Shown: positions 1-64,000 of the stretch, piece by piece | Position numbering within the stretch: position 1 is the first letter of the stretch | Layout: every line of letters begins with the position of its first letter | Origin: Haloprofundus halobius | GTDB taxonomy: Archaea > Halobacteriota > Halobacteria > Halobacteriales > Haloferacaceae | DNA: 64,000 nucleotides | Reading direction: 5' to 3' | NCBI RefSeq assembly: GCF_020097835.1 | Contig: NZ_CP083666.1 | Coordinates: forward strand, 1,240,001 to 1,304,000 | Notes under the pieces: model-generated | Told to the model about the DNA's origin: nothing | Seen by the model: the letters and a program-made list of their open reading frames with translations, nothing else | The model's database searches: none | Position numbers and translations under genes: made by a program

Positions 1-795
1 CGCCTCTTCGATGGCCGCGGCGGCGAGACCGAGTCCGTGGCCGCCGACGGCGACGCGGCCGTGGTTGAAGAAGTCAGCGAGCATGTAGAAGCCGCCGCCC
101 TCACTGCCGATGAGGTTCTCCTCGGGAACCACGCAGTCGTCGAAGACGATGTGGCCCTGCTTGGAGGCGCGCATCCCCATCTTCTCGGGGATGTGCTCGG
201 CCTCGTAGCCGTCGGTGTCGGTCTCGACGATGAACATCGAGTAGTTCGAGTAGCGGTCGTCGGCGTTGCCGGTCTTCGCGTAGACGGTGAGCCACTCCGC
301 CTCGACGGCGTTGCCGATCCAGTACTTCTCGCCGTTGAGGACGTAGCCGTCGTCGGTCTTCTCGGCGCTCGTCGTCATGCCCGCCATGTCCGACCCGGTG
401 TCGGGTTCGGAGACGGCGAGGCCCGAGATCTGCTCGCACTCGGCGACGGGACGGAGGTACTCCTCTTTCTGCTCCTCGCTCCCGTAATGCTCGACGATTT
501 CACAGCCGAAACTCGCGAGCATGAGGGTGAGACCGATACCGGCGTCGGCGCGGTAGAACTCCTCGGCCAGCGCGAGCACCTGATACATGTCGTACCCCTC
601 GCCGCCGTACTCCTCGCCAATGTCCTGAGCGATGAGACCGGCGTCCTGGGCCGCTTCCAGAATCTCCCACGGGTAGTCGCCCGTGCGGAAGTACTCCTCG
701 GCGTTCGGTTCGATGTGCTCCTCGGCGAACTCCCGGGCCGCCTGCTTGACCTCGCGGGCGTGTTCCGGGACGATGGTCTCGTCCAGAAGGTCCAT
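1..795 (-). CDS. Acyl-CoA dehydrogenase, 3' end outside window
   Basis: FAD enzyme of the acyl-CoA dehydrogenase family, which introduces a trans-2 double bond into acyl-CoA in fatty-acid or branched-chain amino-acid breakdown in the cytoplasm. I translated 265 codons from an ATG at 795 (MDLLDETIVPEHAREV). The N-terminal helical domain is followed by the family signature LAVSEPDTGSDMAGMTT around residues 125-141 and by WIGNA and NHGRVAVGGHGLGLAAAA, as in the second half of the family fold. About a third of a typical 380-residue protein, including the usual catalytic-base region, lies before base 1. The family is certain. The acyl chain it prefers cannot be read from sequence. Confidence 0.93.
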   Translation of the reverse strand, partial: MDLLDETIVPEHAREVKQAAREFAEEHIEPNAEEYFRTGDYPWEILEAAQDAGLIAQDIGEEYGGEGYDMYQVLALAEEFYRADAGIGLTLMLASFGCEIVEHYGSEEQKEEYLRPVAECEQISGLAVSEPDTGSDMAGMTTSAEKTDDGYVLNGEKYWIGNAVEAEWLTVYAKTGNADDRYSNYSMFIVETDTDGYEAEHIPEKMGMRASKQGHIVFDDCVVPEENLIGSEGGGFYMLADFFNHGRVAVGGHGLGLAAAAIEEA

Positions 796-958
796 ACCGA
801 TACGTCAGTGGCACGTAGTAAAATAGCTCGTGGAACGGTAACTAACGGGCGTGAGGTTTACTCGGCGCGTCCGCGTCCAGCCGTTTATTCTGGACGACGA
901 AGGTCTCAGGGAGAATCGTGCCGAGTGCGTCTCTCTTCGAGCGCGAGTAAACGCGCTC

Positions 959-2905
959 TTAGTGGTTTCCCTCGCCTGTCGACCCCGGTGCACCGTCGGT
1001 CGACGACTCGCCGGCGCTGTCGGCTTCACCGCCGTTCTCGTCCGGTTCGGCGCCTCCGACGCCCGAATCGGTCTCTTCGCCGTCGGCGTCCTCGGTCTCT
1101 TCGCCGGCCGCGGCGACATCGCCGTTTTCGTCGTCTTGTTCGGTGTCGGATTCGTCGTTTTCGCCGATTTCGCCTCTACTGTATTCGCCGTCGTCACCGT
1201 TTTCGTCGTCGTCGCCCGAACTCGACTCGGCCTCCTCGACGATGCCTCCGGCGTGTTTCGACGCGTCGTCTGTCGTATCTCGGTCGGGAGACGCGTCCGC
1301 CGCTCCCGTCCCAGTCGCTCCCGAGATCTCCGACTCGTTCGGTTCGCCGAGTTCGCGCGTCGACTCCGCCGACTCGGCGTCTTCGATGCGGACGCCGTCG
1401 CCCAGCCGTTCGCGGAGCGCCGCCCGGTCGACGGTGCCCGAGACCGTCCGAGGGAGTTCGTGGTCGAACTCGATGGTCCGCGGGAGTTTGAACCCCGCGA
1501 GTCGCTCCCGACAGAACGCTTCGACGTCCTCGACGGAGAGGCCGGGGTTCTTCGGCACTAGAAGCGCTGCGACCCGTTCGCCCCACTCCTCGTCGGGGAC
1601 GCCGACGACGGCGGCGTCGGCGACGTCTGGATGCGAGCGAAGCGTCTCGACGATTTCGCCGGGGTCGACGTTCTCGCCGCCGGTGATGATTCGGTCGTCG
1701 AGACGGTTGAGCACGTAGACGCGGCCGCCTTCGTCGCGGTAGCCGACATCGCCGGTGCGGAGGCCGTTCGGTCCGAACGCCTCGGCTGTCGCCTCGTCGT
1801 CGCCGTAGTAGCCCGGCGAGACCGTCGGGCCGTCGACGACCAACTCGCCCACCTCGTTCGGCGGGAGCTCCGCTCCGTTCTCGTCGACGACCGTCAGTCG
1901 CGTCCAGAACAGCGGGCGGCCGACCGTGCCGGGGTTGTCGTACGCCTCCTCCGGGCGGGCGGTCGAAATCTGCGAGGCCGTCTCGGTCATCCCGTACGTC
2001 GGGTGCACCGGGACGGAGTAGTCGCGACAGCGCTCGACGAGCGACTGCGGGGCGGGCGCGCCGCCCAACAGGACGACTCGCAACGAGTCGGCGAGCGTCC
2101 CACGCGTGTCGAGCATCTGCGTGAGCATCGTCGGCACGAGTGAGACGCACGTGATATCGTACTGACCGATGTCGTCGGCGGTCGACCCTGGGTCGTACTC
2201 CTCGCGGAGGACGACGGTGATGCCGTACAGCGGCCCGCGGAGAATCGGGCCGATACCGCCCATGTGGTACAGCGATAGCGGCACCAGCCAGCGGTCGTCC
2301 GGCGAGATGCCGAGGTGGAACGCCGAGGCGACGGCGCTCGACAGCACATTGCCCATCTCCAGAACGACGGCTTTCGGGTCTCCGGTCGTCCCCGAGGTGA
2401 AAAGCAGCAGCATCGGGTCCGAGCGCTTCCACTCGACGGGGACGACCGCCTCGGCGGTCGCGTCCTTGAACGACTCGACGACGTCGTACCGCGGTTCGTC
2501 GACCGAGATTATCGGGGTCTCCGCAACCGCAGTCTCGGCGGTCGGTTCGCTCGTCCCGACCGCCTCGACGGCCGTCTCCTCTGTCGTCTCACCGCAGACG
2601 AGCGTCGTCAGGTCGGCACGACGTATCTGTGGGCCGAGTTCGGCAGCGGTGAGTCGGTCGTTCAGGGGAACGAGCGTCGCACCGAGGCGCATCGAGGCGT
2701 GGACGAACAACACGTACGCCACCCGACTGTCCATCAGAACACCGAGGTGGTCACCCGCCTCGACACCGAGGGCCGCCAGTCGCCCCGCAGTCTCCTCGAC
2801 GGCGGCGTCGAGTTCGGCGACGGTCCACTCGGCCCCCGAATCGGCGACGACGAGCGCCGTCGCCGCCGGAGACGTCTGTGCCCGGTCCGAGAGCCAATCA
2901 CGCAT
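959..2905 (-). CDS. menE: AMP-forming acyl-CoA ligase, probably MenE, with a long acidic tail
   Basis: Adenylate-forming ligase of 648 residues, most likely o-succinylbenzoate-CoA ligase of menaquinone synthesis, a quinone haloarchaea use. Seen: nucleotide loop FTSGTTGDPK near residue 170, PTYGMTETAS near 303, RTGDVGYRD near 386 and DDRIITGGENVDPGEI just after. The start MRDWLSDRAQ at 2905 is preferred over an upstream ATG at 2929. Two oddities: the A10 motif reads PRTVSGTVDR, so the usual catalytic lysine is threonine, and the last 142 residues are a Glu/Asp/Gly/Ser-rich low-complexity tail that the core enzyme of about 506 residues does not need. MenE is an inference from overall similarity; another acyl-CoA ligase is possible. 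Confidence 0.75.
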   Translation of the reverse strand: MRDWLSDRAQTSPAATALVVADSGAEWTVAELDAAVEETAGRLAALGVEAGDHLGVLMDSRVAYVLFVHASMRLGATLVPLNDRLTAAELGPQIRRADLTTLVCGETTEETAVEAVGTSEPTAETAVAETPIISVDEPRYDVVESFKDATAEAVVPVEWKRSDPMLLLFTSGTTGDPKAVVLEMGNVLSSAVASAFHLGISPDDRWLVPLSLYHMGGIGPILRGPLYGITVVLREEYDPGSTADDIGQYDITCVSLVPTMLTQMLDTRGTLADSLRVVLLGGAPAPQSLVERCRDYSVPVHPTYGMTETASQISTARPEEAYDNPGTVGRPLFWTRLTVVDENGAELPPNEVGELVVDGPTVSPGYYGDDEATAEAFGPNGLRTGDVGYRDEGGRVYVLNRLDDRIITGGENVDPGEIVETLRSHPDVADAAVVGVPDEEWGERVAALLVPKNPGLSVEDVEAFCRERLAGFKLPRTIEFDHELPRTVSGTVDRAALRERLGDGVRIEDAESAESTRELGEPNESEISGATGTGAADASPDRDTTDDASKHAGGIVEEAESSSGDDDENGDDGEYSRGEIGENDESDTEQDDENGDVAAAGEETEDADGEETDSGVGGAEPDENGGEADSAGESSTDGAPGSTGEGNH

Positions 2906-3031
2906 ACCTCGGGATAGCGGGGGGAGCACAACTGTCTTTGCATCGGCATCTCCCGACGTCGTCGACTCTCGTAACGCAGGGTGGTAGTTGGACGAACGCC
3001 GAGCGATCCGAAACGAACGCCGCCGGTCCGC

Positions 3032-3415
3032 TTAGTGCTCGACGAACTCGACGAGCACGCCGCCGGTCGATTTCGGGTGCAAGAAGGCGACTCGATGTCC
3101 CCACGCGCCCGGCCTCGGTTCCTCGTCGATGAGTTCGACGCCCGCATCTCTCGCCGTAGCGAGCGCCGACTCGATGTCTTCCGTCGCGAGCGCGAAGTGG
3201 TGCAGCCCGGGGCCGGCGCTGTCGAGGTAGCGCGCGATTGCGCCGTCTGCGTGCGGTTCGAGGAGCTCGAAGTAGCCGTCGTCGAGTTCGAGGAAGACGA
3301 CGGTCATCCCGTCGAACTCCTCGCGATGGGCTTCGGGCGCGTCGAACAACTCGCCGAACAACTCCGCGAGCGCGTCGGCGTCGCGGGTGGCGACGCCTGC
3401 GTGGTCGAACTGCAT
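3032..3415 (-). CDS. mce: Methylmalonyl-CoA epimerase
   Basis: VOC-fold protein of 127 residues, the usual length. It interconverts (R)- and (S)-methylmalonyl-CoA so that propionyl-CoA can enter the TCA cycle through the mutase. The metal ligands typical of the family can be placed: His in MQFDHAGVA at the N terminus, Glu in DGYFELLEP, His in GPGLHHFAL, and Glu in GVLVEFVEH at the C terminus. A nearby acyl-CoA dehydrogenase fits propionyl-CoA producing degradation. It sits 126 bases downstream of the menE start with an unrelated role. Start ATG at 3415. Confidence 0.88.
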   Translation of the reverse strand: MQFDHAGVATRDADALAELFGELFDAPEAHREEFDGMTVVFLELDDGYFELLEPHADGAIARYLDSAGPGLHHFALATEDIESALATARDAGVELIDEEPRPGAWGHRVAFLHPKSTGGVLVEFVEH

Positions 3416-3468
3416 ACCCGCGCTTCGTCGGGCGAAGAGATAAATCCCCGAACGACAGTTCGGTGAGT

Positions 3469-3783
3469 ATGGAGCTCTCCAACACCGACGAAATTGCGGG
3501 CCGCGAAATCACCGAGACGCTCGGCGTCGTTCGCGGAAACACCGTCCGCGCCCGCAACATCGGCCGCGACATCACGCAGGGACTCCGCAACGTCGTCGGC
3601 GGCGAACTGAAAGGCTACACCGAACTGATGTCCGACGCCCGCGAGGAGGCCCTCGCTCGCATGGAGGCGGAAGCCGAGGAACTGGGCGCGGACGCCGTCG
3701 TCAACGTGCGCTTCGTCACCTCCGACATCGCCCAGAGCGGCGCGGAGTTGCTGGCGTACGGGACGGCGGTCGAACTCGACTGA
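3469..3783 (+). CDS. YbjQ/UPF0145 family protein
   Basis: Small cytoplasmic protein of 104 residues, the normal length for the YbjQ family (heavy-metal-binding-domain fold, pentameric in solved members; no established reaction). Family features seen: TLGVVRGNTVRARNIGRD near residues 16-34, the YTELMSDAREEALARM helix, and the ELGADAVVNVRFVTS strand near 71-85. The start ATG at 3469 has GGTGA five bases upstream. It diverges from the epimerase gene with a 53-base gap, so both promoters share that space. Function unknown. Confidence 0.88.
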   Translation: MELSNTDEIAGREITETLGVVRGNTVRARNIGRDITQGLRNVVGGELKGYTELMSDAREEALARMEAEAEELGADAVVNVRFVTSDIAQSGAELLAYGTAVELD

Positions 3784-3812
3784 GCGCGTAGGCGATTCGC
3801 AACCGCTTTCTC

Positions 3813-4643
3813 TTACTTCCCGAACACGCGCGAGACGTTGCGAGCGACGCGCCACCCGGCGTCGCGCGCCCACGGGGGAAGGTACCCGCCGAGGACGAGT
3901 ACGCGACCCTGCATCCCGACGGGGTAACGCTCGCGAGGCTTCGGCGCGCTGGCGGCGCGGACGATGGTCGTCGCCGTCTCGTCGGCGTCGCCGCCGAGGT
4001 CGGCGAGGTCCGGCAGCCAGTAGTCGAGCATCCCGTAGAGCTCGGCGTACCGGCCGCCCTCGGCGACGCGGGCGTCGAGGTCCGAGAAGACGTCGTCGAC
4101 GAATCCGGTGCCGACGACGCCGGGTTCGACGAGAATCGCGTCGACGTCGAACGGTTCGAGTTCGCCGCGAAGCGCCTCCGTCCACCCCTCGACGGCGAAC
4201 TTCGAGGCGGTGTAGGCAGCCATCCCCGGCAGCGGGTAGCGGCCGACGACGCTCGACAGATTCACCACGCGGCCGATTTCGGAGTCGCGGAGGTACGGGA
4301 GTGCGGCCTTCGTCACGCGGTGCATGCCGACGACGTTCACCTCGAACAGTTCGGAGACGTCCTCGGCGTCGGTCTCCTCGACGGCCCCGACGTGGCCGAC
4401 GCCCGCGTTGTTGACGAGACAGTCCAGCCGACCCGCCTCCTCGGCGATATCGTCGACGACCGAACCCACATCCTCGTCCGTCACGTCGAGGACGACCGTC
4501 TCGCAGCCGTCGGCTTCGAGCGGTTCGAGCGCCTCCGCGTCGAGACCTGTCGCGTAGACGGTCCAGTCGGCCTCCGCGAAGGCGCGCGCCGCCCGTCGTC
4601 CGATACCCTCGTCGCAACCGGTGATGAGTACGACCCGTGTCAC
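3813..4643 (-). CDS. Short-chain dehydrogenase/reductase
   Basis: Classical SDR oxidoreductase. The cofactor motif reads ITGCDEGIGRRAARAF at the N terminus, NNAG follows near residue 80, and the catalytic Ser and YTASK are present (LSSVVGRYPLPGMAAYTASK). I set the start at the GTG at 4643: a TTTTAT box at 4669-4674 lies 29 bases upstream, which would make a leaderless transcript. The in-frame ATG at 4670 falls inside that box and adds nine residues with no family match. The C-terminal part (about 80 residues after the catalytic core) ends in an amphipathic PPWARDAGWRVARNVSR stretch. Substrate unknown. Confidence 0.85.
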   Translation of the reverse strand: MTRVVLITGCDEGIGRRAARAFAEADWTVYATGLDAEALEPLEADGCETVVLDVTDEDVGSVVDDIAEEAGRLDCLVNNAGVGHVGAVEETDAEDVSELFEVNVVGMHRVTKAALPYLRDSEIGRVVNLSSVVGRYPLPGMAAYTASKFAVEGWTEALRGELEPFDVDAILVEPGVVGTGFVDDVFSDLDARVAEGGRYAELYGMLDYWLPDLADLGGDADETATTIVRAASAPKPRERYPVGMQGRVLVLGGYLPPWARDAGWRVARNVSRVFGK

Positions 4644-4774
4644 GCTCGACGATACTCTCGTCTGGAACATAAAACGGGGCGTGCTGTGGCATCGCGTGCA
4701 ACACGCGCCGGTTCTGTGGCCGCCAACTCTCGTCGCCGACGAACCGCTTTGTCGCTGGAGGCGCTACCGACGGT

Positions 4775-5281
4775 ATGGCACACGTCGAAACCATCTTTAT
4801 CGCCACCGAAGACAGCGCCCCCATGGAGGAACTCGACAGCGTCGACGCCGTCGAGGACGGTCTCAGCGGCGACCGCTACCAGACCGGCCGCGGCTACTAC
4901 TCGCCGTACGACGTCTGCGAGGTGACGCTCATCGAGGGCGAAGCCATCGACGAGATACGCGAGGAGTTCGACATCGACCTCACCGACGGTCGACATCGCC
5001 GAAACATCGTCACCCGCGGCGTCGAGGGTCACGACCTGCTGCACACTACGTTCCGCGTCGGTGACGCGCTCCTGCGGGGGACGCGCCCGCGACCACCCTG
5101 TGCGCACGTCGAACAGGTCGCTGACGAGGAGGGCGTCGCGCGGGCGCTGAAGAACCGGCGCGGCGGAATCTGCGCCGACGTGGTCGAACCGGGGACGATA
5201 CGCGCCGGTGACGAACTCGAAGTCGTCGAGGAAGATCCGCAGACGATGGGTCGGAAGATAGCCGAGCGGTTGGGTCTGTAG
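4775..5281 (+). CDS. MOSC domain protein
   Basis: Stand-alone MOSC domain of 168 residues. MOSC proteins are predicted to handle molybdenum-cofactor sulfur through a conserved cysteine. Seen: EDGLSGDRYQ near residue 30, the DGRHRRNIVTRGV segment near 70-82 and PPCAHVEQV near 107, whose Cys is the expected sulfur carrier. The fragment RRGGICADVVEPGTIRAGDEL closes the barrel. It diverges from the SDR gene. A GGAGG element lies about 15 bases before the ATG, so leadered translation is possible. Acceptor unknown. Confidence 0.87.
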   Translation: MAHVETIFIATEDSAPMEELDSVDAVEDGLSGDRYQTGRGYYSPYDVCEVTLIEGEAIDEIREEFDIDLTDGRHRRNIVTRGVEGHDLLHTTFRVGDALLRGTRPRPPCAHVEQVADEEGVARALKNRRGGICADVVEPGTIRAGDELEVVEEDPQTMGRKIAERLGL

Positions 5282-5476
5282 CGGCCGGAGCCGCTGCGTT
5301 CGGAGCGAGTCTCGCGGGCGCTACGGGAAGATGCTCTCGGGCAGGTACGCCGTGACGGTCCAGTTAGGCGCGTAGAGTAAATACCTCCCTGTCGTGCGTC
5401 GGTCGCGCACGACGGCGTCGAGACGGCGTTTCCGGACGTACCTTAATACGGACGGGCGTCGTTCGCAACACAACCG

Positions 5477-6658
5477 ATGTCGGAGCAACTCGACCGAGCG
5501 GCCGACGAACTCGTCGCTCAGTTCGGTGAGGGCGGACGGGTCGTCGGCGCGACGGCGCCCGGCCGCGTCAACCTCGTCGGCGGCCACACCGACTACAACG
5601 ACGGCTTCGTCCTTCCGGCGGCTATCGACCGCCGCATCGCCGTCGCCGCGCGCGCCCGAGACGACGGGACGGTTCGCGTCTACTCGGCGGATTTCGACGA
5701 GACGGCGACGTTCGAACTCTCGGAACTGGACCCGCCCGACGCCGCCGAGTGGGCCGACTACGTGAAAGGCGTCGTCGCGGAACTCCGGGCGCTCGGCGGC
5801 GAATCGGCGACCGAACTCGGCGGCGCGGACCTCGCCGTCGTCGGCGGCGTCCCTCGCGGAGCCGGACTCTCCTCCTCGGCGGCGCTGGAACTCGCCGTCG
5901 GCGGCGCGCTCGTGGCCGCGTTCGGCCTCAACGTCGACCGCCGGAGCCTCGCCGAACTCGCGTGGCGCGCCGAGACCGAGTTCGTCGGCCTCGACTGCGG
6001 CATCATGGACCAGTACGCCGTCGCACTCTGCGAGGCCGACGCCGCGCTGTTTCTGGACTGCCGGGACCGCTCGACCGAACTCGTTCCATTCGACGGCGAC
6101 CGCGCCCGCATCGTCGCGGTGGACACGAACGTCGAACACGAACTCGTCGACTCGGCGTACAACGACCGGGTTCGGGAGTGCGCTCGGGGCGTCGACCTGC
6201 TGGACGACCGCCTCGACGCCGAATTCAGGTCGCTCCGAGATGTCTCTCCGGCGACGCTCGACGCCCACGCCGACGCGCTCCCCGAGACGATTCGTCGTCG
6301 TTGCCGACACGTCGTCTCCGAGAACGAGCGCGTGCGACGCGCCGCGGCGGCGCTCCGAGAGGGCGATTACGCCGCCGTCGGCGAGCGGATGTTCGACTCT
6401 CACGAGAGCCTTCGCGACGACTACGAGGTTAGCTGTGCGGAATTGGACGTGGTCGTCGAACTTGCCAGAGAAGCCGAGGGCGTCTACGGCGCGCGACTCA
6501 CCGGCGCCGGGTTCGGCGGCTCTGTCGTCGCGCTCGTCGCGCCGGAAGCCGTCGCCGAGTTCGAGGCGGCGGTTCGGCGGGAGTATCCGCGGCGGACCGG
6601 CGTGGAGCCGGATATCTACGACTGCGACGTCGTCGGCGGGTACGCGCTAGAGCGGTGA
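5477..6658 (+). CDS. galK: Galactokinase (GHMP kinase) with altered sugar motif
   Basis: GHMP-family sugar kinase of 393 residues, the normal galactokinase length. It should phosphorylate C1 of galactose with ATP. Seen: galactokinase signature GRVNLVGGHTDYNDG near residues 30-45, ATP loop GAGLSSSAALE near 128-138, and C-terminal GAGFGGSVVALV near 343. The motif normally reads GEHTDYN; here the Glu, which contacts the sugar in characterised galactokinases, is Gly. A TATA-like TTAATAC at 5443-5449 lies about 30 bases before the ATG. It converges on a gluconate/galactonate-type dehydratase gene, suggesting a local hexose locus. Another C1 sugar kinase activity is possible. Confidence 0.82.
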   Translation: MSEQLDRAADELVAQFGEGGRVVGATAPGRVNLVGGHTDYNDGFVLPAAIDRRIAVAARARDDGTVRVYSADFDETATFELSELDPPDAAEWADYVKGVVAELRALGGESATELGGADLAVVGGVPRGAGLSSSAALELAVGGALVAAFGLNVDRRSLAELAWRAETEFVGLDCGIMDQYAVALCEADAALFLDCRDRSTELVPFDGDRARIVAVDTNVEHELVDSAYNDRVRECARGVDLLDDRLDAEFRSLRDVSPATLDAHADALPETIRRRCRHVVSENERVRRAAAALREGDYAAVGERMFDSHESLRDDYEVSCAELDVVVELAREAEGVYGARLTGAGFGGSVVALVAPEAVAEFEAAVRREYPRRTGVEPDIYDCDVVGGYALER

Positions 6659-6913
6659 GCGAACCCCGAATCGAGCGACTCGTGGGTACCTCGGGCGCCG
6701 TATCGGCCTTCGAGCCGGATATAAGCCAGTCATCTCGCGAAAGCGGACGGCTCGGACCTATCAGGAACAAAATCCCGTCCTGCGGGCGCCTGCCACGCCG
6801 CCGGTGTGACGAGCCTCCGCCTCGTCGAACTCCGCGACGCTGTGCGTCGCGTGCTCGACTTCGCTCCGCTCAGTCGAACGCCGCCGGACGGAGTCCGGCG
6901 AACTCGATCCGGC

Positions 6914-8152
6914 TCACTCCTCGTCGAACAACTCCTCGCCGTCGATCATGCGCTCTTCGACGACGTCCATGTCGAGCGTCAGGCCGAGGCCTGGTTTCTC
7001 CGGAATCTCGATGTAGCCGTTCTCGATCACGTCCTCTTCGACCAGGTCCTCCCACCAGCCGAGCTCGTAGGAGTGGTACTCGACGGCCAGCGAGTTCGGG
7101 ATGGCCGCGCCGACCTGTGCGGAGGCCATCGTCGCGATGGGTGAGGAGACGTTGTGCATCGCCACCGGCGTGTAGTAGGTGTCGGCGATATCGGCTATCT
7201 TACGCGTCTCGCGCATCCCGCCGACCTTGGGCATGTCGGGCGCGATGATGTCGACGGCCTGCTCTTCGAGGAGCCGGCGGTGGCCGTGTTTGCGGTAGAC
7301 GTTCTCGCCGGCGGTGATGGGCGTCGAGGTGAACTGCGTCACCTCGCGCTGGACGTCGTGGTTCTCCGGCGGGACCGGGTCTTCGAGCCACCAGACGTCG
7401 AACTCCTCGATGGACTGTGCGAGGCGCTTGGCGCTACCCGCCGAGAACGTCCAGTGGCAGTCGAAGGCGACGTCGGCGCGGTCCTTCACGCGCTCGGTCA
7501 CTTTCTCGACGATTTCGGCCTTGTGGCGAATCTCACCCGGGCGGAGGTGTCGGTTCGCGCGGTCCTTCTCCAGTCCCGAGGGCACGTCGAGGTCGAACTT
7601 CAGCGCGTCGTAGCCGAGTTCTTCGACGACGCGCTCGGCCTCGTCGGCGCAGGCGTCGGGGTCGGCCTCCTCCTCGGTGTGGCAGTCGCAGTAGACGCGG
7701 ACCTCGTCGCGGTACTTCCCGCCGAGCAGTTGGTAGGCGGGGACGTCGAGAATCTTGCCCGCGAGATCGTGAAGCGCGATCTCGATACCCGAGATGGCGG
7801 TAACGGTGACGCCGCCGATGGAGCCCTCGCCGGACATCTTCTGGACGAGATGTTCGGTGAGGCGGTCGATGTCGAGCGGATTCTCGCCGACGACGAACGG
7901 CGCCATCCGCTGGATGAGTTCGGGGACGCCCGCGCCCCAGTACGCCTCGCCGGTGCCGACGACGCCCGCGTCGGTGTAGACGCGGACGAGCGTCCACGGG
8001 AAGTTCCCGTCGATCATTGTCGTCTGGACGTCGGTGATTTCGACGTCGCGTGCGCCGCCGCGCTCGCCGGTGACGCCCATCGTCTCGGCGGAGAGGTCCC
8101 GCATCGTGTACTCCGCGTTCGGGTCGTGGAGTTTCGCGTAGTCCTTCGTCAT
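6914..8152 (-). CDS. gnaD: Enolase-superfamily sugar-acid dehydratase, GnaD-like
   Basis: Mandelate racemase/enolase superfamily dehydratase of 412 residues. It closely resembles what I recall of the Haloferax D-gluconate dehydratase that makes KDG in the semiphosphorylated Entner-Doudoroff route. Seen: capping domain (YTDAGVVGTGEAYWG), metal ligand region VAFDCHWTF near residue 233, WWLEDPVPPEN near 255, ITAGENVYRK near 283, and VAMHNVSSP near 333 with the family His. Start ATG at 8152. The AT-rich stretch 8225-8265 probably holds its promoter. A decayed relative lies just upstream in the divergent orientation. Gluconate versus galactonate specificity cannot be decided here. Confidence 0.82.
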   Translation of the reverse strand: MTKDYAKLHDPNAEYTMRDLSAETMGVTGERGGARDVEITDVQTTMIDGNFPWTLVRVYTDAGVVGTGEAYWGAGVPELIQRMAPFVVGENPLDIDRLTEHLVQKMSGEGSIGGVTVTAISGIEIALHDLAGKILDVPAYQLLGGKYRDEVRVYCDCHTEEEADPDACADEAERVVEELGYDALKFDLDVPSGLEKDRANRHLRPGEIRHKAEIVEKVTERVKDRADVAFDCHWTFSAGSAKRLAQSIEEFDVWWLEDPVPPENHDVQREVTQFTSTPITAGENVYRKHGHRRLLEEQAVDIIAPDMPKVGGMRETRKIADIADTYYTPVAMHNVSSPIATMASAQVGAAIPNSLAVEYHSYELGWWEDLVEEDVIENGYIEIPEKPGLGLTLDMDVVEERMIDGEELFDEE

Positions 8153-8261
8153 CTCGTGTAACGGTAGGCAGTTCCTGCCCCTAAAGCGGTTATGTACGCG
8201 TCCGGGAGCGACAGTACCGAAAGCCATAAAAAGTATTACAATCCGAGTAAATACTCCGCGT

Positions 8262-8594
8262 ATAGAGATCACAACGGTCGAGACGTTCGTCGTCGACGCC
8301 GACTGGCGCAACTGGTTCTTCGTGCAGGTCACGACCGACAAGGGGTACACCGAAGTCGGCGAGGCGCTCAGCGGCGAGGGCCTCACCGCGGCGCTGGAAG
8401 CGACCACGGGGGTTCACAAACACTACCTCATCGGCGAGGATCCGCTGAACCGCTAGAAGATAAGCCGCCGACTCCGGCGTTATCCGTTCGCGTGGCGCGG
8501 CGGAAAGCTCATCAACGCCGTCGCGTCGGCGCCACGGCGACAGACACTCCTCGCAGGATTTGACATCCGTCGAGTCGCCCGAACGGGCATCTGA
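8262..8594 (+). pseudogene. Relic of a second enolase-superfamily dehydratase (N-terminal part)
   Basis: No complete frame exists here, but one frame (8262 onward) reads IEITTVETFVVDADWRNWFF, QVTTDKGYTEVGEALSGEG, HYLIGEDPLN, then an in-frame TAG at 8454-8456, then RYPFAWRGGKLINAVASA in the same frame before similarity stops near 8530. This order (capping-domain strands, VGEDP, RYPFWRGG) is that of the mandelate racemase family N terminus. There is no start codon near the homology, and the catalytic barrel is missing entirely. It diverges from the intact dehydratase at 6914-8152. I read it as a truncated pseudogene with one nonsense codon. Confidence 0.7.
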
Positions 8595-8659
8595 GACCGG
8601 AAGACCGGACGTTCCGACCCCTGTCCCGTGGTTTCTGAAAACGTGGTTAGGGACCCATT

Positions 8660-8679
8660 ACCGGTGCTCTGACACCGGT
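8660..8679. promoter_or_regulatory. Perfect 7-bp dyad upstream of a secreted-protein cluster
   Basis: ACCGGTG, six-base spacer, CACCGGT. It lies about 105 bases before the ATG at 8785 and about 25 bases before a TATA-like GATACTTA at 8703-8710. TCTGACAG occurs twice just downstream (8689 and 8711 regions). It could be an operator or the terminator hairpin of the relic upstream. Confidence 0.4.
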
Positions 8680-8784
8680 TGAGCCCATTTCTGACAGCTC
8701 GTGATACTTATCTGACAGCCAATGAGTAAGTGGGTACCACCCGGAGTGTAGAGCAAGCCGGGAGAGACCGGCAAGACGCGAACC

Positions 8785-10410
8785 ATGTCAAAGCAGAACA
8801 AGTTCAGTCGGCGGAAAGTGGTATCGGCACTCGGAGCAATCGGCGCGGTTGGAGTCGGCGCGGGATTCGCGAACACCGCGGCCGCGGAGAAGGTCAAAGC
8901 CTCGTTCACCGCGAACAACCCCGACACGCTCGTCAACGACGACGGGAGCGTCCGCGAGGTCAACATCGGCGTCAGTCACGGCTCGATCAGCTGGAAAGGG
9001 CTCGACTCGCCCGCGAAGAAGGCGAAGGTGTACTTCTGCACAGAGAAAGACGGGAAGTACGAGACGCTCGAGTCGAAGGAACTGAGCGCGACGGGCCTCC
9101 GCGGGACGAACAGCTTCTCCTTCGACTCCATCGACTTCACCGAAGACCCGTTCGACGACGCTCACTTCGAGAGCGACGAGGACGGCACGCTCACCGAGAC
9201 AGACGTCGAACTCAAACTCAACGCGGAGGTCACGATGCAGAACGGCGAGACGGTGAGAGGGAACACCTACGCGACGATGACCATCAGCGTAGACAACATC
9301 GAATCGGAGGCCTACGCGAGCGGTGAGGCCAACGCGACGGTCGGCAGCTACCACCAGCGGTTCGGAGCCGCCTACATCAACGAAGACGGCATCGAAGAAC
9401 CGATCGAGGACGGAACACTCAACCTCTACGTTACCTACGGCAAGGAGACGGTCACCTACGTCGCCGAGTTCGACGAACCCGAAGAGAGCGAACACAGCCT
9501 CGCCGACCCCGAGTTCGCGAGTACGAACCTCGCGCTCGGCTGGGACGTCGACGAGGACGGCGTCGGCGACTTCCAGGTGGCCTGGGACCCCGATGCCGGG
9601 TTCCCCGACGGCGAGTTCGGCTACAGCGGCGTAACCGACACGCCGAAGTGGGAGAAAGACACCAGCGCCGGATGGCAGGAGCTCCCGGAAGGGTTCAGCG
9701 CAGAGCGGTCGGACAACCTCTTTACTTTCGAGGTGCCGCGCAAGGCCCTCGGCGAAGACGAGTGCTACAAGTTCGGTGCGTTGGCGGGTGCAGGTGGCGA
9801 ACAGCCGTACGTGGCCATCTCCAACGAGAAAGGGAAGTTCTGGTCCGGCGAGAACAACTTCACGTCCAGCGAGTACTACTTGGAGACCGAGGTTCTCGCG
9901 GGTTACTCGCAGCTGTACGTCTCCGACAACGACGAGATTTGCGTCGGCGTCGTCCACGACGACAGCGACGACGACCACGACGACGACAGCACGACGACGT
10001 TCGACGTGATCTCGCCGAACGCGTTCGACGGCGACGCACCGAGCGGCTACGCCTCCTCGCACGTCGAACTGTTCTTCGACTTCGACGGCGACGGCGAGTG
10101 GGACACGCAGGTTCGCCGCGGCGTCGGCGAGGACGTCCCGGACACCGGCGCGGGCGTCTACTACCAGAACAACGGCGGAAACTGGAAGAGCGACTTCGAC
10201 GGTACCGGTATCGCCGTTGCGGAAACCGACGACGGCTTCTCGGTCACCGTCGACGACGACGAACTCGACGCAGACGGCGACACGTACGGCCTCGGCGCCT
10301 ACGGAACGCGCGTCGACGACGACGCCCGAAGCGAGACGCTGGGTCGCGTCACGAAGTCCGGTTCCGGTCGCCCGTGGGAGTCGGACAACCTCGTCGAGAC
10401 GTCGCTGTAA
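8785..10410 (+). CDS. Tat-exported acidic protein of unknown function, first of three related genes
   Basis: 541-residue secreted protein. The N terminus SRRKVVSALGAIGAVGVG with AAAEK cleavage region is a twin-arginine signal without a lipobox Cys. Residues about 40-180 hold a domain I also see in the next two genes: a GSISWKGLDSPAKKAKVYF strand pair, NSFSFDSIDFTED, and the closing TMTISVDNIESEA. The rest is strand-rich and very acidic, with two Asp-rich calcium-like stretches (DVDEDGVGDFQVAWD near 255 and DFDGDGEWDTQV near 433) and a run of Asp/His near 395. No enzyme family recognised. The promoter is probably the TATA-like element at 8703, giving a leader of about 50 bases. Confidence 0.8.
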   Translation: MSKQNKFSRRKVVSALGAIGAVGVGAGFANTAAAEKVKASFTANNPDTLVNDDGSVREVNIGVSHGSISWKGLDSPAKKAKVYFCTEKDGKYETLESKELSATGLRGTNSFSFDSIDFTEDPFDDAHFESDEDGTLTETDVELKLNAEVTMQNGETVRGNTYATMTISVDNIESEAYASGEANATVGSYHQRFGAAYINEDGIEEPIEDGTLNLYVTYGKETVTYVAEFDEPEESEHSLADPEFASTNLALGWDVDEDGVGDFQVAWDPDAGFPDGEFGYSGVTDTPKWEKDTSAGWQELPEGFSAERSDNLFTFEVPRKALGEDECYKFGALAGAGGEQPYVAISNEKGKFWSGENNFTSSEYYLETEVLAGYSQLYVSDNDEICVGVVHDDSDDDHDDDSTTTFDVISPNAFDGDAPSGYASSHVELFFDFDGDGEWDTQVRRGVGEDVPDTGAGVYYQNNGGNWKSDFDGTGIAVAETDDGFSVTVDDDELDADGDTYGLGAYGTRVDDDARSETLGRVTKSGSGRPWESDNLVETSL

Positions 10411-10486
10411 CGTTCGAGCAGTAGACTCGGCTCTCCCTCCCACGTTGGCGTACGGCGGTTCGACTCCGCCGGTGGGATTTTCGACC

Positions 10487-11152
10487 ATGCAATCACGAAG
10501 AACGGTACTCGGACTCGTCGCCGGCATGCTCGGCCTCGGCGCGCTCACCCTCACGTCGGACCGCGCGAGCGCGGTTGACGCGACACTCTCGGAGACCTCC
10601 ACCATCGAGATAGAGACTCGGGACGGGAATCTGGCGACGTTGACCGTCGCTCCCGAAGGGAGAGTCGAGTGGGACGGGCTGGAACGACCGGCTTCGAGCG
10701 CGGAGCTCGGCTACGAGGCCAGAGTCGAGACCGAAGAAGACGGCGACGGCGAACAGTCGGAGTTCGCGTCGGCCGGGGAGACACTCGACCTCGACATCGA
10801 CGGACTCGTCGGCTCCCGGTCGTTCGCGTTCGACGAGACGGACCTGTTAGTCGACGTCCTCGACGCCGAGTGGTTCAGACCCGCCGACGGCAGGACTCGG
10901 GAGCGAACCGTCACCCTTCGACTCTCGGTAACCGTTTTCGACGTCGACGACGATGTGCTCGCGACCGGAGAGACGGGCCTTCCGATTCAGGTCCGCGTCG
11001 AGAACGTCGAGTCGAGCGGAACGACCGCCGACGCGGAGTCGAACGCCGACGCGACGGCGGAGAACACACCGACGGAGACGCCGACCGAGACGGAGACGAC
11101 CGAAACGTCGACCTCGACCGAGACGCCCACCGACGACGGGTCATCGGAGTGA
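10487..11152 (+). CDS. Tat-exported protein, second of three related genes
   Basis: 221 residues from the ATG at 10487. The start is chosen because MQSRRTVLGLVAGMLGLGAL is a proper Tat signal, ending near DRASA. The body repeats the domain of the preceding gene: GRVEWDGLERPASSAEL, then GSRSFAFDETDLLVDVLDAE, then a strand block closing in QVRVENVESSG. The last 50 residues are a Thr/Glu/Pro-rich linker (TPTETPTETETTETSTSTE), which in haloarchaea is typical of glycosylated surface spacers; there is no C-terminal membrane segment. It lies 77 bases after the first gene and 3 bases before the third, so the second and third are surely co-transcribed. Confidence 0.78.
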   Translation: MQSRRTVLGLVAGMLGLGALTLTSDRASAVDATLSETSTIEIETRDGNLATLTVAPEGRVEWDGLERPASSAELGYEARVETEEDGDGEQSEFASAGETLDLDIDGLVGSRSFAFDETDLLVDVLDAEWFRPADGRTRERTVTLRLSVTVFDVDDDVLATGETGLPIQVRVENVESSGTTADAESNADATAENTPTETPTETETTETSTSTETPTDDGSSE

Positions 11153-11155
11153 CCG

Positions 11156-12022
11156 ATGATCTCGAAACTCTCAGTCGCGCTCGTGGGCAAGAAATCCGTG
11201 CTCGCGCTCATCCTGCTCTCGACGGTCGTGTTGGGTGCCGGGTACGGGATGGTCAACACCCCGCTCGGTGAGGACCCCTCGCAAGCGGCTGACCCAACCG
11301 TCACCACGAACTCGACACCGGACCCGACAGTCACCCCGCCGCCGACGGAGACGCCCGACGAGGGCGACGGAGACGGGTCCGAGACGCAGTCGACGACCGA
11401 GACGGCGACGCCCGACGACTCCGAGCGATCGAACGACGCGGACGGAGACGACCGCTCGAACGCCGACCGCGACGACCAAAGTGACCGAAGCGACCACGAC
11501 GACCACCACGACCGGGACCGACGTGACACCGACTTCTCGCTCTCGGTCGGGTCGCCCGACGAGATACGGAGCGACGACGGCAGCGTCGACAGCGTCGACG
11601 GGGCGCTCTCGGGGTCGCTGTCGTACTCACGCGCCGACATCGACACTATCGTCTTCGTCGTGAACACGCGAACCGACGATGGCGATTGGCAGGAGGTCAG
11701 ACGGGAGACCGTCGACACCGACGGAGACCGGACGGTCGACCTTCGGAGCGCGTTCGGCGACGACCCGGTGACCTACCTTGACGGCGACCGGACTGCCTCG
11801 TTCGCGAACGAGGACGACGGGACGACCGTCGAACGGACCGGACGCGTCGCGGTGACGGCCGTCCTCTATGACGGTGACCGTCGGGTCACGAGCACCACCG
11901 ACAGAGGTGGATACTCGGTCGACGTGACGAATATCGAAGCGCAGGCAGGTGCGGATGCGGAATCCGACGCCACCGTCAGCGCTCTCGACGGCAACGTGCT
12001 CGCCGCTTCACTCGCGCGATAG
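11156..12022 (+). CDS. Membrane-anchored or secreted protein, third of three related genes
   Basis: 288 residues. An N-terminal hydrophobic segment (KKSVLALILLSTVVLGAG) gives a signal or anchor without twin arginines. A Thr/Pro/Asp/His-rich spacer of about 100 residues follows. The C-terminal 150 residues repeat the cluster domain: DDGSVDSVDGALSGSLSY, VRRETVDTDGDRTVDL, DDGTTVERTGRVAVTAVLYD, and the closing YSVDVTNIEAQ. It starts three bases after the stop of gene two. Changing the export route (Tat, Tat, Sec/anchor) while keeping the domain is the unusual point. Function unknown. Confidence 0.75.
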   Translation: MISKLSVALVGKKSVLALILLSTVVLGAGYGMVNTPLGEDPSQAADPTVTTNSTPDPTVTPPPTETPDEGDGDGSETQSTTETATPDDSERSNDADGDDRSNADRDDQSDRSDHDDHHDRDRRDTDFSLSVGSPDEIRSDDGSVDSVDGALSGSLSYSRADIDTIVFVVNTRTDDGDWQEVRRETVDTDGDRTVDLRSAFGDDPVTYLDGDRTASFANEDDGTTVERTGRVAVTAVLYDGDRRVTSTTDRGGYSVDVTNIEAQAGADAESDATVSALDGNVLAASLAR

Positions 12023-12127
12023 ACCCTAGAATTTAGATTCGCCCGCAGTTCGCCGACTCAGTTTTGCGCTACAATCCGCTCGTCGGCCGACTCTACTGAC
12101 TGATTCCGGTCGCCGGAAACGAGTGCT

Positions 12128-12703
12128 CTAGTTCTCTTGGTGTCGGAGCTCCGGCGGCACCCCGTCGCGGCCGAGTCGTTGTCGTCGGCTGTGTAGCGTG
12201 TGGACGGCCGACGACACGACGAGCAGCAGACCGGGAACGAGCGCGCCGACCAGCGCCGGAATCGCGCCGAACGGCGGCAGGCCGCCCACGACGGCACCGG
12301 CGAAAGAGAGGGAGAACGCGCCCAACAGCAGGTAGTAGACGCTCCAGGGAATGTCGTTTCCAGGGACGATCTCCAGATAGACGTGGAGGTTCGACGCCTC
12401 CGTCGTCGTCGAGATGACGCCCCGGTCACGGTCGTACTCGACGACGCCCACGTCGTGCATCTTCGGGAGGTGGGACTGCTGCAATGCGTTGTACACCCGC
12501 CGACGCTCCTCGGAGGTGACCGCAGCCGGCGTCTGGCCCGTCTCCCACGCGGCGACCTGTCGCGAGAGGTCGCCGAGTTCGACCGGCGCGTCCTCCTGCA
12601 AGAGCGCGTGTATCGCGTACCGGCGACGGCGGTTGCTCAGCGTCTCGAACGCCTCCTCGCGAGAGAGTGAGAACTCGGTTTCGTCTACCTCGGTGACACC
12701 CAT
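12128..12703 (-). CDS. Membrane-linked winged-helix protein (DUF7344-like)
   Basis: 191 residues. The N-terminal half is a winged-helix-like domain (EAFETLSNRRRRYAIHALLQ, then ELGDLSRQVAAWETG and YNALQQSHLPKMHDVGVVEYD), the pattern I know as the haloarchaeal DUF7344 type. The C-terminal half has two membrane helices (SVYYLLLGAFSLSFAGAVVG and ALVGALVPGLLLVVSSAV). A membrane-tethered transcription regulator is the simplest reading. The start ATG at 12703 is favoured because a TATA box sits about 28 bases upstream. It converges with the secreted cluster and diverges from the PKD gene. Confidence 0.75.
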   Translation of the reverse strand: MGVTEVDETEFSLSREEAFETLSNRRRRYAIHALLQEDAPVELGDLSRQVAAWETGQTPAAVTSEERRRVYNALQQSHLPKMHDVGVVEYDRDRGVISTTTEASNLHVYLEIVPGNDIPWSVYYLLLGAFSLSFAGAVVGGLPPFGAIPALVGALVPGLLLVVSSAVHTLHSRRQRLGRDGVPPELRHQEN

Positions 12704-13127
12704 CGCAGAGTAGTCAATTGTGATGATATTTAAAATCTCCGACGGGTGTCGTACGAGCGATTCACGCGGAAGCTCGGCCGTCCGGGTCACGTCCCGACCC
12801 TGGCGACGCAAGTGGCTCGTTTCGGGATCCGACGCTCGCTTCGGGACCCCGGGGACACATTCACTATAGCCGATTCATCGGTGCGAGTTTCCCCCGGCAA
12901 CCAAAGTGATCAAAACGACCATAGCGACGACGGCCACGAAGTCGCCCACGTCGTCGCCTGAGAGAACGACGCAACCATCAACTGCGACGGAATACCGAGC
13001 GAGCGGCCGACCAGTTCGCACCCGGACGACTCCGCCGAACAAATTCACCACACGACTACTGTATTATATTCTAATCTTTATTCTAAAGATTTTTAAACAG
13101 TATGGGAATTATGCTCTCTCCAACACG
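12704..13127. other. Intergenic region before the PKD gene
   Basis: 424 bases between divergent genes. The first 40 bases hold the minus-strand TATA box. The last 60 bases are AT-rich and include TTTTTAAA at 13090-13097, about 33 bases before the PKD gene start, as its likely promoter. The middle part is open in the PKD frame back to 12906, but no recognisable protein features precede the signal peptide. I see no gene in it. Confidence 0.5.
12726..12736 (-). promoter_or_regulatory. TATA box for the membrane-linked regulator
   Basis: On the minus strand the sequence reads ATTTTAAATAT, centred about 28 bases upstream of the ATG at 12703. That spacing implies a leaderless mRNA and supports the chosen start. 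Confidence 0.55.
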
Positions 13128-16100
13128 ATGGATACACGTCGAATTTTCGTCGTACTGCTCGTCGTTGTGGCAGCGACCCCGAGTAACGCGGTCGGAACAT
13201 CTGCTGAACCGCCTCTCGCCGAGGCGGGACTCGACCAGACCGTCGAACGTGGGACGACTGTTCTCCTCGACGGAACCGGGTCGCGTGACCCGGATGGAGA
13301 GATTGCCTCGTATCGGTGGTCGATTCGCGGTCCCGACGGTCGGGCGGTCGTTCCGGAGAACGCTTCCGCACCGCGGACGAGTTTCGTTCCCGACATGGTC
13401 GGGACGTTCGACGTCACCCTGACCGTCGCCGACGACGACGGTGAGACGAGCACCGATACGCTGTACGTGACTGTCGAACCCGGCGACTCGCCGTCTGTAC
13501 GCCTTACCGGTCCCGAAGACGGGGTCGTCGGTCATGACCGACGCTTCACCGCTGAGGTAACTCCTGGCGCGGCTCCGCTAGACACGGTTGTCTGGCGCGT
13601 CGACGGGACGGTCGTCTCACGGCGCTCGCTTTCGCCCGACGCGGGCAGCGTGTCCTTCGAGATGCCTTTCGAGGCGACTGGAACGCATGACGTCTCCGCG
13701 ACCGTTTGCGATTCGGACAATCGCTCGGATACAGACTCGCACTCGATTTCGATCTCCGCTCGGACGCCGCCGAGTTCTGGCGGGTCGGATCGCGCTCCTG
13801 ACGCGGATTCGAATGCGGCGGTCGTGAGTGGGGACCGCGTGGTCACCGAAACGCGACCGCTGGAAGGTGCGTACCGCGTCGACGGTGTCCCCGCGACAGA
13901 TATCAGCGACGTGGAGTGGTACAGCGAGCAGGGTTCGGTAGGTGACGGAACTCAACTTCGGCGCGAATGGTCCCCTGGGACGCATTCACTCTATGCGGTC
14001 GTCCGCTACGACGATGGTTCCCGCGAAGTCGCTCGGTTCGAGGGTGATGAAACGTCTGTTGTCGCCGATCCGCGGCCGAACGCCTCAGTTGCGGATGTCA
14101 GTCTCCAGAACGGACCCGTCTCCGGAACGGCCGTCGGTGACGATGACTTCGGAAATCTTCGCGCGCTGTCGGTCAGTCTCGACGGTACGGAAGTCGCGTC
14201 GTGGACGGGTCCGGGTGACGGTGTCGAAGAGAAGAGACTCTCGTTCGACGCGAGTGCGACTCCGCAAGAAGAACACGTTCTGGAAGTTACCGCAGTTGAT
14301 GCGAGAGGACAGGAACGAACGTTCACTCGAACGGTCGTTCCGAAAGGGACGCCGGAGATTGTCAGTTCTCGATTCCTCAACACGCCTGTCGACTCGTACC
14401 ACGAACGTATCGACTCCGAACGGTACGTCGCGTATCACGAGATGCGGATCGATTTGAATGGGGTAGATCCAGAGGATGTTTCGTGGGATTTGGGCCCCAA
14501 AAAGGATCGCATCGTTTCGGTTGCAGATGCCACTACTCAGCAGTCCAATGATGAGTTAGTAATCCGGTCCAAATTGTATGGTTCGATTCCCGGAATATAT
14601 GAGGTAGAATCACGGGTTTGGTCAAAAACTGGTGGAAAAACGGATACTATAGAATCCTCTACTGACTTCCTCGAAGTAAATCAAAATCCACCTGAACTCC
14701 GAGTCAATATTAGTTACCACAATGAAAAAAGAGTCCAAGGTGATCGGCCTGTCATAATCGACGCTAGTGACTCCTTTGACCCGGACGGTACGGCAATTCA
14801 ATACAGATGGAGGGACGATATGGAACCCGGTCCAGCAGAGATCAGCATTGGTGATGCTACAAACCTCGACAGTATGAGAATCACAATTTTGGATGGTTAC
14901 GGGAACTCTGTGTCGAAAACAGAGGGTTTGGAAAATTACTATACACCGCAAATATCTGAGGTCTCCGTTGCCGATGAGAAGGATGTCTACCTACCTGAAG
15001 AGACCGTTGAACTACGGGTAATTTCGCAAGAATATACCCGTATCGGAAATCCAAACCGCATCGATATCCGGGCGGAGATTCTCGGACACGGGGATGCGGT
15101 AATCACGAATTGGTTTCGTGAAGTTAGAACGGTTACTGACAACCACGATGGCGAACAAAGGTGGACCGGTACTATCGAAGTACCTGCTTCAGCGCTCCAA
15201 GACGGAGCAAACAACCCATCCATCCAAATCTACAACGCTGAAAACCCGGAAACAACGATACGGTCGGAGAAATTACCCTCTGTAACGGTGTACGAGCCGA
15301 CAGAGACGCGACTCACGAATGGCTCCGTCGACGATCTCGAGTACACCCTACTCGATGAAGAATACGATTGGAGACAAACTACCGACTACACAACTCAACG
15401 GGAGTACCGCGACGACGGATACGTCGTCGATAGTACCGACCGGAAAGGGATCGAGTACGAGATCGAACAGTACGAGAAAACTCAGTCAGCGAAACACAGG
15501 ACGGAGACGAAACGCTTCGACAGATACAGCTCTCGCGAACTGCTCCTCGATACCAACTCCGACTGGACTGCAGCGGGGAGCGAAACTACGACCGATGTGT
15601 GGCATACAACTGAGACTGAATGGCGAGACAGCAGAGGCGGTGAGGGAACTTTCACCGGAGACACGCGAACTGTCCAAGTCGAGCCAGCTCAGTATCGGAC
15701 GGAGAGACAGTTCGAGTACGACCGGAGTGTAAGAAAAACTGGAACACGGACGGTAATGAAGACGAGGACGCGTACGACTACCGAACAGCGTCGTCGCCCC
15801 GTAACTCGCTGTACCCAGTTCGGTTGCTTCGAGACAACCGAGACCTACATCGTCACCGAACACGAGACAGTCAGGGTTCCCGTCACAGAGACGTATTCGT
15901 ATACGACGACTGTGACGGAGACGTACTGGTCGACGCAACCACTCGGTAGCGACCATCACCCGACAGGAGACATTCAACGGGTCAAGACATCTCCCGCAGA
16001 GTACGAGAAGCAGTATCAGTACGAATACCGAGAACGCCACGAGGAGACGACGACCACGTACCTGGCCGAGAAACGGGAACTGGTGCGTCCAGCACAGTAC

Positions 16101-16469
16101 GACTGGGTCCACTACGAGACGACGACCAGCGGCCCACGCGCAGATCAGATCGCGCGACACGACGATTTCCGAGTGGGTTCGACGTCGAATATTCGTCGTT
16201 GGTTCATGAAAAAGAAAATTAGTGAGTCGAAAGAAACTTCAAGTACTTACGACGATGCGGACGATGTGATCCGAACGCGGGCAACGGTCTCCGGAGAGGT
16301 CGAACAGACACTCACAAATCCGAAGACCGGCGAGATGACTACTCAGACCAGGGGCGAGTTCGACGATGAATTCATCGGCTCTGGGTTGTACACGCGATCT
16401 GAGATTTTGGAAGACGTTGGTTCATCCGACGGCGATACGGAATGTGGTAATTGTGGAGGAGTAAGATGA
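13128..16469 (+). CDS. Large PKD-domain surface protein with repetitive Tyr/Thr/Arg-rich tail
   Basis: 1113-residue exported protein. ATG at 13128 begins a Sec signal (MDTRRIFVVLLVVVAATPSNA). Residues about 25-115 form a PKD domain (GTGSRDPDGEIASYRWSI, then GTFDVTLTVADDDGETS), and a second PKD-like unit sits near residues 530-600 (IDASDSFDPDGTAIQYRW). From about residue 740 to 1010 the sequence becomes a repetitive Tyr/Thr/Arg/Glu pattern: PAQYRTERQFEYDRS near 852, PAEYEKQYQYEYRERHEE near 955 and PAQYDWVHYE near 987, with a CTQFGCF pair near 900. The stretch coding residues about 440-710 is clearly AT-richer than the flanks. It overlaps the next gene by four bases. It has no C-terminal anchor of its own, so it may bind its anchored partner. 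Confidence 0.82.
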   Translation: MDTRRIFVVLLVVVAATPSNAVGTSAEPPLAEAGLDQTVERGTTVLLDGTGSRDPDGEIASYRWSIRGPDGRAVVPENASAPRTSFVPDMVGTFDVTLTVADDDGETSTDTLYVTVEPGDSPSVRLTGPEDGVVGHDRRFTAEVTPGAAPLDTVVWRVDGTVVSRRSLSPDAGSVSFEMPFEATGTHDVSATVCDSDNRSDTDSHSISISARTPPSSGGSDRAPDADSNAAVVSGDRVVTETRPLEGAYRVDGVPATDISDVEWYSEQGSVGDGTQLRREWSPGTHSLYAVVRYDDGSREVARFEGDETSVVADPRPNASVADVSLQNGPVSGTAVGDDDFGNLRALSVSLDGTEVASWTGPGDGVEEKRLSFDASATPQEEHVLEVTAVDARGQERTFTRTVVPKGTPEIVSSRFLNTPVDSYHERIDSERYVAYHEMRIDLNGVDPEDVSWDLGPKKDRIVSVADATTQQSNDELVIRSKLYGSIPGIYEVESRVWSKTGGKTDTIESSTDFLEVNQNPPELRVNISYHNEKRVQGDRPVIIDASDSFDPDGTAIQYRWRDDMEPGPAEISIGDATNLDSMRITILDGYGNSVSKTEGLENYYTPQISEVSVADEKDVYLPEETVELRVISQEYTRIGNPNRIDIRAEILGHGDAVITNWFREVRTVTDNHDGEQRWTGTIEVPASALQDGANNPSIQIYNAENPETTIRSEKLPSVTVYEPTETRLTNGSVDDLEYTLLDEEYDWRQTTDYTTQREYRDDGYVVDSTDRKGIEYEIEQYEKTQSAKHRTETKRFDRYSSRELLLDTNSDWTAAGSETTTDVWHTTETEWRDSRGGEGTFTGDTRTVQVEPAQYRTERQFEYDRSVRKTGTRTVMKTRTRTTTEQRRRPVTRCTQFGCFETTETYIVTEHETVRVPVTETYSYTTTVTETYWSTQPLGSDHHPTGDIQRVKTSPAEYEKQYQYEYRERHEETTTTYLAEKRELVRPAQYDWVHYETTTSGPRADQIARHDDFRVGSTSNIRRWFMKKKISESKETSSTYDDADDVIRTRATVSGEVEQTLTNPKTGEMTTQTRGEFDDEFIGSGLYTRSEILEDVGSSDGDTECGNCGGVR

Positions 16470-17385
16470 ACACATATATTAGAGCACTATTGGTTGTGTG
16501 TTGCCTTCTAGCAACTATCTCTATGATGTCAGTAGGTGCTGCCCATACTGGTCAGCAAATAAATTCGACTAACTGTGAAGAAATTCAAGATGTGACCTCA
16601 ACAGGAGATGTAGTTTATGTGACAATTATTTGTCCGGATGGATCATTGAGTATAATTGCTAAAATAACTTTGGGGCAGAAATACAAACCGGAGTTGTTGT
16701 TTCCGTTGATGGATATGAGATTCTGAATGAAGATTTCAATATAAGTCAAAATTCAAAGAGAAAATTCACAGCAAACGTCTCTAAGCACGTCAAACCCAGC
16801 CAAACCAACCACACAGTAACTGTCTTAACCTTCGGAAATCACACAACTTACAACTTCTCCAAAGAGGTCGATAACACCGACTCCGGCCCCGTTCCCACGC
16901 CAGAGATAACCGACATCGACATTAAAACCGCTGTCGTCGAGGGTAAGAAAACTACTGTTGTAAACGCTACCGTGTCGAATCCGACGATTCATCCGTACCC
17001 AATGGTGCTTCTCGCTAATACAGAGCAGACATCCACGTTCCAACTCGCCTCAACTGGCCCGAACGACACCTCTGTCGTCCAGATACCGCTTGACGAAAAG
17101 CCCGGGACACCGATTGAGGGTGAACTTCGACTGAACGACGGGAACGTCTCGGAAGGATACGATCAAGTGCAGTTCAACGGATCTGTCGACGGAACCACCA
17201 CGCACCAAAACGAATCGTACACGGCTGTACAAGCGTCGTGGGAGGACGACCCCTATCAGTACGGTGATGAGGACCGCTTCTACGACGACATCCTTCCATC
17301 GGACCCACTCAACTCCCCCGAACTACTCGCTGCCCTCGGGGGCGGCATCGTCGTTGTCGGTCTCTCCGCGCGCCGTCTCCTCTAA
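16466..17385 (+). pseudogene. C-terminally anchored surface protein broken by a one-base frameshift
   Basis: The gene starts at the ATG that overlaps the PKD stop (ATGA at 16466-16469), with a signal peptide (MNTYIRALLVVCCLLATISM) and AT-rich codons. The frame ends at 16726. A continuous frame offset by one base picks up exactly at GGGG 16672-16675: reading ITLG then AEIQTGVVVSVDGYEILNED and on to a C-terminal membrane helix (ELLAALGGGIVVVGLSARRL) ending 17385. One extra G would restore a 306-residue protein with signal, about 240 extracellular residues and an anchor. It is therefore a frameshifted gene, a slippery-run expression switch, or a sequencing error in a G run. Confidence 0.75.
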
Positions 17386-17428
17386 CTCAGTACGAAACGC
17401 TATGTCGACTCATCCCTTCTGCCTCCGC

Positions 17429-17734
17429 ATGAGCACGATAGACGCCGAAAAGAGCCTCGAAGACCGCATCGAACTGTTCATGATGCGCAACTTCCCGCAG
17501 ATTCAAATGCACGGGGGCAGCGCCGCCATCGAAGCCATCGACCAGGAGAGTGGCGAAGTGTGGATCGCCCTCGGCGGCGCCTGCTCGGGGTGCGGTATCT
17601 CGCCGATGACGGTTCAGGCGCTAAAGAGTCGAATGATCTCCGAGTTTGACGAGATAACAGCCGTTCACGCCTCTACGGATAGGAGCGGATTCGGATCGGC
17701 CCCCGACGACGACTTCTCCGACGTACCGTTCTAG
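17429..17734 (+). CDS. NifU C-terminal domain protein (iron-sulfur cluster carrier)
   Basis: 101 residues of the NifU C-terminal type, which binds or transfers Fe-S clusters through a CxxC pair. Seen: IELFMMRNFPQIQMHGGSA, then EVWIALGGACSGCGISPMT near residues 48-66, the cluster-binding motif. The ATG at 17429 is preferred; an in-frame ATG at 17402 would add nine residues. The start lies 44 bases after the broken anchored-protein gene on the same strand but looks unrelated. The last 20 residues are acidic and variable. Confidence 0.85.
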   Translation: MSTIDAEKSLEDRIELFMMRNFPQIQMHGGSAAIEAIDQESGEVWIALGGACSGCGISPMTVQALKSRMISEFDEITAVHASTDRSGFGSAPDDDFSDVPF

Positions 17735-17805
17735 GCCGACCCTGGATAGTACGTGACTAACGTGGTCGCAGAACAATCCCGTCATCGGGAACGACACGGA
17801 TACCT

Positions 17806-17976
17806 ATGCGCTGTTCTCGCATCGTGCAGTTCGAGATGGAGCAGCGGACGTACCACGTCGTCTGTCGCGACTACCGAACCGAATACCTCACCGCAAGCGA
17901 ATCGATGGCATCGAAACTATCCGACGAACACAGCACTCGCTCGGGCCACCGCGTCACGCTCCGAAAAATCGCGTAA
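17806..17976 (+). CDS. Small conserved-looking protein, 56 residues
   Basis: Starts MRCSRIVQFEMEQRTYHVVC and ends TRSGHRVTLRKIA. The pattern, a short strand with YHVVCRD, a helix and H..H/TGHRV-like end, resembles small haloarchaeal proteins in which a CxxC replaces the single Cys seen here. It sits between the NifU-like and IMPase-like genes on the same strand, 30 bases before the latter, with normal codon use. No function can be given. Confidence 0.55.
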   Translation: MRCSRIVQFEMEQRTYHVVCRDYRTEYLTASESMASKLSDEHSTRSGHRVTLRKIA

Positions 17977-18006
17977 CCCTTTCCGTATCGCTGCCGACGG
18001 GGAGAC

Positions 18007-18813
18007 ATGGACGACCTCGAAGCGCGCGAACGGCTAGTCGTCGACGTCGCGCACGACGGCGGCGAACTCGCACTCGACTCGTTTCGCCGGGAGCTATCGG
18101 TCGAGACGAAAGCAGGACCGATGGACGCCGTCACGCAAGTCGACCGAGACGTACAGCGACGTATCGTCGATCGAATCGCCGAGCGGTTTCCCGAAGACGG
18201 CATCGTCGGCGAGGAGGACGGCGCGGCGAAACGCGTTCCCGAAACCGGAATCGCGTGGATCATCGACCCCATCGACGGGACGAACAACTACGTCGCCGGC
18301 GACAGACGGTGGGCGACGAGCGTCGCACTCGTCGAGGACGGCGAGCCACGGGCCGCGGCGAACTATCTCCCGGCGACGAACGATAGTTACGTCGCGACTC
18401 CGGACGGAGTGTTGCGGAACGACGACTCGATGAGCGTGAGCGACACTACGGACCTGAAAACGTTTACTGTCGACCCCGTATTCGGTCTGAGCGCCCCCGA
18501 GCGTCGCGAACTCGCTCGGGTCTCGGAGACCATCGTCACGGAGTTCGGCGACTTGCGTCGCGTTGGAAGCGGCCAGACGACGCTGTCGATGGTCGCCAGC
18601 AGCGAGTTGGACGCGGCGGTGTCGACGGTCGAACTCTCTCCTTGGGACACGATTGCGGGTGTGCATCTCGTCCGACGAGGAGGTGGGACGGTAACAGATT
18701 TGACCGGCGAGCGGTGGCGACACGACTCCGAGGGACTACTGGCCTCCAACGGAACTGCGCACGACGAACTCGTTGAGGCGTTCGGAACGTACGGGGGGAC
18801 CGAGCGGACGTAG
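18007..18813 (+). CDS. Inositol monophosphatase/fructose-bisphosphatase family phosphatase
   Basis: 268-residue Mg-dependent, Li-sensitive type phosphatase fold. In archaea such enzymes act on inositol phosphate, FBP, PAP or NADP. Motifs seen: GEED near residue 68, WIIDPIDGTNNYVAG near 80-94 (metal site) and SPWDTIAGVHLVRRGGG near 212-228 (second signature). GSGQTT precedes the last. The length is usual. Substrate cannot be told from sequence. The start ATG at 18007 follows the 56-residue gene closely, so co-transcription is likely. Confidence 0.85.
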   Translation: MDDLEARERLVVDVAHDGGELALDSFRRELSVETKAGPMDAVTQVDRDVQRRIVDRIAERFPEDGIVGEEDGAAKRVPETGIAWIIDPIDGTNNYVAGDRRWATSVALVEDGEPRAAANYLPATNDSYVATPDGVLRNDDSMSVSDTTDLKTFTVDPVFGLSAPERRELARVSETIVTEFGDLRRVGSGQTTLSMVASSELDAAVSTVELSPWDTIAGVHLVRRGGGTVTDLTGERWRHDSEGLLASNGTAHDELVEAFGTYGGTERT

Positions 18814-18829
18814 CAGTACGAGTAGCGGG

Positions 18830-19168
18830 TTAGGAAGAGAGCTGTGAAACTAGCGACTCGAGCGCCGACTTCTCCTGAACGCCGACGACGCGTTCGGCCG
18901 CCTCGCCGTTCGCGTAGAACTCCAGCGTCGGGACGCTCCGCACTCCTGCGGACTGAGCGAGTTGCTGGTGTTCGTCGATGTCGAGTTTCGCGACGATGGC
19001 CTCGGTCTCGGCGGCCAGTTCTTCGAGCGTCGGTTCGAGCATCTTACACGGACCACACCAGTCGGCGTAGTAGTCGACGATGACGACGTCGTTCTCTGCG
19101 AGGATGGATTCGAGATGGGATTCGCCCTCGACGTATACTGGCTTCTCGCTACTTGTTGGCGTGCTCAT
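18830..19168 (-). CDS. Thioredoxin
   Basis: 112 residues, standard length. The redox motif is ADWCGPCKMLEPTL near residues 35-48 with the cis-Pro loop in VRSVPTLEFYANG. It is a cytoplasmic dithiol-disulfide oxidoreductase. About 15 extra N-terminal residues (MSTPTSSEKPVYVEGES) precede the fold, as often in haloarchaea. It converges on the IMPase-family gene with a 16-base gap. No reductase gene is nearby. Confidence 0.93.
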   Translation of the reverse strand: MSTPTSSEKPVYVEGESHLESILAENDVVIVDYYADWCGPCKMLEPTLEELAAETEAIVAKLDIDEHQQLAQSAGVRSVPTLEFYANGEAAERVVGVQEKSALESLVSQLSS

Positions 19169-19235
19169 GTACGTTTGGTTAGTCGGTCAGCACTCATAAG
19201 GGTTGAGCAGTTTGTCACCACTGCTGCACCACCGA

Positions 19236-19898
19236 TCACGACACCGAATACCGAAGCAACACGCCGTCGTCGACGCGTTCGACGGAGTCGAGCGAGAGCG
19301 CGGGGTACTCCTCGACGAACCCCTCGCCGTCCGCGAGCGTCGGCGCGTCGCGGCCGCCGATGATCTTCGACCCGACGTAGATGGAGAGTTCGTCGACGAG
19401 CGCCGCCTCGAACAGCGAGAAGATGAGTTCGCCGCCGCCTTCGACCATGAGTCGGTCAACACCTTCGGCTTCGAGCGACTCGAACGCCGCCGAGAGGTCG
19501 ACTCGGCTCTCGCCCGCGACGACGATAGTCGCACCGCGAGCACGCAACTCGTCGAGACGGTCCGTCGACGCCGATTCGGAGACGAGTAGGTACGTGACCG
19601 CTTCGTCGTCGAGAACCCGGGCGTCGAGCGGTGTGCGTGCGCTGGAGTCGGCGACGACGCGGGCGGGGGTCTCCGGGCGGCCGTTCTCGCGTCGCTCGAT
19701 CCGTCGGCGGTCGGCGTCAAGTGTGAGATGGGGGTCGTCGGCGAGCACCGTTCCGACGCCGACCATCACGGCGTCGCTCTCGGCGCGGAGGTGGTCGACG
19801 CGCTCGAAGTCGTCCTCACCGCTGATGACGACCTGCTCGCGCCGCCGTGAGGAGAGTTTACCGTCGGCGCTCGTCGCTGCGTTGACCACCACGTGCAT
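19236..19898 (-). CDS. arfC: 2,5-diamino-6-(ribosylamino)pyrimidinone 5'-phosphate reductase
   Basis: 220-residue RibD C-terminal-type reductase. It uses NADPH to reduce the ribose of the riboflavin precursor, the archaeal order of the pathway. Seen: VVVNAATSADGKLSSRRRE at the N terminus, VMVGVGTVLADDPHLT near 45-60, and LMVEGGGELIFSLFEAALVDE near 155-175. There is no deaminase domain, as expected for archaea. It is transcribed with or near the thioredoxin (67-base gap) without functional link. Confident family call. Confidence 0.88.
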   Translation of the reverse strand: MHVVVNAATSADGKLSSRRREQVVISGEDDFERVDHLRAESDAVMVGVGTVLADDPHLTLDADRRRIERRENGRPETPARVVADSSARTPLDARVLDDEAVTYLLVSESASTDRLDELRARGATIVVAGESRVDLSAAFESLEAEGVDRLMVEGGGELIFSLFEAALVDELSIYVGSKIIGGRDAPTLADGEGFVEEYPALSLDSVERVDDGVLLRYSVS

Positions 19899-20027
19899 GT
19901 CCGAGGACTGGTCGGCCGACGGGATGCTCCTTTCGGTACTCGCGTCGGTAACCGTTCAGAACTCCTCGGAGTACCGACACGGGGTTTCCAGCAAAACACT
20001 AAGTATCGTCTCCGAGAATCGTGTACA

Positions 20028-21071
20028 ATGCCACCACGCGTTCTCATGTTGGGATGGGGTTTCCCGCCGAACGTCGCCGGCGGTCTGGACACGCACGTCG
20101 GCGCGCTGTTTGATGGGCTCGAAGAGACGGACATCGAGGTTGAACTGATGCTCCCGGCAGAGTACGCCCCCGAGGGCCGCGAGAACATCGTCGGCGTACC
20201 GACGGGCGACGGCGACATCGTCACGCGGATCGGCCGCATCAGCAAGCGATTCGCCGAGCGCGCACCCGAGTTCGACATCGTCCACACCCACGACTGGTTC
20301 GGCTACGGCCCAGCGTCGCGCGCGAAACAGCAGGCTGACGTGACGTGGGTGACGACGTTCCACTCGCTCTCGTCGGACCGCAACATCGACCCGCCGCAGC
20401 GCGAACTGGAGACCGAACGCCGCGTCACCGACCGCTCGGACCACCTCCTCTCTGTGAGCCATCTCCTCGCAGGGAATCTAAAAGAGGAGTACGGTGGCGA
20501 GTCGACAGTCATCCACAACGGCTTTTCGACGCCCGACACCACCGGCCGCGACTACAAGGCGGAGTTGGGAATCGAGGGGCCGATGCTGTTGTACGTCGGC
20601 CGCCACACCGACCAGAAAGGCATCGCACACCTGCTGTACGCCATCAAGAAGCTCCGGGACTCCGAGGTGACGCTCGTCGTCGGTGGGAAAGGCCACCTGA
20701 CCGACCAACTGAAGCGGTTCGCCGAACTGCTCGGCGTCGAAGACCAGGTGAACTTCGTCGGCTACGTTCCCGAGGAGGCGCTCGGCGACTACTACGCGTC
20801 GGCCGACGTGTTCGTCTCGCCGTCGCTGGCCGAACCGTTCGGTATCACTATCACCGAGGCGCTGGAAGTGGGGACCCACGTCGTCGCTACAGACTGCGGC
20901 GTCGCCGAGATTCTCCCCGACGACTGTCTCGTCGAAGTCGACCCGGACTCGGACTCCATCGCCGACGGCATCGAGGAGGCGCTCTCGCGCGACGAACCGC
21001 CGCAGTACGAGCGCCGTGGCTGGGACGAAGTCGTCGAGGAGACGGCGGACTACTATCGAAAACTCGCCTGA
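20028..21071 (+). CDS. GT4-family glycosyltransferase
   Basis: 347-residue retaining glycosyltransferase with two Rossmann domains. Seen: LMLGWGFPPNVAGGLDTHVG at the N terminus (donor/acceptor loop), FDIVHTHDWFGYGPA near 90, NGFSTPDTTG near 170, LLYVGRHTDQKGIAHLL near 195, and the E-x7-E nucleotide-sugar motif in SLAEPFGITITEALEVGTHV near 270. ATG 20028 is chosen because it begins right at the fold; an upstream in-frame start at 19893 would overlap arfC. It diverges from arfC. The N terminus recalls glycogen/starch-synthase-like enzymes, but the acceptor is unknown. Confidence 0.86.
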   Translation: MPPRVLMLGWGFPPNVAGGLDTHVGALFDGLEETDIEVELMLPAEYAPEGRENIVGVPTGDGDIVTRIGRISKRFAERAPEFDIVHTHDWFGYGPASRAKQQADVTWVTTFHSLSSDRNIDPPQRELETERRVTDRSDHLLSVSHLLAGNLKEEYGGESTVIHNGFSTPDTTGRDYKAELGIEGPMLLYVGRHTDQKGIAHLLYAIKKLRDSEVTLVVGGKGHLTDQLKRFAELLGVEDQVNFVGYVPEEALGDYYASADVFVSPSLAEPFGITITEALEVGTHVVATDCGVAEILPDDCLVEVDPDSDSIADGIEEALSRDEPPQYERRGWDEVVEETADYYRKLA

Positions 21072-21095
21072 GCTGTCGCCGAACCGCTCGGACGG

Positions 21096-21446
21096 TCAGT
21101 CGTCGCCGCGGTAGAGTTCGACGTGCGTGACGGGGTCGGGATGCAGAATCCGTATCCCGTCTGCGGTCATCGAGACGCCCTTCTTTTTCGGTGCACTGCT
21201 GCGCTGGTATGGACTGTCATCGGAACTCTGGTACGGACTGTCGCTGTCGGCACTCGACTGGTACGGACTGTCGCGCGACTGATACGGACTGTCGTCCCGT
21301 CGCGATCGGTCGAACCCCTCCGGCGGCAGGTAGATTCGTTCTGCCGACTCCGAACGGACGACGACGGCGATAGCTCGGTCGCCGACCACGTCGATGGTCG
21401 TCTCGCCGTCCTCGTCGATCTGTGTCTCGAACGCGAACTCGTCCAT
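21096..21446 (-). CDS. Small acidic protein with SPYQ repeats
   Basis: 116 residues from the ATG at 21446. N-terminal strand block (FAFETQIDEDGETTIDVVGD), then RIYLPPEGF, then four copies of a hexapeptide: DSPYQS, DSPYQS, DSPYQS, DSPYQR, separated by short Ser/Asp spacers, and a final GIRILHPDPVTHVELYRGD strand. Tyr/Gln/Ser-rich short repeats look like a flexible interaction linker or a target of modification. It lies between a glycosyltransferase and the rpa1 operon, which points away from it. Not a family I can name. Confidence 0.7.
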   Translation of the reverse strand: MDEFAFETQIDEDGETTIDVVGDRAIAVVVRSESAERIYLPPEGFDRSRRDDSPYQSRDSPYQSSADSDSPYQSSDDSPYQRSSAPKKKGVSMTADGIRILHPDPVTHVELYRGDD

Positions 21447-21513
21447 GCGCAACAGTCTCAGTGACGTTACTTAGGCGTTTGTCCGGTCGCCGACCACGTC
21501 GATGGTCGTCTCG
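21376..21513. repeat. Exact 30-bp direct repeat, one copy genic and one in the rpa1 promoter region
   Basis: The 30 bases beginning CGGTCGCCGACCACGTCGAT occur at 21376-21405, inside the SPYQ gene where they encode TTIDVVGDR-type residues, and again at 21484-21513 in the spacer between that gene and rpa1. The starts are 108 bases apart. The second copy ends 18 bases before the TATA element of rpa1. This looks like a local duplication that left a coding fragment upstream of rpa1. Confidence 0.8.
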
Positions 21514-21531
21514 CGCCCGCGCGTGCAACGC

Positions 21532-21538
21532 TTTTTAA
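21532..21538 (+). promoter_or_regulatory. TATA box of the rpa1 operon
   Basis: TTTTTAA, centred 28 bases before the ATG at 21563, implying a leaderless rpa1 transcript. Confidence 0.55.
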
Positions 21539-21562
21539 CACAGCGGGTCGAAACTCTTTCCG

Positions 21563-22870
21563 ATGCAAGTAGACGACCATGCCGAGGAGCTCGCCTCCGC
21601 TCTCGGCGTCGACAAAGAGGAGGTCACACGCGACTTGGAGAACCTGCTGCAGTACAGCGTCCCCATCGAGGAAGCCAAACAGAGCGTCCGCCGGAAGTAC
21701 GGCGGGAGCGGCGGTGGCGGCGCGACCCCGACCTCGAAGAGCGTCGCCGACATCACTCCCGAGGACGGGAGCGTGACAGTAACTGCGAAGGTGCTCACCG
21801 TCGGGACGCGCTCGATTCGCTATCAGGGCAAAGACCAGACGATTCGAGAGGGTGAACTCGCCGACGAGTCCGGAAAAATCTCGTACACCGCATGGACCGA
21901 CTTCGGCTTCGAGGCCGGAGACACCATCACTATCGGCAACGCGAACGTCCGCGAGTGGGACGGACGACCCGAACTGAACCTCGGCGAGAGCAGCAGCGTC
22001 GCCGTCGCCTCCGAGTCGATTGCAACCGACTACGAGGTCGGCGGCGACTCGACGCTCCTCGACCTCGAACCGGGCGACCGCGGCCGCAACGTCGAGGTGC
22101 AAGTCCTCGAAGTCGAAGAGCGAACGATCGACGGACGCGACGGCGAGACCGAGATTCTCTCGGGCGTCCTCGCCGACGAGTCTGCTCGGCTGCCCTTCAC
22201 CGACTGGAACCCTCGCGCGGAGGTCACAGAGGGCGCGAACCTCCGCATCGAAGATGTGTACATCCGCGAGTTCCGCGGCGTCCCCTCCGTGAACCTCTCG
22301 GAGTTCACCACCGTCACCGAACTCGCCGACCCGGTCGAGGTCAGAGACGCCGCACCGCGGATGCGAATCGACGAGGCCGTCGACGCCGGCGGGATGTTCG
22401 ACGTCGAACTCGTCGGCAACGTCATCGCCGTCCGCGACGGCTCCGGCCTCATCGAGCGCTGTCCGGAGTGCGGCCGTGTCGTCCAGAACGGGCAGTGCCG
22501 CAGCCACGGTAACGTCGACGGCGAGGACGACCTTCGCGTGAAGGCGATTCTCGACGACGGCACCGATACGGTGACTGTCGTCCTCGACGCCGAGGCGACG
22601 AGCGAAGTGTACGGCGGCGGCATCGAAGACGCGAAACAGGCCGCCCGAGACGCGATGGACAAGGAGGTCGTCGCCGACGACATCCGCGAGAAGCTCGTCG
22701 GCCTCGAACACCGCGTCCGCGGCAACCTCTCGGTCGACGAGTACGGCGCGAACCTCGACGCCAGTGAGTTCGAGGAGACCGACGACGACCCGACCGAACG
22801 TGCCAGAAGCGTCCTCGCGGACCTCACGGCCGCCGACTCCTCGACCGCGAACGAGGAGGTGGCGCGATGA
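21563..22870 (+). CDS. rpa1: Replication protein A large subunit
   Basis: 435-residue single-stranded-DNA-binding protein. It carries three OB-fold blocks (around residues 70-165, 175-275 and 285-390) and a zinc finger embedded in the last (RCPECGRVVQNGQCRSHGN near 299-317, Cys/Cys/Cys/His). The N terminus (LASALGVDKEEVTRDLENLL) is the small helical domain usual in haloarchaeal RPA. It acts in replication, repair and recombination. It overlaps the next gene by four bases (ATGA). The order RPA, RPA-associated protein, phosphoesterase is that known for rpa operons of Haloferax volcanii. Confidence 0.92.
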   Translation: MQVDDHAEELASALGVDKEEVTRDLENLLQYSVPIEEAKQSVRRKYGGSGGGGATPTSKSVADITPEDGSVTVTAKVLTVGTRSIRYQGKDQTIREGELADESGKISYTAWTDFGFEAGDTITIGNANVREWDGRPELNLGESSSVAVASESIATDYEVGGDSTLLDLEPGDRGRNVEVQVLEVEERTIDGRDGETEILSGVLADESARLPFTDWNPRAEVTEGANLRIEDVYIREFRGVPSVNLSEFTTVTELADPVEVRDAAPRMRIDEAVDAGGMFDVELVGNVIAVRDGSGLIERCPECGRVVQNGQCRSHGNVDGEDDLRVKAILDDGTDTVTVVLDAEATSEVYGGGIEDAKQAARDAMDKEVVADDIREKLVGLEHRVRGNLSVDEYGANLDASEFEETDDDPTERARSVLADLTAADSSTANEEVAR

Positions 22871-24639
22871 GCGCCGACGCGCCGGGTCGACGTGAAGTCG
22901 CCTACCGCCTGTTCGCCGCCGAGTACGACGACGCCTCGCTGTCGTACTCCGAGAGCGACGAGGAACGAGCACCGAACTACGTCGTCACGCCAACGGGCGC
23001 GCGAGTCAACCGCCTGTTCGCCGTCGGCGTGCTGACCGAGGTCGAACAGGTCAACGAGGACGTGCTCCGCGGCCGCGTCGCCGACCCGACGGGCGCGTTC
23101 GTCACCTACGCCGGGCAGTACCAACCGGAGGCGATGGCCTTCATCGACCGGACGACGCCGCCGGCGTTCGTCGCGCTCACGGGGAAAGCCAGAACGTTCG
23201 AACCTGAAGACTCCGACCGCGTGTTCACCTCGGTTCGCCCCGAGAGCGTCAACGCCGTCGACGCCGACACGCGCGACCGCTGGGTCGTCTCGACAGCCGA
23301 GGCGACGCTCCGCCGCGTCGCCGCCTTCGACGCGGCGCTCGCCGACGACCGACGCGGCGACGACCTCGAACGCGCGCTGCTCGAGGCGGGTGTCGACGAG
23401 ACGCTCGCCGCGGGCGTCCCGCGCGCCATCGACCACTACGGAACGACGACGGCGTATCTCGAAGCCGTTCGACAGTTGGCCGTCGACGCGCTCGAACTCG
23501 TCGCGGGCGACCGCGACGAGGTCCGACCGCTGACCGTCGACCCTTCGGAGGGCGAACCGACCGAACTCGGTCCGCTCCCCGCGGACGTGGAGCGACCCGA
23601 CCTCTCGGTCGTTGCCGTCGAAACGTCGGAGTCGACGCCCTCCGACGTCGCCGAATCCGAAGGTACCGAGTCCACGGAACCCGCAGAGACCGTCGAAGCG
23701 ACCGCCGGGACCGAGTCGGGCACCGAAGCCGACGCCGGCACCGAGACCGCCTCGACGGAGTTGACGGAGACGACCGACCCGGTCGCCGAGGGGTCGACCG
23801 CCGCGGGGTCCACCGAGTCGATGGTCGACGAGTCGCCCGCGGACACCGCCGCCGAACCCGCCGAAGCGGTCGCCCCCGACAGACAGGAGACGACGGCCGC
23901 CTCGACGGAAACCGAACCGGCGGAGACCGATCCCGACTCCGCCGACGCCGACGCCGATGGGGAATCCGAGACGACCGAGGAGACCGAACCCGACAGCGCA
24001 GGCGGCCTCGGTGACTTCGACGACACGTCGAGCGACCTCGACGAATCGGCCGAAGGTACAGAGGTGTCCGACGAATCTGAGAGCGACGAAAACGACCTCG
24101 GTGACTTCGACGACGGCATGTACGAACTCGACGAGAAGGAGCGCCAAGAGGTCGAATCGGAGTTCGGCACCGAGTTCACGAGCGGCGCGGAGGTCGACGA
24201 CCCCGGCGAGGCCGACATCGACGTCCAGACCGACGAGAGAGCGTCAGAGGACGTCGAAGAACCCGTCGCTGCCGAAACGAGCGCCACCGGTTCGACCGAA
24301 TCGGTCGTCGACGAGACGGCCGAGGAAACGGACGACGTCGCCGCCGAACCCGCGGAGGCCGCCGCACCGGAGACGGACGACGTCTCCACCGACGCCGACG
24401 ACACGGACGACGAAGCCGACGACGCGACCGAACCGCTGGACGAAGCGGACCTGAAAGCCGCGGCCGTCGACGCCATGTCCGAGTTGGACGACGGCGACGG
24501 CGCCGAACGTGAGAAAGTCGTCGCCGCCGTGGTCGACGAGTACGGTGCCGACCCCGGCGACGTCGAGGACGCGATTCAGGACGCGCTGATGAGCGGGCAG
24601 TGTTACGAACCCGCCGACGGGAAGCTGAAAGCCATCTGA
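22867..24639 (+). CDS. rpap1: RPA-associated protein with very long acidic linker
   Basis: 590 residues. The N-terminal 200 are an OB-fold domain of the COG3390 type (APNYVVTPTGARVNRLFAVG, RVADPTGAFVTYAGQY) that partners RPA in Haloferax. The last 70 form a winged-helix-like domain (KAAAVDAMSELDDGDG, EKVVAAVVDEYG, EDAIQDALMSGQCYE). Between them run about 320 residues of Glu/Asp/Thr/Ser/Ala, with internal repeats: STESMVDESPADTAAEPAEA and STESVVDETAEE..VAAEPAEA, and GLGDFDD and DLGDFDD. Start and stop overlap both neighbours, so the three genes are translationally coupled. The linker probably lets the two ends act apart on DNA. Confidence 0.87.
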   Translation: MSADAPGRREVAYRLFAAEYDDASLSYSESDEERAPNYVVTPTGARVNRLFAVGVLTEVEQVNEDVLRGRVADPTGAFVTYAGQYQPEAMAFIDRTTPPAFVALTGKARTFEPEDSDRVFTSVRPESVNAVDADTRDRWVVSTAEATLRRVAAFDAALADDRRGDDLERALLEAGVDETLAAGVPRAIDHYGTTTAYLEAVRQLAVDALELVAGDRDEVRPLTVDPSEGEPTELGPLPADVERPDLSVVAVETSESTPSDVAESEGTESTEPAETVEATAGTESGTEADAGTETASTELTETTDPVAEGSTAAGSTESMVDESPADTAAEPAEAVAPDRQETTAASTETEPAETDPDSADADADGESETTEETEPDSAGGLGDFDDTSSDLDESAEGTEVSDESESDENDLGDFDDGMYELDEKERQEVESEFGTEFTSGAEVDDPGEADIDVQTDERASEDVEEPVAAETSATGSTESVVDETAEETDDVAAEPAEAAAPETDDVSTDADDTDDEADDATEPLDEADLKAAAVDAMSELDDGDGAEREKVVAAVVDEYGADPGDVEDAIQDALMSGQCYEPADGKLKAI

Positions 24640-25430
24640 TGGCGCGACCCGCGGTCGAACCCGTGCCGGGCGAACCGGCGGCGACTGCCGACCTCGGCGA
24701 CGAACGGGCGCTCGTCGTCGCCGATTACCACGCCGGTATCGAGGCCGGACTCCGCTACGAGCGCGGCGTCGAACTCGCGAGCAACGCCGACGCCCGCCGC
24801 GAGCGACTGCTCTCGCTTCTCGACCGCACCGAGTCGGAGAGGGTGGTCATCCTCGGCGACATCGGCCACCGCATCGGCGACCCGAAAGGTGAAGAGCGCG
24901 AGGAACTGGAGGCGCTGTTCGACGCCCTCGACACTCGCGGCGTGCCGCTGACGCTCGTCACCGGCAACCACGACGGTGGCGTCGCCGACGCCTTCGCCGA
25001 GCGAATCGACGCGACGCCCGGTGACGGCGTGCGGATGGGAGATGTCGGCTTTCTCCACGGTCACACGTGGCCGAATCGGGAGGTGCTCGGTGCCGAGACG
25101 ATTTGCATGGGCCACGAACACGTCACCGTGAAACTGCAGGATACCGTGGGTGGGAGTCGCGTCGAACCCGCGTGGCTCCGCGGTCCGCTTCGCCGCGAAG
25201 CGTTCGCCGAACGCCTCGGCGTCGAAGGTGGCCGCTCCGAGGAGTTCGACGAACTCGACTGGGCCGACCCGGAACTCGTCGTCTTCCCGGTGTTCAACGA
25301 GCGCTCCGGCGGGACGTGGGTGAACGTCGAGGGACAGGCGTTCCTCTCGCCGTTTCTGCCGGAGGGGTTGGAGTCCGGTGAACTGTACCTGCTGGACGGG
25401 ACCCGACTGGGCGACTATCGGTCGGTGTGA
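24639..25430 (+). CDS. rpe: Calcineurin-like phosphoesterase of the rpa operon
   Basis: 263-residue metallophosphoesterase. Metal-binding motifs seen: VVADYHAGIEAG near residue 28 (DxH), ILGDIGHRIG near 72 (GDxxH-like), TGNHDGG near 108 (GNHD) and MGHEHVTVKL near 163 (GHxH). The start ATG shares one base with the rpap1 stop (TGATG). Its constant place in rpa operons suggests a DNA-end or nucleotide phosphatase/nuclease role, but this is inference. The C-terminal 70 residues are a strand-rich extension seen in archaeal relatives. Confidence 0.88.
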   Translation: MARPAVEPVPGEPAATADLGDERALVVADYHAGIEAGLRYERGVELASNADARRERLLSLLDRTESERVVILGDIGHRIGDPKGEEREELEALFDALDTRGVPLTLVTGNHDGGVADAFAERIDATPGDGVRMGDVGFLHGHTWPNREVLGAETICMGHEHVTVKLQDTVGGSRVEPAWLRGPLRREAFAERLGVEGGRSEEFDELDWADPELVVFPVFNERSGGTWVNVEGQAFLSPFLPEGLESGELYLLDGTRLGDYRSV

Positions 25431-25440
25431 GCGAGCGCAA

Positions 25441-25695
25441 CTAGAGAACTCCGAGCACCGTGCCGGCCGCGAACAGGAGCGCCGACCCGACGATTAGCTC
25501 GAAGTACGGCGTTCGCTCCATCTGCTTCATCGAATCGTCGTATCTGAACAGAACCACCGCGAACAGTCCGGCACCGATGAGGAGAGACACCCACCCGAAG
25601 GGGCTTCCTCCCCTCGTCGTCTCGGCTATTCCACGCGCGAAGACGCTCGTGGCGTAAATCCCGATCGCAACTCGCACGATTCGACTGCGGTCCAT
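25441..25695 (-). CDS. Small membrane protein
   Basis: 84 residues from the ATG at 25695. Membrane-spanning stretches: VRVAIGIYATSVFARGI (weak), FGWVSLLIGAGLFAVVLF and ELIVGSALLFAAGTVLGVL, with a charged loop RYDDSMKQMERTPY between the last two. It lies head-on against the rpa operon (10-base gap) and diverges from the Lhr gene. No function recognised. Confidence 0.65.
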   Translation of the reverse strand: MDRSRIVRVAIGIYATSVFARGIAETTRGGSPFGWVSLLIGAGLFAVVLFRYDDSMKQMERTPYFELIVGSALLFAAGTVLGVL

Positions 25696-25833
25696 CGTCG
25701 AAGACGACACGCGGCCGCAGTATAAACTGCCCGACAGTATCGGCGTGGTTCGATGGCCCCCAAACGAGGACACGAACACCCGAAGACCGCCACAAGCGCA
25801 GGCCTTAACCCCCTCGCACCGCTAATCTCGTCA

Positions 25834-28701
25834 ATGTCTGAGTCGGAGGCCGCGACGGGGGTTCGGGCCTTCACCGCGCTCGGCGACGCCGTGCGCGAGG
25901 CCCTCTCCGAACGCGGCTTCACCACGCCGACGGAGCCGCAGCGCCGGGCGATCCCGCCGCTTTCCGCCGGGAAGAACGCGCTCGTCATCGCGCCCACCGG
26001 GACTGGCAAGACCGAGACGGCGATGCTGCCCGTCTTCGATTCGATCGTCGAACACGACGAGAAACCGTTCGGCATCTCCGCGCTGTACGTCACCCCGCTG
26101 CGGGCGCTCAACCGCGACATGCGCGAGCGCCTCGACTGGTGGGGCGAGACGCTGGGTCTCGACATCCAGGTCCGCCACGGCGACACGACGCAGTACCAGC
26201 GCGGCAAACAGGCCGACGACCCGCCGGACGTGTTGGTGACGACGCCCGAGACGCTGCAGGCGATGCTGACGGGCAAGAAGCTCCGAAATGCGCTCTCGGA
26301 CGTCGAGCACGTCGTGGTCGACGAGGTCCACGAACTCGCCTCCTCGAAACGCGGCGCGCAGCTGACCGTCGGCCTCGAACGACTCCGCGAGGTCGCGGGG
26401 CCGTTCCAGCGAATCGGCCTCTCGGCGACCGTCGGGTCGCCCGAGGAGGTCGCGAAGTTCCTCGTCGGCGTCGGACCGTCGACGGAGCGAGGCGACCGCG
26501 ACTTCGAAATCGTCGAAGTCGACGTGGGGAGCAAAGTCGAGTTTACGGTAACCCATCCGGAGGTGACGCCCGAAGACGAGCGTCTCGCGGGCAAACTCGC
26601 AACCGACACCGAGATCGCGAGTCACGTCCGGACGATTCGTGATCTGGTCGCAGCGCACGAGTCGACGCTCGTCTTCGTCAACACTCGCCAGACGGCGGAG
26701 GCGCTCGGTTCGCGGTTCAAGACGCTCGGCGAGAACATCGGCGTCCACCACGGGTCGCTCTCGAAAGAGGCCCGAATCGACGTCGAAGACCGGTTCAAAG
26801 CCGGCGATATCGACGGACTCATCTGCACGTCGTCGATGGAACTCGGCATCGACGTGGGCCGCGTCGACCACGTCGTCCAGTACGGCAGCCCCCGCGAGGT
26901 CGCCCGCCTGCTCCAGCGCGTCGGGCGTGCCGGCCACCGCCGCGACGCGGTCTCCCGAGGGACGATCGTCACAAGCGACCCCGACGACACGTTCGAGGCG
27001 CTGGCCATCGCCCGCCGCGCCCGCGACGGCGAGGTCGAACCCGCCGAGATTCACCACGGCAGTCTCGACGTGCTGGCAAACCAGATAGTGGGAGTCGTGA
27101 TGGACACCGGTGAAGTGAGCGCCCGCGGCGCGTACGAACTCGTCCGTCGGGCGTACCCCTTCCGCGACCTGGAGGAAGAGCAGTTTCGCGAGGTGGTCCG
27201 CGAACTGTCGGGCAACCGCCTGCTGTGGGTCGACGAGGAGAAGGACCTGCTGGAGAAGTCGGGCGGCACGTGGCAGTACTTCTACGCGAACCTCTCGATG
27301 ATTCCCGACCAGGAGACGTACGAGGTCCACGACATGAGCTCCCGAAAACAGATCGGGACGCTCGACGAACGGTTCGTCGTCAACTTCGCGCAACCCGGCG
27401 AGGTGTTCATCCAGCGCGGCGAGATGTGGCGCATCAACGACATCGACGACGAGGAGACCCGCGTGAACGTCGCCCCCATCGAGAACCCAGCGGGCGAGGT
27501 GCCGTCGTGGACCGGCCGCGAGATTCCGGTACCGATGGCCGTCGCCCAGGAGGTCGGCGAGATGCGCAACGTCGCGGGACCGCAGTTCGAATCGGGGGCG
27601 TCAGTCGAGTCGGTCGCCCGCGACTTCCTTGGTCGCTATCCGACGGACGAACACACAATCACGGAGGCGATGACGCTGCTCGACCGCCACGCGGAGACGG
27701 GCGAACCGCTGCCGACGGCCGACCGCATCGTCGTCGAGGGCCAGGGTCGAACCGTCGTCGTCAACGCCTGTTTCGGCCACCAGGTCAACGAAACGCTCGG
27801 GCGACTGCTGTCTGCGCTCGTCGGCCAGCGAACCGGGTCGTCGGTCGGAATGGAGGTCAACCCATATCGCATCGAGTTCGAGGTGCCCCCGAAGGTCCGC
27901 GCACCCGACTTCGTCGAGGTACTGGAGTCGACCGATCCGGACCACGTCGAGGGGCTGCTGGAACTGGCTTTGAAGAACTCCGACGGCCTGAAGTTCACGC
28001 TCGCGCAGGTCGCCGCGAAGTTCGGCGCGCTCAAGCGGTACCAGGGGACCAACCGCTTCGGCGCGGACCGCCTGCTCGCGGCGCTCGAAGACACTCCCGT
28101 CTACGACGAGGCGGTCAGAGAGGTGTTCCACCGCGATTTGGACGTTCAGGGCGCGGTCGAGGTGCTCCGCCGCATCGAATCGGGCGAGGTCGAAGTCGCC
28201 GTCGCCCGCGAGCGGACGCCCATCGGCGTCGCCGGGCGGTCGAGCGGCCGCGAGTTCCTCGTCCCCGAGAACGCCGACGCGAGCGTCATCGAGGCGATTC
28301 GAGAGCGCATCCGCAACGACCGCGTCATCCTCTTCTGTCTGCACTGCACCGGGTGGCAGCGCAAGACGAAAGTTCGCCGCGTCGCCGACCAACCGGAGTG
28401 TCCCGAGTGCGGGTCGACGCGCGTCGCCTCGCTGAACCCGTGGGCCGACGAAGTCGTGAAAGCGGTTCGCTCGAACGAGAAAGACGACGGACAGGAGAAG
28501 ATGACCCGGCGGGCGTACAAGTCGGCGAACCTCGTCCAGAGCCACGGCAAACGCGCCGTCGTCGCGATGGCCGCCCGCGGCGTCGGCCCGCACAACGCCG
28601 CGCGTATCATCGCCAAACTCCGCGAGGACGAGGACGATTTCTACCGCGACATCCTCGCCCAGGAGCGACAGTACGCCCGGACGCAGTCGTTCTGGGACTG
28701 A
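25834..28701 (+). CDS. lhr: Lhr-type DNA helicase
   Basis: 955-residue superfamily 2 helicase. Seen: IAPTGTGKTETA near residue 53 (motif I), TPLRALNRDM near 91, VVVDEVHELASS near 163 (motif II DEVH), IGLSATVGS near 195 (III), STLVFVNTRQTAEAL near 270, and the VVQYGSPREVARLLQRVGRAGHR block near 345-365 (VI). The C-terminal part has the Lhr winged-helix/beta-barrel region and a FCLHCTGWQ..PECPECGS four-cysteine zinc site near 834-858. Archaeal Lhr proteins unwind forked DNA and RNA-DNA hybrids in repair. ATG 25834 begins at the first conserved residues; an ATG at 25753 would add 27 non-conserved residues. Confidence 0.9.
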   Translation: MSESEAATGVRAFTALGDAVREALSERGFTTPTEPQRRAIPPLSAGKNALVIAPTGTGKTETAMLPVFDSIVEHDEKPFGISALYVTPLRALNRDMRERLDWWGETLGLDIQVRHGDTTQYQRGKQADDPPDVLVTTPETLQAMLTGKKLRNALSDVEHVVVDEVHELASSKRGAQLTVGLERLREVAGPFQRIGLSATVGSPEEVAKFLVGVGPSTERGDRDFEIVEVDVGSKVEFTVTHPEVTPEDERLAGKLATDTEIASHVRTIRDLVAAHESTLVFVNTRQTAEALGSRFKTLGENIGVHHGSLSKEARIDVEDRFKAGDIDGLICTSSMELGIDVGRVDHVVQYGSPREVARLLQRVGRAGHRRDAVSRGTIVTSDPDDTFEALAIARRARDGEVEPAEIHHGSLDVLANQIVGVVMDTGEVSARGAYELVRRAYPFRDLEEEQFREVVRELSGNRLLWVDEEKDLLEKSGGTWQYFYANLSMIPDQETYEVHDMSSRKQIGTLDERFVVNFAQPGEVFIQRGEMWRINDIDDEETRVNVAPIENPAGEVPSWTGREIPVPMAVAQEVGEMRNVAGPQFESGASVESVARDFLGRYPTDEHTITEAMTLLDRHAETGEPLPTADRIVVEGQGRTVVVNACFGHQVNETLGRLLSALVGQRTGSSVGMEVNPYRIEFEVPPKVRAPDFVEVLESTDPDHVEGLLELALKNSDGLKFTLAQVAAKFGALKRYQGTNRFGADRLLAALEDTPVYDEAVREVFHRDLDVQGAVEVLRRIESGEVEVAVARERTPIGVAGRSSGREFLVPENADASVIEAIRERIRNDRVILFCLHCTGWQRKTKVRRVADQPECPECGSTRVASLNPWADEVVKAVRSNEKDDGQEKMTRRAYKSANLVQSHGKRAVVAMAARGVGPHNAARIIAKLREDEDDFYRDILAQERQYARTQSFWD

Positions 28702-28750
28702 GTTAATCGGTGCGGAGTCTTTTTCAGCCGACATATCCTCCTCCGAGTTG

Positions 28751-29275
28751 ATGTCCGACGGCCCCTCCATCGTCACGCTCGCCGACGACATCGCCGCCAT
28801 CGCGAACGGTATCGCCGGGTGGTTGCTCGTCGGTCTCGGCGTGTTCGGATTTCTCGCGGTCGAGAGCGCCGTACTCGGGAACTCTGGGCTCTCGACGAAC
28901 CCGTTCGTGGTGGCACTCGTCCTCGCGTTCTCGGCAGCGTTCGTCACGTTCGGCGTGTTCGTCAACCCCCGCTTTCGTCGCCGACTGAACCGTCGCCACG
29001 CCGTCGACCGATTCGGCACCGTTCGCACCGTCGACAACCGCGTCGTCCACGCCGACGAGAACTGCCGCGAGCGGTGCGTCGTCTGCGGCCCGCGGGTCGA
29101 GCGCGGACTCTTTCGGCGACTCCGCTCGGAGTACGTCGTCGCCGGGGTACCGGTGTACACTGAATCGGAGTCGTTCAACCACTACTGTCGGTCGTGCGCG
29201 CTCTCGGAACTCCGCGGTGGCGACCCGGACGCGCAGACGCGCGAGGAGACGGCGGAGACGCTACTCGAACGCTGA
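28751..29275 (+). CDS. Two-helix membrane protein with cytoplasmic zinc-ribbon-like Cys pairs
   Basis: 174 residues. Two membrane helices (GWLLVGLGVFGFLAVESAVL and FVVALVLAFSAAFVTFGVFV) are followed by a soluble half with CRERCVVCGPR near residue 115 and HYCRSCALSEL near 145, two CxxC pairs that could bind one zinc. The C-terminal 20 residues are charged. It follows lhr by 49 bases on the same strand and may share its transcript. Not a named family to me. Confidence 0.72.
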   Translation: MSDGPSIVTLADDIAAIANGIAGWLLVGLGVFGFLAVESAVLGNSGLSTNPFVVALVLAFSAAFVTFGVFVNPRFRRRLNRRHAVDRFGTVRTVDNRVVHADENCRERCVVCGPRVERGLFRRLRSEYVVAGVPVYTESESFNHYCRSCALSELRGGDPDAQTREETAETLLER

Positions 29276-29354
29276 GCGCGCGGCCTCGGACCCGACGAGG
29301 CGCGAGTCCGAGTGCGCCCCGGCGGTCGGCGGATCCGGCGGGTACACCCCGGGT

Positions 29355-29738
29355 TCACGTCCAGTCTTCGAGGACCGGTTCGACGGCCGCGGCCAGCGAC
29401 TGGAAGTCTTTCATCGTGATGCCGTCGGTCGTGATGAACACGCCCGTGTCCTCGGTCGTGATCCTGACGAGAAACCCGTTGTCGAAGACGCGAATCGTGT
29501 ACCGGTACTCGCCCAACTCGGAGTTGTGATAGGCGTCCTGCGTCGTCTTGAAGTCGTGCCACTCGTTGCCGATGAAGGAACTCAGGTCGGCGTCCTGTTC
29601 CAGGTCGCTGCGGAGGTACACTTGCTCGTAGTCGAACCGGCTGAAGTACGTCACCGACCGGAGGCTGTCGCCGACGGCGGTTCGGCACGTCGTCGTGAGT
29701 CTGTCCCGCGCTTTCTCGGTGAGCAAGCCGTCACTCAT
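29355..29738 (-). CDS. Conserved haloarchaeal protein, DUF7522-like
   Basis: 127 residues from the ATG at 29738. A mixed alpha/beta cytoplasmic protein with no signal or membrane helix. Conserved-looking stretches are SVTYFSRFDYEQVYLRSDL, then YRYTIRVFDNGFLVRITTED and VFITTDGITMKDF. I recall this pattern as the haloarchaeal DUF7522 family, but cannot verify it. It converges on the zinc-ribbon membrane gene. No function known. Confidence 0.68.
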   Translation of the reverse strand: MSDGLLTEKARDRLTTTCRTAVGDSLRSVTYFSRFDYEQVYLRSDLEQDADLSSFIGNEWHDFKTTQDAYHNSELGEYRYTIRVFDNGFLVRITTEDTGVFITTDGITMKDFQSLAAAVEPVLEDWT

Positions 29739-29860
29739 ACCCCCTCTGTGACAGCCACTCACAAATAAGCGACGACGGCCGCGATCGGCGTACTCGCCCC
29801 GCGTGAGTCGGTACCGAAGCTCGTTACGGATTTATTACGTGTGACCGTGTGTGACGAACT

Positions 29861-29998
29861 GTGACGGAGCACGATTCGAGGTCTGCGACGTCTCCCGGCC
29901 GACTCGCCGACGCCGTCGTCGGAACGCCGTGGCGTGTCGCCGACGTTCGTCGTCGCGGTGACGGCGCGCACTACAGAGTCGTCCTCGAGACGCGGTGA
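29861..29998 (+). CDS. Possible 45-residue protein
   Basis: A GTG at 29861 opens a 45-codon frame (ADAVVGTPWRVADVRRRG near the middle, ending HYRVVLETR). Support is only circumstantial: TTTATTAC at 29831-29838 is about 27 bases upstream, the right place for a leaderless archaeal start, and the frame fills an otherwise empty 380-base gap. Codon use is ordinary. It may equally be chance. Confidence 0.3.
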   Translation: MTEHDSRSATSPGRLADAVVGTPWRVADVRRRGDGAHYRVVLETR

Positions 29999-30115
29999 GA
30001 AACGCCTCGCCTCCCGTGATTCCCACTCTCACCCCTCGAAACCGCCGGAGCGCACAGTCGTCCGTCATCTCGCGGCCAGAATCCTGAAACCGCTCCACGC
30101 CGAACACAGTCGTCG

Positions 30116-31249
30116 ATGGGTGACCGCCTCCACAGCGTGGACACGCTCCGCGCCGTCGCGATGTTCTTCATCGTCGTCGCGCACGTCCAGCCGTTCCGGG
30201 GTTTCGGAACGTACGGCAACCACGTCTACTTCGCGTTGGACACGATCGGTCAGTTCGACGTTCCGTTCTTCTTCGCGGCCTCCGGCTACTTCCTCGCAAA
30301 GTCGATGGACGCCGACAGCGCGGAATCGTACGTGAAGGGCGCGGGTCGGAAGCTGGGATCGCTGTATCTGTTCGGCATACTGCTTTACCTCGCAGCGACG
30401 GCTCTCGTCGCGCTGCTGCAGGGCGTCGATGTCGTGAACGCGTTGTTGGCGCGCCGACTCGGCGACCCTTCGCTAGTGGGCTTTCTGTACTACGGGGACA
30501 CCATCGGCGTCCCGCTGTGGTTCCTGACTGCGCTGTTCTTCTCCATCTGTTTCGTCGCCCTCTTCGTCAGGTTCGAGAAGACCCGTTACCTGCTGCCCGT
30601 CGCCGCTCTCTTCCACGTCGTCGGACTCGTCGGGACGAACCTGCAGATGCTCGTCGAGATACCGTTCGAGACGCGCGACGCTCTCTTCTTCGGCTTCTTC
30701 TACGTCGCGCTCGGCTACCGACTCAGTGCGAGCGACTGGACGCCGAGCGAGGACCGGAGCCGCCTCTATCTCGGTGTGGTCTGTCTCCTCGTCGTACTCC
30801 AACTCGCCGAACAGTACGCCATCGGCTATCTCCTCCGCGACGCCACGCTCAGCCAGGCAATCATCTCGACGGAGTACACGCTCTCGACGGTTTTCTTCGT
30901 GTTCGCCCTCTTCGCGTACGGCCTCTCGAAGCCGGGGTTGGGCAAGCGGACGGTGCTCCCGAGAATCGGTCGGCACGCCGTGGGAATCTATCTCGTGCAC
31001 GTCCCGCTGTATCGGATCATCCAAGCGGTGAACCGAATCTGGGGTCCGGCAGTCGGGATCGACTTCTCGGCGACACTCCTCTGGCAGCTAGCCATCACCC
31101 CGCTCGTCTACACGCTCTCGCTGGGCGTCTATCTCCTCATGGCGAGGGCGGGCGTCATCGAACTCGGCGGGAGCCACTTCCCGTGGCTCGCTCGTCTCCG
31201 CGCGCAGATCACGTCGCTCGTCTCGACCCGCGGTTCGGAGACGAACTGA
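30116..31249 (+). CDS. Acyltransferase 3 family membrane protein
   Basis: 377-residue integral membrane protein with about ten helices, of the type that O-acylates sugars or lipids from the cytoplasmic side. The N terminus has the family start (HSVDTLRAVAMFFIVVAHVQ, with RAVA and the active-site His of VVAHV). FFFAASGYFLAKS follows near residue 55, and GRHAVGIYLVHVPLYRI near 287 is the matching C-terminal motif. It may modify surface glycans or lipids. It stands alone, converging on the CDC48 gene with a 35-base gap. Confidence 0.87.
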   Translation: MGDRLHSVDTLRAVAMFFIVVAHVQPFRGFGTYGNHVYFALDTIGQFDVPFFFAASGYFLAKSMDADSAESYVKGAGRKLGSLYLFGILLYLAATALVALLQGVDVVNALLARRLGDPSLVGFLYYGDTIGVPLWFLTALFFSICFVALFVRFEKTRYLLPVAALFHVVGLVGTNLQMLVEIPFETRDALFFGFFYVALGYRLSASDWTPSEDRSRLYLGVVCLLVVLQLAEQYAIGYLLRDATLSQAIISTEYTLSTVFFVFALFAYGLSKPGLGKRTVLPRIGRHAVGIYLVHVPLYRIIQAVNRIWGPAVGIDFSATLLWQLAITPLVYTLSLGVYLLMARAGVIELGGSHFPWLARLRAQITSLVSTRGSETN

Positions 31250-31284
31250 GTCGGCCGGGCCAGGATACGTAACCGCGACGCCGA

Positions 31285-33510
31285 CTACCGCATCGTCGGT
31301 TCGACCGTCTCCAGCGCCGCGTCGAAGTGCGCCTCGGTAACGAGCACCTCGTCTGCGTGCTCGTTCGCCTCCTCGCCCTCGTAGCGCTCGGCCACGTCCC
31401 GAATTGCGAGCAGCGTCGCCTCCCGGCAGACCGCAGCGATATCCGCGCCGGTGAACCCGTCCATCCGCGAGACGACGTCGTCGAGGTCCACCTCGTCGGC
31501 GAGCGGTTTGTCGCGGACGTGGACGTCGAGGATCGCGCGGCGACCCGCCTCGTCGGGTGCGGGCACTTCGACGTGCGACTCCAGTCGGCCCGGGCGCAGC
31601 AGCGCCGGGTCGAGCGAGTCGCGGCGGTTCGTCGCCGACAGCACGACCAAGTTGGGGTTGTCGCTGAGGCGGTCGAGTTCGGTCAACAGTTGCGAGACGA
31701 CGCGCTCGCCGACGCCGGAGTCGCCGCCGGACATGTCGCGGTCGCCGGCGATGGCGTCTATCTCGTCGAAGAAGACGATGGCCGGGGCGGCCTGTCTGGC
31801 CCGCTCGAACACTTCTCGGACCGATTTCTCGCTCTCGCCGACGTATCTGTCCAGCAACTCCGGCCCGGCGACGTGGATGAAGTTGACGCCGCTCTCGCCG
31901 GCGATGGCTCGCGCGAGAAGCGTCTTCCCTGTGCCAGGTGGGCCGTACAGGAGCACACCCGACGGCGGCGCGGTGTTCGCAGCCTCGAACAGCGGGGCGT
32001 AGGTGAGCGGCCACGTCACCGCGCGTTCGAGCACGTCCTTCGCCTCGTCGAGGCCGCCGACGTTCTCGAACGTCGTCGTCGGCGTCTCGGCGACGTACTC
32101 GCGCATCGCGCTCGGGTCGACGGCGGCCATCGCCCCTTCGAAGTCCGCGCGGGTGATTTCGAGGTCGTCGAGCGCGACGGGGTCCGTCCCCTCCCGCGAA
32201 CGCCGTAGTGCGATCATCGCCGCCTCCTTGCCGAGCGATTCGAGGTCCGCACCGACGAAGCCGTGGGTACGCGACGCGATCCGGTCGAGGTCCACATCGT
32301 CCGAGAGCGGCATGTTCCGCGTGTGGACGTCGAGGATCTCGCGCCGTCCCGTCTCGCCGGGGACGCCGATCTCTATCTCGCGGTCGAAGCGACCGCCGCG
32401 GCGGAGCGCGGGGTCCAAGTCGTCGACGCGGTTGGTCGCGCCGATGACGATGACCTCGCCTCTGGCTTCGAGGCCGTCCATCAGCGAGAGCAACTGACCG
32501 ACGATGCGGTCCTCCACGTCACCCCCTTCGTCGCGCTTGGGGGCGATAGAGTCTATCTCGTCGAAGAAGACGATCGCGGGTGCGTTGTCGCGGGCCGCCT
32601 CGAACGTCTCGCGGAGACGCTCCTCGGACTCGCCCTTGTACTTCGACATAATCTCGGGTCCGGAGATGGTGACGAAGTGCGCGTCCACCTCGTTGGCGAC
32701 GGCCTTCGCGATGAGCGTCTTGCCGGTGCCCGGCGGTCCGTAGAGGAGGACTCCTTTCGGCGGTTCGACGCCGAGGCGGGTGAACACCTCCGGCTCGGAG
32801 AGGGGGAGCTCTATCATCTCGCGAACGAGTTCGAGTTCCTCGTCGAGGCCGCCGATGTCCTCGTAGTTGATGCCGGTCGCCGGCTTCGCGGGGGCGGGGC
32901 CGGCGCTTGCGCCGGACCCGGACTCGGCACCAGCGTCACCGGTGGCGTCGTCGGCCGTTCGCGCTCCGTCTCGCCCGGAAGGGCGGAAGACGCGGCTCCC
33001 GCTCTCGTCGCTCGCAACCTCGACGTGGACTCTCGTCGAGTCGGCGATGCGAACGGTGCCGTCGGGGTTCGTCTCGCTGACGACGAACGGCGCGTCGCCG
33101 AGTTGTTCGACGTGGACCTGCTCGCCTTGGAGGAGGGGGCGGTCCAACAGCGCGCGTTTGAGGATGCGTTGGAGGAGGTCCTCGTCGTCGGTGCCGACGC
33201 TCGCGGCGGCAGTGATGGTCACCGAGCGGGCCGTCTCGACGGCGACCTTCCGCACGCGGACGGTCTCGCCGACTTTCGCGCCGGCGTTGGTGCGGGTGTC
33301 GGCGTCGACCTGGACGGTGCCGGCGGGGGCGGTCGGACCGGCGGGCCACACTTTTGCGACCGTCTCACGTTCGCCTTCGATGACGACGGTGTCGCCGCTA
33401 AGAACACCGAGTGTCCGTCGAGCGGAGTCAGGGAGGCGGGCGATACCACGGCCGGCGTCGCGCTTTTCGGCGGCACGGACCGTGAGTTCGATGCCCGAGT
33501 CGTCGCTCAT
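31285..33510 (-). CDS. cdc48: CDC48/VAT-type AAA ATPase
   Basis: 741-residue double-ring AAA unfoldase that extracts and unfolds proteins, probably for the proteasome. Seen: N domain with ELTVRAAEKRDAGRGIARL, then D1 with GVLLYGPPGTGKTLIAKA near residue 253 and FFDEIDSIAPKRDE, D2 with GPPGTGKTLLARA near 520 and FFDEIDAIAG, and arginine fingers in GGRFDREIEI and RPGRLESHVEV. A Gly/Ala/Ser-rich insert of about 40 residues near 175-215 links N domain and D1. ATG 33510 chosen; upstream codons lack family sequence. Haloarchaea usually carry several paralogues, so this need not be the main one. Confidence 0.9.
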   Translation of the reverse strand: MSDDSGIELTVRAAEKRDAGRGIARLPDSARRTLGVLSGDTVVIEGERETVAKVWPAGPTAPAGTVQVDADTRTNAGAKVGETVRVRKVAVETARSVTITAAASVGTDDEDLLQRILKRALLDRPLLQGEQVHVEQLGDAPFVVSETNPDGTVRIADSTRVHVEVASDESGSRVFRPSGRDGARTADDATGDAGAESGSGASAGPAPAKPATGINYEDIGGLDEELELVREMIELPLSEPEVFTRLGVEPPKGVLLYGPPGTGKTLIAKAVANEVDAHFVTISGPEIMSKYKGESEERLRETFEAARDNAPAIVFFDEIDSIAPKRDEGGDVEDRIVGQLLSLMDGLEARGEVIVIGATNRVDDLDPALRRGGRFDREIEIGVPGETGRREILDVHTRNMPLSDDVDLDRIASRTHGFVGADLESLGKEAAMIALRRSREGTDPVALDDLEITRADFEGAMAAVDPSAMREYVAETPTTTFENVGGLDEAKDVLERAVTWPLTYAPLFEAANTAPPSGVLLYGPPGTGKTLLARAIAGESGVNFIHVAGPELLDRYVGESEKSVREVFERARQAAPAIVFFDEIDAIAGDRDMSGGDSGVGERVVSQLLTELDRLSDNPNLVVLSATNRRDSLDPALLRPGRLESHVEVPAPDEAGRRAILDVHVRDKPLADEVDLDDVVSRMDGFTGADIAAVCREATLLAIRDVAERYEGEEANEHADEVLVTEAHFDAALETVEPTMR

Positions 33511-33643
33511 GTCACCGCCTTTGCAGTGACGGTTCTTTACCCTTCCTGACGGGTGGTCGGCGACCGCAGGCCGGCCGACCCCGCTCTCGGCTGCGACCCG
33601 CTGCCGGGTAACGCATTTGTCGGTTGCTATCCTCTCTCGTAGT

Positions 33644-33778
33644 ATGGTCGCCACGACAGAACGCGACGATATGACGTGGTTCGAGTGCGAGGAGTGCGGA
33701 CTCCTTTTCGAGAACGAGACGGACGCCGAACAACACGAATCGGGGTGCGACGCCGAGGACCCATCGTACCTGCAGTAA
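33644..33778 (+). CDS. Small zinc-finger protein, DUF7128-like
   Basis: 44 residues: FECEECGLLFENETDAEQHE followed by SGCDAEDPSYLQ. It has a CxxC pair, then His and Cys 16 and 20 residues on, a one-zinc finger. I recall near-identical haloarchaeal microproteins under DUF7128, which end in EDPSYLQ or EDPSYIQ. It diverges from cdc48 and converges on the next gene. Short, but the metal motif and ending make it a real gene. Confidence 0.78.
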   Translation: MVATTERDDMTWFECEECGLLFENETDAEQHESGCDAEDPSYLQ

Positions 33779-33789
33779 ATCGCCGCGGA

Positions 33790-34221
33790 TTACGCCTCGG
33801 ACACCAACTCGACGCTCTCTTCGCCCCAGTCGTCCTCGACGAAGACGAAGACGCGCCCGCGCGCCACCTCCGGGTCGGCCTCGACTTCGGTTCGCATCCC
33901 GCCGACTCGGCGGACGACGACGCCCGGAAACACCTCCTCCGCCTCGCCGTCGCCGAGGATGATGCGCCCGACGCCGCTGTCGTCGAGGATGTCGTCGTGC
34001 GTCTTCAGGTCGTTGACGTACATCATCACGCCCTCCGTCTCCGTGGGGTCGGTGACGAGGACGTGCGTCTCCTTTCCGGGTCCAGTACGGAGCGGTCCGC
34101 TGTGCTTCCGTGGGACGCCGCGGTACAGCGTCTTGCGACCGTCGAGATACTCCACCTCGACACCGATGTCGAGGAGTTCGACGCCGAGGGTGCTCGGGGC
34201 GACGTCGTTGCGCGCGCTCAT
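33790..34221 (-). CDS. Conserved haloarchaeal protein, DUF5796-like
   Basis: 143 residues from the ATG at 34221. A strand-rich soluble protein: NDVAPSTLGVELLDIGVEVE, KETHVLVTDPTETEGVMMYV, DSGVGRIILGDGEAEEVFPG and a final RVFVFVEDDWGEESVELV. I recognise the layout as the haloarchaeal DUF5796 family from memory. It ends 11 bases from the zinc-finger microprotein and diverges from aroK. No function known. Confidence 0.75.
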   Translation of the reverse strand: MSARNDVAPSTLGVELLDIGVEVEYLDGRKTLYRGVPRKHSGPLRTGPGKETHVLVTDPTETEGVMMYVNDLKTHDDILDDSGVGRIILGDGEAEEVFPGVVVRRVGGMRTEVEADPEVARGRVFVFVEDDWGEESVELVSEA

Positions 34222-34350
34222 ACCCAAGGTAGAGACGGCGGTGGGAAAAACGTCGCGTCTCGACGATGCGGACGTTGGATGGTGACGGCGAATAGCAGCG
34301 AAATCGGCACGGACCGCCACACCTAATGTGGCGCGTCGCCGCCTCCCGCT

Positions 34351-35265
34351 ATGCACGGCCGCGCGTCCGCCCTCGGGGCGGCAACCGTCTTGAACGCGCT
34401 CGCGACCGGCGTCGGGTCGGCGTTCGCCATCGACGTCGAGACGCGCGCGTCCGTCGAACTCGACGACTCGGGCGCCGTCCGCGGCGACGTCGCGGAGGAC
34501 CCGGACGCAGACACGCGACTCGTCGAACGCTGCGTCGAACGCTGCGTCGAACGCTTCGGCGACGGCGAAGGTGGCGTCGTCCACACCGAAAGCGACGTAC
34601 CGATGGCTGCCGGACTCAAGAGTTCCAGCGCCGCCGCCAACGCCACGGTGTTGGCGACGCTGTCGGCGCTCGGCGTCGACGTCGTCGACGGGGAGGGTGA
34701 CTCGACGCCGGTCGCGAGCGACACGATGGACGGCGACGGTTCGGCGATTACCCGACTCGACGCTTGCCGAATCGGCGTCGCAGCCGCCCGCGACGCGGGC
34801 GTGACGGTAACCGGTGCGTTCGACGACGCCTCCGCGAGCATGCTTGGCGGCGTCACCGTCACGGATAACCGCGAGGACGAACTACTCCTCCGGGACGAAG
34901 TCGACTGGACCGTCCTCGTCTGGACGCCGCCGGAGCGCGCGTACAGCGCCGACGCCGACACCGACCGCTGTACGCGAATCGCGCCCGTCGCCGAGACGGT
35001 AGCGGACCTCGCGCTCGCGGGTCGGTACACCGAGGCGATGACCGTCAACGGGTTCGCCTTCTCGGCGGCGCTCGGTTTCTCGGCCGAACCGGCGATGGAA
35101 GCGCTCCCCGACGCCGCTGGCGTCTCGCTGTCGGGAACCGGGCCGAGCGTCGTCGCCGTCGGCGACGCGGAGGCACTCGACGCCGTCCGAGCACAGTGGG
35201 ACGGCAGAGCGGGAACGACGTTTTCGACCGAAACACGAACTGACGGAGCACGTATCCATGACTGA
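34351..35265 (+). CDS. aroK: Archaeal (GHMP-type) shikimate kinase
   Basis: 304-residue kinase, unrelated to bacterial AroK. It phosphorylates shikimate in aromatic amino-acid synthesis. Seen: GRASALGAATVLNALATGVG and FAIDVETRASVEL at the N terminus, ATP loop DVPMAAGLKSSSAAANAT near residues 82-99, the substrate-side TGAFDDASASMLGGV near 152-166, and LSGTGPSVVAVGDA near 255. It overlaps the chorismate mutase start by eight bases, a common haloarchaeal pair. A triplicated 12-base unit near residue 60 encodes VER-CVER-CVER, and residues 112-130 form an extra loop. Confidence 0.9.
   Translation: MHGRASALGAATVLNALATGVGSAFAIDVETRASVELDDSGAVRGDVAEDPDADTRLVERCVERCVERFGDGEGGVVHTESDVPMAAGLKSSSAAANATVLATLSALGVDVVDGEGDSTPVASDTMDGDGSAITRLDACRIGVAAARDAGVTVTGAFDDASASMLGGVTVTDNREDELLLRDEVDWTVLVWTPPERAYSADADTDRCTRIAPVAETVADLALAGRYTEAMTVNGFAFSAALGFSAEPAMEALPDAAGVSLSGTGPSVVAVGDAEALDAVRAQWDGRAGTTFSTETRTDGARIHD
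34521..34554 (+). repeat. 12-bp tandem triplication inside aroK
   Basis: Unit TGCGTCGAACGC occurs twice exactly (34531-34542, 34543-34554), preceded by a partial third copy. It adds whole codons (CVER) in a helix and keeps the frame. It looks recent. Confidence 0.7.
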
Positions 35266-35575
35266 CGAACTCACAGAGACGGACCAGCACCGACTGCGAC
35301 CTGACGAGATGAGCCTCGACGAACTCCGCGAGGAGATAGAGGATATCGACCGCGAACTCGTCGAACTCATCGCGCGGCGAACGTACGTCGCCGACACCAT
35401 CGCACAGGTGAAAGCCGAACGAGACCTGCCGACGACCGACGAAGCCCAAGAGGACAAGGTGATGGAGCGTGCGGGCGAGAACGCCGAGACGTTCGAGGTA
35501 GATGCCAATTTGGTGAAGGCGATTTTCCGGCTGCTCATCGAACTGAACAAGGTGGAACAAAGGGAGAGTAGATAG
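35258..35575 (+). CDS. aroQ: Chorismate mutase, AroQ type
   Basis: 105-residue all-helical mutase converting chorismate to prephenate for Phe/Tyr. Seen: LDELREEIEDIDRELVELIA with the active-site Arg, RRTYVADTIAQVKAERDLP, and VKAIFRLLIELNKVEQRES at the C terminus. It overlaps the aroK end by eight bases and is coupled to it. Chorismate is the downstream product of the shikimate step made by aroK, so the pair is functionally coherent. Confidence 0.9.
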   Translation: MTDELTETDQHRLRPDEMSLDELREEIEDIDRELVELIARRTYVADTIAQVKAERDLPTTDEAQEDKVMERAGENAETFEVDANLVKAIFRLLIELNKVEQRESR

Positions 35576-35783
35576 CCGAATTGAGGGGTTCCAGGGACTG
35601 TATTGCTAGTCTGGTTGCTGATTTTTCCGAAAGCTGCTCTCTCGTTCCTCGGTCGGTGAACGATATCACAGTTCTATAGGCGCCACGGACACTAACTCGA
35701 AGCGGGACCTTGCGGTGACTGCGGAATACAGAGGATGTGTTTGTCACGAACTGTTATCGATACGGAGCCCGTCGTTCGAAGGT

Positions 35784-36581
35784 ATGCCATACGTCTAGTG
35801 CAACGGGGCCGACCTCTATTACGAAGACCGTGGCGAGGGCGAGCCGATCCTATTCCTCCATGGCGTCTTGCACGGTCTCCGGTTCTTCGAGCCGCAGTTG
35901 GCTGGGCTCTCGGACGACTATCGGGTGATCGCGTTTGATTTCAGAGGACATGGCCGGTCGGAGAAGACCGAGCTCGGCCACACGGTCCCCCAATATGCGC
36001 GGGATCTCCACGCGTTCATCGAACGGCAAGACCTCGAAGACGTTGTCGTCGTCGGTTGGTCAATGGGCGCATTCGTCTCCTGGGACTACGTGGATCAGTT
36101 CGGCACCGACCGGATTCGAGGATTGGTCGATGTCGACATCGAAGCCACCCGGTTTCGGTGGGACGACTACGACTACGGGCTCGCCGAGTTAGACGACATT
36201 CAGAGCCTGCTCGAACTGGCCCAGTCCGACCAGCTCGGCCTGGTCGAACGGTTCACAGAACAGGTCTTCGCCGACCCCACAGCCGAGACGAGAACCTTAC
36301 AGACCGACGAAATCACCAGGACGCCACCACCAATCCAGAGCGCTATCCTGTTCGACACGCACACCCGTGACTACCGCGCCGTCCTCCCCGAGATAGACGT
36401 CCCCATGCTGGTCTGTGCTGGTACCGCCGAGACCAGAGGCTCGATCGATGCCGTTCGAAACGTCGCAGAACTCGTTCCCAACGCGAAAGTGGAACACTTC
36501 GAGGCTAGTGGCCACTGTCCCCCGTACGAGGAGCCCGAGCGGTTCAATCGGGTTGTCGGCCAGTTTGTAAACGCACTGTGA
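35784..36581 (+). pseudogene. Alpha/beta hydrolase with a TAG stop at codon 5
   Basis: The frame reads MPYV, TAG (35796-35798), then CNGADLYYEDRGEGEPILF and LHGV, the normal start of an alpha/beta hydrolase. It then runs intact for about 260 codons. Seen: RGHGRSEK, nucleophile elbow VVGWSMGAFVSWD near residue 90, and the catalytic His region FEASGHCPPYEEPERF near the end. The stop sits before the oxyanion His-Gly, so a downstream TTG (35868) would make a protein without a full core. It was probably a haloperoxidase-like esterase. Either inactive or read through; I take it as a pseudogene. Confidence 0.75.
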
Positions 36582-36941
36582 CCGATACGCGCTGTGTATC
36601 CAGCATCGTTGTAGAAAGATATCACCGTTTGAGGGTGTCAACGGAGCCCGGCACATACCATCGTAGGTGCGATCGCCGGTCGGTTGACGGGCGTTTCTGC
36701 GGGTAGTTCGCGGCGGACCGCTAACCGCTGTACTCTCTCGTTTATATGCGGTGTCGAGCAATTGTCCCTCTCGGTCGTATTCGGGGATTCAGATCCGAAG
36801 GCCGATTCTCTTTTATTCGAATACATTTCGTATGTTAACTGCCTGAACACAGTTGAACGACGCCAGTCTCGATAATCCGGTCGACATCGAAGACGAACGA
36901 CGCGTTATCCACGCCGACGCTTGCTGAACAGGCGAAGATGA
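36582..36941. other. Intergenic, no gene seen
   Basis: 360 bases between the broken hydrolase and the broken permease. Base composition is more AT-rich than average. TATA-like stretches (TTTATATG near 36743, TTTTATTC near 36812) occur without a convincing downstream frame. Nothing else supported. Confidence 0.4.
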
Positions 36942-37936
36942 CTAGTCGCCGGACTGAACGGTTCGACTCGGCGTCCACGTTCCGGGGACGAGCCACGTCG
37001 GGACGACTCGCGTGAGGACAACCATCCCGATCAGTTCGACGAGCGTCTGCGTCACGACGACGGCCGGAGCCAGTCGGTAGCCTGTCGGAAGCGCGAGTGC
37101 AAGCGGCAGGACGACCAGCGAGTTACGAGTGACCGACGTGAAGACGAGTGCCCTGCTCTCGCCGGCGTCCATCCGAAGAAGCCCCGCCGCGACTCGTCCG
37201 AGTATCGGCATGAGGACGAGGAATGCGACGTACATCGGAACGACGACGGCAATCTGCTCGATGGAACTCTGTACCCGGGGGAGTTGCGACGCGATGGCGA
37301 CGAGCAGCGTCGCGCCCATCATCGGAACCGGTAACCATTCCGTCGTCTCCTGCCACGCTTCACCGCTCGACGACCGTTCCGCCCATACTTCGGTGAGTCA
37401 CGCGAGCGTCAGGGGAAGCGCGATGAGTATCAGGAACGCCTCAACGAACGGTCCTGGCTCGATGACCTCCGCAACCTCCGCGCCCATGAACAGCCACAGA
37501 TACAGCGGGAGTAACAGCAGTTGGACGAGCATCAGCGCGGGCGTGGTCGCCGTGATTTGCTCGGCGTCGCCGCCTGCGAGTTCCGTGAAGGTGATGACGT
37601 AGTCGATACACGGTGTCAAAAGGACCATGAGTGCCCCCACGAGGATGGCTGGTTGGTGGGGGAGAAACCGAGTGAGTCCCAGACGACCACAGGGACGACG
37701 AGGAAGTTCATCCCCAACGCCGCCGCGATGAACCGTCCGTTCCGAAACGCGCGACGGAGGCGAACGAACGGGATTTCGAGGAACGTGACGTAGAGCAGGA
37801 CGACCAGCACCGGGTCGATGAGTCGCTCGAAGAATGGAGCCGAGTTCGGACGACCGACTCAGACACCAACGGCGAGGAGAACGAATATCGCATAGACGAC
37901 GACTTGATGCCGCTGGAGCCATCTCTGCGGATTCAT
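36942..37936 (-). pseudogene. Arsenite-efflux/bile-acid-symporter type permease, three lesions
   Basis: From the ATG at 37936 the minus strand codes a membrane permease of the ACR3-like arsenic resistance family, but it is broken three times. Frame 1 reads NPQRWLQRHQVVVYAIFVLL, then TGA at 37861-37859, then FFERLIDPVLVVLLYVTFLE. Near 37680 a one-base shift leads to LMVLLTPCIDYVITFT, carrying the Cys in membrane helix 4. Another TGA at 37400-37398 precedes MMGATLLVAIASQLPRV and the C-terminal helices, including SVTRNSLVVLPLALALPTGY. With all three repaired it would be a full-length permease of about 330 residues. It is clearly dead. Confidence 0.78.
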
Positions 37937-38155
37937 CTATCACCCAGTTCGTGGGCCGGTGGTAAACTCTCGTTGTTCTACCCCCACATGAATTCCTGCT
38001 CAGCGTGAGCGAGGATCGAACGAGTCGTCTCTTCTCAGAGTGGCGTTTACCTCCGGGGGCGTCTCGGGGGTCTGCCAGCCGCTTCCGTGGGTTATTGGGG
38101 TGACCACGACCCACGTTTTCGTCAGGTCGGGGGTGAGTCGGAGTGATTCTGACGG

Positions 38156-38224
38156 GTGAAGTTGGTCGTCGATGCGGACGTCGCCATCTCGGCGCTCATC
38201 GCGAAAAATCGCGTGGAGTTCAGG
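38156..38224 (+). pseudogene. N-terminal fragment of a PIN-domain toxin
   Basis: A GTG at 38156 begins KLVVDADVAISALIAKNRVE, the first strand and helix of PIN-domain ribonucleases (VapC type, with the first catalytic Asp). Similarity stops after about 23 codons, where the sequence runs into the 3' end of the convergent gene. No antitoxin gene is next to it. A truncated toxin relic. Confidence 0.5.
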
Positions 38225-38756
38225 CCATCTCCTCGTCGGGTTCGACCTGAGGGGGTTCGGACTGTATTCCCCGGTACGCGAGGATAGCGCCCACTACGAA
38301 CACTATCGACGCGAGGTAGATCGGCCCCAGATGCGTCACCCAGTTGTGGCTGAAGAGATCCATGTAGTGCATCGGTAGCGCGAGCGCCAGACCGAGCACG
38401 GCGGCGACGACCGCCGTCGCCCACGCCCACACGAGACCGGAGCGAACGCCGTACCACGCTAAGGCGGCGATGGCGATTCCGGTGGTGATGATGAACGCCG
38501 CGGTGGCGACGTGGAGGTGGTTGATGTAGTGCATGATGGCAGGGTTGACGGCGTCGAGTTGCGCCGGCGTGACGCCGTTGAGCGTCTCGACGCCGAGTTC
38601 GAAACCCGACCCGAAGAACGTTCTCACGAGGAAAACGACGCCGTAGCCGACGAAGCCGACGCCCGCGAGCGCCATCAGCAGCGACCCGGTCCGCGCTCCG
38701 CGGCCGGGTTCGTAGTCGGTTCTGTGCTGTTCGGCGGTTGCTTGGTCTACGTTCAT
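38220..38756 (-). CDS. Four-helix membrane protein with histidine-rich helices
   Basis: 178 residues. Four membrane helices: SLLMALAGVGFVGYGVVFLV, VATAAFIITTGIAIAALAWY, AWATAVVAAVLGLALALPMH and GPIYLASIVFVVGAILAY. Loops and helix ends carry several His (MHYINHLH near 75 and MHYMDLFSHNWVTH near 133), which could bind haem or metal. The C-terminal tail is acidic. Next upstream on the same strand, 35 bases before it, is a DUF1059-like gene. No named family recognised. Confidence 0.72.
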   Translation of the reverse strand: MNVDQATAEQHRTDYEPGRGARTGSLLMALAGVGFVGYGVVFLVRTFFGSGFELGVETLNGVTPAQLDAVNPAIMHYINHLHVATAAFIITTGIAIAALAWYGVRSGLVWAWATAVVAAVLGLALALPMHYMDLFSHNWVTHLGPIYLASIVFVVGAILAYRGIQSEPPQVEPDEEMA

Positions 38757-38790
38757 ACTTCGATAGGTCGTTCGTCGAGTCCGTACCGAA

Positions 38791-39003
38791 TCAGACTGCG
38801 ACTTCGTTGACGTGCCGTGATTCGATTTCGTCGAGGCTGTACTCTTTTCCGTGCTGTTCTCTCACGTGGTCGCGCGTGATCTGCAGCAGCCGATCCCTGT
38901 CGTCTGCCTCGGTCCGCATCATGAAGACGCAGCCGGACACTTCGGTATCGCACGCTACTTGTAAGGCTGTCGTCGGTTTCTCCGTTTGTTGTTCGTCGCT
39001 CAT
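38791..39003 (-). CDS. DUF1059-like small protein
   Basis: 70 residues. The pattern ALQVACDTEVSGCVFMMRTE, then a helix with RDHVREQHGKEY, matches small DUF1059 proteins, which carry two Cys in CxxxxxxC spacing and a conserved His. No function established. It is the first gene of a pair with the histidine-rich membrane protein (35-base gap), so the two may act together. Confidence 0.65.
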   Translation of the reverse strand: MSDEQQTEKPTTALQVACDTEVSGCVFMMRTEADDRDRLLQITRDHVREQHGKEYSLDEIESRHVNEVAV

Positions 39004-39175
39004 CGGTCGTCTTGCCTCCCGGCAGGGGAGAGTACAGGGTAGAGGCAGATGTAGGCATCTAGTGATATTCGCGCACCGCGCGACCGGATTGCAGACGATG
39101 CACGAATGGTCACTCGCTGCGCGCGAGCGTTCGCCGGAGGAGAAACGGGCCAGTCGAAGTCGACCGGCGTCTCTG

Positions 39176-39985
39176 TCACCCGACGGGCGCTTCGAGCGCG
39201 AGCGGGCGGGCTTCGCGTCGGTAGGACTCGAACGTGGCCTCCGCCCACTGGCGCGCCTCCGGCGCGTCGGTGTCGAGCAACACTCGAACGATTCCGCAGT
39301 CCTCGTCACAACAACTGATGGCGATTCGGTCGTCGAACAGGCTGACACCGTAGGGCGGCAAATCGTCGTGCAACCGGACAGAGAGGTTGCCGCTGTCGAG
39401 CGAAACGCTGCAGTGGTCTCGGTATGTCGAGAAGATGTACGCGGCGACAGTCGGCGGGTCGATTATCTCGGTCCGCATCTCGTCGACGATACGCCGCCGG
39501 AGTTCGTCTTTACAGGGTTCGAGTAGGGCGACGTCGTATCCGGCGAACCGAAACCGGTCGGTCTCCCGGAGCAACGAGACGAATCGGTTCACCGGACGGT
39601 ACGGCGCATCGGCGTCGGCGACCGTGACGGTCGCGGCGGCGACCATGTCGAGGGTGAACCCGCTCGCCTCGTCCGGGAGCCACTGCCAGGCCCCGCGGAG
39701 CTTTCGCTCCGTCTCGAACCGTTCGAGCAGGTCGCCCATCGCCGCAGCGACGTACTCGCCCAACTGCGTCGCCTCGTACAGATCACCGTTCCGCCGAATC
39801 CAGTTTCGTTCCTCGAAGGCGCGCAACGCCCGCCCGACCGTCGACGACGACGCCTCGGTCGCCGATTTGATGTCGGCTCTGCTCATCGGACCCTCACTTA
39901 TCGCATCGAGCGCGGCGACGCGGTGTTCCGACCTCGCGAGGAACTCCACGTCGTCGAGCGCGCCCTCCGTGCCACAGTATCGCAT
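39176..39985 (-). CDS. HTH regulator with FilR1-type ligand domain
   Basis: 269 residues from the ATG at 39985. The N-terminal winged helix reads ARSEHRVAALDAISEGPMSR, ADIKSATEASSSTVGRALRA and RNGDLYEATQLGEYVA. The C-terminal half is the FilR1-type domain (ADAPYRPVNRFVSLLRETDR, then PPYGVSLFDDRIAISC and RVLLDTDAPEARQWAEATFE). A homologue with the same layout lies at 56626-57537 in cassette 3. The ligand is unknown. It stands alone here, upstream of a VOC gene that points the same way. Confidence 0.82.
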   Translation of the reverse strand: MRYCGTEGALDDVEFLARSEHRVAALDAISEGPMSRADIKSATEASSSTVGRALRAFEERNWIRRNGDLYEATQLGEYVAAAMGDLLERFETERKLRGAWQWLPDEASGFTLDMVAAATVTVADADAPYRPVNRFVSLLRETDRFRFAGYDVALLEPCKDELRRRIVDEMRTEIIDPPTVAAYIFSTYRDHCSVSLDSGNLSVRLHDDLPPYGVSLFDDRIAISCCDEDCGIVRVLLDTDAPEARQWAEATFESYRREARPLALEAPVG

Positions 39986-40026
39986 GGTCAATCTAGGCGA
40001 AGGCCCGATATAGCTGTTCGGACCGT

Positions 40027-40479
40027 TCAGAGCCCGATCCAGCGTCCGGTGCGTTCGCCGGTACTCGCCGCATCGTACCCCTCAACGACCTCCCAGGTCA
40101 CGCCGTACGCGTTGCCGAAGACGAGCGAGCGATCCGACGACCCGAGAACCGTGCAGTCGAACTCGTCGAGACGACCTTCCAACGAACTCAATTCGGTCGC
40201 CGACACGCTCACGCCGATGTGCGAGAGCGCTCCCTCCCGAGTGACGGCGTCCGCGCGTTCGAGTGCCAGTTCGAATCCGTCGCGCCGGAGGTAGCTCAAC
40301 CCCAGGTCGACGCCGGCAGCCTCGGCGTCCTCCCAGTTCGCGTCCGGCGGTAGCGTCCGCCACTCGCCCCCTACTTCGGCCTCTCGGAAGGCGATTGAGA
40401 GGCCGAACAGCCCGCTATAGTACGACTCGGCTTCTCGCAAGCGCTCCACGCGTAGCGCGACGTGCGTGAGACCATCCAT
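40027..40479 (-). CDS. VOC-family (glyoxalase-fold) protein
   Basis: 150 residues, two beta-alpha-beta-beta-beta units. GLTHVALRVERLREAESYYS begins the first; GALSHIGVSVSATELSSLEG begins the second, which closes with FGNAYGVTWEVVEG. Candidate metal ligands are His in THVALRV, Glu in FELALERAD, His in LSHIGVSV and Glu in TWEVVEG, so a metal-dependent lyase or dioxygenase is likely. The reaction is not predictable. Confidence 0.78.
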   Translation of the reverse strand: MDGLTHVALRVERLREAESYYSGLFGLSIAFREAEVGGEWRTLPPDANWEDAEAAGVDLGLSYLRRDGFELALERADAVTREGALSHIGVSVSATELSSLEGRLDEFDCTVLGSSDRSLVFGNAYGVTWEVVEGYDAASTGERTGRWIGL

Positions 40480-40543
40480 GGTGGGGTGTCGAGAATCGAG
40501 CGGATAACCGTTCTGCCGTCTCGCTCACCGCGTCGACAGTCGT

Positions 40544-41224
40544 TCAGTACTCCCAGAGACGTTCGACGCGCGAGGCGAGCTCCGGATGCGCCGCTCGCAG
40601 CGTCTCGACGCTCGTTTCGCCGCCGACGTTGACGACGTGTACTTCCCCGCGTCGGTCCGAGTAGACGTCCTGAAAGTCGTAGACGACGCCGACGATTTCG
40701 ACGCGCTCCGGCACGTCGTCGCTCTCGACGAGGAACTCGACCTGTCTGTCGACGTTGTACTCGACGAGCCGATTTATCGCTTCGTCGCGGTCGACATCCC
40801 CGGGGAGCGCGCCGACACCGGATTCGAGGCGCGGTTTCAGCATATCGAGGCAGTATTCGATGCCGGGAGCGTCGGAGACACCGTCGGTCAGCGCGTCGTA
40901 CGTCGCCGTGACCGCGCCGCACCCGGTGTGGCCGACGACGACCGCGAGTTCGGTCCCGGTGTGCGCGATGGGATAGAGCACGTCGCCGGAGACCACCTCT
41001 CCAGCGTCGGTCCGCTGAACGACGCGGTTGCCGATGTTGCTGCACGTGAAGATGTGGCCGGGTTCTTCGTTGCCCCAGATGTGGTCCTGCAGAACGCGGG
41101 AGTCCGAGCAACAGACGGTGACTGCTTCGGGGTGTTGGGAGTCCTGGACGTCGGAGAACGCCGAGCCGAAGGCGTCCGCGTGCTCGGCGTTGTGCTTCAG
41201 CAGTTCGAGAAACGTCTCGTGCAT
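40544..41224 (-). CDS. can: Beta-class carbonic anhydrase
   Basis: 226-residue zinc enzyme interconverting CO2 and bicarbonate. The zinc site is readable: TVCCSDSRVLQDHIWG near residues 36-51 (Cys, Asp, Arg), CSNIGNRV near 60, and VVVGHTGCGAVTATYD near 95-110 (His-x2-Cys). C-terminal VEIVGVVYDFQDVYSD completes the fold. Start ATG 41224; longer frames upstream lack family sequence. Cytoplasmic. No partner genes next to it. Confidence 0.9.
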   Translation of the reverse strand: MHETFLELLKHNAEHADAFGSAFSDVQDSQHPEAVTVCCSDSRVLQDHIWGNEEPGHIFTCSNIGNRVVQRTDAGEVVSGDVLYPIAHTGTELAVVVGHTGCGAVTATYDALTDGVSDAPGIEYCLDMLKPRLESGVGALPGDVDRDEAINRLVEYNVDRQVEFLVESDDVPERVEIVGVVYDFQDVYSDRRGEVHVVNVGGETSVETLRAAHPELASRVERLWEY

Positions 41225-41401
41225 ACCGACCGTACGGCCGACCCCTCGAAATTTCTCCGAGAACCGGTCAATATTGCCGTCGGTGTCGTCGTTCGCGGGG
41301 CGGGTCGTTCGGCCATCGAACTCCGGGGCGCGGACGCCGGGACGCCGGGCCGTCGAACTACCTACCAGAACACGTAACATCGGTCTCCCCATCACCTCGG
41401 T

Positions 41402-42478
41402 ATGGAACTCCCCCCCTTCGAGTTGGAGCGGTGGCTCGACGAGTACGAACCGAGCGCGGATCTGATGCTCGCCGAGAGCGGCGTCCGAAGCCTTCCGGTG
41501 GAGCGGTTCGACCTCGACGTCGGCGAGTTGGGCTACGTCATCCCCACCGACGGCGACCCGCAGTTCCGAGCCGACATCGCCGAGCGGTACGGCAGAAGCG
41601 CCGACGAAGTCGTCCTCACGTGTGGAACGCAGGAAGCGGACTTTCTGACGTTCATGGCCCTGTTGGACGACGGTGACCACGCGGTCGTCGTCGCGCCGAC
41701 GTACCAGTCGCTCGAGAGCGTCCCCGAATCAGTTGGGTCGGTGACGACGGTGCGAACCGAGCCACCGAACTGGGGCCTCTCCGTCGATGCCGTCGCCGAC
41801 GCGGTACAGCCCGAGACCCGACTCGTGGTACTGACGAACCCGAGCAACCCGACGGGTACGTATCTCGGACCGGAGACGATGGCGGCCCTCTACGACCTCG
41901 TGGCCGACAACGACGCCTATCTGCTCGTCGACGAGGTGTATCGGATGCTCGCCGACGACCCCCATCCCCCTGCCGCGGCGCTCGGTCCGCGGGCGATTTC
42001 GACCGCTGGCGTCTCGAAGTCGTACGGCCTCGCCGGTGCGCGACTCGGGTGGGTCGTCGCCCACCCCGAACTCGCCGACACAGTCCGCAAATGGAAAGAT
42101 TACACGACCATCTCGCCGCCGATGCTCGGCCAGCATATCGCCAAGCAGGCGCTCGGCGAAAAAGAAGACGAAATACTCCGTGAGAACCGCAAGCACGCAA
42201 AGGCGAACCGTGACCGTGTGGCGGCGTTCGTCGACGAGTACGAGTTGGAGTGGTCCGAACCGGTCGGCGTCAACGCGTTCCCGACGGTTCCCGACGGGTT
42301 CGAGTCGGGCAAGGAGTTCTGTCGGTCGGTGTTCGACGCCGAGAGCGTCGTTCTCGCGCCCGGCGACGTGTTCGGTTACCCCGACCGCTTCCGACTCGGC
42401 TTCGGACTGCACACCGACGAACTGGTGGAGGGGCTCGAACGCGTAGGTCGGCACATCGAGAGCGTCCGAGACGACTGA
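41402..42478 (+). CDS. Class I/II aminotransferase
   Basis: 358-residue PLP enzyme, fold type I. Seen: LGYVIPTDGDPQFRADIAER at the N-terminal side, LTNPSNPTGTYLG near 144 (PLP ring contact), LLVDEVYRML near 178, and the Schiff-base lysine in STAGVSKSYGLAGARLGW near 200. C-terminal FRLGFGLHTDEL has the Arg for the substrate carboxylate. Substrate not predictable; aromatic or branched amino acids are common for this type. Diverges from carbonic anhydrase. Confidence 0.87.
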   Translation: MELPPFELERWLDEYEPSADLMLAESGVRSLPVERFDLDVGELGYVIPTDGDPQFRADIAERYGRSADEVVLTCGTQEADFLTFMALLDDGDHAVVVAPTYQSLESVPESVGSVTTVRTEPPNWGLSVDAVADAVQPETRLVVLTNPSNPTGTYLGPETMAALYDLVADNDAYLLVDEVYRMLADDPHPPAAALGPRAISTAGVSKSYGLAGARLGWVVAHPELADTVRKWKDYTTISPPMLGQHIAKQALGEKEDEILRENRKHAKANRDRVAAFVDEYELEWSEPVGVNAFPTVPDGFESGKEFCRSVFDAESVVLAPGDVFGYPDRFRLGFGLHTDELVEGLERVGRHIESVRDD

Positions 42479-42604
42479 GCCGGGTCGTCTTCGAAGCGCT
42501 CCCGAGTGACCCGCTGGTTCGCCCGGTTCGCTCCTCTCGCTCGTCTCGTCCGCGCGTTCCGACGGTCTCCCTGGACGCGAACGGCATCACGGTATCGACC
42601 GGAC

Positions 42605-43393
42605 CTACCGCCGGTACGCCGTCGCCAACCCGTCGAGCGACTCGTGACGCTCGGTCGTGTGCGGCGCGGTCAGCGGCGAGACACTGACTTTCCCGTCGAC
42701 GATGGCGCGGCGGTCGGTGCCGTCGGGATCCGGGATATCGTCGTTTCGCATCCGCGTCCAGACGTTGTCGGTGAGGGTGATGTGCCCGTTCTCGGCGTCG
42801 TGTTCGGCGGTCATCTCGTACATCGTCGACGGGCGCGTCACCTGCATCGGCGCGGGGTCGTGGCCAGGCAACGGCGCGTTGACGTTCAGATACTCCGCTT
42901 GCTCGAAGACGCCGGCCTCGAGGGCGTTCTCGACGAGATAGGTGGTGGCGTCGGTCGCTTCGCGGAACGCCTCGGGTTCGGTCGCCGCCTCCTGCCACGG
43001 CACGTCGCCCGCGGGGATGTACAGCGAGGCGGCGATGGCGGGAACGTCGAAGAAGGCGGCTTCGACGGCGGCGCTGACGGTTCCCGAGCGACCGAGGACG
43101 TACGCCCCGAGGTTCGCCCCCTTGTTGCACCCGGCGACCACCATATCCGCATCCGGACAGAGCGATTCGAGGCCGACGACGGTGCAGTCGGCGGGTGTCC
43201 CCTCGATCGCGTAGCCCAGTTCGTGCTCGGTCACGTCGACCCGGTGAGACATCTTCCGACCGACGGCGCTCTGGTCGTCGGCGGGAGCGACGGCCGTCAC
43301 GTCGGCCACTTCCGACAGCGCGTCGTACAGCGCGACGAACCCGACGCTCTCGATGCCGTCGTCGTTCGTCAAGAGGATGTGAGGCCTATCCAT
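42605..43393 (-). CDS. surE: 5'/3'-nucleotidase SurE
   Basis: 262-residue survival protein phosphatase acting on nucleoside monophosphates. Seen: HILLTNDDGIESVGFVALYD at the N terminus (metal site Asp-Asp), VAPADDQSAVGRKMS near 38-52, and MVVAGCNKGANLGAYVLGRS near 85-104, where the usual G-x-N-x-G has a Cys-Asn-Lys-Gly variant. ATG 43393 fits the fold; the codon at 43402 upstream is a GTG. Converges on the aminotransferase. Confidence 0.87.
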   Translation of the reverse strand: MDRPHILLTNDDGIESVGFVALYDALSEVADVTAVAPADDQSAVGRKMSHRVDVTEHELGYAIEGTPADCTVVGLESLCPDADMVVAGCNKGANLGAYVLGRSGTVSAAVEAAFFDVPAIAASLYIPAGDVPWQEAATEPEAFREATDATTYLVENALEAGVFEQAEYLNVNAPLPGHDPAPMQVTRPSTMYEMTAEHDAENGHITLTDNVWTRMRNDDIPDPDGTDRRAIVDGKVSVSPLTAPHTTERHESLDGLATAYRR

Positions 43394-43517
43394 GTCGAAC
43401 ACTCACGCGGCGGTCCAAAAAACGCTCCGCTCGCCGTCTCTTTCGTCGCCACGCGACTCCTCCGGGCACGCAGACCCGAGTCGGAACGCACACAAAGCAG
43501 CGGCCACATGAACCCCT

Positions 43518-43910
43518 ATGGGACTCGGAAATACGGCACGAACGCTACAGAAGGTCGCCGACATGGGCGAGGATGTCTACAAGCGACTCAACGAGGTCCG
43601 CGAACAGGTGCAGGCGACGCAGGAGAGCGTCGCCGAGACGAAAGCTCGCGTCGCCAGCCTCGAAACGGAAGTGGCCGAGCAGCGGGCGATCCTCGAAGCC
43701 ATCGCCGACGAACAGGGCATCGACGTCGACTCGGTGACAGCCGAGGCGCACATCGCCGAGGCCGAAGATGGCGACGGAGAATCGGACGCAGAGACGAGCG
43801 GTGCCTCGAAGAACGACACCGAGAGCCAGCAGTCGGCGGACAGCGAAGCGGTCTCCGACGACTCGGCGACCCAGGAGAACGGCGCGTCGACCACGACCGA
43901 CAACGCGTAA
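43518..43910 (+). CDS. Coiled-coil protein, DUF5798-like
   Basis: 130 residues. The first 75 are helical with a long heptad pattern (KRLNEVREQVQATQESVAET, then ARVASLETEVAEQRAILEAI) and start MGLGNTARTLQKVADMGEDV, which I recall as the haloarchaeal DUF5798 type. The remaining 50 residues are a Glu/Asp/Ser/Thr-rich disordered tail. No signal or membrane segment. Diverges from surE. Function unknown. Confidence 0.73.
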   Translation: MGLGNTARTLQKVADMGEDVYKRLNEVREQVQATQESVAETKARVASLETEVAEQRAILEAIADEQGIDVDSVTAEAHIAEAEDGDGESDAETSGASKNDTESQQSADSEAVSDDSATQENGASTTTDNA

Positions 43911-44000
43911 GGCCGTCGCGTTCGTGCGTGACGTGTCGACCCCGTCGTCGCAGCACGAGCGATGGCAACACTAAGGTTCGGGGGCAACTTTTGCCAGCGC

Positions 44001-44981
44001 ATGACTACTCACGCCGCTCCGCTCGACTCCGTGTTGGACGCTATCGGCGAGACACCGCTTACCTCGGTGCACGCCGCCCCCGACGACGTTCCCGTCTACG
44101 CGAAACTGGAGTCGTTCAACCCCGGCGCGAGCGTCAAGGACCGTATCGGCAAGTACATGCTCGAACGGATGCTCGAACGCGGCGACGTCTCCCCCGGCGG
44201 GACGGTGGTCGAACCGACAGCGGGCAACACCGGTATCGGCATCGCCGTCGCCGCCGGACAACTGGATTTGAACGCGATCTTCGTCGTTCCTGAACGATTC
44301 AGCGTCGAGAAACAGCAGTTGATGCGCGCACTCGGTGCGGAGGTCGTCAACACGCCCAGCGAGGACGGGATGGGCCGCGCCATCGACCGCGCCCACGAAC
44401 TCGCGGAGGAACTCGACGACGCCGTCGTCCCGCAGCAGTTCTCGAACCCGCTGAACACCGAGGCCCACTACGAGACGACCGGTCCCGAGGTGTACGAGGC
44501 GCTCGACGGCGAAGTCGGCGCTATCGTCGCCGGGTGCGGCACCGCGGGGACGCTCATGGGGATGGCCCGCTACGGCCGCGAGAGACACCCCAACACCTAC
44601 GTCGTCGCCGTCGAACCGCAGGGGTCGCTCTACCGGACGCTCAAAGGGAAAGACGCCGAGGAGGGCGAGTACAAGACCGAGGGTATCGGTACGCACGACC
44701 CCAGCACGAACGGACTGTTCGACCCCGAACTCGTCGACGACATCGTCGCCGTTCCCGACCGCGACACCCACGCGGAGATGCAGCGTCTCGCCGCCGAGGA
44801 GGGCCACCTCGTCGCTTCCAGCAGCGCCGCCAACTCTCTCGTTGCCCGCGACGTGGCCGAGGCCATCGAAAGCGGAGAGATCGATGCTCCGTACGATTCG
44901 GTGGTGACGGTGTTTCCGGACTCCAGCGAGCGCTACCTCTCGAAGGGCGTCTACGGGTCGTTCGAGGAGTGGGAGGGGTAG
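44001..44981 (+). CDS. cysK: Cysteine synthase family PLP enzyme
   Basis: 326-residue fold type II enzyme joining sulfide to O-acetylserine or a related acceptor, or making cystathionine. Seen: SFNPGASVKDRIGKYMLERM near 37-56 with the PLP Lys, EPTAGNTGIGIAVAAG near 71-86 (substrate loop), GCGTAGTLMGMARY near 178, and LVASSSAANSLVARD near 270. The start ATG 44001 lies after an AT-rich stretch. cysK versus cystathionine beta-synthase cannot be separated on sequence alone; there is no regulatory domain. Confidence 0.86.
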   Translation: MTTHAAPLDSVLDAIGETPLTSVHAAPDDVPVYAKLESFNPGASVKDRIGKYMLERMLERGDVSPGGTVVEPTAGNTGIGIAVAAGQLDLNAIFVVPERFSVEKQQLMRALGAEVVNTPSEDGMGRAIDRAHELAEELDDAVVPQQFSNPLNTEAHYETTGPEVYEALDGEVGAIVAGCGTAGTLMGMARYGRERHPNTYVVAVEPQGSLYRTLKGKDAEEGEYKTEGIGTHDPSTNGLFDPELVDDIVAVPDRDTHAEMQRLAAEEGHLVASSSAANSLVARDVAEAIESGEIDAPYDSVVTVFPDSSERYLSKGVYGSFEEWEG

Positions 44982-45018
44982 TCGAACGCGTCGGCGTCGG
45001 TCGGCGGCGACGTCTGAC

Positions 45019-45318
45019 TCAGTCGACGTGCGTCGCGTCCCGATAGACGCCGTCGGCCCACCCGCGCAGGATATCGCGGACGGCTTCGAGGTCTTCCGGT
45101 TCGTCGGCCGGACGCTCGGTGACGACGGTCCATCCTTCTTTGGGGTCGTAGCCGAGTCCGTACAGCGTCTCCCCGCGCTGGAGCGCGAGCAGTCTGATAC
45201 CGGGTTCCTGCGCGACGAGCGCCATCGGGGCCGCCTCGGTGATGGCCTCGCTCTCGCGGAGCGCGCGGAGTTCGTCGTCGGTCAGCGCTCTGTCGGGGAG
45301 CGACTCGAACGGTCTCAT
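45019..45318 (-). CDS. Conserved haloarchaeal protein of unknown function
   Basis: 99 residues from the ATG at 45318. RPFESLPDRALTDDELRALR, then PMALVAQEPGIRLLALQRGE and LYGLGYDPKEGWTVVTERPA, then a short helical end. Soluble, with no cysteines. Codon use and position, 71 bases downstream of the CoA-binding gene on the same strand, support a real gene. I do not recognise the family. Confidence 0.68.
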   Translation of the reverse strand: MRPFESLPDRALTDDELRALRESEAITEAAPMALVAQEPGIRLLALQRGETLYGLGYDPKEGWTVVTERPADEPEDLEAVRDILRGWADGVYRDATHVD

Positions 45319-45389
45319 AGTAGGCGGTAGCGTCGGCGCGAAAAAGAGCGCGATGGTTCTGTCTCTGTCGCCCGTTCTCGGCTCGGAAC

Positions 45390-45812
45390 TCACGCCATCA
45401 GCCGACCGTGTTCGACCTTCATACAGCGGTCTTGGACGATTTCGAGTCCCGCCGCCTCCGCGCGGGCGGCGGCCTCGTCGTCGCTGATGCCGAGTTGGAG
45501 CCAGATGGCTTCGACGTCGCCGCGCTCCTTCTTACGGGCGACGACCTCGTCGACGATGCCCGCGACCTCCTCGCTCGGGCGGAACACGTCCACGAGGTCG
45601 ATCACCTCCTCGACGTCGCCCACGGAGTCGTACGCTCTCCGACCCAGAATCTCGTCGGCGTAGGGGTTGACCGGAATCACGTCGTAGCCGCGTTCCTGCA
45701 GATACGCCGGAATTTCGTGGGCGTCCTTGCCGGGCGTCGACGAACAGCCGACGACCGCTATAGTGTCGTGTTCGAGCAGCGTCCGCAGTCCGTCGTCGTC
45801 TGTAATCGGCAT
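45390..45812 (-). CDS. CoA-binding domain protein
   Basis: 140-residue Rossmann-type CoA-binding protein related to the first domain of succinyl-CoA synthetase alpha (YccU type). Seen: HDTIAVVGCSSTPGKDAHEI near residues 14-33, GYDVIPVNPYADEILGRRAY near 42-61, and a C-terminal AIWLQLGISDDEAAARAEAA with CMKVEHGR. Ligand binding is likely, catalysis is not evident. Start ATG 45812. Confidence 0.86.
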   Translation of the reverse strand: MPITDDDGLRTLLEHDTIAVVGCSSTPGKDAHEIPAYLQERGYDVIPVNPYADEILGRRAYDSVGDVEEVIDLVDVFRPSEEVAGIVDEVVARKKERGDVEAIWLQLGISDDEAAARAEAAGLEIVQDRCMKVEHGRLMA

Positions 45813-45917
45813 ACTAAACGGTGAGGTGTAGCGAGCAAAAGCCTTGACGGCGGTCGGGCGCCTCGTGGCGACGCGAGTCGACGCGGTCGCGGCGCGGCCC
45901 GTGCGCCCCCGGCGCAA

Positions 45918-45971
45918 CTCAGAGGCGAACCGTCGCTCAGAGGCGAACCGTCGCTCAGAGGCGAACCGTCG
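45918..45971. repeat. 18-bp unit in three tandem copies at a gene's 3' end
   Basis: CTCAGAGGCGAACCGTCG occurs three times without change (45918-45935, 45936-45953, 45954-45971). The third copy encodes the last residues TVRL and the stop of the next gene on the minus strand. The other two repeat the same codons and stop out of translation, as if the gene end had been copied twice. Confidence 0.85.
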
Positions 45972-46557
45972 GCGGCGCGTCCTCGCTGGTTATGACGATA
46001 CCGTCGAACAGTTGTTTGAGCGTGTTGAGCGTTCGGTCGTCGTGGACCGTCGAGTCGATGCAGAACAGTCCCAGTCCGTCGACGCTCTGGACGCGGCCCG
46101 TGAAGACGTGGAGGAAGCGAAACACCGTCTGGAGGTTCGAGTACATCAGAAGCGTCGACAGCGAGTGGACCGCGATACGGTTTCGGCCGACGTTTTGCTC
46201 GGCGTAGAACGCCTGCAGGAACTCCGAGAGTTTGATACCGATACCCGTCATGTCGACCGGGGACGACGTGTACTTCACCCGGCTGTCGTCTCGGGCGTCG
46301 CCGACGCCTCGCTGACGGGTGACGCAGTCGACGACGGAGACGGGGCGGTCCTCGTAGGCGACTCGGTCGCCGAACTCGTCGAGGACGCGCTCGGCGCTGT
46401 CCTTCGTCGTCACGTAGATGCTTCCGTCGCCGTCGGCGGTCCCCGACGCGAGGATGTCGAGGGCGACGGTTCGTTTGCCGGTGAGCGGTGGGCCGGAGAC
46501 CAGCAAGTTCGTCCCGGGGTCGACTCGCTCGTCGAGTGCGGGCGTGAGGTCATACAT
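45955..46557 (-). CDS. KaiC-like/RecA-superfamily ATPase, small
   Basis: 200-residue protein. The P-loop is LLVSGPPLTGKRTVALDILA near residues 18-37. A Walker B-like SVDGLGLFCIDST lies near 165 and IAVHSLSTLLMYSNLQTVFR near 128-147 resembles the haloarchaeal KaiC/GvpD-like families, several copies of which regulate stress and gas-vesicle genes. It is shorter than KaiC and has one domain. The gene ends within a triplicated 18-base repeat. Target unknown. Confidence 0.7.
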   Translation of the reverse strand: MYDLTPALDERVDPGTNLLVSGPPLTGKRTVALDILASGTADGDGSIYVTTKDSAERVLDEFGDRVAYEDRPVSVVDCVTRQRGVGDARDDSRVKYTSSPVDMTGIGIKLSEFLQAFYAEQNVGRNRIAVHSLSTLLMYSNLQTVFRFLHVFTGRVQSVDGLGLFCIDSTVHDDRTLNTLKQLFDGIVITSEDAPPTVRL

Positions 46558-46695
46558 CCGCGGTGCTCACCTCCGAACGCGCTTGTCGGAGAGAACGGTC
46601 GGCACGGCGCATCACCTCACCCGGAGTCATAGGGTGATGGGACCATATCGTGTTCCGATAATATTCTTTTTGATTGGTAAGCAACGCTGGACACC

Positions 46696-47547
46696 TCACG
46701 GCAGCGCCGCGGTGGCTCGACCGACGATGAACGCGACGGCGGCCAGAAACATCCCGAGCTTCAACCGTCGCTGGCCGGCGGCCGGGTTGTCGAACGACTG
46801 GACGGCCGCACCGAGCATCAGCGCGTCGGCCGGGACCACCAGCGCGAGATAGGCGAGTCCGAGTGTGCCGTAGACGTACGGAAGCGGACTCGCGAGAATC
46901 GCGATGGCCATCGCCGCTACGCCGATCCGGAGCGCACGTCGCTCGCCGACGACGATGGGAAGCGTCCGCAGTCCTTCCTCGCGGTCACCGTCGACGTCCT
47001 CCACGTCTTTGACGACCTCGCGGGTGAACGTCGCGACCGCGGCGAGCAAGAACAGGACGACCACGTCGCGGGGGTTGCCGACGGCCGCCGCTCCGAACAG
47101 GAACGTGCTGCCCGTGAGATACGCGACGACGGCGTTGCCGACGCCGGGCAGTCCCTTGAACAGTTTCGTGTACGCGACGAGTGCGAGCAGGTTCGTCACC
47201 GCGATGGCGATGGCCAGCGGCGGCAACACGACGGCGGCGACCACGGCCGCGAGAAACAGCGCGACGCTGAACGCGAGCGCGCCGCCGGGCGAGACTGCGC
47301 CGCGAGGAATCGCCCGGTCCGGGCGGTTGATACGGTCTATCTCGTGGTCGAAGTAGTCGTTGACCGCATTGCCCGCCGCCGTCGCGCAGGCGGTCGACGC
47401 GACCGCTGCCAGCACCTCTGGCTGCCCGCCGACGATCGCGTCCGGGGCGGCGACGAACACGCCAGTCGCCGTCAGTAACGCCGCCGCGACGGTGTTACCC
47501 GGTCGAGTGAGGTCGAGCAAGCCGCGGAGGCGCTCGCCGAGAGACAT
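46696..47547 (-). CDS. Geranylgeranylglycerol-phosphate geranylgeranyltransferase (UbiA family)
   Basis: 283-residue integral membrane prenyltransferase with about eight helices. It adds the second geranylgeranyl chain to GGGP, making DGGGP, the core archaeal ether lipid. The two Asp-rich motifs read NAVNDYFDHEIDRINRPDRA near residues 56-75 and REVVKDVEDVDGDREEGLRT near 175-194. The start MSLGERLRGLLDLTRPGN at 47547 is typical for archaeal DGGGP synthase; the longer upstream frame is not conserved. A menaquinone MenA role is possible but less likely. Confidence 0.86.
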   Translation of the reverse strand: MSLGERLRGLLDLTRPGNTVAAALLTATGVFVAAPDAIVGGQPEVLAAVASTACATAAGNAVNDYFDHEIDRINRPDRAIPRGAVSPGGALAFSVALFLAAVVAAVVLPPLAIAIAVTNLLALVAYTKLFKGLPGVGNAVVAYLTGSTFLFGAAAVGNPRDVVVLFLLAAVATFTREVVKDVEDVDGDREEGLRTLPIVVGERRALRIGVAAMAIAILASPLPYVYGTLGLAYLALVVPADALMLGAAVQSFDNPAAGQRRLKLGMFLAAVAFIVGRATAALP

Positions 47548-47689
47548 AGCAGGGTCTGCTTCTCCGGCGATGATAAATCGCGCGAAGTAGGCACGACGGT
47601 AGTGAGTGAACGCGGAGCGTTCGCGAGCTACGTTGGGGGGAGTGAGGACGAGCGAAGCGGGTCCGAACGGACCGATGGGAAACCACGGC

Positions 47690-47697
47690 ATTTAAAC
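47690..47697 (+). promoter_or_regulatory. TATA box of the tRNA-Arg gene
   Basis: ATTTAAAC, 27-34 bases before the first base of the tRNA, the standard archaeal position. Confidence 0.6.
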
Positions 47698-47723
47698 ACC
47701 GTCCCGTGTTCAGTTAGGACGAA

Positions 47724-47798
47724 GGGCGCTTAGCTCAGTCTGGACAGAGTGCTTGGCTTCGGACCAAGTTGCCGTGGGTTCAAATCCTGCAGCGCCCA
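47724..47798 (+). tRNA. tRNA-Arg (anticodon UCG)
   Basis: 75 bases folding as a clean cloverleaf: acceptor GGGCGCT/AGCGCCC plus discriminator A, D arm GCTC/GAGT, anticodon stem CTTGG/CCAAG around loop CTTCGGA (anticodon TCG at 34-36), and T arm GTGGG/CCTGC around TTCAAAT. No intron and no encoded CCA, as usual in archaea. Its 3' end (CCTGCAGCGCCCAT) is repeated downstream at 47907, 50784 and 55085 and, weakly, at 61270, so it appears to be the attachment site of the cassettes that follow. Confidence 0.93.
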
Positions 47799-47906
47799 TG
47801 TTTTCCGACGAACGAAGTGAGGAGTGAAAACTGGACCGCGAAGGATTTGAACGAGACGAGACGCAGCGCGAACGGAGTGAGCGACCGTCTCGGCGTAGTC
47901 CACACT

Positions 47907-48086
47907 CCTGCAGCGCCCATACATTTGCGCGGCGGTAACCGCCCGACTGCGGCGGGGTAATCCTCCAATCGAACGCAGCGCCGTTGCTTTCGTTCGATGG
48001 GTGACCAGACGAGTGGTGTCCACGGGAATTCACGTACGTCCAAACTGGTGACGAGAGAGAGAAAATCAATCGCCGATTGATCTACG
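47907..48086. repeat. Cassette-end repeat B (tRNA-Arg 3' end plus conserved left end)
   Basis: Begins with CCTGCAGCGCCCATACATTT, the tRNA 3' end with six more bases shared with copies C and D. It continues with a conserved block ending near TTGATCTACG. Two dyads are visible: ATCGAACG..CGTTCGAT with about a 17-base loop, and ATCAATCG-C-CGATTGAT, perfect in this copy. It is related over most of its length to 50784-50957 and 55085-55259. No coding frame is preserved across the copies. Confidence 0.75.
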
Positions 48087-48164
48087 AACCGTACATACCC
48101 CTCTGGGATCTCGAATCCCATTCTTGGTGTGGATATCGACCGAGATGCAGGTAATTGCCCTCTG

Positions 48165-48797
48165 CTACTCCATCGATGGCCCTTCCATGAATTCCTTCAT
48201 TATCGCACCTTCGGCCCTGTGAAGAATGCCGCTCGCCGTCGCCTTGTTGACGCCTAGCGCATCCGCGACATCGGTGAGCGAACAACGACGTGGGGTGTCG
48301 TAGTAGCCGCGTTCGAGAGCTTCGGTCACGAACTCTCGCTGGCGCTCGGTGAGCAACTCTGTCGGGTCCTGCGACTGGGTCACGGAGAGAAGTTCATACT
48401 TCACGCCCACCGCCTCAAGTTGTTCTCTGAACGCCGTGAGACGGTCATGAGTGGTGATGGACTCAGCGAGAATCCATCCGTCCCGAAGCACGAGCGGATA
48501 TGGGGGCGGGTTGTTAGATTCCTGTCCGGCCCGTCCTGCTGCTGGCTCCGATTCCTGAAGGAACTGGATTACTGCCTTCCGGTCGTCGGTGTGAAGTACC
48601 TCGTGCGTGAGTACGTCCGAATCTCCCTCCAAGAAGTTGGCGGCTCTCTCCGGGTCGAGTTCTTCAATCTCCACGAGCGTCATGTGCCCTGCATCCGTCG
48701 AGAGGGACGTCAGGATACGGAACGTGGCATCCGGGTGTGCTTTCGACAATTCGGCGAGACTCCCAGACGCTTCGACCTTCATTCGAACCTTCGGCAT
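48165..48797 (-). CDS. Bacterioopsin-activator-type (HTH_10) transcription regulator
   Basis: 210 residues from the ATG at 48797. The N-terminal 140 residues are a sensor-like alpha/beta domain (MTLVEIEELDPERAANFLEG, YPLVLRDGWILAESITTHDR). The C-terminal HTH reads TELLTERQREFVTEALERGY, then RRCSLTDVADALGVNKATAS and GILHRAEGAIMKEFM, typical of Bat-type regulators. A perfect 20-base palindrome lies 34-53 bases before its start, and the same core precedes the neighbouring copper-protein and membrane-protein genes, so it probably controls itself and them. The signal may be redox or copper; this is inference. Confidence 0.83.
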   Translation of the reverse strand: MPKVRMKVEASGSLAELSKAHPDATFRILTSLSTDAGHMTLVEIEELDPERAANFLEGDSDVLTHEVLHTDDRKAVIQFLQESEPAAGRAGQESNNPPPYPLVLRDGWILAESITTHDRLTAFREQLEAVGVKYELLSVTQSQDPTELLTERQREFVTEALERGYYDTPRRCSLTDVADALGVNKATASGILHRAEGAIMKEFMEGPSME

Positions 48798-48830
48798 ACT
48801 GTACGAGAGGTCGGCCACCTATTCAGCGAT

Positions 48831-48850
48831 AACGCAAACATGTTTGCGTT
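48831..48850. promoter_or_regulatory. Perfect 20-bp palindrome, operator of the cassette 1 regulator
   Basis: AACGCAAACATGTTTGCGTT, identical to its own reverse complement. It sits between the end of the membrane protein gene and the regulator start at 48797, where a promoter would be. Shorter forms of its core recur at 50288 and 50372. Confidence 0.75.
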
Positions 48851-48877
48851 TGTCGAGTACGTGGAGTTCAACTCCGG

Positions 48878-49675
48878 TTAGTCGGAGCTGTCCGCACCCT
48901 TCCGGTGGCTCACCTCTCCAGCGGCGACGAACCCGGTAGCCCAGAGCATGGCGAGTCCACCCCAGATGGGGCCTACACTCGACGCGAGGGCGGGATGTAG
49001 GACGGACGTGGCCCCGAAGACGCCCACGAGTCCCGCGGTGCTCCAGAGCGGGATCCGCCAGCCGACAGGTTTCACGCTAGCCAGCAACCCGAGCAGCAGG
49101 ACGAGGAGAGAATACGTGACCATGTCCGCGTAGTGGCCGAGCTGGGCGTGGACATCGCCCGACGCTTGAAGGGCGTATTGATCCGCTGCGTAGACAGTAA
49201 GCGGAATCGCCGCGAGGACGACGAGTCCGACGAGAACGTGGCTGACCGAGCCCGTCGTCCGAACGCGGAGGACGTCCCGACCGGCAGGGTGGAGTGCAAA
49301 GGCAGCCAGCAGTAAGCCGCCTAGGAGCAGCGCTGGCGGGAAGAAGAATCCCGTTAGCACGTTCGCTCCCGTGATCACGACGTTGACGAGCAGAGCTTGT
49401 TGGATCCCCGCAACCCGTCGCTCGGGTTCGTAGAGTTGCACGAGGAGTCCGGCAACGACCGTCCAGAGCATCGTGACGAGCGCGAGGTCGTGGAGGTGGT
49501 GGACGGCCGGCACGCTGACGATCCAGGCCGTAAAGAGGAACGTGAGCGTGTCACCGAGGAATACCACCATGAGGGCGAGAAGCGCCACCACAGTCACGTA
49601 AAACGCGACGAGCCGGAGGCCCCCAGCTTGTCGAAGCAGCGCCGTTGGGTATTGCAGGCCAGTATCAGCGGTCAT
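48878..49675 (-). CDS. Seven-helix membrane protein, partner of the halocyanin
   Basis: 265 residues with about seven membrane helices, among them RLVAFYVTVVALLALMVVFL, FLFTAWIVSVPAVHHLHDLA and VSHVLVGLVVLAAIPLTVYA. Several His lie near helix ends (PAVHHLHDL, VHAQLGHYADM), which may bind haem or copper. The gene starts five bases after the stop of the copper protein on the same strand, so the pair is co-transcribed and probably forms one electron-transfer or copper-handling unit at the membrane. No named family recognised. Confidence 0.75.
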   Translation of the reverse strand: MTADTGLQYPTALLRQAGGLRLVAFYVTVVALLALMVVFLGDTLTFLFTAWIVSVPAVHHLHDLALVTMLWTVVAGLLVQLYEPERRVAGIQQALLVNVVITGANVLTGFFFPPALLLGGLLLAAFALHPAGRDVLRVRTTGSVSHVLVGLVVLAAIPLTVYAADQYALQASGDVHAQLGHYADMVTYSLLVLLLGLLASVKPVGWRIPLWSTAGLVGVFGATSVLHPALASSVGPIWGGLAMLWATGFVAAGEVSHRKGADSSD

Positions 49676-49680
49676 TATCT

Positions 49681-50154
49681 CTACGCACCTCTCTGCCCGA
49701 ATTCTGCCGTCGGTTCGACGGTGATGGTGCCGGTCATTCCAGCCTGCTCGTGCGGGATGCAGTAGTACGTGTACGTTCCGGGCTTGTCGAACGTGTACGT
49801 GTACTCTTCGCCGCGGTCGAGGACACCGCCACCCCCGGATGCGCCATCTCGGGCGGCAGCCTCGTTCGTGAAGCCGCCACTGCTGAAGTACGCTGCTCCT
49901 GGTGGGAGCTCGTCCTCGTAAGCGGTCACCGTATGCGGAGCGTAGCCTACGGTCCGCCAGACGACCGTTTCGCCCACGGGAATCGTGACCGCGTCCGGTT
50001 CGAATCGGTTGTCGTCGGTCATCTCGACGAGTGTCCCATCTACGTCCCCGGGCGACTCTCCCGATGCGCCCAGGCCGATGCATCCTGACAGTGAGAGGCT
50101 AAAACCGAGCGTCGTCCCTACGCCCAGACCACGGAGGACCGACCGCCGGTTCAC
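49681..50154 (-). CDS. Halocyanin-like blue copper lipoprotein
   Basis: 157 residues from a GTG at 50154 (MNRRSVLRGLGVG); an in-frame GTG at 50163 and ATG at 50250 are alternatives. The twin-arginine signal ends in a lipobox (LSLSGCIGLG), so the protein is an exported lipoprotein. The cupredoxin domain carries the type 1 copper ligands: His in GYAPHTVTAY and Cys, His, Met in TYYCIPHEQAGMTGTI. It carries electrons outside the membrane. The loop DGASGGGGVLDRGEEYTYT lies between. First gene of the pair with the seven-helix protein. Confidence 0.87.
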   Translation of the reverse strand: MNRRSVLRGLGVGTTLGFSLSLSGCIGLGASGESPGDVDGTLVEMTDDNRFEPDAVTIPVGETVVWRTVGYAPHTVTAYEDELPPGAAYFSSGGFTNEAAARDGASGGGGVLDRGEEYTYTFDKPGTYTYYCIPHEQAGMTGTITVEPTAEFGQRGA

Positions 50155-50287
50155 CAGCCACACCCCCGAGAACGTTGTTTGTCCGTTCCACGAGCGGCGG
50201 GGCGGTGGACGTCTGTGCTGGCACTTGCTGGACCGCGTATTTCGCGCCATATCCAGTTGGAAGCGCCTTTGCGCCGTGGCGATTTGC

Positions 50288-50301
50288 GCCAACATGTTTG
50301 C
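50288..50301. promoter_or_regulatory. Operator-like site upstream of the halocyanin gene
   Basis: GCCAACATGTTTGC shares AACATGTTTGC with the palindrome at 48831, with one arm degenerate. It lies about 135 bases before the GTG chosen for the copper protein and about 40 bases before the alternative ATG at 50250, which slightly favours a transcript start near 50250. Confidence 0.55.
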
Positions 50302-50371
50302 ATCCTCACGGCGGCTCAAGCGTTGTTACTTGATGTGGAACATTCAGTCACGATACGGGTAGTCTGAAGTG

Positions 50372-50387
50372 GGCAACATGTTTGCGA
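50372..50387. promoter_or_regulatory. Operator-like site upstream of the small membrane protein
   Basis: GGCAACATGTTTGCGA, a third copy of the AACATGTTTGC core, 11-26 bases before the ATG at 50398 on the other strand. It would overlap the transcription start of that gene. Confidence 0.55.
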
Positions 50388-50397
50388 GAATTGCCAT

Positions 50398-50697
50398 ATG
50401 ACCACGCCACAACGTATGAACTGGAGACTTATGACCGACGAAACTACGACTGAAACCGTTGTACAGACTCCTCAATGGCGGAAAACGTTCGGCGTCAACT
50501 GGACCCGAGTCGAGGGAGTACTCGGCGTCGGCGCGCTGCTCACCTCGTTCATCTGGTTCCTGGGGATGCCGACTGGCATGGCAATCGGCGTCGGATTCGG
50601 GATCGTTCTCGTTCTGGACGTCGTCCGAGCACTGATCTTCAACTCCTCCCGACGCGATCGCTCCGAATTCGGTACGTCAGAATCCGCTAGGCAATAA
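50398..50697 (+). CDS. Small two-helix membrane protein of cassette 1
   Basis: 99 residues. Soluble N terminus (TDETTTETVVQTPQWRKTFG), then VEGVLGVGALLTSFIWFLGM and GMAIGVGFGIVLVLDVVRAL as membrane helices, and a Ser/Arg-rich tail. An internal ATG at 50416 or 50431 may be the true start. It diverges from the copper-protein operon across 243 bases that carry two of the cassette operators. Function unknown. Confidence 0.65.
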   Translation: MTTPQRMNWRLMTDETTTETVVQTPQWRKTFGVNWTRVEGVLGVGALLTSFIWFLGMPTGMAIGVGFGIVLVLDVVRALIFNSSRRDRSEFGTSESARQ

Positions 50698-50716
50698 CAC
50701 TCCGTCAGAAACGGGG

Positions 50717-50957
50717 TTTTGAGGCGGCCGAACTCGACCGTCTCACACCTCAAAGGACGATCCGTTCGTCAGTCGAACCGGAGCCTGCAGCGCCCATACA
50801 TCTGACGCGCGATAATCACCCTACAGCGCTGCGAGCATCGGTCGAACGAGCCGCTTCCGTGCTTTCGTTCGATGGTCGAACGAGGGAGTGGTTTTCACAG
50901 GGGTTCGCGTACAGCCAAACCCATCACCTTTGAGAAAATCAATCGCCTATTGATACG
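50717..50957. repeat. Cassette-end repeat C (right end, tRNA-Arg 3' end, left end)
   Basis: Left part 50717-50783 (GAGGCGGCCGAACTCGACCG onward) matches 55032-55084 and 61203-61269. The core CCTGCAGCGCCCAT is at 50784-50797. The right part to 50957 matches repeats B and D, with the TCGAACGA..TCGTTCGA dyad and an imperfect ATCAATCGCC..ATTGAT. It therefore joins one conserved right end to one conserved left end. The following 130 bases to 51088 hold nothing I can recognise. Confidence 0.75.
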
Positions 50958-51088
50958 CCATCTCGATGACACCATCGGATTCAGTTGAGATGAACACGAC
51001 GATTAGTAAAGGCACTTCAGTAAGGGAATCGCGTGTTTTCCCTATCGTTTACAGGGTCCATAGTATTGGCCGAAACTCGCTGCGTAGT

Positions 51089-52060
51089 TTACTCTGTTAC
51101 CCTCGATAGCGATCGGATCCAGTTCGGAACATACCCGAACGTGGTCCACGTACCGTTCCTGCGGGTGATAACCCGTCCTTCGGTCGTTCCCGCGAGAACG
51201 CGTTCGTCAGCCGCCGCCCATGCGTAAACGAACTCGTCCGGTGCGCCGGGATACGGCTTGGTCTCGAACGAGTCTCCGCCGTCTGTCGATTCGAACAATG
51301 ACGCGTTCACGTCTCGCGTTCTATAACTCGCACCTATCGGAAGGGTCGGTGGAAGCGTTTGCGCGGCGGCGTACAACGTACCCTGATGGGAAAACGCCGC
51401 TTGGAAGTACGGACCAGGCAAATCCGTATCGATTCGCGTCCATGAATGCCCGGCGTTAGTGGTTCGGTAGAGTCCACCGCCGCACGAGACGACGTATTCG
51501 TCGGCGGTTACCACCAACACGTGGTGAACATCGTATTGGAGGTTGTCCCCGCGTTCAGTCTCAAGACCCTCGCGTCGTTCGGTCCACGTCTTACCATTAT
51601 CATCGCTAACGTGAACGCCGCCGACTTCGACACCAGCAACTACCCGGTCGGGTGCATCCGCGTGTACACCGAGGCTCCGGACGTGTGACTTCTCCCGATG
51701 ACGAGGAGTGTGCCATTGGTCGCGGGAGGGAAGCTTCTGGAATCCCTTCAGTTCCGTCCATGTCCTGCCTTTGTCAGTCGAGACGTACATGTGAGCTGGA
51801 TGCGTGCCCGCGTACAGCCGGCTGCCGTCGGGACTGACTGCAACCGCGTACACCCCCTCTTGTGGCACGCCAAGTCGGTTCCATGTCGTGCCTTGATCGA
51901 CCGAGCGGTAGAGGCCAGTTTTCGACGCGGCGAACGACCCATGTTCCTTGAACGTATGAACGCCGAGCGTCACTCCCGAGTCAAGTACTCGTTCGACATC
52001 GTCGAGCTCACCGCTCCGGGAGCGATAGACGCCATCCTGCGTCCCGATCAATAATGTCAT
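51089..52060 (-). CDS. Asp-box (BNR) beta-propeller protein
   Basis: 323 residues, a sialidase-like or WD40-like propeller without a signal peptide. At least five Asp-box repeats are seen: SVDQGTTWNRL near 53, STDKGRTWTEL near 89, SDDNGKTWTER near 151, TTNAGHSWTRI near 202 and STDGGDSFETK near 264. Such proteins are often annotated as exo-alpha-sialidase or photosystem-assembly-like, but the catalytic Arg triad and Tyr/Glu of sialidases are not evident. Probably a binding scaffold. The next upstream gene on the same strand, nine bases away, is the flavin reductase. Confidence 0.8.
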   Translation of the reverse strand: MTLLIGTQDGVYRSRSGELDDVERVLDSGVTLGVHTFKEHGSFAASKTGLYRSVDQGTTWNRLGVPQEGVYAVAVSPDGSRLYAGTHPAHMYVSTDKGRTWTELKGFQKLPSRDQWHTPRHREKSHVRSLGVHADAPDRVVAGVEVGGVHVSDDNGKTWTERREGLETERGDNLQYDVHHVLVVTADEYVVSCGGGLYRTTNAGHSWTRIDTDLPGPYFQAAFSHQGTLYAAAQTLPPTLPIGASYRTRDVNASLFESTDGGDSFETKPYPGAPDEFVYAWAAADERVLAGTTEGRVITRRNGTWTTFGYVPNWIRSLSRVTE

Positions 52061-52069
52061 GAGGTTCCA

Positions 52070-52672
52070 TTACACCTCCTGAAGCTGCGCCGCTTGGATT
52101 TCGACCGGTTCGATCGCTGCGTACTCGACAGCGCGTACGCCGAGCGTCTGAACACGCTCTCGGAGGTTTTCGTCGGTGAATCCGTTTTCGTCGAACGCGG
52201 TACGCGTCTGCGGAACTGCCGCCTGATACGGAAGGACCCAGGCGTTCAGCGATCGACAGACGTCGCGGAGGTGAGTGAGCGCCAGCGTGGGAAACGGCCC
52301 GCCCGAAGCGACGAGGAGCCCGACGGTTGTATCCTCAAACTCGTCGAATCCGCAGTAATCGAGCGCGTTCTTCAACACGCCCGAATACGACCCGTGGTAC
52401 AGGGGCGTTCCGAGGATGACCGCATCGGCCTCACGGACTGTCCGCCGCACCACGACGCCGTCTCCTTCCCCATCGACGTCGGGATCGAGCGGCGGAAGAT
52501 CTACCTCTGCGAGGTCGAGCAACTCGGTTGTGCCGCCAGCTGCTTCGACGCCGACTAGCGTCTCCTGGAGCGCTCGTCGGGTGCAACTCCCTTCGCGTCG
52601 GCTCCCGCATACTGCGACGACGTGTGGCCGTGCCCCTTTCGATGATCGACCGGCGCGTCCGAGAGAGCTCAT
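52070..52672 (-). CDS. NADPH-dependent FMN reductase family flavoprotein
   Basis: 200-residue flavodoxin-like reductase. Seen: VVAVCGSRREGSCTRRALQE near residues 18-37 (FMN phosphate loop), VILGTPLYHGSYSGVLKNAL near 85-104 and LLVASGGPFPTLALTHLRDV near 119-138. It reduces FMN, quinones or metals with NAD(P)H. Its ATG overlaps the stop of the upstream DUF6069-like gene by four bases, so the pair is translated together. Partner of the divergent HxlR regulator by position; HxlR regulators commonly control such reductases. Confidence 0.85.
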   Translation of the reverse strand: MSSLGRAGRSSKGARPHVVAVCGSRREGSCTRRALQETLVGVEAAGGTTELLDLAEVDLPPLDPDVDGEGDGVVVRRTVREADAVILGTPLYHGSYSGVLKNALDYCGFDEFEDTTVGLLVASGGPFPTLALTHLRDVCRSLNAWVLPYQAAVPQTRTAFDENGFTDENLRERVQTLGVRAVEYAAIEPVEIQAAQLQEV

Positions 52673-53127
52673 CGGGGTTCGCCCTCCGGGTGCGTTGCTC
52701 GGGTCAGGACACCGACGAAGGTGACTGCGGCGGCCACGTGCATCACCCCGAGGATAGCGAAGATCCTCGGCGGAGCGCCGGCCAGGTCGGGCGCGAGGAA
52801 CATCGCAAAGGAGAGCATCAAGATCACCCCTGCGATAATGGTGAACGTCCGGTTCGGTCGGGCCGAGTATCGCGTGACCACTCCGTACGCGAGAGTCGCC
52901 CCGATAGCGGCAACGGCCGAATTAACGACGACCGGCCCCACCGCGAGTGGTCCGAACGGGCCCCCAACGAACTCGGACGGGAATTCGACGAGCGCTAGCC
53001 CGATGAACAGGACGAGGACGTTCACGATGCTCACGGCGAGCAGCGCTAAGAGGCCGTATTTTGCGAGTCGGGACGTGCCGACGGAACTGTTCGATTCTGA
53101 TTCATTCATAGCGATCGTGGATGCCAT
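52669..53127 (-). CDS. Four-helix membrane protein, DUF6069-like
   Basis: 152 residues from the ATG at 53127; an ATG at 53109 is possible. Helices: YGLLALLAVSIVNVLVLFIG, VGPVVVNSAVAAIGATLAYG, TIIAGVILMLSFAMFLAP and RIFAILGVMHVAAAVTFVGV. The layout is that of DUF6069 proteins. A TATA element at 53151-53158 favours 53127 as a leaderless start. It is the first gene of the operon with the flavin reductase. Function unknown. Confidence 0.75.
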   Translation of the reverse strand: MASTIAMNESESNSSVGTSRLAKYGLLALLAVSIVNVLVLFIGLALVEFPSEFVGGPFGPLAVGPVVVNSAVAAIGATLAYGVVTRYSARPNRTFTIIAGVILMLSFAMFLAPDLAGAPPRIFAILGVMHVAAAVTFVGVLTRATHPEGEPR

Positions 53128-53150
53128 ACCCAATAGTACAGTATCTGTAG

Positions 53151-53158
53151 TAATATAC
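53151..53158 (-). promoter_or_regulatory. TATA box of the DUF6069-like/reductase operon
   Basis: The minus strand reads GTATATTA, centred about 27 bases before the ATG at 53127. Confidence 0.55.
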
Positions 53159-53170
53159 TATCAGGTTAGA

Positions 53171-53236
53171 AGTTATGGAGTAACTCACCTGTTGCGTAGC
53201 TACTTCCAACCTTTGAAGAAACAAGTTATGTGACTT
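53171..53236. promoter_or_regulatory. Two related dyads between the HxlR gene and its divergent operon
   Basis: AGTTATGGAGTAACT (53171-53185, arms AGTTA/TAACT) and AAGTTATGTGACTT (53223-53236, arms AAGT/ACTT) share AGTTATG. A wider inverted repeat AGGTTAGAAGT..ACTTCCAACCT spans 53163-53213. They sit next to the two divergent promoters, as expected for HxlR operators. Confidence 0.55.
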
Positions 53237-53255
53237 CAGAAGGAATAGTCAGGCC

Positions 53256-53702
53256 ATGGTCGAACCACCGCAAGCCGAAGAATTTATGGAGGCGATTCTC
53301 TCCAACGAGACAGCGCGGCCGCCCGGGTCCGAACAGGCCAATAAAGACAATCGAACGATGTCCGAACTCCTCAACCTGCTGGGGAAGAAGCACACCATCG
53401 TGATCCTCCACCAGTTCGCAACTGGTGATGGGCCGTTGCGATTTAGCGACTTGGAGAAAGCCGTGGGTATCGCGCCGAATACGCTCTCGAATCGGCTCGA
53501 AGAACTCACAGCGGTCGGGTTGCTCACGCGGAAAGCGTACAACGAGATCCCGCCCCGCGTCGAGTACGACGCCACGGAGAAGGCAAGAGAGCTCGCACCG
53601 GTCTTCTGGTATCTCGGTGTCTGGACGGAGCGTCACGACCTCGAACCGAGAGCTACCGATGGCGAAGAAATAAGCGAACCTCAGAAGGGCGATCAGCAGT
53701 AA
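53256..53702 (+). CDS. HxlR-family transcription regulator
   Basis: 148-residue winged-helix regulator. The core reads SELLNLLGKKHTIVILHQFA, then PLRFSDLEKAVGIAPNTLSN and RLEELTAVGLLTRKAYNEIP, then RVEYDATEKARELAPVFWYL, the HxlR pattern. The ends are charged. HxlR proteins usually sense electrophiles or redox state and act as dimers. It diverges from the membrane/flavin reductase operon, with operator-like dyads between, so it probably controls both. Start ATG 53256. Confidence 0.87.
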   Translation: MVEPPQAEEFMEAILSNETARPPGSEQANKDNRTMSELLNLLGKKHTIVILHQFATGDGPLRFSDLEKAVGIAPNTLSNRLEELTAVGLLTRKAYNEIPPRVEYDATEKARELAPVFWYLGVWTERHDLEPRATDGEEISEPQKGDQQ

Positions 53703-53994
53703 CTCGCTGCGGTTCTTGATGTGTGATTTTCGGCTTCACTCCTCCAAGAACTTCCGGATTGACGCAGTTACTCGGTGTTGGGCCGGCGGGCTGTGTCATA
53801 GTTACTGACGATGAGGTCGCTATTTCACACGAGGAGTTCGAATGTCTGTGATTCTGAGAGACCCGAACTGTTGAATACAGAGGATAGATCCATCACCAGT
53901 AATCCGGTTACTCGCTCAGGTGGGATACACTGAGTCCGGAGCCAGTAACCGGTTTTAACTACCTAGAGATAGGGGATCCGGTTGGTGGCATCGT

Positions 53995-54804
53995 TTACGC
54001 TTTGAATGCGGTCGTTTGGAGATACTGATTCTCGACGATTGCGGTTCCATCAGTCGCGCGATTGTATCGACTCATGACGGTGTCGAGATCGTCTAAGAGG
54101 CTCTCTCGGTCGGCAGAATCGAGCTTCTCAAGTGCTCGGATCGTCGGGCCGAAGTACGTGCTGAACACCTCCACAGCATGGTCGATCGACCGATAGTACT
54201 GAAGTGCCGCTCGCTGGTTATTCTCGATCGATCGAACGCCGGGACCCAGTAGCTTCTCAACCCCCTCGTCTGTCCCCCAGCGAAGGGGTGACTGAACGCC
54301 AGGCGGTGGCGGCATGTACTTGGCATGCGTAGCAAACCAGTCGCCGCTCCATCCCTCGGGGATCGGCCCCGCCAGTCCGATCTTTCCCCCCGGTTTACAC
54401 ACCCGAAGCAACTCGCGTGCCGCCTGCACCTGATCGGGCGCGAACTGCACCCCGTATACGGAGAGAACCGCGTCGAAGCTATCGTCAGGAAACGGCATAT
54501 CCTGGGCATCGCCGACGCAGAAATCGATTGCTTGTCCATTGGCCTGTGCACGTGCCGTAGCACGGTTGATCAAGCCGGGGACGTAGTCGATACCTGTGAC
54601 GTCACAGTACCGTCGCTCCGCGATTAGGGCCGCCGTCCCGCTGCCACAGGCCACATCCAGCACCCGCTGCCCGGGGTGTGGATCGACCGCCTCGACGAGC
54701 GCCTCTGCCATGACCACGTTTTGGCGGGCGATCTCGTTGAAATCGCCAGTTGCCCACGTCTCCTTCTGGTTCTCCGTAATGCCAGTATAGTCTGTTTTGC
54801 TCAT
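53995..54804 (-). CDS. SAM-dependent methyltransferase
   Basis: 269 residues, class I methyltransferase of the UbiE/Methyltransf_11 type. Seen: GQRVLDVACGSGTAALIAER near residues 49-68 (SAM motif I), DVTGIDYVPGLINRATARAQ near 71-90, CVGDAQDMPFPDDSFDAVLS near 97-116 (motif II/III), and RELLRVCKPGGKIGLAGPIP near 129-148. ATG 54804 starts at MSKTDYTGITENQKETWATG; a long open frame upstream is not coding. The substrate is probably a small molecule, unknown. Confidence 0.86.
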   Translation of the reverse strand: MSKTDYTGITENQKETWATGDFNEIARQNVVMAEALVEAVDPHPGQRVLDVACGSGTAALIAERRYCDVTGIDYVPGLINRATARAQANGQAIDFCVGDAQDMPFPDDSFDAVLSVYGVQFAPDQVQAARELLRVCKPGGKIGLAGPIPEGWSGDWFATHAKYMPPPPGVQSPLRWGTDEGVEKLLGPGVRSIENNQRAALQYYRSIDHAVEVFSTYFGPTIRALEKLDSADRESLLDDLDTVMSRYNRATDGTAIVENQYLQTTAFKA

Positions 54805-55031
54805 GTTTTCTTCCCGACTTTCACGAGCGAGCTCGATCGTACGTCGTGATCCACCCACTCGTTCCCGCGAGTCGCCCACGCTACCAGAAGAAAATGTGAG
54901 AAGAGATATATGTGCTACACGATACCAAATACCATAACAGTACCGGATAGAGCGACCGGTATGCCCATATTTGGTGAGGGTGCTTCCGACGCCAACAATA
55001 GACAATGAGAGATACGCGCCATCTTGTGCGA
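54805..55031. other. Intergenic segment upstream of the methyltransferase
   Basis: About 225 bases without a gene, part of a 650-base gap that continues into repeat D. It includes AT-rich stretches (AGAGATATATGTGC near 54903) and the nested inverted repeat listed separately. No coding frame supported. Confidence 0.4.
54924..54975. repeat. Nested inverted repeat
   Basis: Outer arms ACCAAATA and TATTTGGT are perfect complements, 36 bases apart; inside them TACCGG and CCGGTA pair around a nine-base loop. The whole could fold as a stem with side bulges. It lies about 120 bases upstream of the methyltransferase start and may be an operator, a small structured RNA or the remains of an element end. 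Confidence 0.55.
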
Positions 55032-55259
55032 GAATTCGGACGCCTCATGTCTGAAAGGTCGATTCGTTCGATATCGAACCGGAGCCTACAGCGCCCCTAC
55101 ATTTGACGTGCTATGATCGTCCGATAGCTCGGTGATTTTTGATCTAACGGACATGATTTTGCTTTCGTTCGATTGGTCATCAGCCCAGTAGACATCACCG
55201 GAGTTCGCGCCCAGCCAAACAGGTCGCAACCTTGAAAATCAATCGCAGATTGAGGTACG
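55032..55259. repeat. Cassette-end repeat D
   Basis: The left part from GAATTCGGACGCCTCATGTC (55032) matches repeat C and, more weakly, 61203. The core at 55085-55098 is CCTACAGCGCCCCT, two changes from the tRNA end. The right part matches B and C, with ATCTAACG..CGTTCGAT as the first dyad (one mismatch) and ATCAATCGCAGATTGA as the second. It is the most diverged of the three full copies. The next 196 bases to 55455 hold no gene. Confidence 0.7.
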
Positions 55260-55455
55260 TTCCTCTACGTGTATTTAATAAATGCATTTCGATCAAGAAT
55301 CGTTCCATCGCTGTCAGACGCCCCATGCTGAAAACAGAGGATGAGTTCGGCACAGATCACCATCTCTATCCGGAGTTGAATAGCTGAATCAGCCGTTACA
55401 GACTACGGCGTATCGAACGGACGCCGGAAATGAGAGTGTGACCAGTCGCCAGTCG

Positions 55456-56340
55456 TTAGTTCTCTTCACGGATGAATGCAATTGCCTCTTCGATGAAGCG
55501 GTCCGGCCCGGTGAGCATCGCCTCGTGTGCGTGCCCATCAAGGGTAACAATCCGGCTGTTCGGGAGCGCGTCGTTGACCGGGGCTGTAGCGTCTTTCAAG
55601 AGCGGAGGGCTCTCGCTGCCGGACAACAGCAACGTCGGCGTCGTCATGTCGGCGAACCGTGCTGCATCGAACTCGTACCCGCCGATCGCTGACAAGCTGC
55701 GGGGCCAGACGTGTGCCGCGTCCACGAGATCCTGCCAGTCCGGGGCTGAGCGTTGCGTCTCGATCTCCTCCTGCGTAGATTGGGCGATTTCTTGCAGGAA
55801 CAGGACAAGCACCTTCTCGTTTTCACCGTCGTCCAGCAGCCGATTCATTTTCGCGAGCACCGCATCGGAGTAGAGTTTGTGATCATCGAACGTGATCGGT
55901 GGTTCGTACAGGACGAGTTTGTGGAGGTTGTCGGTTCGCAGGGCCGCCTCCAGCGATAAGAGCGCTCCCGATGAGTGTCCAAGGAGCGTTACAGGGTCGT
56001 CGATACTCTCGACGACCGCAGCCACGTCTTCGAACTCCCGTTTCAAGTCGTACTCGTCGGCGTCACCGGAAGCGTACGCCTCCGGTTGGCCAGCCGAACT
56101 TCGCTCGGTGACGTCGCCGCTCTCACCGACACCACGGCAATCCATCGCATAGACCGTGAAGTGGCCCGCGAAGGTGGCACGAACGTCGGATAACTCCCAG
56201 AACCTGTGATCACAGACGCCTCCGTGGACGAGCACGAGCGGTGGCCCGCCCCCCGTCCGTTCGAAGGCAATCTCAGTCCCGTCTGCGGACGTGACTGTTT
56301 CCATGTTTCCACCCGTGTCTGGTGGTGTTGCTTCTGCCAT
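55456..56340 (-). CDS. Alpha/beta hydrolase
   Basis: 294 residues from the ATG at 56340; an ATG at 56304 right before the fold is possible. Seen: PPLVLVHGGVCDHRFWELSD near residue 32 (oxyanion His-Gly-Gly), AMDCRGVGESGD, nucleophile elbow VTLLGHSSGALLSLEAALR near 118-136, and the catalytic His in VTLDGHAHEAMLTGPDRF near 272. It is an esterase, lipase or haloperoxidase-like enzyme of the cytoplasm. A perfect 9-bp dyad lies just upstream, so its promoter is regulated. Confidence 0.85.
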   Translation of the reverse strand: MAEATPPDTGGNMETVTSADGTEIAFERTGGGPPLVLVHGGVCDHRFWELSDVRATFAGHFTVYAMDCRGVGESGDVTERSSAGQPEAYASGDADEYDLKREFEDVAAVVESIDDPVTLLGHSSGALLSLEAALRTDNLHKLVLYEPPITFDDHKLYSDAVLAKMNRLLDDGENEKVLVLFLQEIAQSTQEEIETQRSAPDWQDLVDAAHVWPRSLSAIGGYEFDAARFADMTTPTLLLSGSESPPLLKDATAPVNDALPNSRIVTLDGHAHEAMLTGPDRFIEEAIAFIREEN

Positions 56341-56359
56341 GGGTCGTTCACCCCCGTCG

Positions 56360-56382
56360 TCTATGTGACGCAATCACATAGA
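56360..56382. promoter_or_regulatory. Perfect 9-bp dyad at the hydrolase promoter
   Basis: TCTATGTGA, five-base spacer, TCACATAGA, 20-42 bases before the hydrolase ATG at 56340. The position suggests a repressor site overlapping the transcription start. Confidence 0.65.
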
Positions 56383-56625
56383 GCCATCTCGTGAAAAATC
56401 TCCACGGTCTGCACAGAAAGCACGACCCGTCTTGAGTCGAACAGTCCGTGAACGATCTGTGCGCTGTATGCAGCAAGGGCGTGTTATCAATTAGAGAAAG
56501 GCAACCACCGTTTCCTCCCTCGCCTGTATGCATCATACGAAATCTCTGACTGGAGACCGTTCAGGGTAGTCGTGGTGATGTAACGGGGCTGCTCGTCAAG
56601 CGTTTCCGTTTTCCTCGAAACCAGA

Positions 56626-57537
56626 TCACCGATTCAAATCTGACTTCGCGTCGAGTGGATTGGAATCCGCTCTGACCGATGCGTAGACGCGCTCGGCCCA
56701 CTCGCGCGCGATCGGATCGTCCGTATCGACGAACACCCGCATCAGCCCGGTGGTCTCGTCGTAGCCCCCGATTCCGACACGGTCGTCGAACAGCGCGAGG
56801 CCGTACGGCAGGCCTTCGCGCGTCCGGAGAGTCAAGTGTCCCCGATCTATCGCCTCGCGGGCGCGTTCGGGGTACGTCTCGAATAGTTTCTCGACGATGT
56901 GCGGCAGGTAGATGATTTCGGTGTCGGTTTCGTCGAACACTCGCTGGTGGAACTCACCGAGGACCAACGGAGCCATGTGCGTCGTATTGAACCCCCGGAA
57001 GGTGTCGGACTCGCGGACAAGCGCGATGAATCGCTCTATCGGCCTGTAGGGATTATCCGGTTCCGCGACGGTAATCGTCGCGTCCACGAACGGTTCGAGG
57101 ACGAAGTCCCGGTGATCATCACAGACCGCATCCAGAAGCGGCGTCATTCTGTGTGCGGTCCGGACGTTCGCCTCGAACCGGAGGACCTCTTCGGCGATGA
57201 CTGCGCCGCGCCAGGTCAACTGGAATCGGCCGTCGACCTTCTCGACGAAGTCCTGCTCGTCGAGCCACTGCGTGTAGCGGTGGCTCGTCGCCCGCGAGAC
57301 GCCGAGGCACGCTTCGATCTCCCGGCGATCGAGCGGTTCCTCCAGCAGGACTTCGAGGACGGGGCCGTGCCTGACGATGTCGCCGAGCAGGTTCGTATCG
57401 ACGCGGTCGCCTGCGGCGTCCAATCGCTGGCCGAGATAGCGACGGTTCCGTTCGTTTTCCAGAATCGCCTCCAGGACCGGCGAGCCTGGTGGCGGACGGC
57501 CATCGTCATCCAATCGGTCGTCTTGGTAGGAATCCAT
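56626..57537 (-). CDS. HTH regulator with FilR1-type ligand domain, cassette 3
   Basis: 303 residues from the ATG at 57537. The winged helix reads GPVLEVLLEEPLDRREIEAC, LGVSRATSHRYTQWLDEQDF and KVDGRFQLTWRGAVIAEEVL. The C-terminal domain (DNPYRPIERFIALVRESDTF, then LPYGLALFDDRVGIGGYDET and RVFVDTDDPIAREWAERVYA) is the FilR1-type ligand domain and closely parallels the protein at 39176-39985. A 13-base palindrome lies 27-39 bases upstream. It diverges from the BBE flavoenzyme operon, its likely target. Confidence 0.83.
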   Translation of the reverse strand: MDSYQDDRLDDDGRPPPGSPVLEAILENERNRRYLGQRLDAAGDRVDTNLLGDIVRHGPVLEVLLEEPLDRREIEACLGVSRATSHRYTQWLDEQDFVEKVDGRFQLTWRGAVIAEEVLRFEANVRTAHRMTPLLDAVCDDHRDFVLEPFVDATITVAEPDNPYRPIERFIALVRESDTFRGFNTTHMAPLVLGEFHQRVFDETDTEIIYLPHIVEKLFETYPERAREAIDRGHLTLRTREGLPYGLALFDDRVGIGGYDETTGLMRVFVDTDDPIAREWAERVYASVRADSNPLDAKSDLNR

Positions 57538-57563
57538 GTGACTCACTCGCTAGACAGAGGCTG

Positions 57564-57576
57564 TCACTAATAGTGA
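57564..57576. promoter_or_regulatory. 13-bp perfect palindrome between the regulator and the flavoenzyme operon
   Basis: TCACTAATAGTGA (arms TCACTA/TAGTGA around one A). It sits in the 149-base divergent promoter region, close to the regulator start, as expected for autoregulation. Confidence 0.65.
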
Positions 57577-57686
57577 TTCTATCCCGTACACGTTCCGAAA
57601 TTCGTCTCACGGTCTGAAACGGTCCTCTCGGCACCGAACCCTACTCGATGGGAGAGGCCAACACCCGCGCTGTCGTCCACATCTGT

Positions 57687-59120
57687 ATGGCACAACACGA
57701 CATCCCCGCAGAACAGATCGAACAGTTCGAAGCCGAATTCCACGGCGACCTGATTCGTTCCGACGGTGCCGACTACGACGACGCGCGCGCGGTGTGGAAC
57801 GGGAAGATCGACAAGCGTCCGGCCCTGATCGCCCGGTGTCGGGGCGTCGGCGACGTCGTCAGCGCGGTGAACTTCACCCGCGAACACGAACTGCTGTTAG
57901 CGGTTCGTGGTGGTGGTCATAACGTCGCCGGGACCGCCGTCTGCGACGACGGACTCGTTATCGACCTCTCGGAGATGCGGAGCGTACGGGTAGATCCCAA
58001 CACACGAACAGCGTGGGTTCAAGCCGGTGCCACGTGGGCAGACGTGGACCGCGAAACCCAGGCGTTCGGGCTGGCGACGCCAGGTGGGGTTGTCTCGGAG
58101 ACGGGCGTCGCGGGGCTCACTCTCGGTGGCGGCATCGGTCACCTTCGCTGTAAGTATGGCTTGACCTGTGACAACCTCGCGTCCGTAGACGTAGTCACGG
58201 CAGGCGGTGAGTACCTAACCGCCAGCGAGGACGAGAACGTGGAACTCTTCTGGGGGATTCGCGGCGGTGGCGGGAACTTCGGTATCGTCACCGGCTTCGA
58301 GTTCGATCTCCACCCAGTCGGCCCCGAGGTGGTGATGTGTTTGGTGTTCTACCCAGGAGACCGGATGGCCGAGTGTCTGCGAGCGTACCGCGAGTACGTC
58401 GCAGCTGCGCCCCCGGAGGTCAGCACGCTCACATTGTCGGGTGTGATGCCCGACGAGGAACGCTTTCCGGCGGACGCGGTGGACGAAACCAAGATCGCAA
58501 TCGCGGGTTGTTATGCGGGCTCGGTCGAGGACGGCGAGCGTGTACTGATGCCCCTGCGGGAGATCGCCGAACCGATCGCCGACTTCAGCGGGACGATGCC
58601 GTACGTGGAAGTACAGCAACTGTTCGACGAGGACTACCCCGACGGAATGCGCTACTACTGGAAGTCGCTGTACCTCGACGATCTGTCGGAGTCCGCCATT
58701 GATCGTATCACGTACTGGACCGATGTCGCTCCCTCCCCGCTTTCGACGGTCGATGTCTGGCAATTAGGAGGGGCTATCGCTCGGGTTGACGCCGAGGAGA
58801 GCGCGTTCGCGGGGCGGCACGCGCCCTTTCTGCTGGGCGTCGAAGCGAACTGGGAGCGCCCGGAGAACGACGACGCGAACGTCGAGTGGGTGCGCGACTG
58901 TCTCGACGATATGCGCCAGTTCTCTGACGGTTCGGTGTACCTGAACTTCCCCGGATTCCTCGAAGAGGGAGACGATATGATGCGAGCCACGTTTGGACCG
59001 ACGTACGAGCGATTGGTCGTACTGAAAGACGAGTACGACCCGACGAACCTGTTCGAGCTCAACCAGAACATCACGCCGTCCGGAAGTGCTCAAGCCGACG
59101 GCAGGGCATACCATGAGTGA
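57687..59120 (+). CDS. FAD-linked oxidoreductase of the berberine-bridge type
   Basis: 477 residues from the ATG at 57687, where similarity begins; an ATG at 57648 would add 13 residues. The PCMH-type FAD domain shows LLAVRGGGHNVAGTAVCDDG near residues 70-89 (with the His that usually bonds FAD), GLTLGGGIGHLRCKYGLTCD near 145-164 and WGIRGGGGNFGIVTGFEFD near 190-208. The BBE domain closes the chain (YLNFPGFLEEGDD, then LKDEYDPTNLFELNQNI). The Cys in LRCKYGL could give the second FAD bond, but this is not certain. It oxidises an alcohol, sugar or phenol with O2. It overlaps the next gene by eight bases. Confidence 0.85.
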   Translation: MAQHDIPAEQIEQFEAEFHGDLIRSDGADYDDARAVWNGKIDKRPALIARCRGVGDVVSAVNFTREHELLLAVRGGGHNVAGTAVCDDGLVIDLSEMRSVRVDPNTRTAWVQAGATWADVDRETQAFGLATPGGVVSETGVAGLTLGGGIGHLRCKYGLTCDNLASVDVVTAGGEYLTASEDENVELFWGIRGGGGNFGIVTGFEFDLHPVGPEVVMCLVFYPGDRMAECLRAYREYVAAAPPEVSTLTLSGVMPDEERFPADAVDETKIAIAGCYAGSVEDGERVLMPLREIAEPIADFSGTMPYVEVQQLFDEDYPDGMRYYWKSLYLDDLSESAIDRITYWTDVAPSPLSTVDVWQLGGAIARVDAEESAFAGRHAPFLLGVEANWERPENDDANVEWVRDCLDDMRQFSDGSVYLNFPGFLEEGDDMMRATFGPTYERLVVLKDEYDPTNLFELNQNITPSGSAQADGRAYHE

Positions 59121-59358
59121 TCGGGACGCTGAATTCCCGGCGGCCGAGTGGCGGGTATCGATAGCCAGGGTCGTACTGCTGAGTACAATGGTGGTCCCAC
59201 CGAGCGTCCTGGTGGTCGCTCCCGTATTCGGTGAGTCCGGACAGGCTGCTGCCACGGTCGGTTACGTTATGGCGGAAGCACTCGTGCTGTACGTCGGCTA
59301 CGGGACGCTGGCGCGGGTTGCTAGCCCGGCCGCCCGTGAAATCCTTTCGAGCACTTGA
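59113..59358 (+). CDS. Small membrane protein of the flavoenzyme operon
   Basis: 81 residues from the ATG at 59113, which overlaps the end of the BBE gene. Two membrane helices: RVVLLSTMVVPPSVLVVAPV and AATVGYVMAEALVLYVGYG. N and C termini are short and polar. The stop is two bases before the TauE gene, so the three genes form one transcript. No family recognised. Confidence 0.65.
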   Translation: MSDRDAEFPAAEWRVSIARVVLLSTMVVPPSVLVVAPVFGESGQAAATVGYVMAEALVLYVGYGTLARVASPAAREILSST

Positions 59359-59360
59359 TC

Positions 59361-60350
59361 ATGGAACTCCTCGGTCTCGATATCGTGACGGTCGGTCTCT
59401 TCGTCGGATTCGGTCTGCTCATCGGCATCGTCTTCGGATTCTTCGGAATGGGTGGATCGTTCCTCGTGACGCCGGCGTTACTGGTGGTCGGATATCCGGC
59501 ACCGGTGGCTGTCGGGAGCGGGCTCGCGTTCGTCTTCGGCACCAGTATCGTCGGTGCGCTCAGACACCGCGATCACGGCCAGGTCAGCTACACGCTGGCG
59601 GCGGTGATGATCTCCGGAATGACGTTTGGCATCGAGGTCGGCACCCGAGTCGTGTTCCTGCTGACGGATCTCGGCAGCGTCGACGTCGTGATCAGCGGGA
59701 TGTACGTCGGACTTCTCGGTGCGGTTGGGCTCTTTGTCCTCCGTGATGCTCGTACTGACGGTACCGATGTGGAAACGGGCCGAGTCGCTACCAGGGTTCA
59801 GACCATTAAGCTCCCACCGATGGTGTCGCTACAGGGCGGGGCGACCGTCTCGGTGTGGGTTATCCTTGTTGTCGGGGTGGGAGTAGGCGTTCTCTCGGGC
59901 TGTCTCGGCGTCGGTGGGGGGTTCCTGCTGCTCCCCGCCATGATCTACGGGTTCGGCGTTCCAACGGCAGTCGCCGCCGGGACCAGTATCCTCCAGATCA
60001 CCGTTTCGGGTGCGTTCGGGACGTACGTTTACGCTCAGTCGAACGCCGTCGACGTCTCTGTCGTCGCCGCGTTGCTTCTCGGGAGCGCTTTCGGCGCTCG
60101 TATCGGTGCAGGCGCGACACGCCTCGTACACGAAGACGACGTCAAGGGCTACTTCGCAGGTATGCTGCTCGCTGGTAGTGTCGCTACTGCGAGTAAGCAG
60201 GTGAGTGCCGTATACGGTGTCGAAACGCTCGAGATCGTGAGCGCGGTCCTCATCTTTGGAACTGCGGTTCTGGTCAGTAGTGCAATCGCCTCTGCCTCGG
60301 TCGACGCGCTCAGAAGCAATCGAGACTGCGGGCCGTCACTAATTCGCTGA
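59361..60350 (+). CDS. TauE/SafE-family membrane transporter
   Basis: 329-residue integral membrane protein with about eight helices. The two halves show the family repeat GIVFGFFGMGGSFLVTPALL near residues 25-44 and GVLSGCLGVGGGFLLLPAMI near 178-197. Such proteins export sulfite, sulfonates or other organic anions. It is the last gene of the flavoenzyme operon, so the substrate may be a product of the BBE enzyme or the hydrolase of this cassette. That link is inference. Confidence 0.85.
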   Translation: MELLGLDIVTVGLFVGFGLLIGIVFGFFGMGGSFLVTPALLVVGYPAPVAVGSGLAFVFGTSIVGALRHRDHGQVSYTLAAVMISGMTFGIEVGTRVVFLLTDLGSVDVVISGMYVGLLGAVGLFVLRDARTDGTDVETGRVATRVQTIKLPPMVSLQGGATVSVWVILVVGVGVGVLSGCLGVGGGFLLLPAMIYGFGVPTAVAAGTSILQITVSGAFGTYVYAQSNAVDVSVVAALLLGSAFGARIGAGATRLVHEDDVKGYFAGMLLAGSVATASKQVSAVYGVETLEIVSAVLIFGTAVLVSSAIASASVDALRSNRDCGPSLIR

Positions 60351-60705
60351 CGATCGGCGCCTTCTCGACGGCTACTGACGTTTTTGGCGACTCTACAGCG
60401 GAGTCCCGTTTCATCTCCCTTCGGTTCCGATACTGAGCACCGCGAGGATATCCAGCAAGACCGCAGACGGTCGGCTCTCTCGACTCGTTCGACCGTCTCC
60501 GAGAGTCCCCCCGATGCCTTGTGAAGAGGTAACGACTAACGTAGTTCGGGACGTAGTCACCCAGTAGCGCCTGATTCGACGGTCCGGTGCTCGAGGAGAG
60601 TCCGTTGTGCCGGGCGCAACGACGGGAGAGTTCCATGGCATCAGCAGTAGCGACCGACACCGAAAGCGGTACAACGCGGGTACGACCTCTCACACGGGGC
60701 GCGAG
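60351..60705. other. Intergenic, no gene seen
   Basis: 355 bases between the TauE gene and the ABM-like gene. The downstream frame is open back to 60607, but only from 60706 does it look like a protein. I see no repeat, TATA box of note, or RNA gene here. Confidence 0.4.
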
Positions 60706-61095
60706 ATGAGCGATATCATCCTGTATCTCGACCGATCTACGGTGCACGACGGAAAGTTAGATGAACTCGAACCGGCGATGGCGGAGTTAGTGGATTTCGT
60801 CGAGGCCAACGAACCGGAAATACTGGCGTACGACGTCTACTTCAGCGCCGACGGGGACCGGATGACCGTGGTGCATATGCACGCTGATCAGGCATCATTG
60901 GAATTTCACATGGAGGTCGCGGGCCCGAAGTTCCCCCCGATCGGCGAGTTCATCGACCTCGAATCCATCGACGTGTATGGCCAGCTAAGTGAAGATCTCA
61001 TCGAACGGTTGAGGGACAAAGCCTCGGAGTTGGGAAGTGGACGTGTGTCAGTCCACGTACTTCATCGAGGCGTCAATCGAATTACGGACGATTGA
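60706..61095 (+). CDS. Small ABM-like (dimeric alpha/beta barrel) protein
   Basis: 129 residues from the ATG at 60706. SDIILYLDRSTVHDGKLDEL begins the first strand and helix. FVEANEPEILAYDVYFSADG and TVVHMHADQASLEFHMEVAG follow, as in antibiotic-biosynthesis monooxygenase-type proteins. The C-terminal 30 residues (RDKASELGSGRVSVHVLHRG) are an extra piece. It may be a monooxygenase or an aldehyde-handling protein; the name is a fold guess. Last gene of cassette 3. Confidence 0.65.
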   Translation: MSDIILYLDRSTVHDGKLDELEPAMAELVDFVEANEPEILAYDVYFSADGDRMTVVHMHADQASLEFHMEVAGPKFPPIGEFIDLESIDVYGQLSEDLIERLRDKASELGSGRVSVHVLHRGVNRITDD

Positions 61096-61202
61096 GCCGA
61101 AGGGAGGGGCGGACAGTTGGCGATCTGCAGTTCGAGTGCGTGGTTAGGGTCGACGAGGTCGAGGTCAGCGGTCGTTTCCACGCCAACCCCGTTTGCCTCA
61201 CC

Positions 61203-61283
61203 GTTCTGAAGCGGCCGATTTCGGCCGTCTCAAACACCCACGACCGATTTTTCGGCCCTCGACTCCGAGGCTGCAGCACCTAC
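61203..61283. repeat. Cassette-end repeat E (degenerate right end)
   Basis: GTTCTGAAGCGGCCGATTTC onward lines up with the left part of repeat C (GTTTTGAGGCGGCCGAACTC), including CCGTCTCA, ACACC and GACCGAT blocks, and ends at GAGGCTGCAGCACCTAC, a weak match to GAGCCTGCAGCGCCCATAC. It also has a CGGCCGA/TCGGCCG hairpin. It marks the likely far end of the cassette array. The rest of the 300-base gap to 61394 holds no gene. Confidence 0.5.
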
Positions 61284-61394
61284 TGCTCTGCGGCGAATAC
61301 CGGAGCGTAGAGAGCCGTCACTCACGACAGGTGTCGAGCCGACGAGAGCAACGAGCGACTGTGGGCACGACCTCGAAGTATCCGGTTCACTCCG

Positions 61395-61598
61395 TTACGC
61401 CTCGTCTCGACGGCCATTCTCGCCGGTCGAGTCGTCGGTGTCGATGCCCACACCGTCCAGCTGAACCTCGACGAATTCGACCTCGCCGCACTTCGGACAG
61501 TTTTGGTTCTCCGTCGGAAGCACTATCGAACCTTCGTCGCCGATTCGCGCGGAGTACACCTGTCCGCATCTGGAACACGTGACTACTGTTCTATCCAT
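61395..61598 (-). CDS. Small zinc-ribbon protein
   Basis: 67 residues from the ATG at 61598: MDRTVVTCSRCGQVYSARIG then NCPKCGEVEFVEVQLDG. Two CxxC pairs 27 residues apart form a standard zinc ribbon. The tail is acidic. Such haloarchaeal microproteins lack assigned roles. The gene lies downstream of the HalOD1-type gene on the same strand (98-base gap). Confidence 0.75.
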   Translation of the reverse strand: MDRTVVTCSRCGQVYSARIGDEGSIVLPTENQNCPKCGEVEFVEVQLDGVGIDTDDSTGENGRRDEA

Positions 61599-61696
61599 AC
61601 CCCTCGAACCGTCGTTACCGGACGCCGATTCACGAGAACGTGAGCGTCCGAGCCCTCGTTTGACTCTAGTATCGAGCTTCCGTGCCTCACGGCGGC

Positions 61697-61966
61697 TCAC
61701 GTACTCTTGACCGCGGTGCGTTCTTTCGGCACCACCTCCAGCGCCCCGTCGTGGCGAACGGAGACGGTGTACCCAGCGTACACGAACGAGATAGAGAGTT
61801 CCGCGTCGCCGGACCGAGATTCGTAGAGCCTCGTCAGTAACTCCGCGTCGATCGTCTCGAATAGTGGTGGAAGAGTCAGCGGGTCGACTCCCTCGAGTTC
61901 GGCGATCTGTTCTACGATATCGTCACAGAGCGTGCCAGTAGAGAGCTGTGATCGTTGGAAAGCCAC
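61697..61966 (-). CDS. HalOD1 (halobacterial output domain) protein
   Basis: 89-residue stand-alone HalOD1 domain: CDDIVEQIAELEGVDPLTLP, PLFETIDAELLTRLYESRSG, then SISFVYAGYTVSVRHDGALE. This is the pattern of the halobacterial output domain found at the end of signalling proteins or alone. Role unknown, proposed in signal output. Upstream, on the minus strand, lies an AT-rich stretch (TTTTAATTGG near 61990) that may be its promoter. Confidence 0.82.
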   Translation of the reverse strand: MAFQRSQLSTGTLCDDIVEQIAELEGVDPLTLPPLFETIDAELLTRLYESRSGDAELSISFVYAGYTVSVRHDGALEVVPKERTAVKST

Positions 61967-62097
61967 TACCTTTCAAACGGCTTTATCCAATTAAAATGTG
62001 TCGGAAGGTGGTAAATTGCCGGTTTCAGGACGATTTTCTGTAAATTTGGGCACCAGAGACTAACAAGCGAGATATTCTCCGAGGAAATATGTTCATG

Positions 62098-62565
62098 TCA
62101 TCTGACTAGCGTCTCACCGAAGTGGTTGAAGGGTTGCTCGTGCTGGTCGGTGATGATCTTGATCTTCGATATCTCGAATCCAACAGACTTCAGCGTATCT
62201 GTTGTCTCTCTGAAAGAGTCTCGGCATCGGGCGACGACTTCTATCGAGATGTTCTCGTCGTTGGTCATGAACTCTCGAACCGTCACGACGCCGTCGACCT
62301 CCATCGCCTCGTCGACGAACGACTCCTGGTCCTCGAAGTCGACGGACCCGACGAGGATGAAGTGGTTGTCGAACCCCGTCGCCTCGTAATCCACAGTCGG
62401 TTGATACCCCTTGATGATACCTCGGTCTTCGAGCTGGTGAATCCGGTTCGCGACCGTGCTCCCGGAGACGTCCACTCGCTCTGCGATCTGTGCGGTCGTC
62501 GCGTTTCGGGCATCCTCCTGTAAGAGATACAAAATACCCAAATCGGTTTGGTCGAGATTAGGCAT
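62098..62565 (-). CDS. Lrp/AsnC-family transcription regulator
   Basis: 155 residues. N-terminal HTH: NLDQTDLGILYLLQEDARNA, TTAQIAERVDVSGSTVANRI and HQLEDRGIIKGYQPTVDYEA. C-terminal RAM-type ligand domain: NHFILVGSVDFEDQESFVDE, VVTVREFMTNDENISIEVVA and a final GFEISKIKIITDQ strand. It senses amino acids or related ligands as an octamer. Start ATG 62565. Standing alone, it may regulate distant genes. Confidence 0.88.
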   Translation of the reverse strand: MPNLDQTDLGILYLLQEDARNATTAQIAERVDVSGSTVANRIHQLEDRGIIKGYQPTVDYEATGFDNHFILVGSVDFEDQESFVDEAMEVDGVVTVREFMTNDENISIEVVARCRDSFRETTDTLKSVGFEISKIKIITDQHEQPFNHFGETLVR

Positions 62566-62768
62566 CGCTCCGAGAGGGAGTACTACGAAAGCACAAAAAT
62601 AGCCTCGGGACGAGATGAACCACCGCTACCAACAGTACGGAGTTCGACAGAAACCGGACGAGACGCCGAAAGACCGCATTTCGGCGAACACTACCCTCTG
62701 CTGTTCCGTCGCCGTCCACAAACGGGCCGTAACCCGGCCGAGCAGCGTTTCCGAGGTAGCGGAGGTAT

Positions 62769-63002
62769 TCAGTACCGTGATCGCAGGCGGTACTGCCCGA
62801 GAACGACGACCGAGAACACCAGCAACACGGTAGAGACTCCCCACAGCGTCGGATACCGCAACTGGTGGACGAGTAGTTCGTATCCGGCGAATCCCGCGAG
62901 AAGCGTTCCGAGAAACCAGAGCGTTGCGCCGACGTACGGCGCGTCGACGGGACGAAAACCGGACGTCGCGGCGAGCGTTTCGGTGGGGTCGGAACTGGCC
63001 AT
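62769..63002 (-). CDS. Small two-helix membrane protein
   Basis: 77 residues: polar N terminus (SSDPTETLAATSGFRPVDAP), then YVGATLWFLGTLLAGFAGYE and TLWGVSTVLLVFSVVVLGQY as membrane helices, ending RLRSRY. Typical haloarchaeal small membrane protein. The stop lies about 200 bases from the Lrp start. No function recognised. Confidence 0.62.
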   Translation of the reverse strand: MASSDPTETLAATSGFRPVDAPYVGATLWFLGTLLAGFAGYELLVHQLRYPTLWGVSTVLLVFSVVVLGQYRLRSRY

Positions 63003-63148
63003 CTCTCGCTGTCAACTCCGAGAGCGCCCGTGTAGCTCTTTCGGTGTCTCCGCCTCCAAACGTGGTTGATAGTATCCCTCCCTTGACCCTCCGTTAAGTT
63101 GCACATACTATTGCCCGTCGGGCGTCTTCCCCGACCGGGGAACACAAC

Positions 63149-63514
63149 ATGCCCCAAGCACGAAATAGCGGAGACGGACGAAACGACGCCCGTCAGTCCG
63201 GCACCGCCGACAACCAAGCAAACGCCGACGAACCGGCCGATGCTCACGCGTCAGCGACTGCAGAACGACGGACGGAGCGTCCGGGTGCGCTCGAACGCAT
63301 GTCTTCGTGGTTCGCGGAGGCGGCGCTTCGGAGCGGCCTCGCGATCATCGGCTTCGTGCTGCTGCTGTTCGCACTCGGACAGGCGGTCGGCTTCGACCTC
63401 TTGGGGGTCGTCGCCGACGCCTTGACTTCGCAGACCGGCCAGTGGCTCGTCGTTGCCCTGTTCGCGGTGTTCATCATCGCGGCTTCGGCGCAGCGCGGTC
63501 TGCCGAGCCGGTAA
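63149..63514 (+). CDS. Small membrane protein with disordered N terminus
   Basis: 121 residues. The first 50 are Asn/Asp/Ala/Arg-rich and disordered (DGRNDARQSGTADNQANADE). Two membrane helices follow: GLAIIGFVLLLFALGQAVGF and WLVVALFAVFIIAASAQRG. Divergent from the previous small membrane gene with a 146-base gap. No family recognised. Confidence 0.62.
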   Translation: MPQARNSGDGRNDARQSGTADNQANADEPADAHASATAERRTERPGALERMSSWFAEAALRSGLAIIGFVLLLFALGQAVGFDLLGVVADALTSQTGQWLVVALFAVFIIAASAQRGLPSR

Positions 63515-63583
63515 CGCTCCCTATTTCGGCTTTTTCGCGACGGTACCCTGACGACTAAGCGCGCCGCCCGTGCGCGCGAGATA

Positions 63584-63770
63584 TGGGAGAACGGCGCGAC
63601 GTGCGAGAGGTCCGACGCCGAGCGACTCTCGGCGGCCGGTGTCGCCGTCGAACACCGCCACTATCCGAGGCATGGTCCACGGCTTTCTCAGCCTGAGCGA
63701 CGACGTCGACGTCGTCGAGGGGGCGATGGATGCAGTAGCAGAGGACGTTCGGCAGGCGCTCGGTCAGTAG
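63584..63770 (+). pseudogene. C-terminal relic of an alpha/beta hydrolase, frameshifted
   Basis: Frame from 63584 reads SDAERLSAAGVAVEHRHYP; near 63666-63672 one extra base moves the homology to GMVHGFLSLSDDVDVVEGAM, ending in AEDVRQALGQ and a stop at 63770. Together this is the typical last 60 residues of HSL-type (fold-3) hydrolases, where HYPGMVHGF carries the catalytic His. There is no upstream catalytic part, so only the 3' end remains. Confidence 0.68.
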
Positions 63771-63827
63771 CCCCGGAATCGTCTCGGTAGCGACAACGTT
63801 TATGCGAGGAACCCGAACCGGAACTCC

Positions 63828-64000
63828 GTGACGAACGACGTGATTCACACGGCGCTCTGGGTATCGGATATCGAATCGACGCTCGACTTCTACGTCGACG
63901 GTCTCGGCCTCGAACACAACTGGGAGTTCACGAGCGACGGCGTTCGGAACGTCTACGTCGGCGGCGACCACGGTGAGTTCCAGTTCAAGTCCGACGTTGA
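63828..64000 (+). CDS. VOC-family protein, cut by the window end
   Basis: A GTG at 63828 starts VIHTALWVSDIESTLDFYVD, then GLGLEHNWEFTSDGVRNVYV and GGDHGEFQFKSDV at the end of the window. It is the first half of a glyoxalase-fold (VOC) protein, with His in IHTALWV and Glu in GEFQFKS as the first pair of possible metal ligands. GTTTATG at 63799-63805 is about 27 bases upstream, which supports the GTG as a leaderless start. Confidence 0.78.
   Translation, partial: MTNDVIHTALWVSDIESTLDFYVDGLGLEHNWEFTSDGVRNVYVGGDHGEFQFKSDV

Follow-up and report, generated by a model that had tools for sequence, protein, structure and literature searches.

The DNA under study is a 64-kb stretch of the Haloprofundus halobius contig NZ_CP083666.1, hereafter the window. 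An array at window positions 47724–61283 is anchored by a tRNA-Arg(UCG) gene (47724–47798, + strand, anticodon TCG), which was detected by ARAGORN and Rfam and was the sole match in an Rfam scan of the window. The last 13–14 bases of this gene constitute the attachment core. Exact copies of the core, CCTGCAGCGCCCAT, occur at 47786, 47907, and 50784; the copy at 55085 differs by two changes, and that at 61270 is degenerate. These locations agree with a preliminary description of the locus, which had reported the tRNA 3′ end repeated at 47907, 50784, 55085, and, weakly, 61270. Searching the 64-kb window for the core revealed no further site at ≤ 2 mismatches. Left-end and right-end profiles delimited three cassettes on the + strand: cassette 1 (47907–50797, 2.9 kb), cassette 2 (50784–55098, 4.3 kb), and cassette 3 (55085–61283, 6.2 kb, with a degenerate right boundary). 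Cassette 1 starts at the second core, 108 bases past the tRNA, and not at the tRNA itself. The spacer that separates the tRNA from the second core (47799–47906, no strand assigned) is common to congeners without cassettes.

Each cassette has a left end (LE) of about 172 bases with the core at its start and a right end (RE) of about 65–80 bases with the core at its end, as expected from the longer conserved ends originally described. The LEs, located by alignment and an LE profile, occupy 47907–48086, 50784–50957, and 55085–55259 (all + strand). These three copies (B, C, and D) share 69–74% identity over ~173 aligned columns, and their alignment scores of 52–65 compare with averages of -27 to -29 for shuffled sequences (sd ~5), a difference of 16–17 standard deviations. 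The REs lie at 50716–50797 (E-value 3.6e-22), 55028–55098 (1.8e-17), and 61203–61283 (5.1e-11, core diverged) on the + strand, although the RE profile giving these E-values had the window REs among its own members. An earlier RE profile was seeded from junctions with an LE directly after them, hence without the third copy, E; it recovered E at 37 bits after one iteration. RE pairs C-D and C-E scored 36 and 31 versus ~9 (sd ~1.3) for shuffles, while pair D-E scored only 12 and is weak taken alone. Over 77 nt, the RE of cassette 1 (RE C) shares 87% identity with the integrase-adjacent RE of loci L081/L124. Chance repetition was ruled out by the 16–17 standard deviations over shuffles together with class-wide recurrence. 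We also rejected the LE as a piece of a coding gene or of a split (suicide-type) integrase because its alignment shows non-multiple-of-three indels and non-coding-looking blocks, with non-coding character judged by reading the alignment rather than by separate computation. Both ends are retained with their cores, making LE and RE candidate attL and attR sites. LE and RE have a GTTCGA..TCGAAC motif in common, possibly an arm-binding site of the integrase. Cassette 3 is probably no longer mobile given its degenerate right end.

The cargo genes of the three cassettes are mutually unrelated despite the similarity of the ends. Cassette 1 encodes an HTH_10 transcription factor (48165–48818, − strand; Pfam PF04967), a predicted membrane protein without a Pfam family (48878–49540, −), a blue-copper (plastocyanin-type) protein (49681–50250, −; PF00127), and a small predicted membrane protein, also without a Pfam family (50398–50697, +). 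According to Pfam scans, cassette 2 encodes a BNR/YCF48-like repeat protein (51089–52060, −), an NADPH-dependent FMN reductase (52070–52672, −; PF03358), a DUF6069 membrane protein (52669–53133, −), an HxlR transcription factor (53256–53702, +; PF01638), and a SAM-dependent methyltransferase (53995–54804, −; PF08241). A Haloprofundus salinisoli plasmid carries a homologue of this methyltransferase directly beside an RE-core-LE junction. Cassette 3 encodes an alpha/beta hydrolase (55456–56373, −) with homologues on haloarchaeal plasmids, an HVO_A0261_N/FilR1-type transcription factor (56626–57546, −), a FAD-binding (berberine-bridge-like) oxidoreductase (57648–59120, +), a DUF7512 small protein (59086–59358, +), and a TauE/SafE sulfite exporter family protein (59355–60350, +), all by Pfam scan, followed by an ABM-like monooxygenase whose match falls just under the Pfam cut-off (60607–61095, +). 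As the preliminary description had it, each cargo contains its own transcription factor, and Pfam scans of the three cargos detected no recombinase.

The same ends are widespread in haloarchaea. Among 170 genomes of the same family, the LE profile matched 64 (19 of 28 genera) and the RE profile 86 (23 of 28 genera). Across the class, RE matches occurred in 135 of 391 genomes and 40 of 86 genera. The 3′ end of tRNA-Arg(TCG) runs directly into the LE at many loci, and one subfamily occupies tRNA-Arg(CCG) in the same way, with the core altered to fit. The repeats are linked to tRNA-Arg at many loci in other genomes, as had been proposed, though some cassettes belong to long arrays or to plasmids and lie at a distance from a tRNA. 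The window's gene order was not found without the repeats in relatives. We delimited 61 cassettes of 0.84–14.4 kb, wherein ends were conserved and cargo was variable among the cassettes compared. The smallest cassettes (~1 kb) frequently carry toxin-antitoxin-type genes; toxin-antitoxin cassettes recur in integron arrays as well. The associated SNJ2-type integrase family was absent from 58 of the 61 cassettes, including all three of the window, a ratio (58:3) biased by the seeding of the profiles from integrase-less cassettes.

In the remaining 3 cassettes, a tyrosine integrase of the SNJ2 type adjoins the RE. Genome G075, for example, carries an integrase cassette, and the integrase P0001 is of the G075 type. 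Within a separate sample of 30 integrase loci, an RE match scoring > 20 bits preceded the start codon in 24, and the core usually lay 100–110 bases away. Together, these observations establish the existence of autonomous relatives and provide a plausible source for the recombinase that the window cassettes were originally suggested to need from elsewhere. The integrases contain PF00589 and PF02899 domains and are not of the IntI type; their nearest viral relatives are the integrases of SNJ2 and HHPV4 (45% identity). The RE was closest to REs beside one integrase clade (82–100% identity to the integrase P0001), and RE similarity dropped as integrase identity to P0001 dropped. Broken integrases are present at some loci (L051 and L053). 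An SNJ2-type integrase of some kind was found in 138 of the 170 family genomes (E ≤ 1e-60), but a close one in few. Many carriers of strong REs had only distant integrases, or none in the same search, and most arrays examined had no adjacent integrase cassette of the SNJ2 type. Compared with the cassette-borne integrase, none in the window genome exceeds 56% identity, and we rejected the best candidate there as the helper because it is located elsewhere and lacks the cassette ends. A viral carrier was likewise rejected, as the viral contigs searched (IMG/VR) had no match to the exact RE pattern or to P0001.

Comparisons between genomes revealed what moves. We found 18 pairs of cassettes matching near their whole length at 79–97% identity, of which 13 had no match longer than 80 bases in either 3-kb flank and 5 had part of one flank in common. 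For example, no flank was shared by pairs with 97.3% identity over 4.3 kb (G072/G074), 93.5% over 10.9 kb (G075/G076), or 90.2% between two different genera (G135/G014). Because integrase-less cassettes recur amid unrelated flanks, the unit from LE to RE itself moves. One congener (G081) supplies the cassette-free site that might be anticipated in a relative, with its tRNA and second core leading directly into a flank homologous to the window from 62768 onward. In a genome from another genus (G022), the first ~60 bases of the window's post-tRNA spacer come immediately after the final core of the cassettes (59 nt, 97%). The filled and empty sites support site-specific insertion that leaves the tRNA intact and displaces the old flank at the core. 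The window array has the same features: a tRNA 3′ end as target, a short core, and a tRNA that is intact afterwards. Evidence from other genomes thus bears out the tandem accretion of related elements, alike in their ends and different in cargo, at one tRNA.

We consider it likely that the array consists of three non-autonomous integrative cassettes at tRNA-Arg(UCG) mobilized in trans by the SNJ2-type integrase of autonomous members. Under this model, a cassette would consist of cargo with half of the attachment site of a tyrosine integrase on each side, namely the LE and RE arms, which join through a 14-nt core duplicated from the 3′ end of the tRNA. Autonomous members, organized as LE, cargo, integrase, and RE, would supply the integrase, and judging from sequence they probably act in trans on integrase-less cassettes. 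Excision by the integrase would release a circular cassette, which would insert at the tRNA core or any resident core, such that cassettes accumulate in tandem. PMC8371274 records activity of the SNJ2 integrase and supplies an archaeal precedent for an exogenous integrase that acts on related integrated elements. Counting against the model, the window genome has no close integrase, many carriers of strong REs have only distant ones or none, and the plasmid arrays L219 and L220, which have no tRNA close by, require an additional step.

Alternatively, the cassettes could be dead remnants, that is, decayed cis-mobilizable elements (CIMEs) that lost their integrase after insertion and are now inherited only vertically. 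The lack of a close integrase in the window genome, the degraded right end of cassette 3, and the broken integrases would all fit, yet integrase-less cassettes of near-equal length occur amid unrelated flanks in different genomes and genera, and their ends stay conserved while cargo varies. We therefore regard decay as unlikely. A host chromosomal recombinase (e.g., XerA) or a distant resident SNJ2-type integrase might instead mobilize the cassettes in the manner of Xer-exploiting elements, and most family genomes do have an SNJ2-type integrase, rarely a close one. This seems quite improbable given that REs most resemble those of a single integrase clade and that their likeness falls with integrase identity. 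It is very doubtful that the ends are merely a dispersed intergenic repeat between whose copies homologous recombination shuffles DNA without a site-specific recombinase. Many cassette ends are alike enough to act as homology and some plasmid copies have no nearby tRNA, but the common core matches the tRNA-Arg 3′ end and changes with the tRNA used, the tRNA is intact after insertion with the old flank displaced at the core, and the distance from RE to integrase start is near-constant in autonomous members.

Trans-mobilized cassettes have their nearest known counterparts in CIMEs, Dehalococcoides ssrA islands, and integron CALINs. CIMEs such as the Streptococcus ICESt1-type islands have no integration genes but retain their attachment sites, and they pile up one after another at a single target gene (PMC5704250). 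The window cassettes likewise have no integrase, att-like ends, and tandem placement at one gene. However, each CIME is portrayed as a single decayed ICE or IME mobilized in cis with a functional neighbor (PMC5704250), whereas here integrase-less units of 0.84–14 kb are met repeatedly in different genera, their arms conserved and a functional neighbor often absent. As to a CIME-like history of decay from an ICE or IME and mobilization in cis, the signs are mixed: autonomous relatives with ends of the same kind exist, but most arrays examined have no integrase cassette of this type beside them. The Dehalococcoides islands occur in tandem at one RNA gene with direct repeats in common, and 15 of them have no integration module, their mobilization by others having been proposed (PMC3146451). 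Those islands involve a serine recombinase (CcrB-like), a tmRNA target (ssrA), and one bacterial genus, in contrast to a tyrosine integrase, tRNA-Arg target, class-wide haloarchaeal distribution, and conservation of both arms. Integrons and CALINs, including archaeal ones (PMC9668308), similarly string together small cassettes whose cargo is unrelated, which share a recombination site and mostly have no integrase of their own; the main text of the archaeal integron paper does not mention Halobacteria (PMC9668308). Unlike integrons, the cassettes here are associated with an SNJ2-type integrase rather than IntI, have a putative recombination site in which a tRNA-derived core lies between long conserved arms, and may contain several genes plus regulators. 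As for folded single-strand attC sites, the Rfam scan of the window matched the tRNA only. The pleolipoviruses SNJ2 and HHPV4 have the same integrase family, tRNA targets, and a short core, 13 bp in SNJ2 (PMC8371274), but are viruses with their own integrase while the window cassettes encode none. A text search of open-access papers found no published description of these cassettes. Tycheposons are bacterial tRNA-associated integrative elements that have cargo and are reported to have their own recombinase and to be phage satellites. The cassettes are likened to them by description only, both being tRNA-associated with cargo; tycheposons of marine bacteria are named in PMC11389934.

Gene exchange among haloarchaea is wide, and the vehicle for most of their small accessory clusters is not known. 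Class-wide cassettes with recognizable ends would allow accessory clusters to be delimited from sequence and help to locate toxin-antitoxin and regulator cargo. More tentatively, the cassettes may form a haloarchaeal gene-cassette system, analogous to integrons but independent of them, in which a tRNA-Arg capture site receives matching-arm cassettes exchanged by trans-acting SNJ2-type integrases, and arrays span tens of kilobases and are stabilized by toxin-antitoxin cassettes. With the ends and a candidate integrase in hand, this idea is directly testable. It raises the question of whether a tRNA-anchored cassette system fills, in archaea, the role that integrons have in bacteria.

The tRNA-Arg gene (anticodon TCG in DNA) lies at 47724-47798. 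Perfect copies of its 3'-terminal 14-mer, CCTGCAGCGCCCAT, occur at 47907 and 50784, and a copy at 55085 has two mismatches. Scanning the whole window revealed no further copies within two mismatches, and the core at 61270 is degenerate. This core search agrees with the preliminary description, which had reported the first three copies and a weak one at 61270. The longer conserved ends it had described around the cores were also recovered. Left ends (LEs) located 3' of 47907, 50784, and 55085 share 69-74% identity across ~173 alignment columns, 16-17 standard deviations above shuffles. The right ends (REs) preceding 50784, 55085, and 61270 are related, strongly between the first (RE C) and each of the others and weakly between the latter two.

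Cassette 1 (47907-50797) encodes an HTH_10 regulator, a plastocyanin-type copper protein, and two proteins without a Pfam family. Cassette 2 (50784-55098) encodes a BNR-like protein, FMN reductase, DUF6069 protein, HxlR regulator, and methyltransferase, while cassette 3 (55085-61283) encodes an alpha/beta hydrolase, HVO_A0261_N/FilR1-type regulator, FAD oxidoreductase, DUF7512 protein, TauE/SafE protein, and ABM-like protein. Each cassette thus has its own transcription factor (the HTH_10, HxlR, and HVO_A0261_N/FilR1-type regulators), and no recombinase was found among the cargo genes of the three, both as previously proposed. Plasmids of Natrinema, Haloterrigena, and others carry homologues of parts of the cassette 3 cargo, most of them 80-88% identical. 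In Natrinema sp. SYSU A 869, the homologous plasmid cargo precedes an RE whose core is truncated, and no accompanying LE was detected. Between the degenerate last RE and the flank conserved in congeners are ~1.5 kb (61284-62767) encoding a zinc-ribbon-like protein, a HalOD1 protein, and an Lrp-like regulator.

A search for empty sites in close relatives had been suggested, and one was present in a congener (G081), where the tRNA is followed by a ~100-base spacer, a second slightly altered core, and then directly by flank homologous to the window from 62768 on. Two other congeners (G080 and G082) likewise lack an LE. Window cassette 1 occupies the second core seen in G081. The LE sits directly on the tRNA in another congener (G083), and a genome of another genus (G022) has a cassette between tRNA and spacer, with 59 nt of the window's tRNA-adjoining spacer found at 97% identity just beyond its last core. 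Such filled and empty arrangements would be expected if insertion is site-specific and occurs at the core. At three loci (L218 16865-16933, L197 16493-16562, and L204 11265-11333), the DNA beyond an RE and a truncated core (CCTGCAG) is unrelated, which would fit insertion at secondary sites where only about seven bases match. This truncation may show where crossover occurs.

Of 170 genomes in the same taxonomic family, 64 (19 of 28 genera) matched a profile built from the three window LEs, and 86 (23 genera) matched the RE profile. At a threshold of E ≤ 1e-6, a class-wide sample gave RE-profile matches in 135 of 391 genomes, representing 40 of 86 genera. Carriers by one exact RE pattern include Natrinema, Halorubrum, Natronomonas, Halosimplex, Halobacterium, Halorientalis, Halopenitus, and Halobellus. 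The same ends were also found at other tRNA-Arg loci: many LEs are joined directly onto tRNA-Arg(TCG), and others onto tRNA-Arg(CCG), where the core is CCCGTCGCGCCCGT, matching that tRNA. In one genus (g18), arrays reach tens of kilobases away from the tRNA. In four of its genomes (G072, G074, G075, and G076), up to 12 REs each are scattered over separate parts of the chromosome, and some of them are distant from a tRNA-Arg gene and oppositely oriented. Tandem cassettes also occur on megaplasmids of Natrinema sp. SYSU A 869 and Halomontanus rarus (L219 5618-27924 and L220 15178-21320), with no tRNA gene found near either array; in L219, a fragment of a tRNA 3' end precedes the first LE. A related motif, TTCGTTCGA..GTCGAAC, is present in the consensus of both ends, and a palindrome, CGGCCGAATTCGGCCG, is frequent in the RE; these are possible arm-type or regulator sites.

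One cassette in G075 carries an SNJ2-type tyrosine integrase (P0001; 336 aa, PF00589 and PF02899) that adjoins the RE and is transcribed away from it. Its closest viral relatives are the SNJ2 and HHPV4 integrases (45%). Thirty loci with P0001 or relatives at 57-100% identity were compared. In 24 of them, an RE match scoring > 20 bits lies just upstream of the integrase start codon, and the distance from core to start is mostly 100-110 bases. RE similarity drops with integrase identity, from 60-77 bits for four integrases above 82%, to about 20-49 bits at 63-72% (one exception having none), to little or no match for most at ≤ 63%. Window RE C and the RE adjoining P0001 itself share 87% identity. 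Hence, the most fitting interpretation of the RE is an integrase-proximal attachment-site arm that cassettes without an integrase have retained. Since the closest P0001 relative in the window genome is 56% identical and located elsewhere, the cassettes of the window are probably unable to move at present. A second SNJ2-type integrase group, about 55-62% identical to the cassette-borne integrases, lies on the tRNA-proximal side of arrays with different ends (L039, L051, L053, L075, and L078); therefore, other elements use the same site.

Among the loci compared, 61 LE-to-RE intervals were delimited, each ending at the first RE after its LE and spanning 0.84-14.4 kb (median 2.7 kb). Each call required both ends above threshold, such that nested or degenerate elements may be merged. 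Integrases of the P0001 family, the only recombinases to which "integrase-less" refers outside the window, were absent from 58 and present in 3, a ratio biased by the profile seeds. All-versus-all comparison gave 18 pairs of similar length, 79-97% identical in alignments covering > 80% of the cassettes. For 13 pairs, plus-strand blastn found no match > 80 bases in either 3-kb flank, and the other 5 partly share one flank. The four clearest recurring sets have no P0001-family integrase: G072/G074 (97.3% over 4.3 kb), G075/G076 (93.5% over 10.9 kb), a 1.6-kb cassette with copies in G075, G076, and G072 (one such pair having the right flank in common), and G135/G014, from two genera (90.2%). Because nearly whole-length pairs recur without an integrase and mostly without matching flanks, the integrase-less LE-to-RE stretch is the unit that moved. 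Most likely, an integrase supplied by an autonomous cassette that is already present or has newly arrived would recombine LE/RE-flanked cores and free a cassette as a circle, which could reinsert at the tRNA core or a core already resident. For passage between cells, plasmids are one suggested route, given the plasmid-borne arrays with no tRNA close by.

The smallest cassettes (~1 kb) encode one of two cargoes: a PIN-domain protein and its small partner, in cassettes of the TCG type, or a Fic/Doc protein, mostly in those of the CCG type. With open reading frames outside the window picked by a composition rule, homology search of the 61 cassettes placed the PIN gene in 8, the partner in 13, and the Fic gene in 8, mostly near the RE on the minus strand, the integrase's place in autonomous members. 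Stand-alone ~1-kb cassettes occur in many genomes (PIN at L043, L047, L072, and L197; Fic at L051, L053, L078, and L080), and their PIN and Fic/Doc genes also adjoin the RE in larger cassettes. Judging by their families, these genes would be toxin-antitoxin pairs that stabilize arrays.

The haloarchaeal cassettes resemble several known systems in function. They have two of the defining traits of CIMEs (PMC5704250); an origin by decay and mobilization in cis would be needed for a full match. Dehalococcoides ssrA islands (PMC3146451), among which 15 have no integration module, and integron CALINs (PMC9668308) are similarly comparable; assignment to integrons was rejected because the cassette-associated integrase is of another type. 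We found no description of this cassette family in the open-access literature, and other journals could contain one. While the individual ideas are already known, new here are the conserved arms at both ends, the recurrence of very small integrase-less units in different genera, and the spread of the cassettes through haloarchaea.

Follow-up and report, generated by a model that had tools for sequence, protein, structure and literature searches.

A candidate local regulon of a short HTH_10 regulator with a shared palindromic operator in Haloprofundus halobius

NarO, a short HTH_10 regulator of haloarchaea, has a cysteine-containing N-terminal sensor. As defined in the accessible part of the source, NarO/DmsR-like regulators are short HTH_10 proteins without PAS and GAF domains, and in 2024 the identity of the regulator binding to the denitrification motif of haloarchaea was called undisclosed (PMC11218638). 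The available excerpts on this motif report that MEME found motifs of its type in the nar, nir, nor, and nos promoters, that in Haloferax mediterranei its mutation significantly reduced the activity of the nos and nor promoters, and that it occurs in 83 promoter regions of this species (PMC10062603). Within the same kind of excerpts, the motif is required at nirK, a result attributed to Hattori et al. 2016 (PMC5746218), and its targets include blue copper proteins (PMC10062603, PMC11218638, PMC5746218).

Here, we analyzed a small gene cassette in a 64,000-nucleotide stretch of the Haloprofundus halobius genome (hereafter, the window). No paper on this cassette was found in the literature searched, most subscription journals lying outside the scope of the search. 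Judged from its bases, the palindrome that marks the cassette is a variant of the denitrification motif, CGAA-N4-TTCG.

Cassette genes and operator sites

The regulator gene (48165..48797, minus strand) encodes a 210-aa HTH_10 one-component protein. Its start was set from the orthologues: it is most likely ATG 48797, rather than GTG 48818, because a stop codon interrupts the GTG 48818 extension in both 81% identical orthologues. Operator 1, a perfect 20-bp palindrome (AACGCAAACATGTTTGCGTT; 48831..48850, minus strand), lies between the regulator and the membrane gene, 33 nt upstream of the regulator ATG. On the same strand, a polytopic membrane protein of 265 aa (48878..49675), with 80% identical orthologues in the same cassette, is encoded downstream of an exported cupredoxin of the halocyanin/plastocyanin type (49681..50154), the start of which, set from an orthologue, is most likely GTG 50154. 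Operator 2 (50288..50301, minus strand) occupies the promoter of this halocyanin-membrane protein operon, and operator 3 (50372..50385, plus strand) that of the divergent gene for an 88-aa small membrane protein (50431..50697, plus strand), whose most likely start, again set from orthologues, is ATG 50431. A tRNA-Arg adjoins the cassette, and degenerate direct repeats are present on both sides.

The sequence-only reading had claimed a perfect palindrome ahead of the regulator and a recurrence of its core at the two other promoters, with the three occurrences noticed all inside the cassette. All of them were located. AACGCAAACATGTTTGCGTT occurs once in the window with up to three mismatches allowed (0 expected), and the 11-mer AACATGTTTGC spans 50291-50301 in operator 2 (50288-50301) and 50375-50385 in operator 3 (50372-50385). 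In the whole genome (3,947,132 bases), this 11-mer has four matches, every one in the cassette: the two halves of the palindrome and the two other sites, i.e., three cassette promoters. The reversed control pattern has no match genome-wide, and the random scatter that could have been expected of an unrelated motif was not seen. Across 167 genomes of the family, AACATGTTTGC occurs 39 times, with at least one occurrence in 28 genomes; nine of the 39 belong to the three cassette-bearing genomes, and the 164 relatives without the cassette hold 30 matches in 25 genomes (about 0.18 per genome). A looser 14-mer with three mismatches was found three times against 0.74 expected, which is unremarkable alone. 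A chance origin of the sites is ruled out by the counts genome-wide and across relatives.

The regulator matched HTH_10 (PF04967) with an E-value of 7.8e-18 (64.5 bits vs a cut-off of 23.1), and no Pfam match to PAS, GAF, or BAT (PF15915) was obtained at E up to 0.1. The label “Bat-type”, previously given to this protein, is loose: the HTH_10 domain is there without the remaining architecture, and the protein is not a Bat sensu stricto. Its domain content, an HTH_10 without PAS and GAF, places it among the short NarO/DmsR-like regulators. The orthologue comparison showed neither a conserved cysteine nor an obvious metal motif, and the sole cysteine of the window regulator, C172, is a serine in Halegenticoccus, which does not fit a cysteine sensor. 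Nor do the window sites follow the operator form CGAAYATDKTYG: they are CAAACATGTTTG and variants, with the core in common and different outer bases. The AlphaFold2 model of the regulator (28 sequences, pLDDT 88.8) contains two beta-alpha-beta-beta-alpha-beta units and a C-terminal HTH, and the N-terminal part is predicted to consist of two ferredoxin-like repeats. Foldseek returned no match to this fold under E 0.001. VIA-align gave a single notable structural match for the N-terminal half, Thermoplasma Ta1207 (5m86; Z 9.3, rmsd 3.5, 136 aligned), which suggests no ligand.

The cupredoxin matched PF00127 (E 6.6e-17, 62.2 bits vs a cut-off of 21.2) and carries, as read by eye, a twin-arginine lipoprotein-like leader (NRRSVLRG...LSGC), so both a plastocyanin/azurin domain and a leader are present. 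It scored under the cut-off of the plastocyanin model TIGR02656 (61 bits) and of the halocyanin model TIGR03102 (40.8 bits vs 93.8). The large membrane protein has no Pfam, NCBIfam, or PDB sequence match; across its 14 aligned members, which gave stray weak Pfam matches only, His59, His62, His129, His176, and His181 are invariant. Its AlphaFold2 model, from three sequences, was unusable (pLDDT 41.5). Where members occur outside the cassette, no window-like halocyanin was found nearby in the genome stretches examined.

Conservation across genera and promoter anatomy

The regulator-operator pair is kept in seven genomes from at least five genera, and all 17 operator sites counted in these genomes lie at cassette promoters. 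The four-gene order is intact in Halegenticoccus tardaugens and Halegenticoccus soli (identities of 81, 80, 65-66, and 62-65%). In the regional alignment of the three species (window, Halegenticoccus soli, and Halegenticoccus tardaugens), all three cores are kept; operator 1 is kept with one change in the two Halegenticoccus species, operator 2 is kept in this genus, and operator 3 both there and in Natronococcus. In Natronococcus sp. CG52 and AD-5, the regulator is 60-61% identical and divergent from the small membrane gene, and the cassettes are without the halocyanin and the large membrane gene. Each of their two promoters (regulator and small membrane gene) carries one site, both AD-5 sites being degenerate. 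In CG52, a FAD_binding_3 gene (flavin monooxygenase-like) comes after the small membrane gene, and the AD-5 regulator copy is adjoined by a DsbD_2-like gene and a Cu P-type ATPase.

Haladaptatus pallidirubidus has the exact 13-mer ahead of an SgcJ/EcaC-like gene and also ahead of an operon made up of a pair of multicopper oxidase genes, one DUF7475-like gene (under the Pfam cut-off), and the regulator. Cross-talk between paralogous regulators at shared sites is possible in this species because two of its four exact genome matches lie on another contig, adjoining two paralogous regulators. In Halobacteriales archaeon YIM A00010, the regulator is 50% identical, and sites are found ahead of the regulator and of an SgcJ/EcaC-like gene. 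The exact matches outside cassettes, two in YIM A00010 and one in Halegenticoccus tardaugens, appear by eye to be coding sequence. Among the 391 genomes of the class, the small membrane protein was found only alongside a regulator orthologue, in three genomes, which are the same three with the regulator at E<1e-75.

The genes beside the pair vary among halocyanin plus membrane protein, small membrane protein, multicopper oxidase, and SgcJ/EcaC-like protein. From this comparison of cassettes across the seven genomes, the regulator and the operator appear to be the constant part, the small membrane protein a usual one, and the copper proteins frequent but exchangeable.

The exchangeable genes bear on what the cassette responds to. 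The regulator might be a copper-responsive repressor or activator, with the halocyanin and the His-rich membrane protein as copper trafficking parts, as the halocyanin in the cassettes of three genomes, the multicopper oxidase genes of the Haladaptatus pallidirubidus operon, and the DsbD_2-like and Cu P-type ATPase genes beside the AD-5 copy would suggest. We consider this explanation doubtful: the only cysteine of the window regulator is replaced in Halegenticoccus, CG52 has a flavin monooxygenase-like gene in place of a copper protein, and no operator was found ahead of the ATPase genes within the scanned stretch of AD-5. The redox or copper response proposed by the sequence-only reading is plausible. 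With low confidence, a redox or respiratory cue is favored over copper as such, because the neighbors of the relatives are electron transfer genes (NosZ and NirK with halocyanins, high-potential iron-sulfur proteins, and DoxX); it is also the best guess in view of the putative targets, an electron carrier that binds copper and is exported, and its membrane partners.

Once oriented by transcription, the 17 cassette sites have TGTTTGCG in common in the promoter-proximal half, where every column shows its consensus base in 15 or more of them; the outer bases of the distal half are variable. The halocyanin site of the window has one mismatch in the promoter-proximal half. Downstream, about 11 bases from the operator centre and at a fixed spacing, there is an AA[C/T] element (A 14/17, A 14/17, and C or T 17/17). 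For the regulator gene, the operator centre is 43 nt before the ATG. Haloarchaeal transcripts commonly have short or no leaders; given this and the distance between operator and ATG, the operator would lie just upstream of the BRE/TATA, a usual position for an archaeal activator.

Could the palindromes instead be hairpins, leftovers of a repeat family, or ends of mobile elements that spread along with the cassette? The neighboring tRNA-Arg and the degenerate direct repeats between which the cassette lies are what such an origin might leave behind, but these repeats differ in sequence from the palindromes. Furthermore, the palindromes keep their place at the promoters even though the sequence surrounding two of them has diverged, and they are found at the promoters of unrelated target genes elsewhere, which makes a repeat origin very improbable.

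Family operator and recognition helix

A AACATGTT-type palindrome is present 36-66 nt before the own start codon in 44 of 81 distinct related HTH_10 regulators from the initial set of loci (shuffled upstream regions of the same 81: mean 0.29, maximum 2). When clusters at 60% identity were reduced to a single representative each, 14/28 had the palindrome (shuffles: mean 0.16, maximum 3). Self-binding would not be universal in the family, because 37/81 of the related regulators are without such a site. The published denitrification motif is a common form in this family, CGAACATGTTCG. A canonical NarO regulon was considered for this genome and rejected: none of its 17 AACATGTT cores stands in the full CGAACATGTTCG context, and no Cu nitrite reductase (NirK) was found in the genome. 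None of the cassette proteins matches a denitrification family above cut-off (Pfam and NCBIfam).

The operator varies together with the recognition helix of the regulator. A rule was derived from 42 cases and fixed before further loci were considered: a Thr at the residue aligned to Thr187 in the recognition helix goes with G at operator position 6, and an Ala, Val, or Gly with A. The 59 further loci comprised four duplicate proteins and 55 new ones, among which 29 were without a site, two had an unreadable helix, and one could be read either way; the remaining 23 agreed, with no case to the contrary. These 23 are all of the Thr type and do not cover the non-Thr half of the rule. Out of 18 plasmid loci, 10 were without a site and six agreed at once (four Thr, two not), while two more (Ala; position 6 A) agreed with helices read by eye after the operators had been seen. 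The pooled set (n = 77) includes 54 Thr/G, 21 non-Thr/A, and two ambiguous cases, with agreement in 75/75 scorable pairs; it is without the Natronococcus and Haladaptatus pallidirubidus orthologues, which showed no site by the symmetric criterion when the regions upstream of them were first scanned.

On the best tree obtained with the helix masked, each trait needs five changes, and at least two of these are forced by supported branches, so that the independent changes are few. The best agreement reached in 100,000 random histories (five sets of 20,000) was 72/75. A sign test on pairs gave p 0.5 with two pairs, too few to reach significance. The helix-operator covariation appears strong but not final, because the tree was built quickly and its inner branches are weakly supported. 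Between residue 186 and operator position 5, there is a trend only, and covariation is not claimed. The 75/75 covariation of the Thr187 residue with position 6 points to direct binding of the operator by the regulator.

This covariation also weighs on the possibility that the sites are bound by a paralogous HTH_10 regulator (e.g., an oxygen-responsive NarO-like one), with the local regulator as a mere target. The core is common to the family, and the genome does hold other HTH_10 relatives, such as a 42% identical paralogue at C1:3071873; however, this paralogue has its own distinct palindrome, GTGAATATATTCAC, the cassette operator accompanies the orthologous regulator from genus to genus, and position 6 tracks the helix residue of that same regulator. 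We thus regard binding by a paralogue as improbable.

The explanation that we hold to be probable is that the cassette is a local autoregulated regulon of the HTH_10 protein. The small self-contained regulon with a common operator, as first proposed from the DNA letters, is supported by sites confined genome-wide, kept with the regulator across genera and families, and covarying with its recognition helix. We infer that the 210-aa protein would bind the 14-20 bp palindrome, presumably as a dimer, with TGTTTGC[G] as the half-site, just upstream of the presumed BRE/TATA of three transcription units: the regulator gene itself, the halocyanin-membrane protein operon, and the divergent small membrane gene. 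It would act as a one-component switch, more likely an activator than a repressor because of the palindrome position and the behavior of the related denitrification motif, with the N-terminal ferredoxin-like repeats presumably sensing the signal. Its putative targets, an exported copper protein for electron transfer plus the membrane partners, would form a redox electron-carrier module.

More generally, we lean slightly towards the view that haloarchaea have many paralogous short HTH_10 switches that use one core, AACATGTT, and are insulated by the outer bases, the Thr187-aligned residue being the specificity switch (Thr would read G, and Ala, Gly, or Val would read A, at position 6). The window cassette would then be one insulated circuit (Thr, TGC half-site), with the 42% paralogue reading a different operator (Ala, CAC half-site). 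The presence of this motif type ahead of the short HTH_10 regulators' own genes (44/81), together with the covariation, makes the identity of the binder directly testable, and the helix-operator rule makes it possible to predict the pairing of regulators with promoters. For this, the cassette is a compact test case, with three promoters, one regulator, and no other exact AACATGTTTGC site in the genome.

Comparison with known systems

As described in the accessible parts of the sources, NarO and the CGAA-N4-TTCG motif of Haloferax resemble the cassette in three respects: a short HTH_10 regulator without PAS and GAF, an AAcATgTT core close upstream of the target promoters, and blue copper proteins among the targets. 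The outer bases differ (GCAAACATGTTTGC in the cassette vs CGAACATGTTCG in the denitrification motif), the cassette has no denitrification genes and its genome no NirK, and the cassette regulator lacks a conserved cysteine, unlike NarO. Moreover, the cassette regulon is confined to one locus, against the 83 promoter regions given for Haloferax mediterranei in the excerpt available.

The HTH_10 regulators beside nosZ/nirK and halocyanin genes in Halolamina rubra and Haloferax denitrificans are of the same family and also adjoin a halocyanin, which in Halolamina rubra is 47-51% identical to that of the window over the aligned part. These regulators are only 33-43% identical to that of the window and are linked to nitrite or nitrous-oxide reductase genes. 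The Halolamina rubra regulator (locus L150) has a CCGAACATGTTCGG palindrome, and a relative in Haloferax denitrificans gave a weak BAT match (21.0 bits vs a cut-off of 25.8).

The plasmid-borne relatives of Haladaptatus and Halocatena, with a 45-48% identical regulator, have a divergent gene for an exported electron-transfer protein and a AACATGTT-type palindrome with CG outer bases ahead of the regulator. Their carrier is a high-potential iron-sulfur protein, whereas the window cassette has a copper carrier, and their half-site differs (CGAG, CGTA, CGCA, and similar). With Bat of Halobacterium, the window regulator has the C-terminal HTH_10 in common; the PAS, GAF, and associated domains that the accessible text ascribes to Bat (PMC11218638) found no match in it. 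Compared with these systems, the cassette is a variant of a known regulator-operator type, to which a specificity rule is added.

Genomic setting of the cassette

A tRNA-Arg(TCG) gene lies at 47724-47798, and after it a repeat of about 190 nt occurs in three degenerate copies (47896, 50773, and 55074). The repeat contains a segment resembling the 3' end of this tRNA (CTGCAGCGCCCATACAT), and its three copies delimit the cassette at 48165-50697 and the adjoining one at 50960-55070. Taken together, the tRNA gene, the repeats, and the two cassettes look like a tandem island anchored at the tRNA.

Membrane protein and region upstream of halocyanin

Relatives of the membrane protein encoded at 48878-49675 were found in 22 of the 170 family genomes, including that of the window; many of them come from one genus and have no window-like halocyanin close by. 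Invariant histidines in its alignment suggest that this protein binds heme or a metal.

By visual inspection alone, a ATGGCGCGAA..ACGCG-like stretch is kept between the operator and the halocyanin start (50154-50250 in the window; 9138-9250 in locus L049). In Halegenticoccus soli, this stretch, likewise judged by eye, opens a short frame that terminates at the halocyanin start, and this frame could be a leader ORF.

Operator matches and relatives of the regulator

Haladaptatus pallidirubidus (genome G426, locus L197) carries two additional exact AACATGTTTGC sites, at positions 107940 and 108876 of its contig C6. Both are enclosed by a pair of HTH_10 regulator paralogues (36% and 39% identical), with small genes close by, and could reflect cross-talk or a related circuit.

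On plasmids of Haladaptatus and Halocatena, relatives of the regulator are divergent from genes for high-potential iron-sulfur proteins (loci L260, L261, L263, and L265).

In a paralogous regulator clade, GTGAATATATTCAC lies upstream of the regulator's own gene (L052, L053, L056, L273, and the window genome's 42% paralogue, C1:3071873, in L047). Several members of this clade are adjoined by a DoxX-like gene, named from the annotation in L273 only and assigned through sequence clustering in the other cases.
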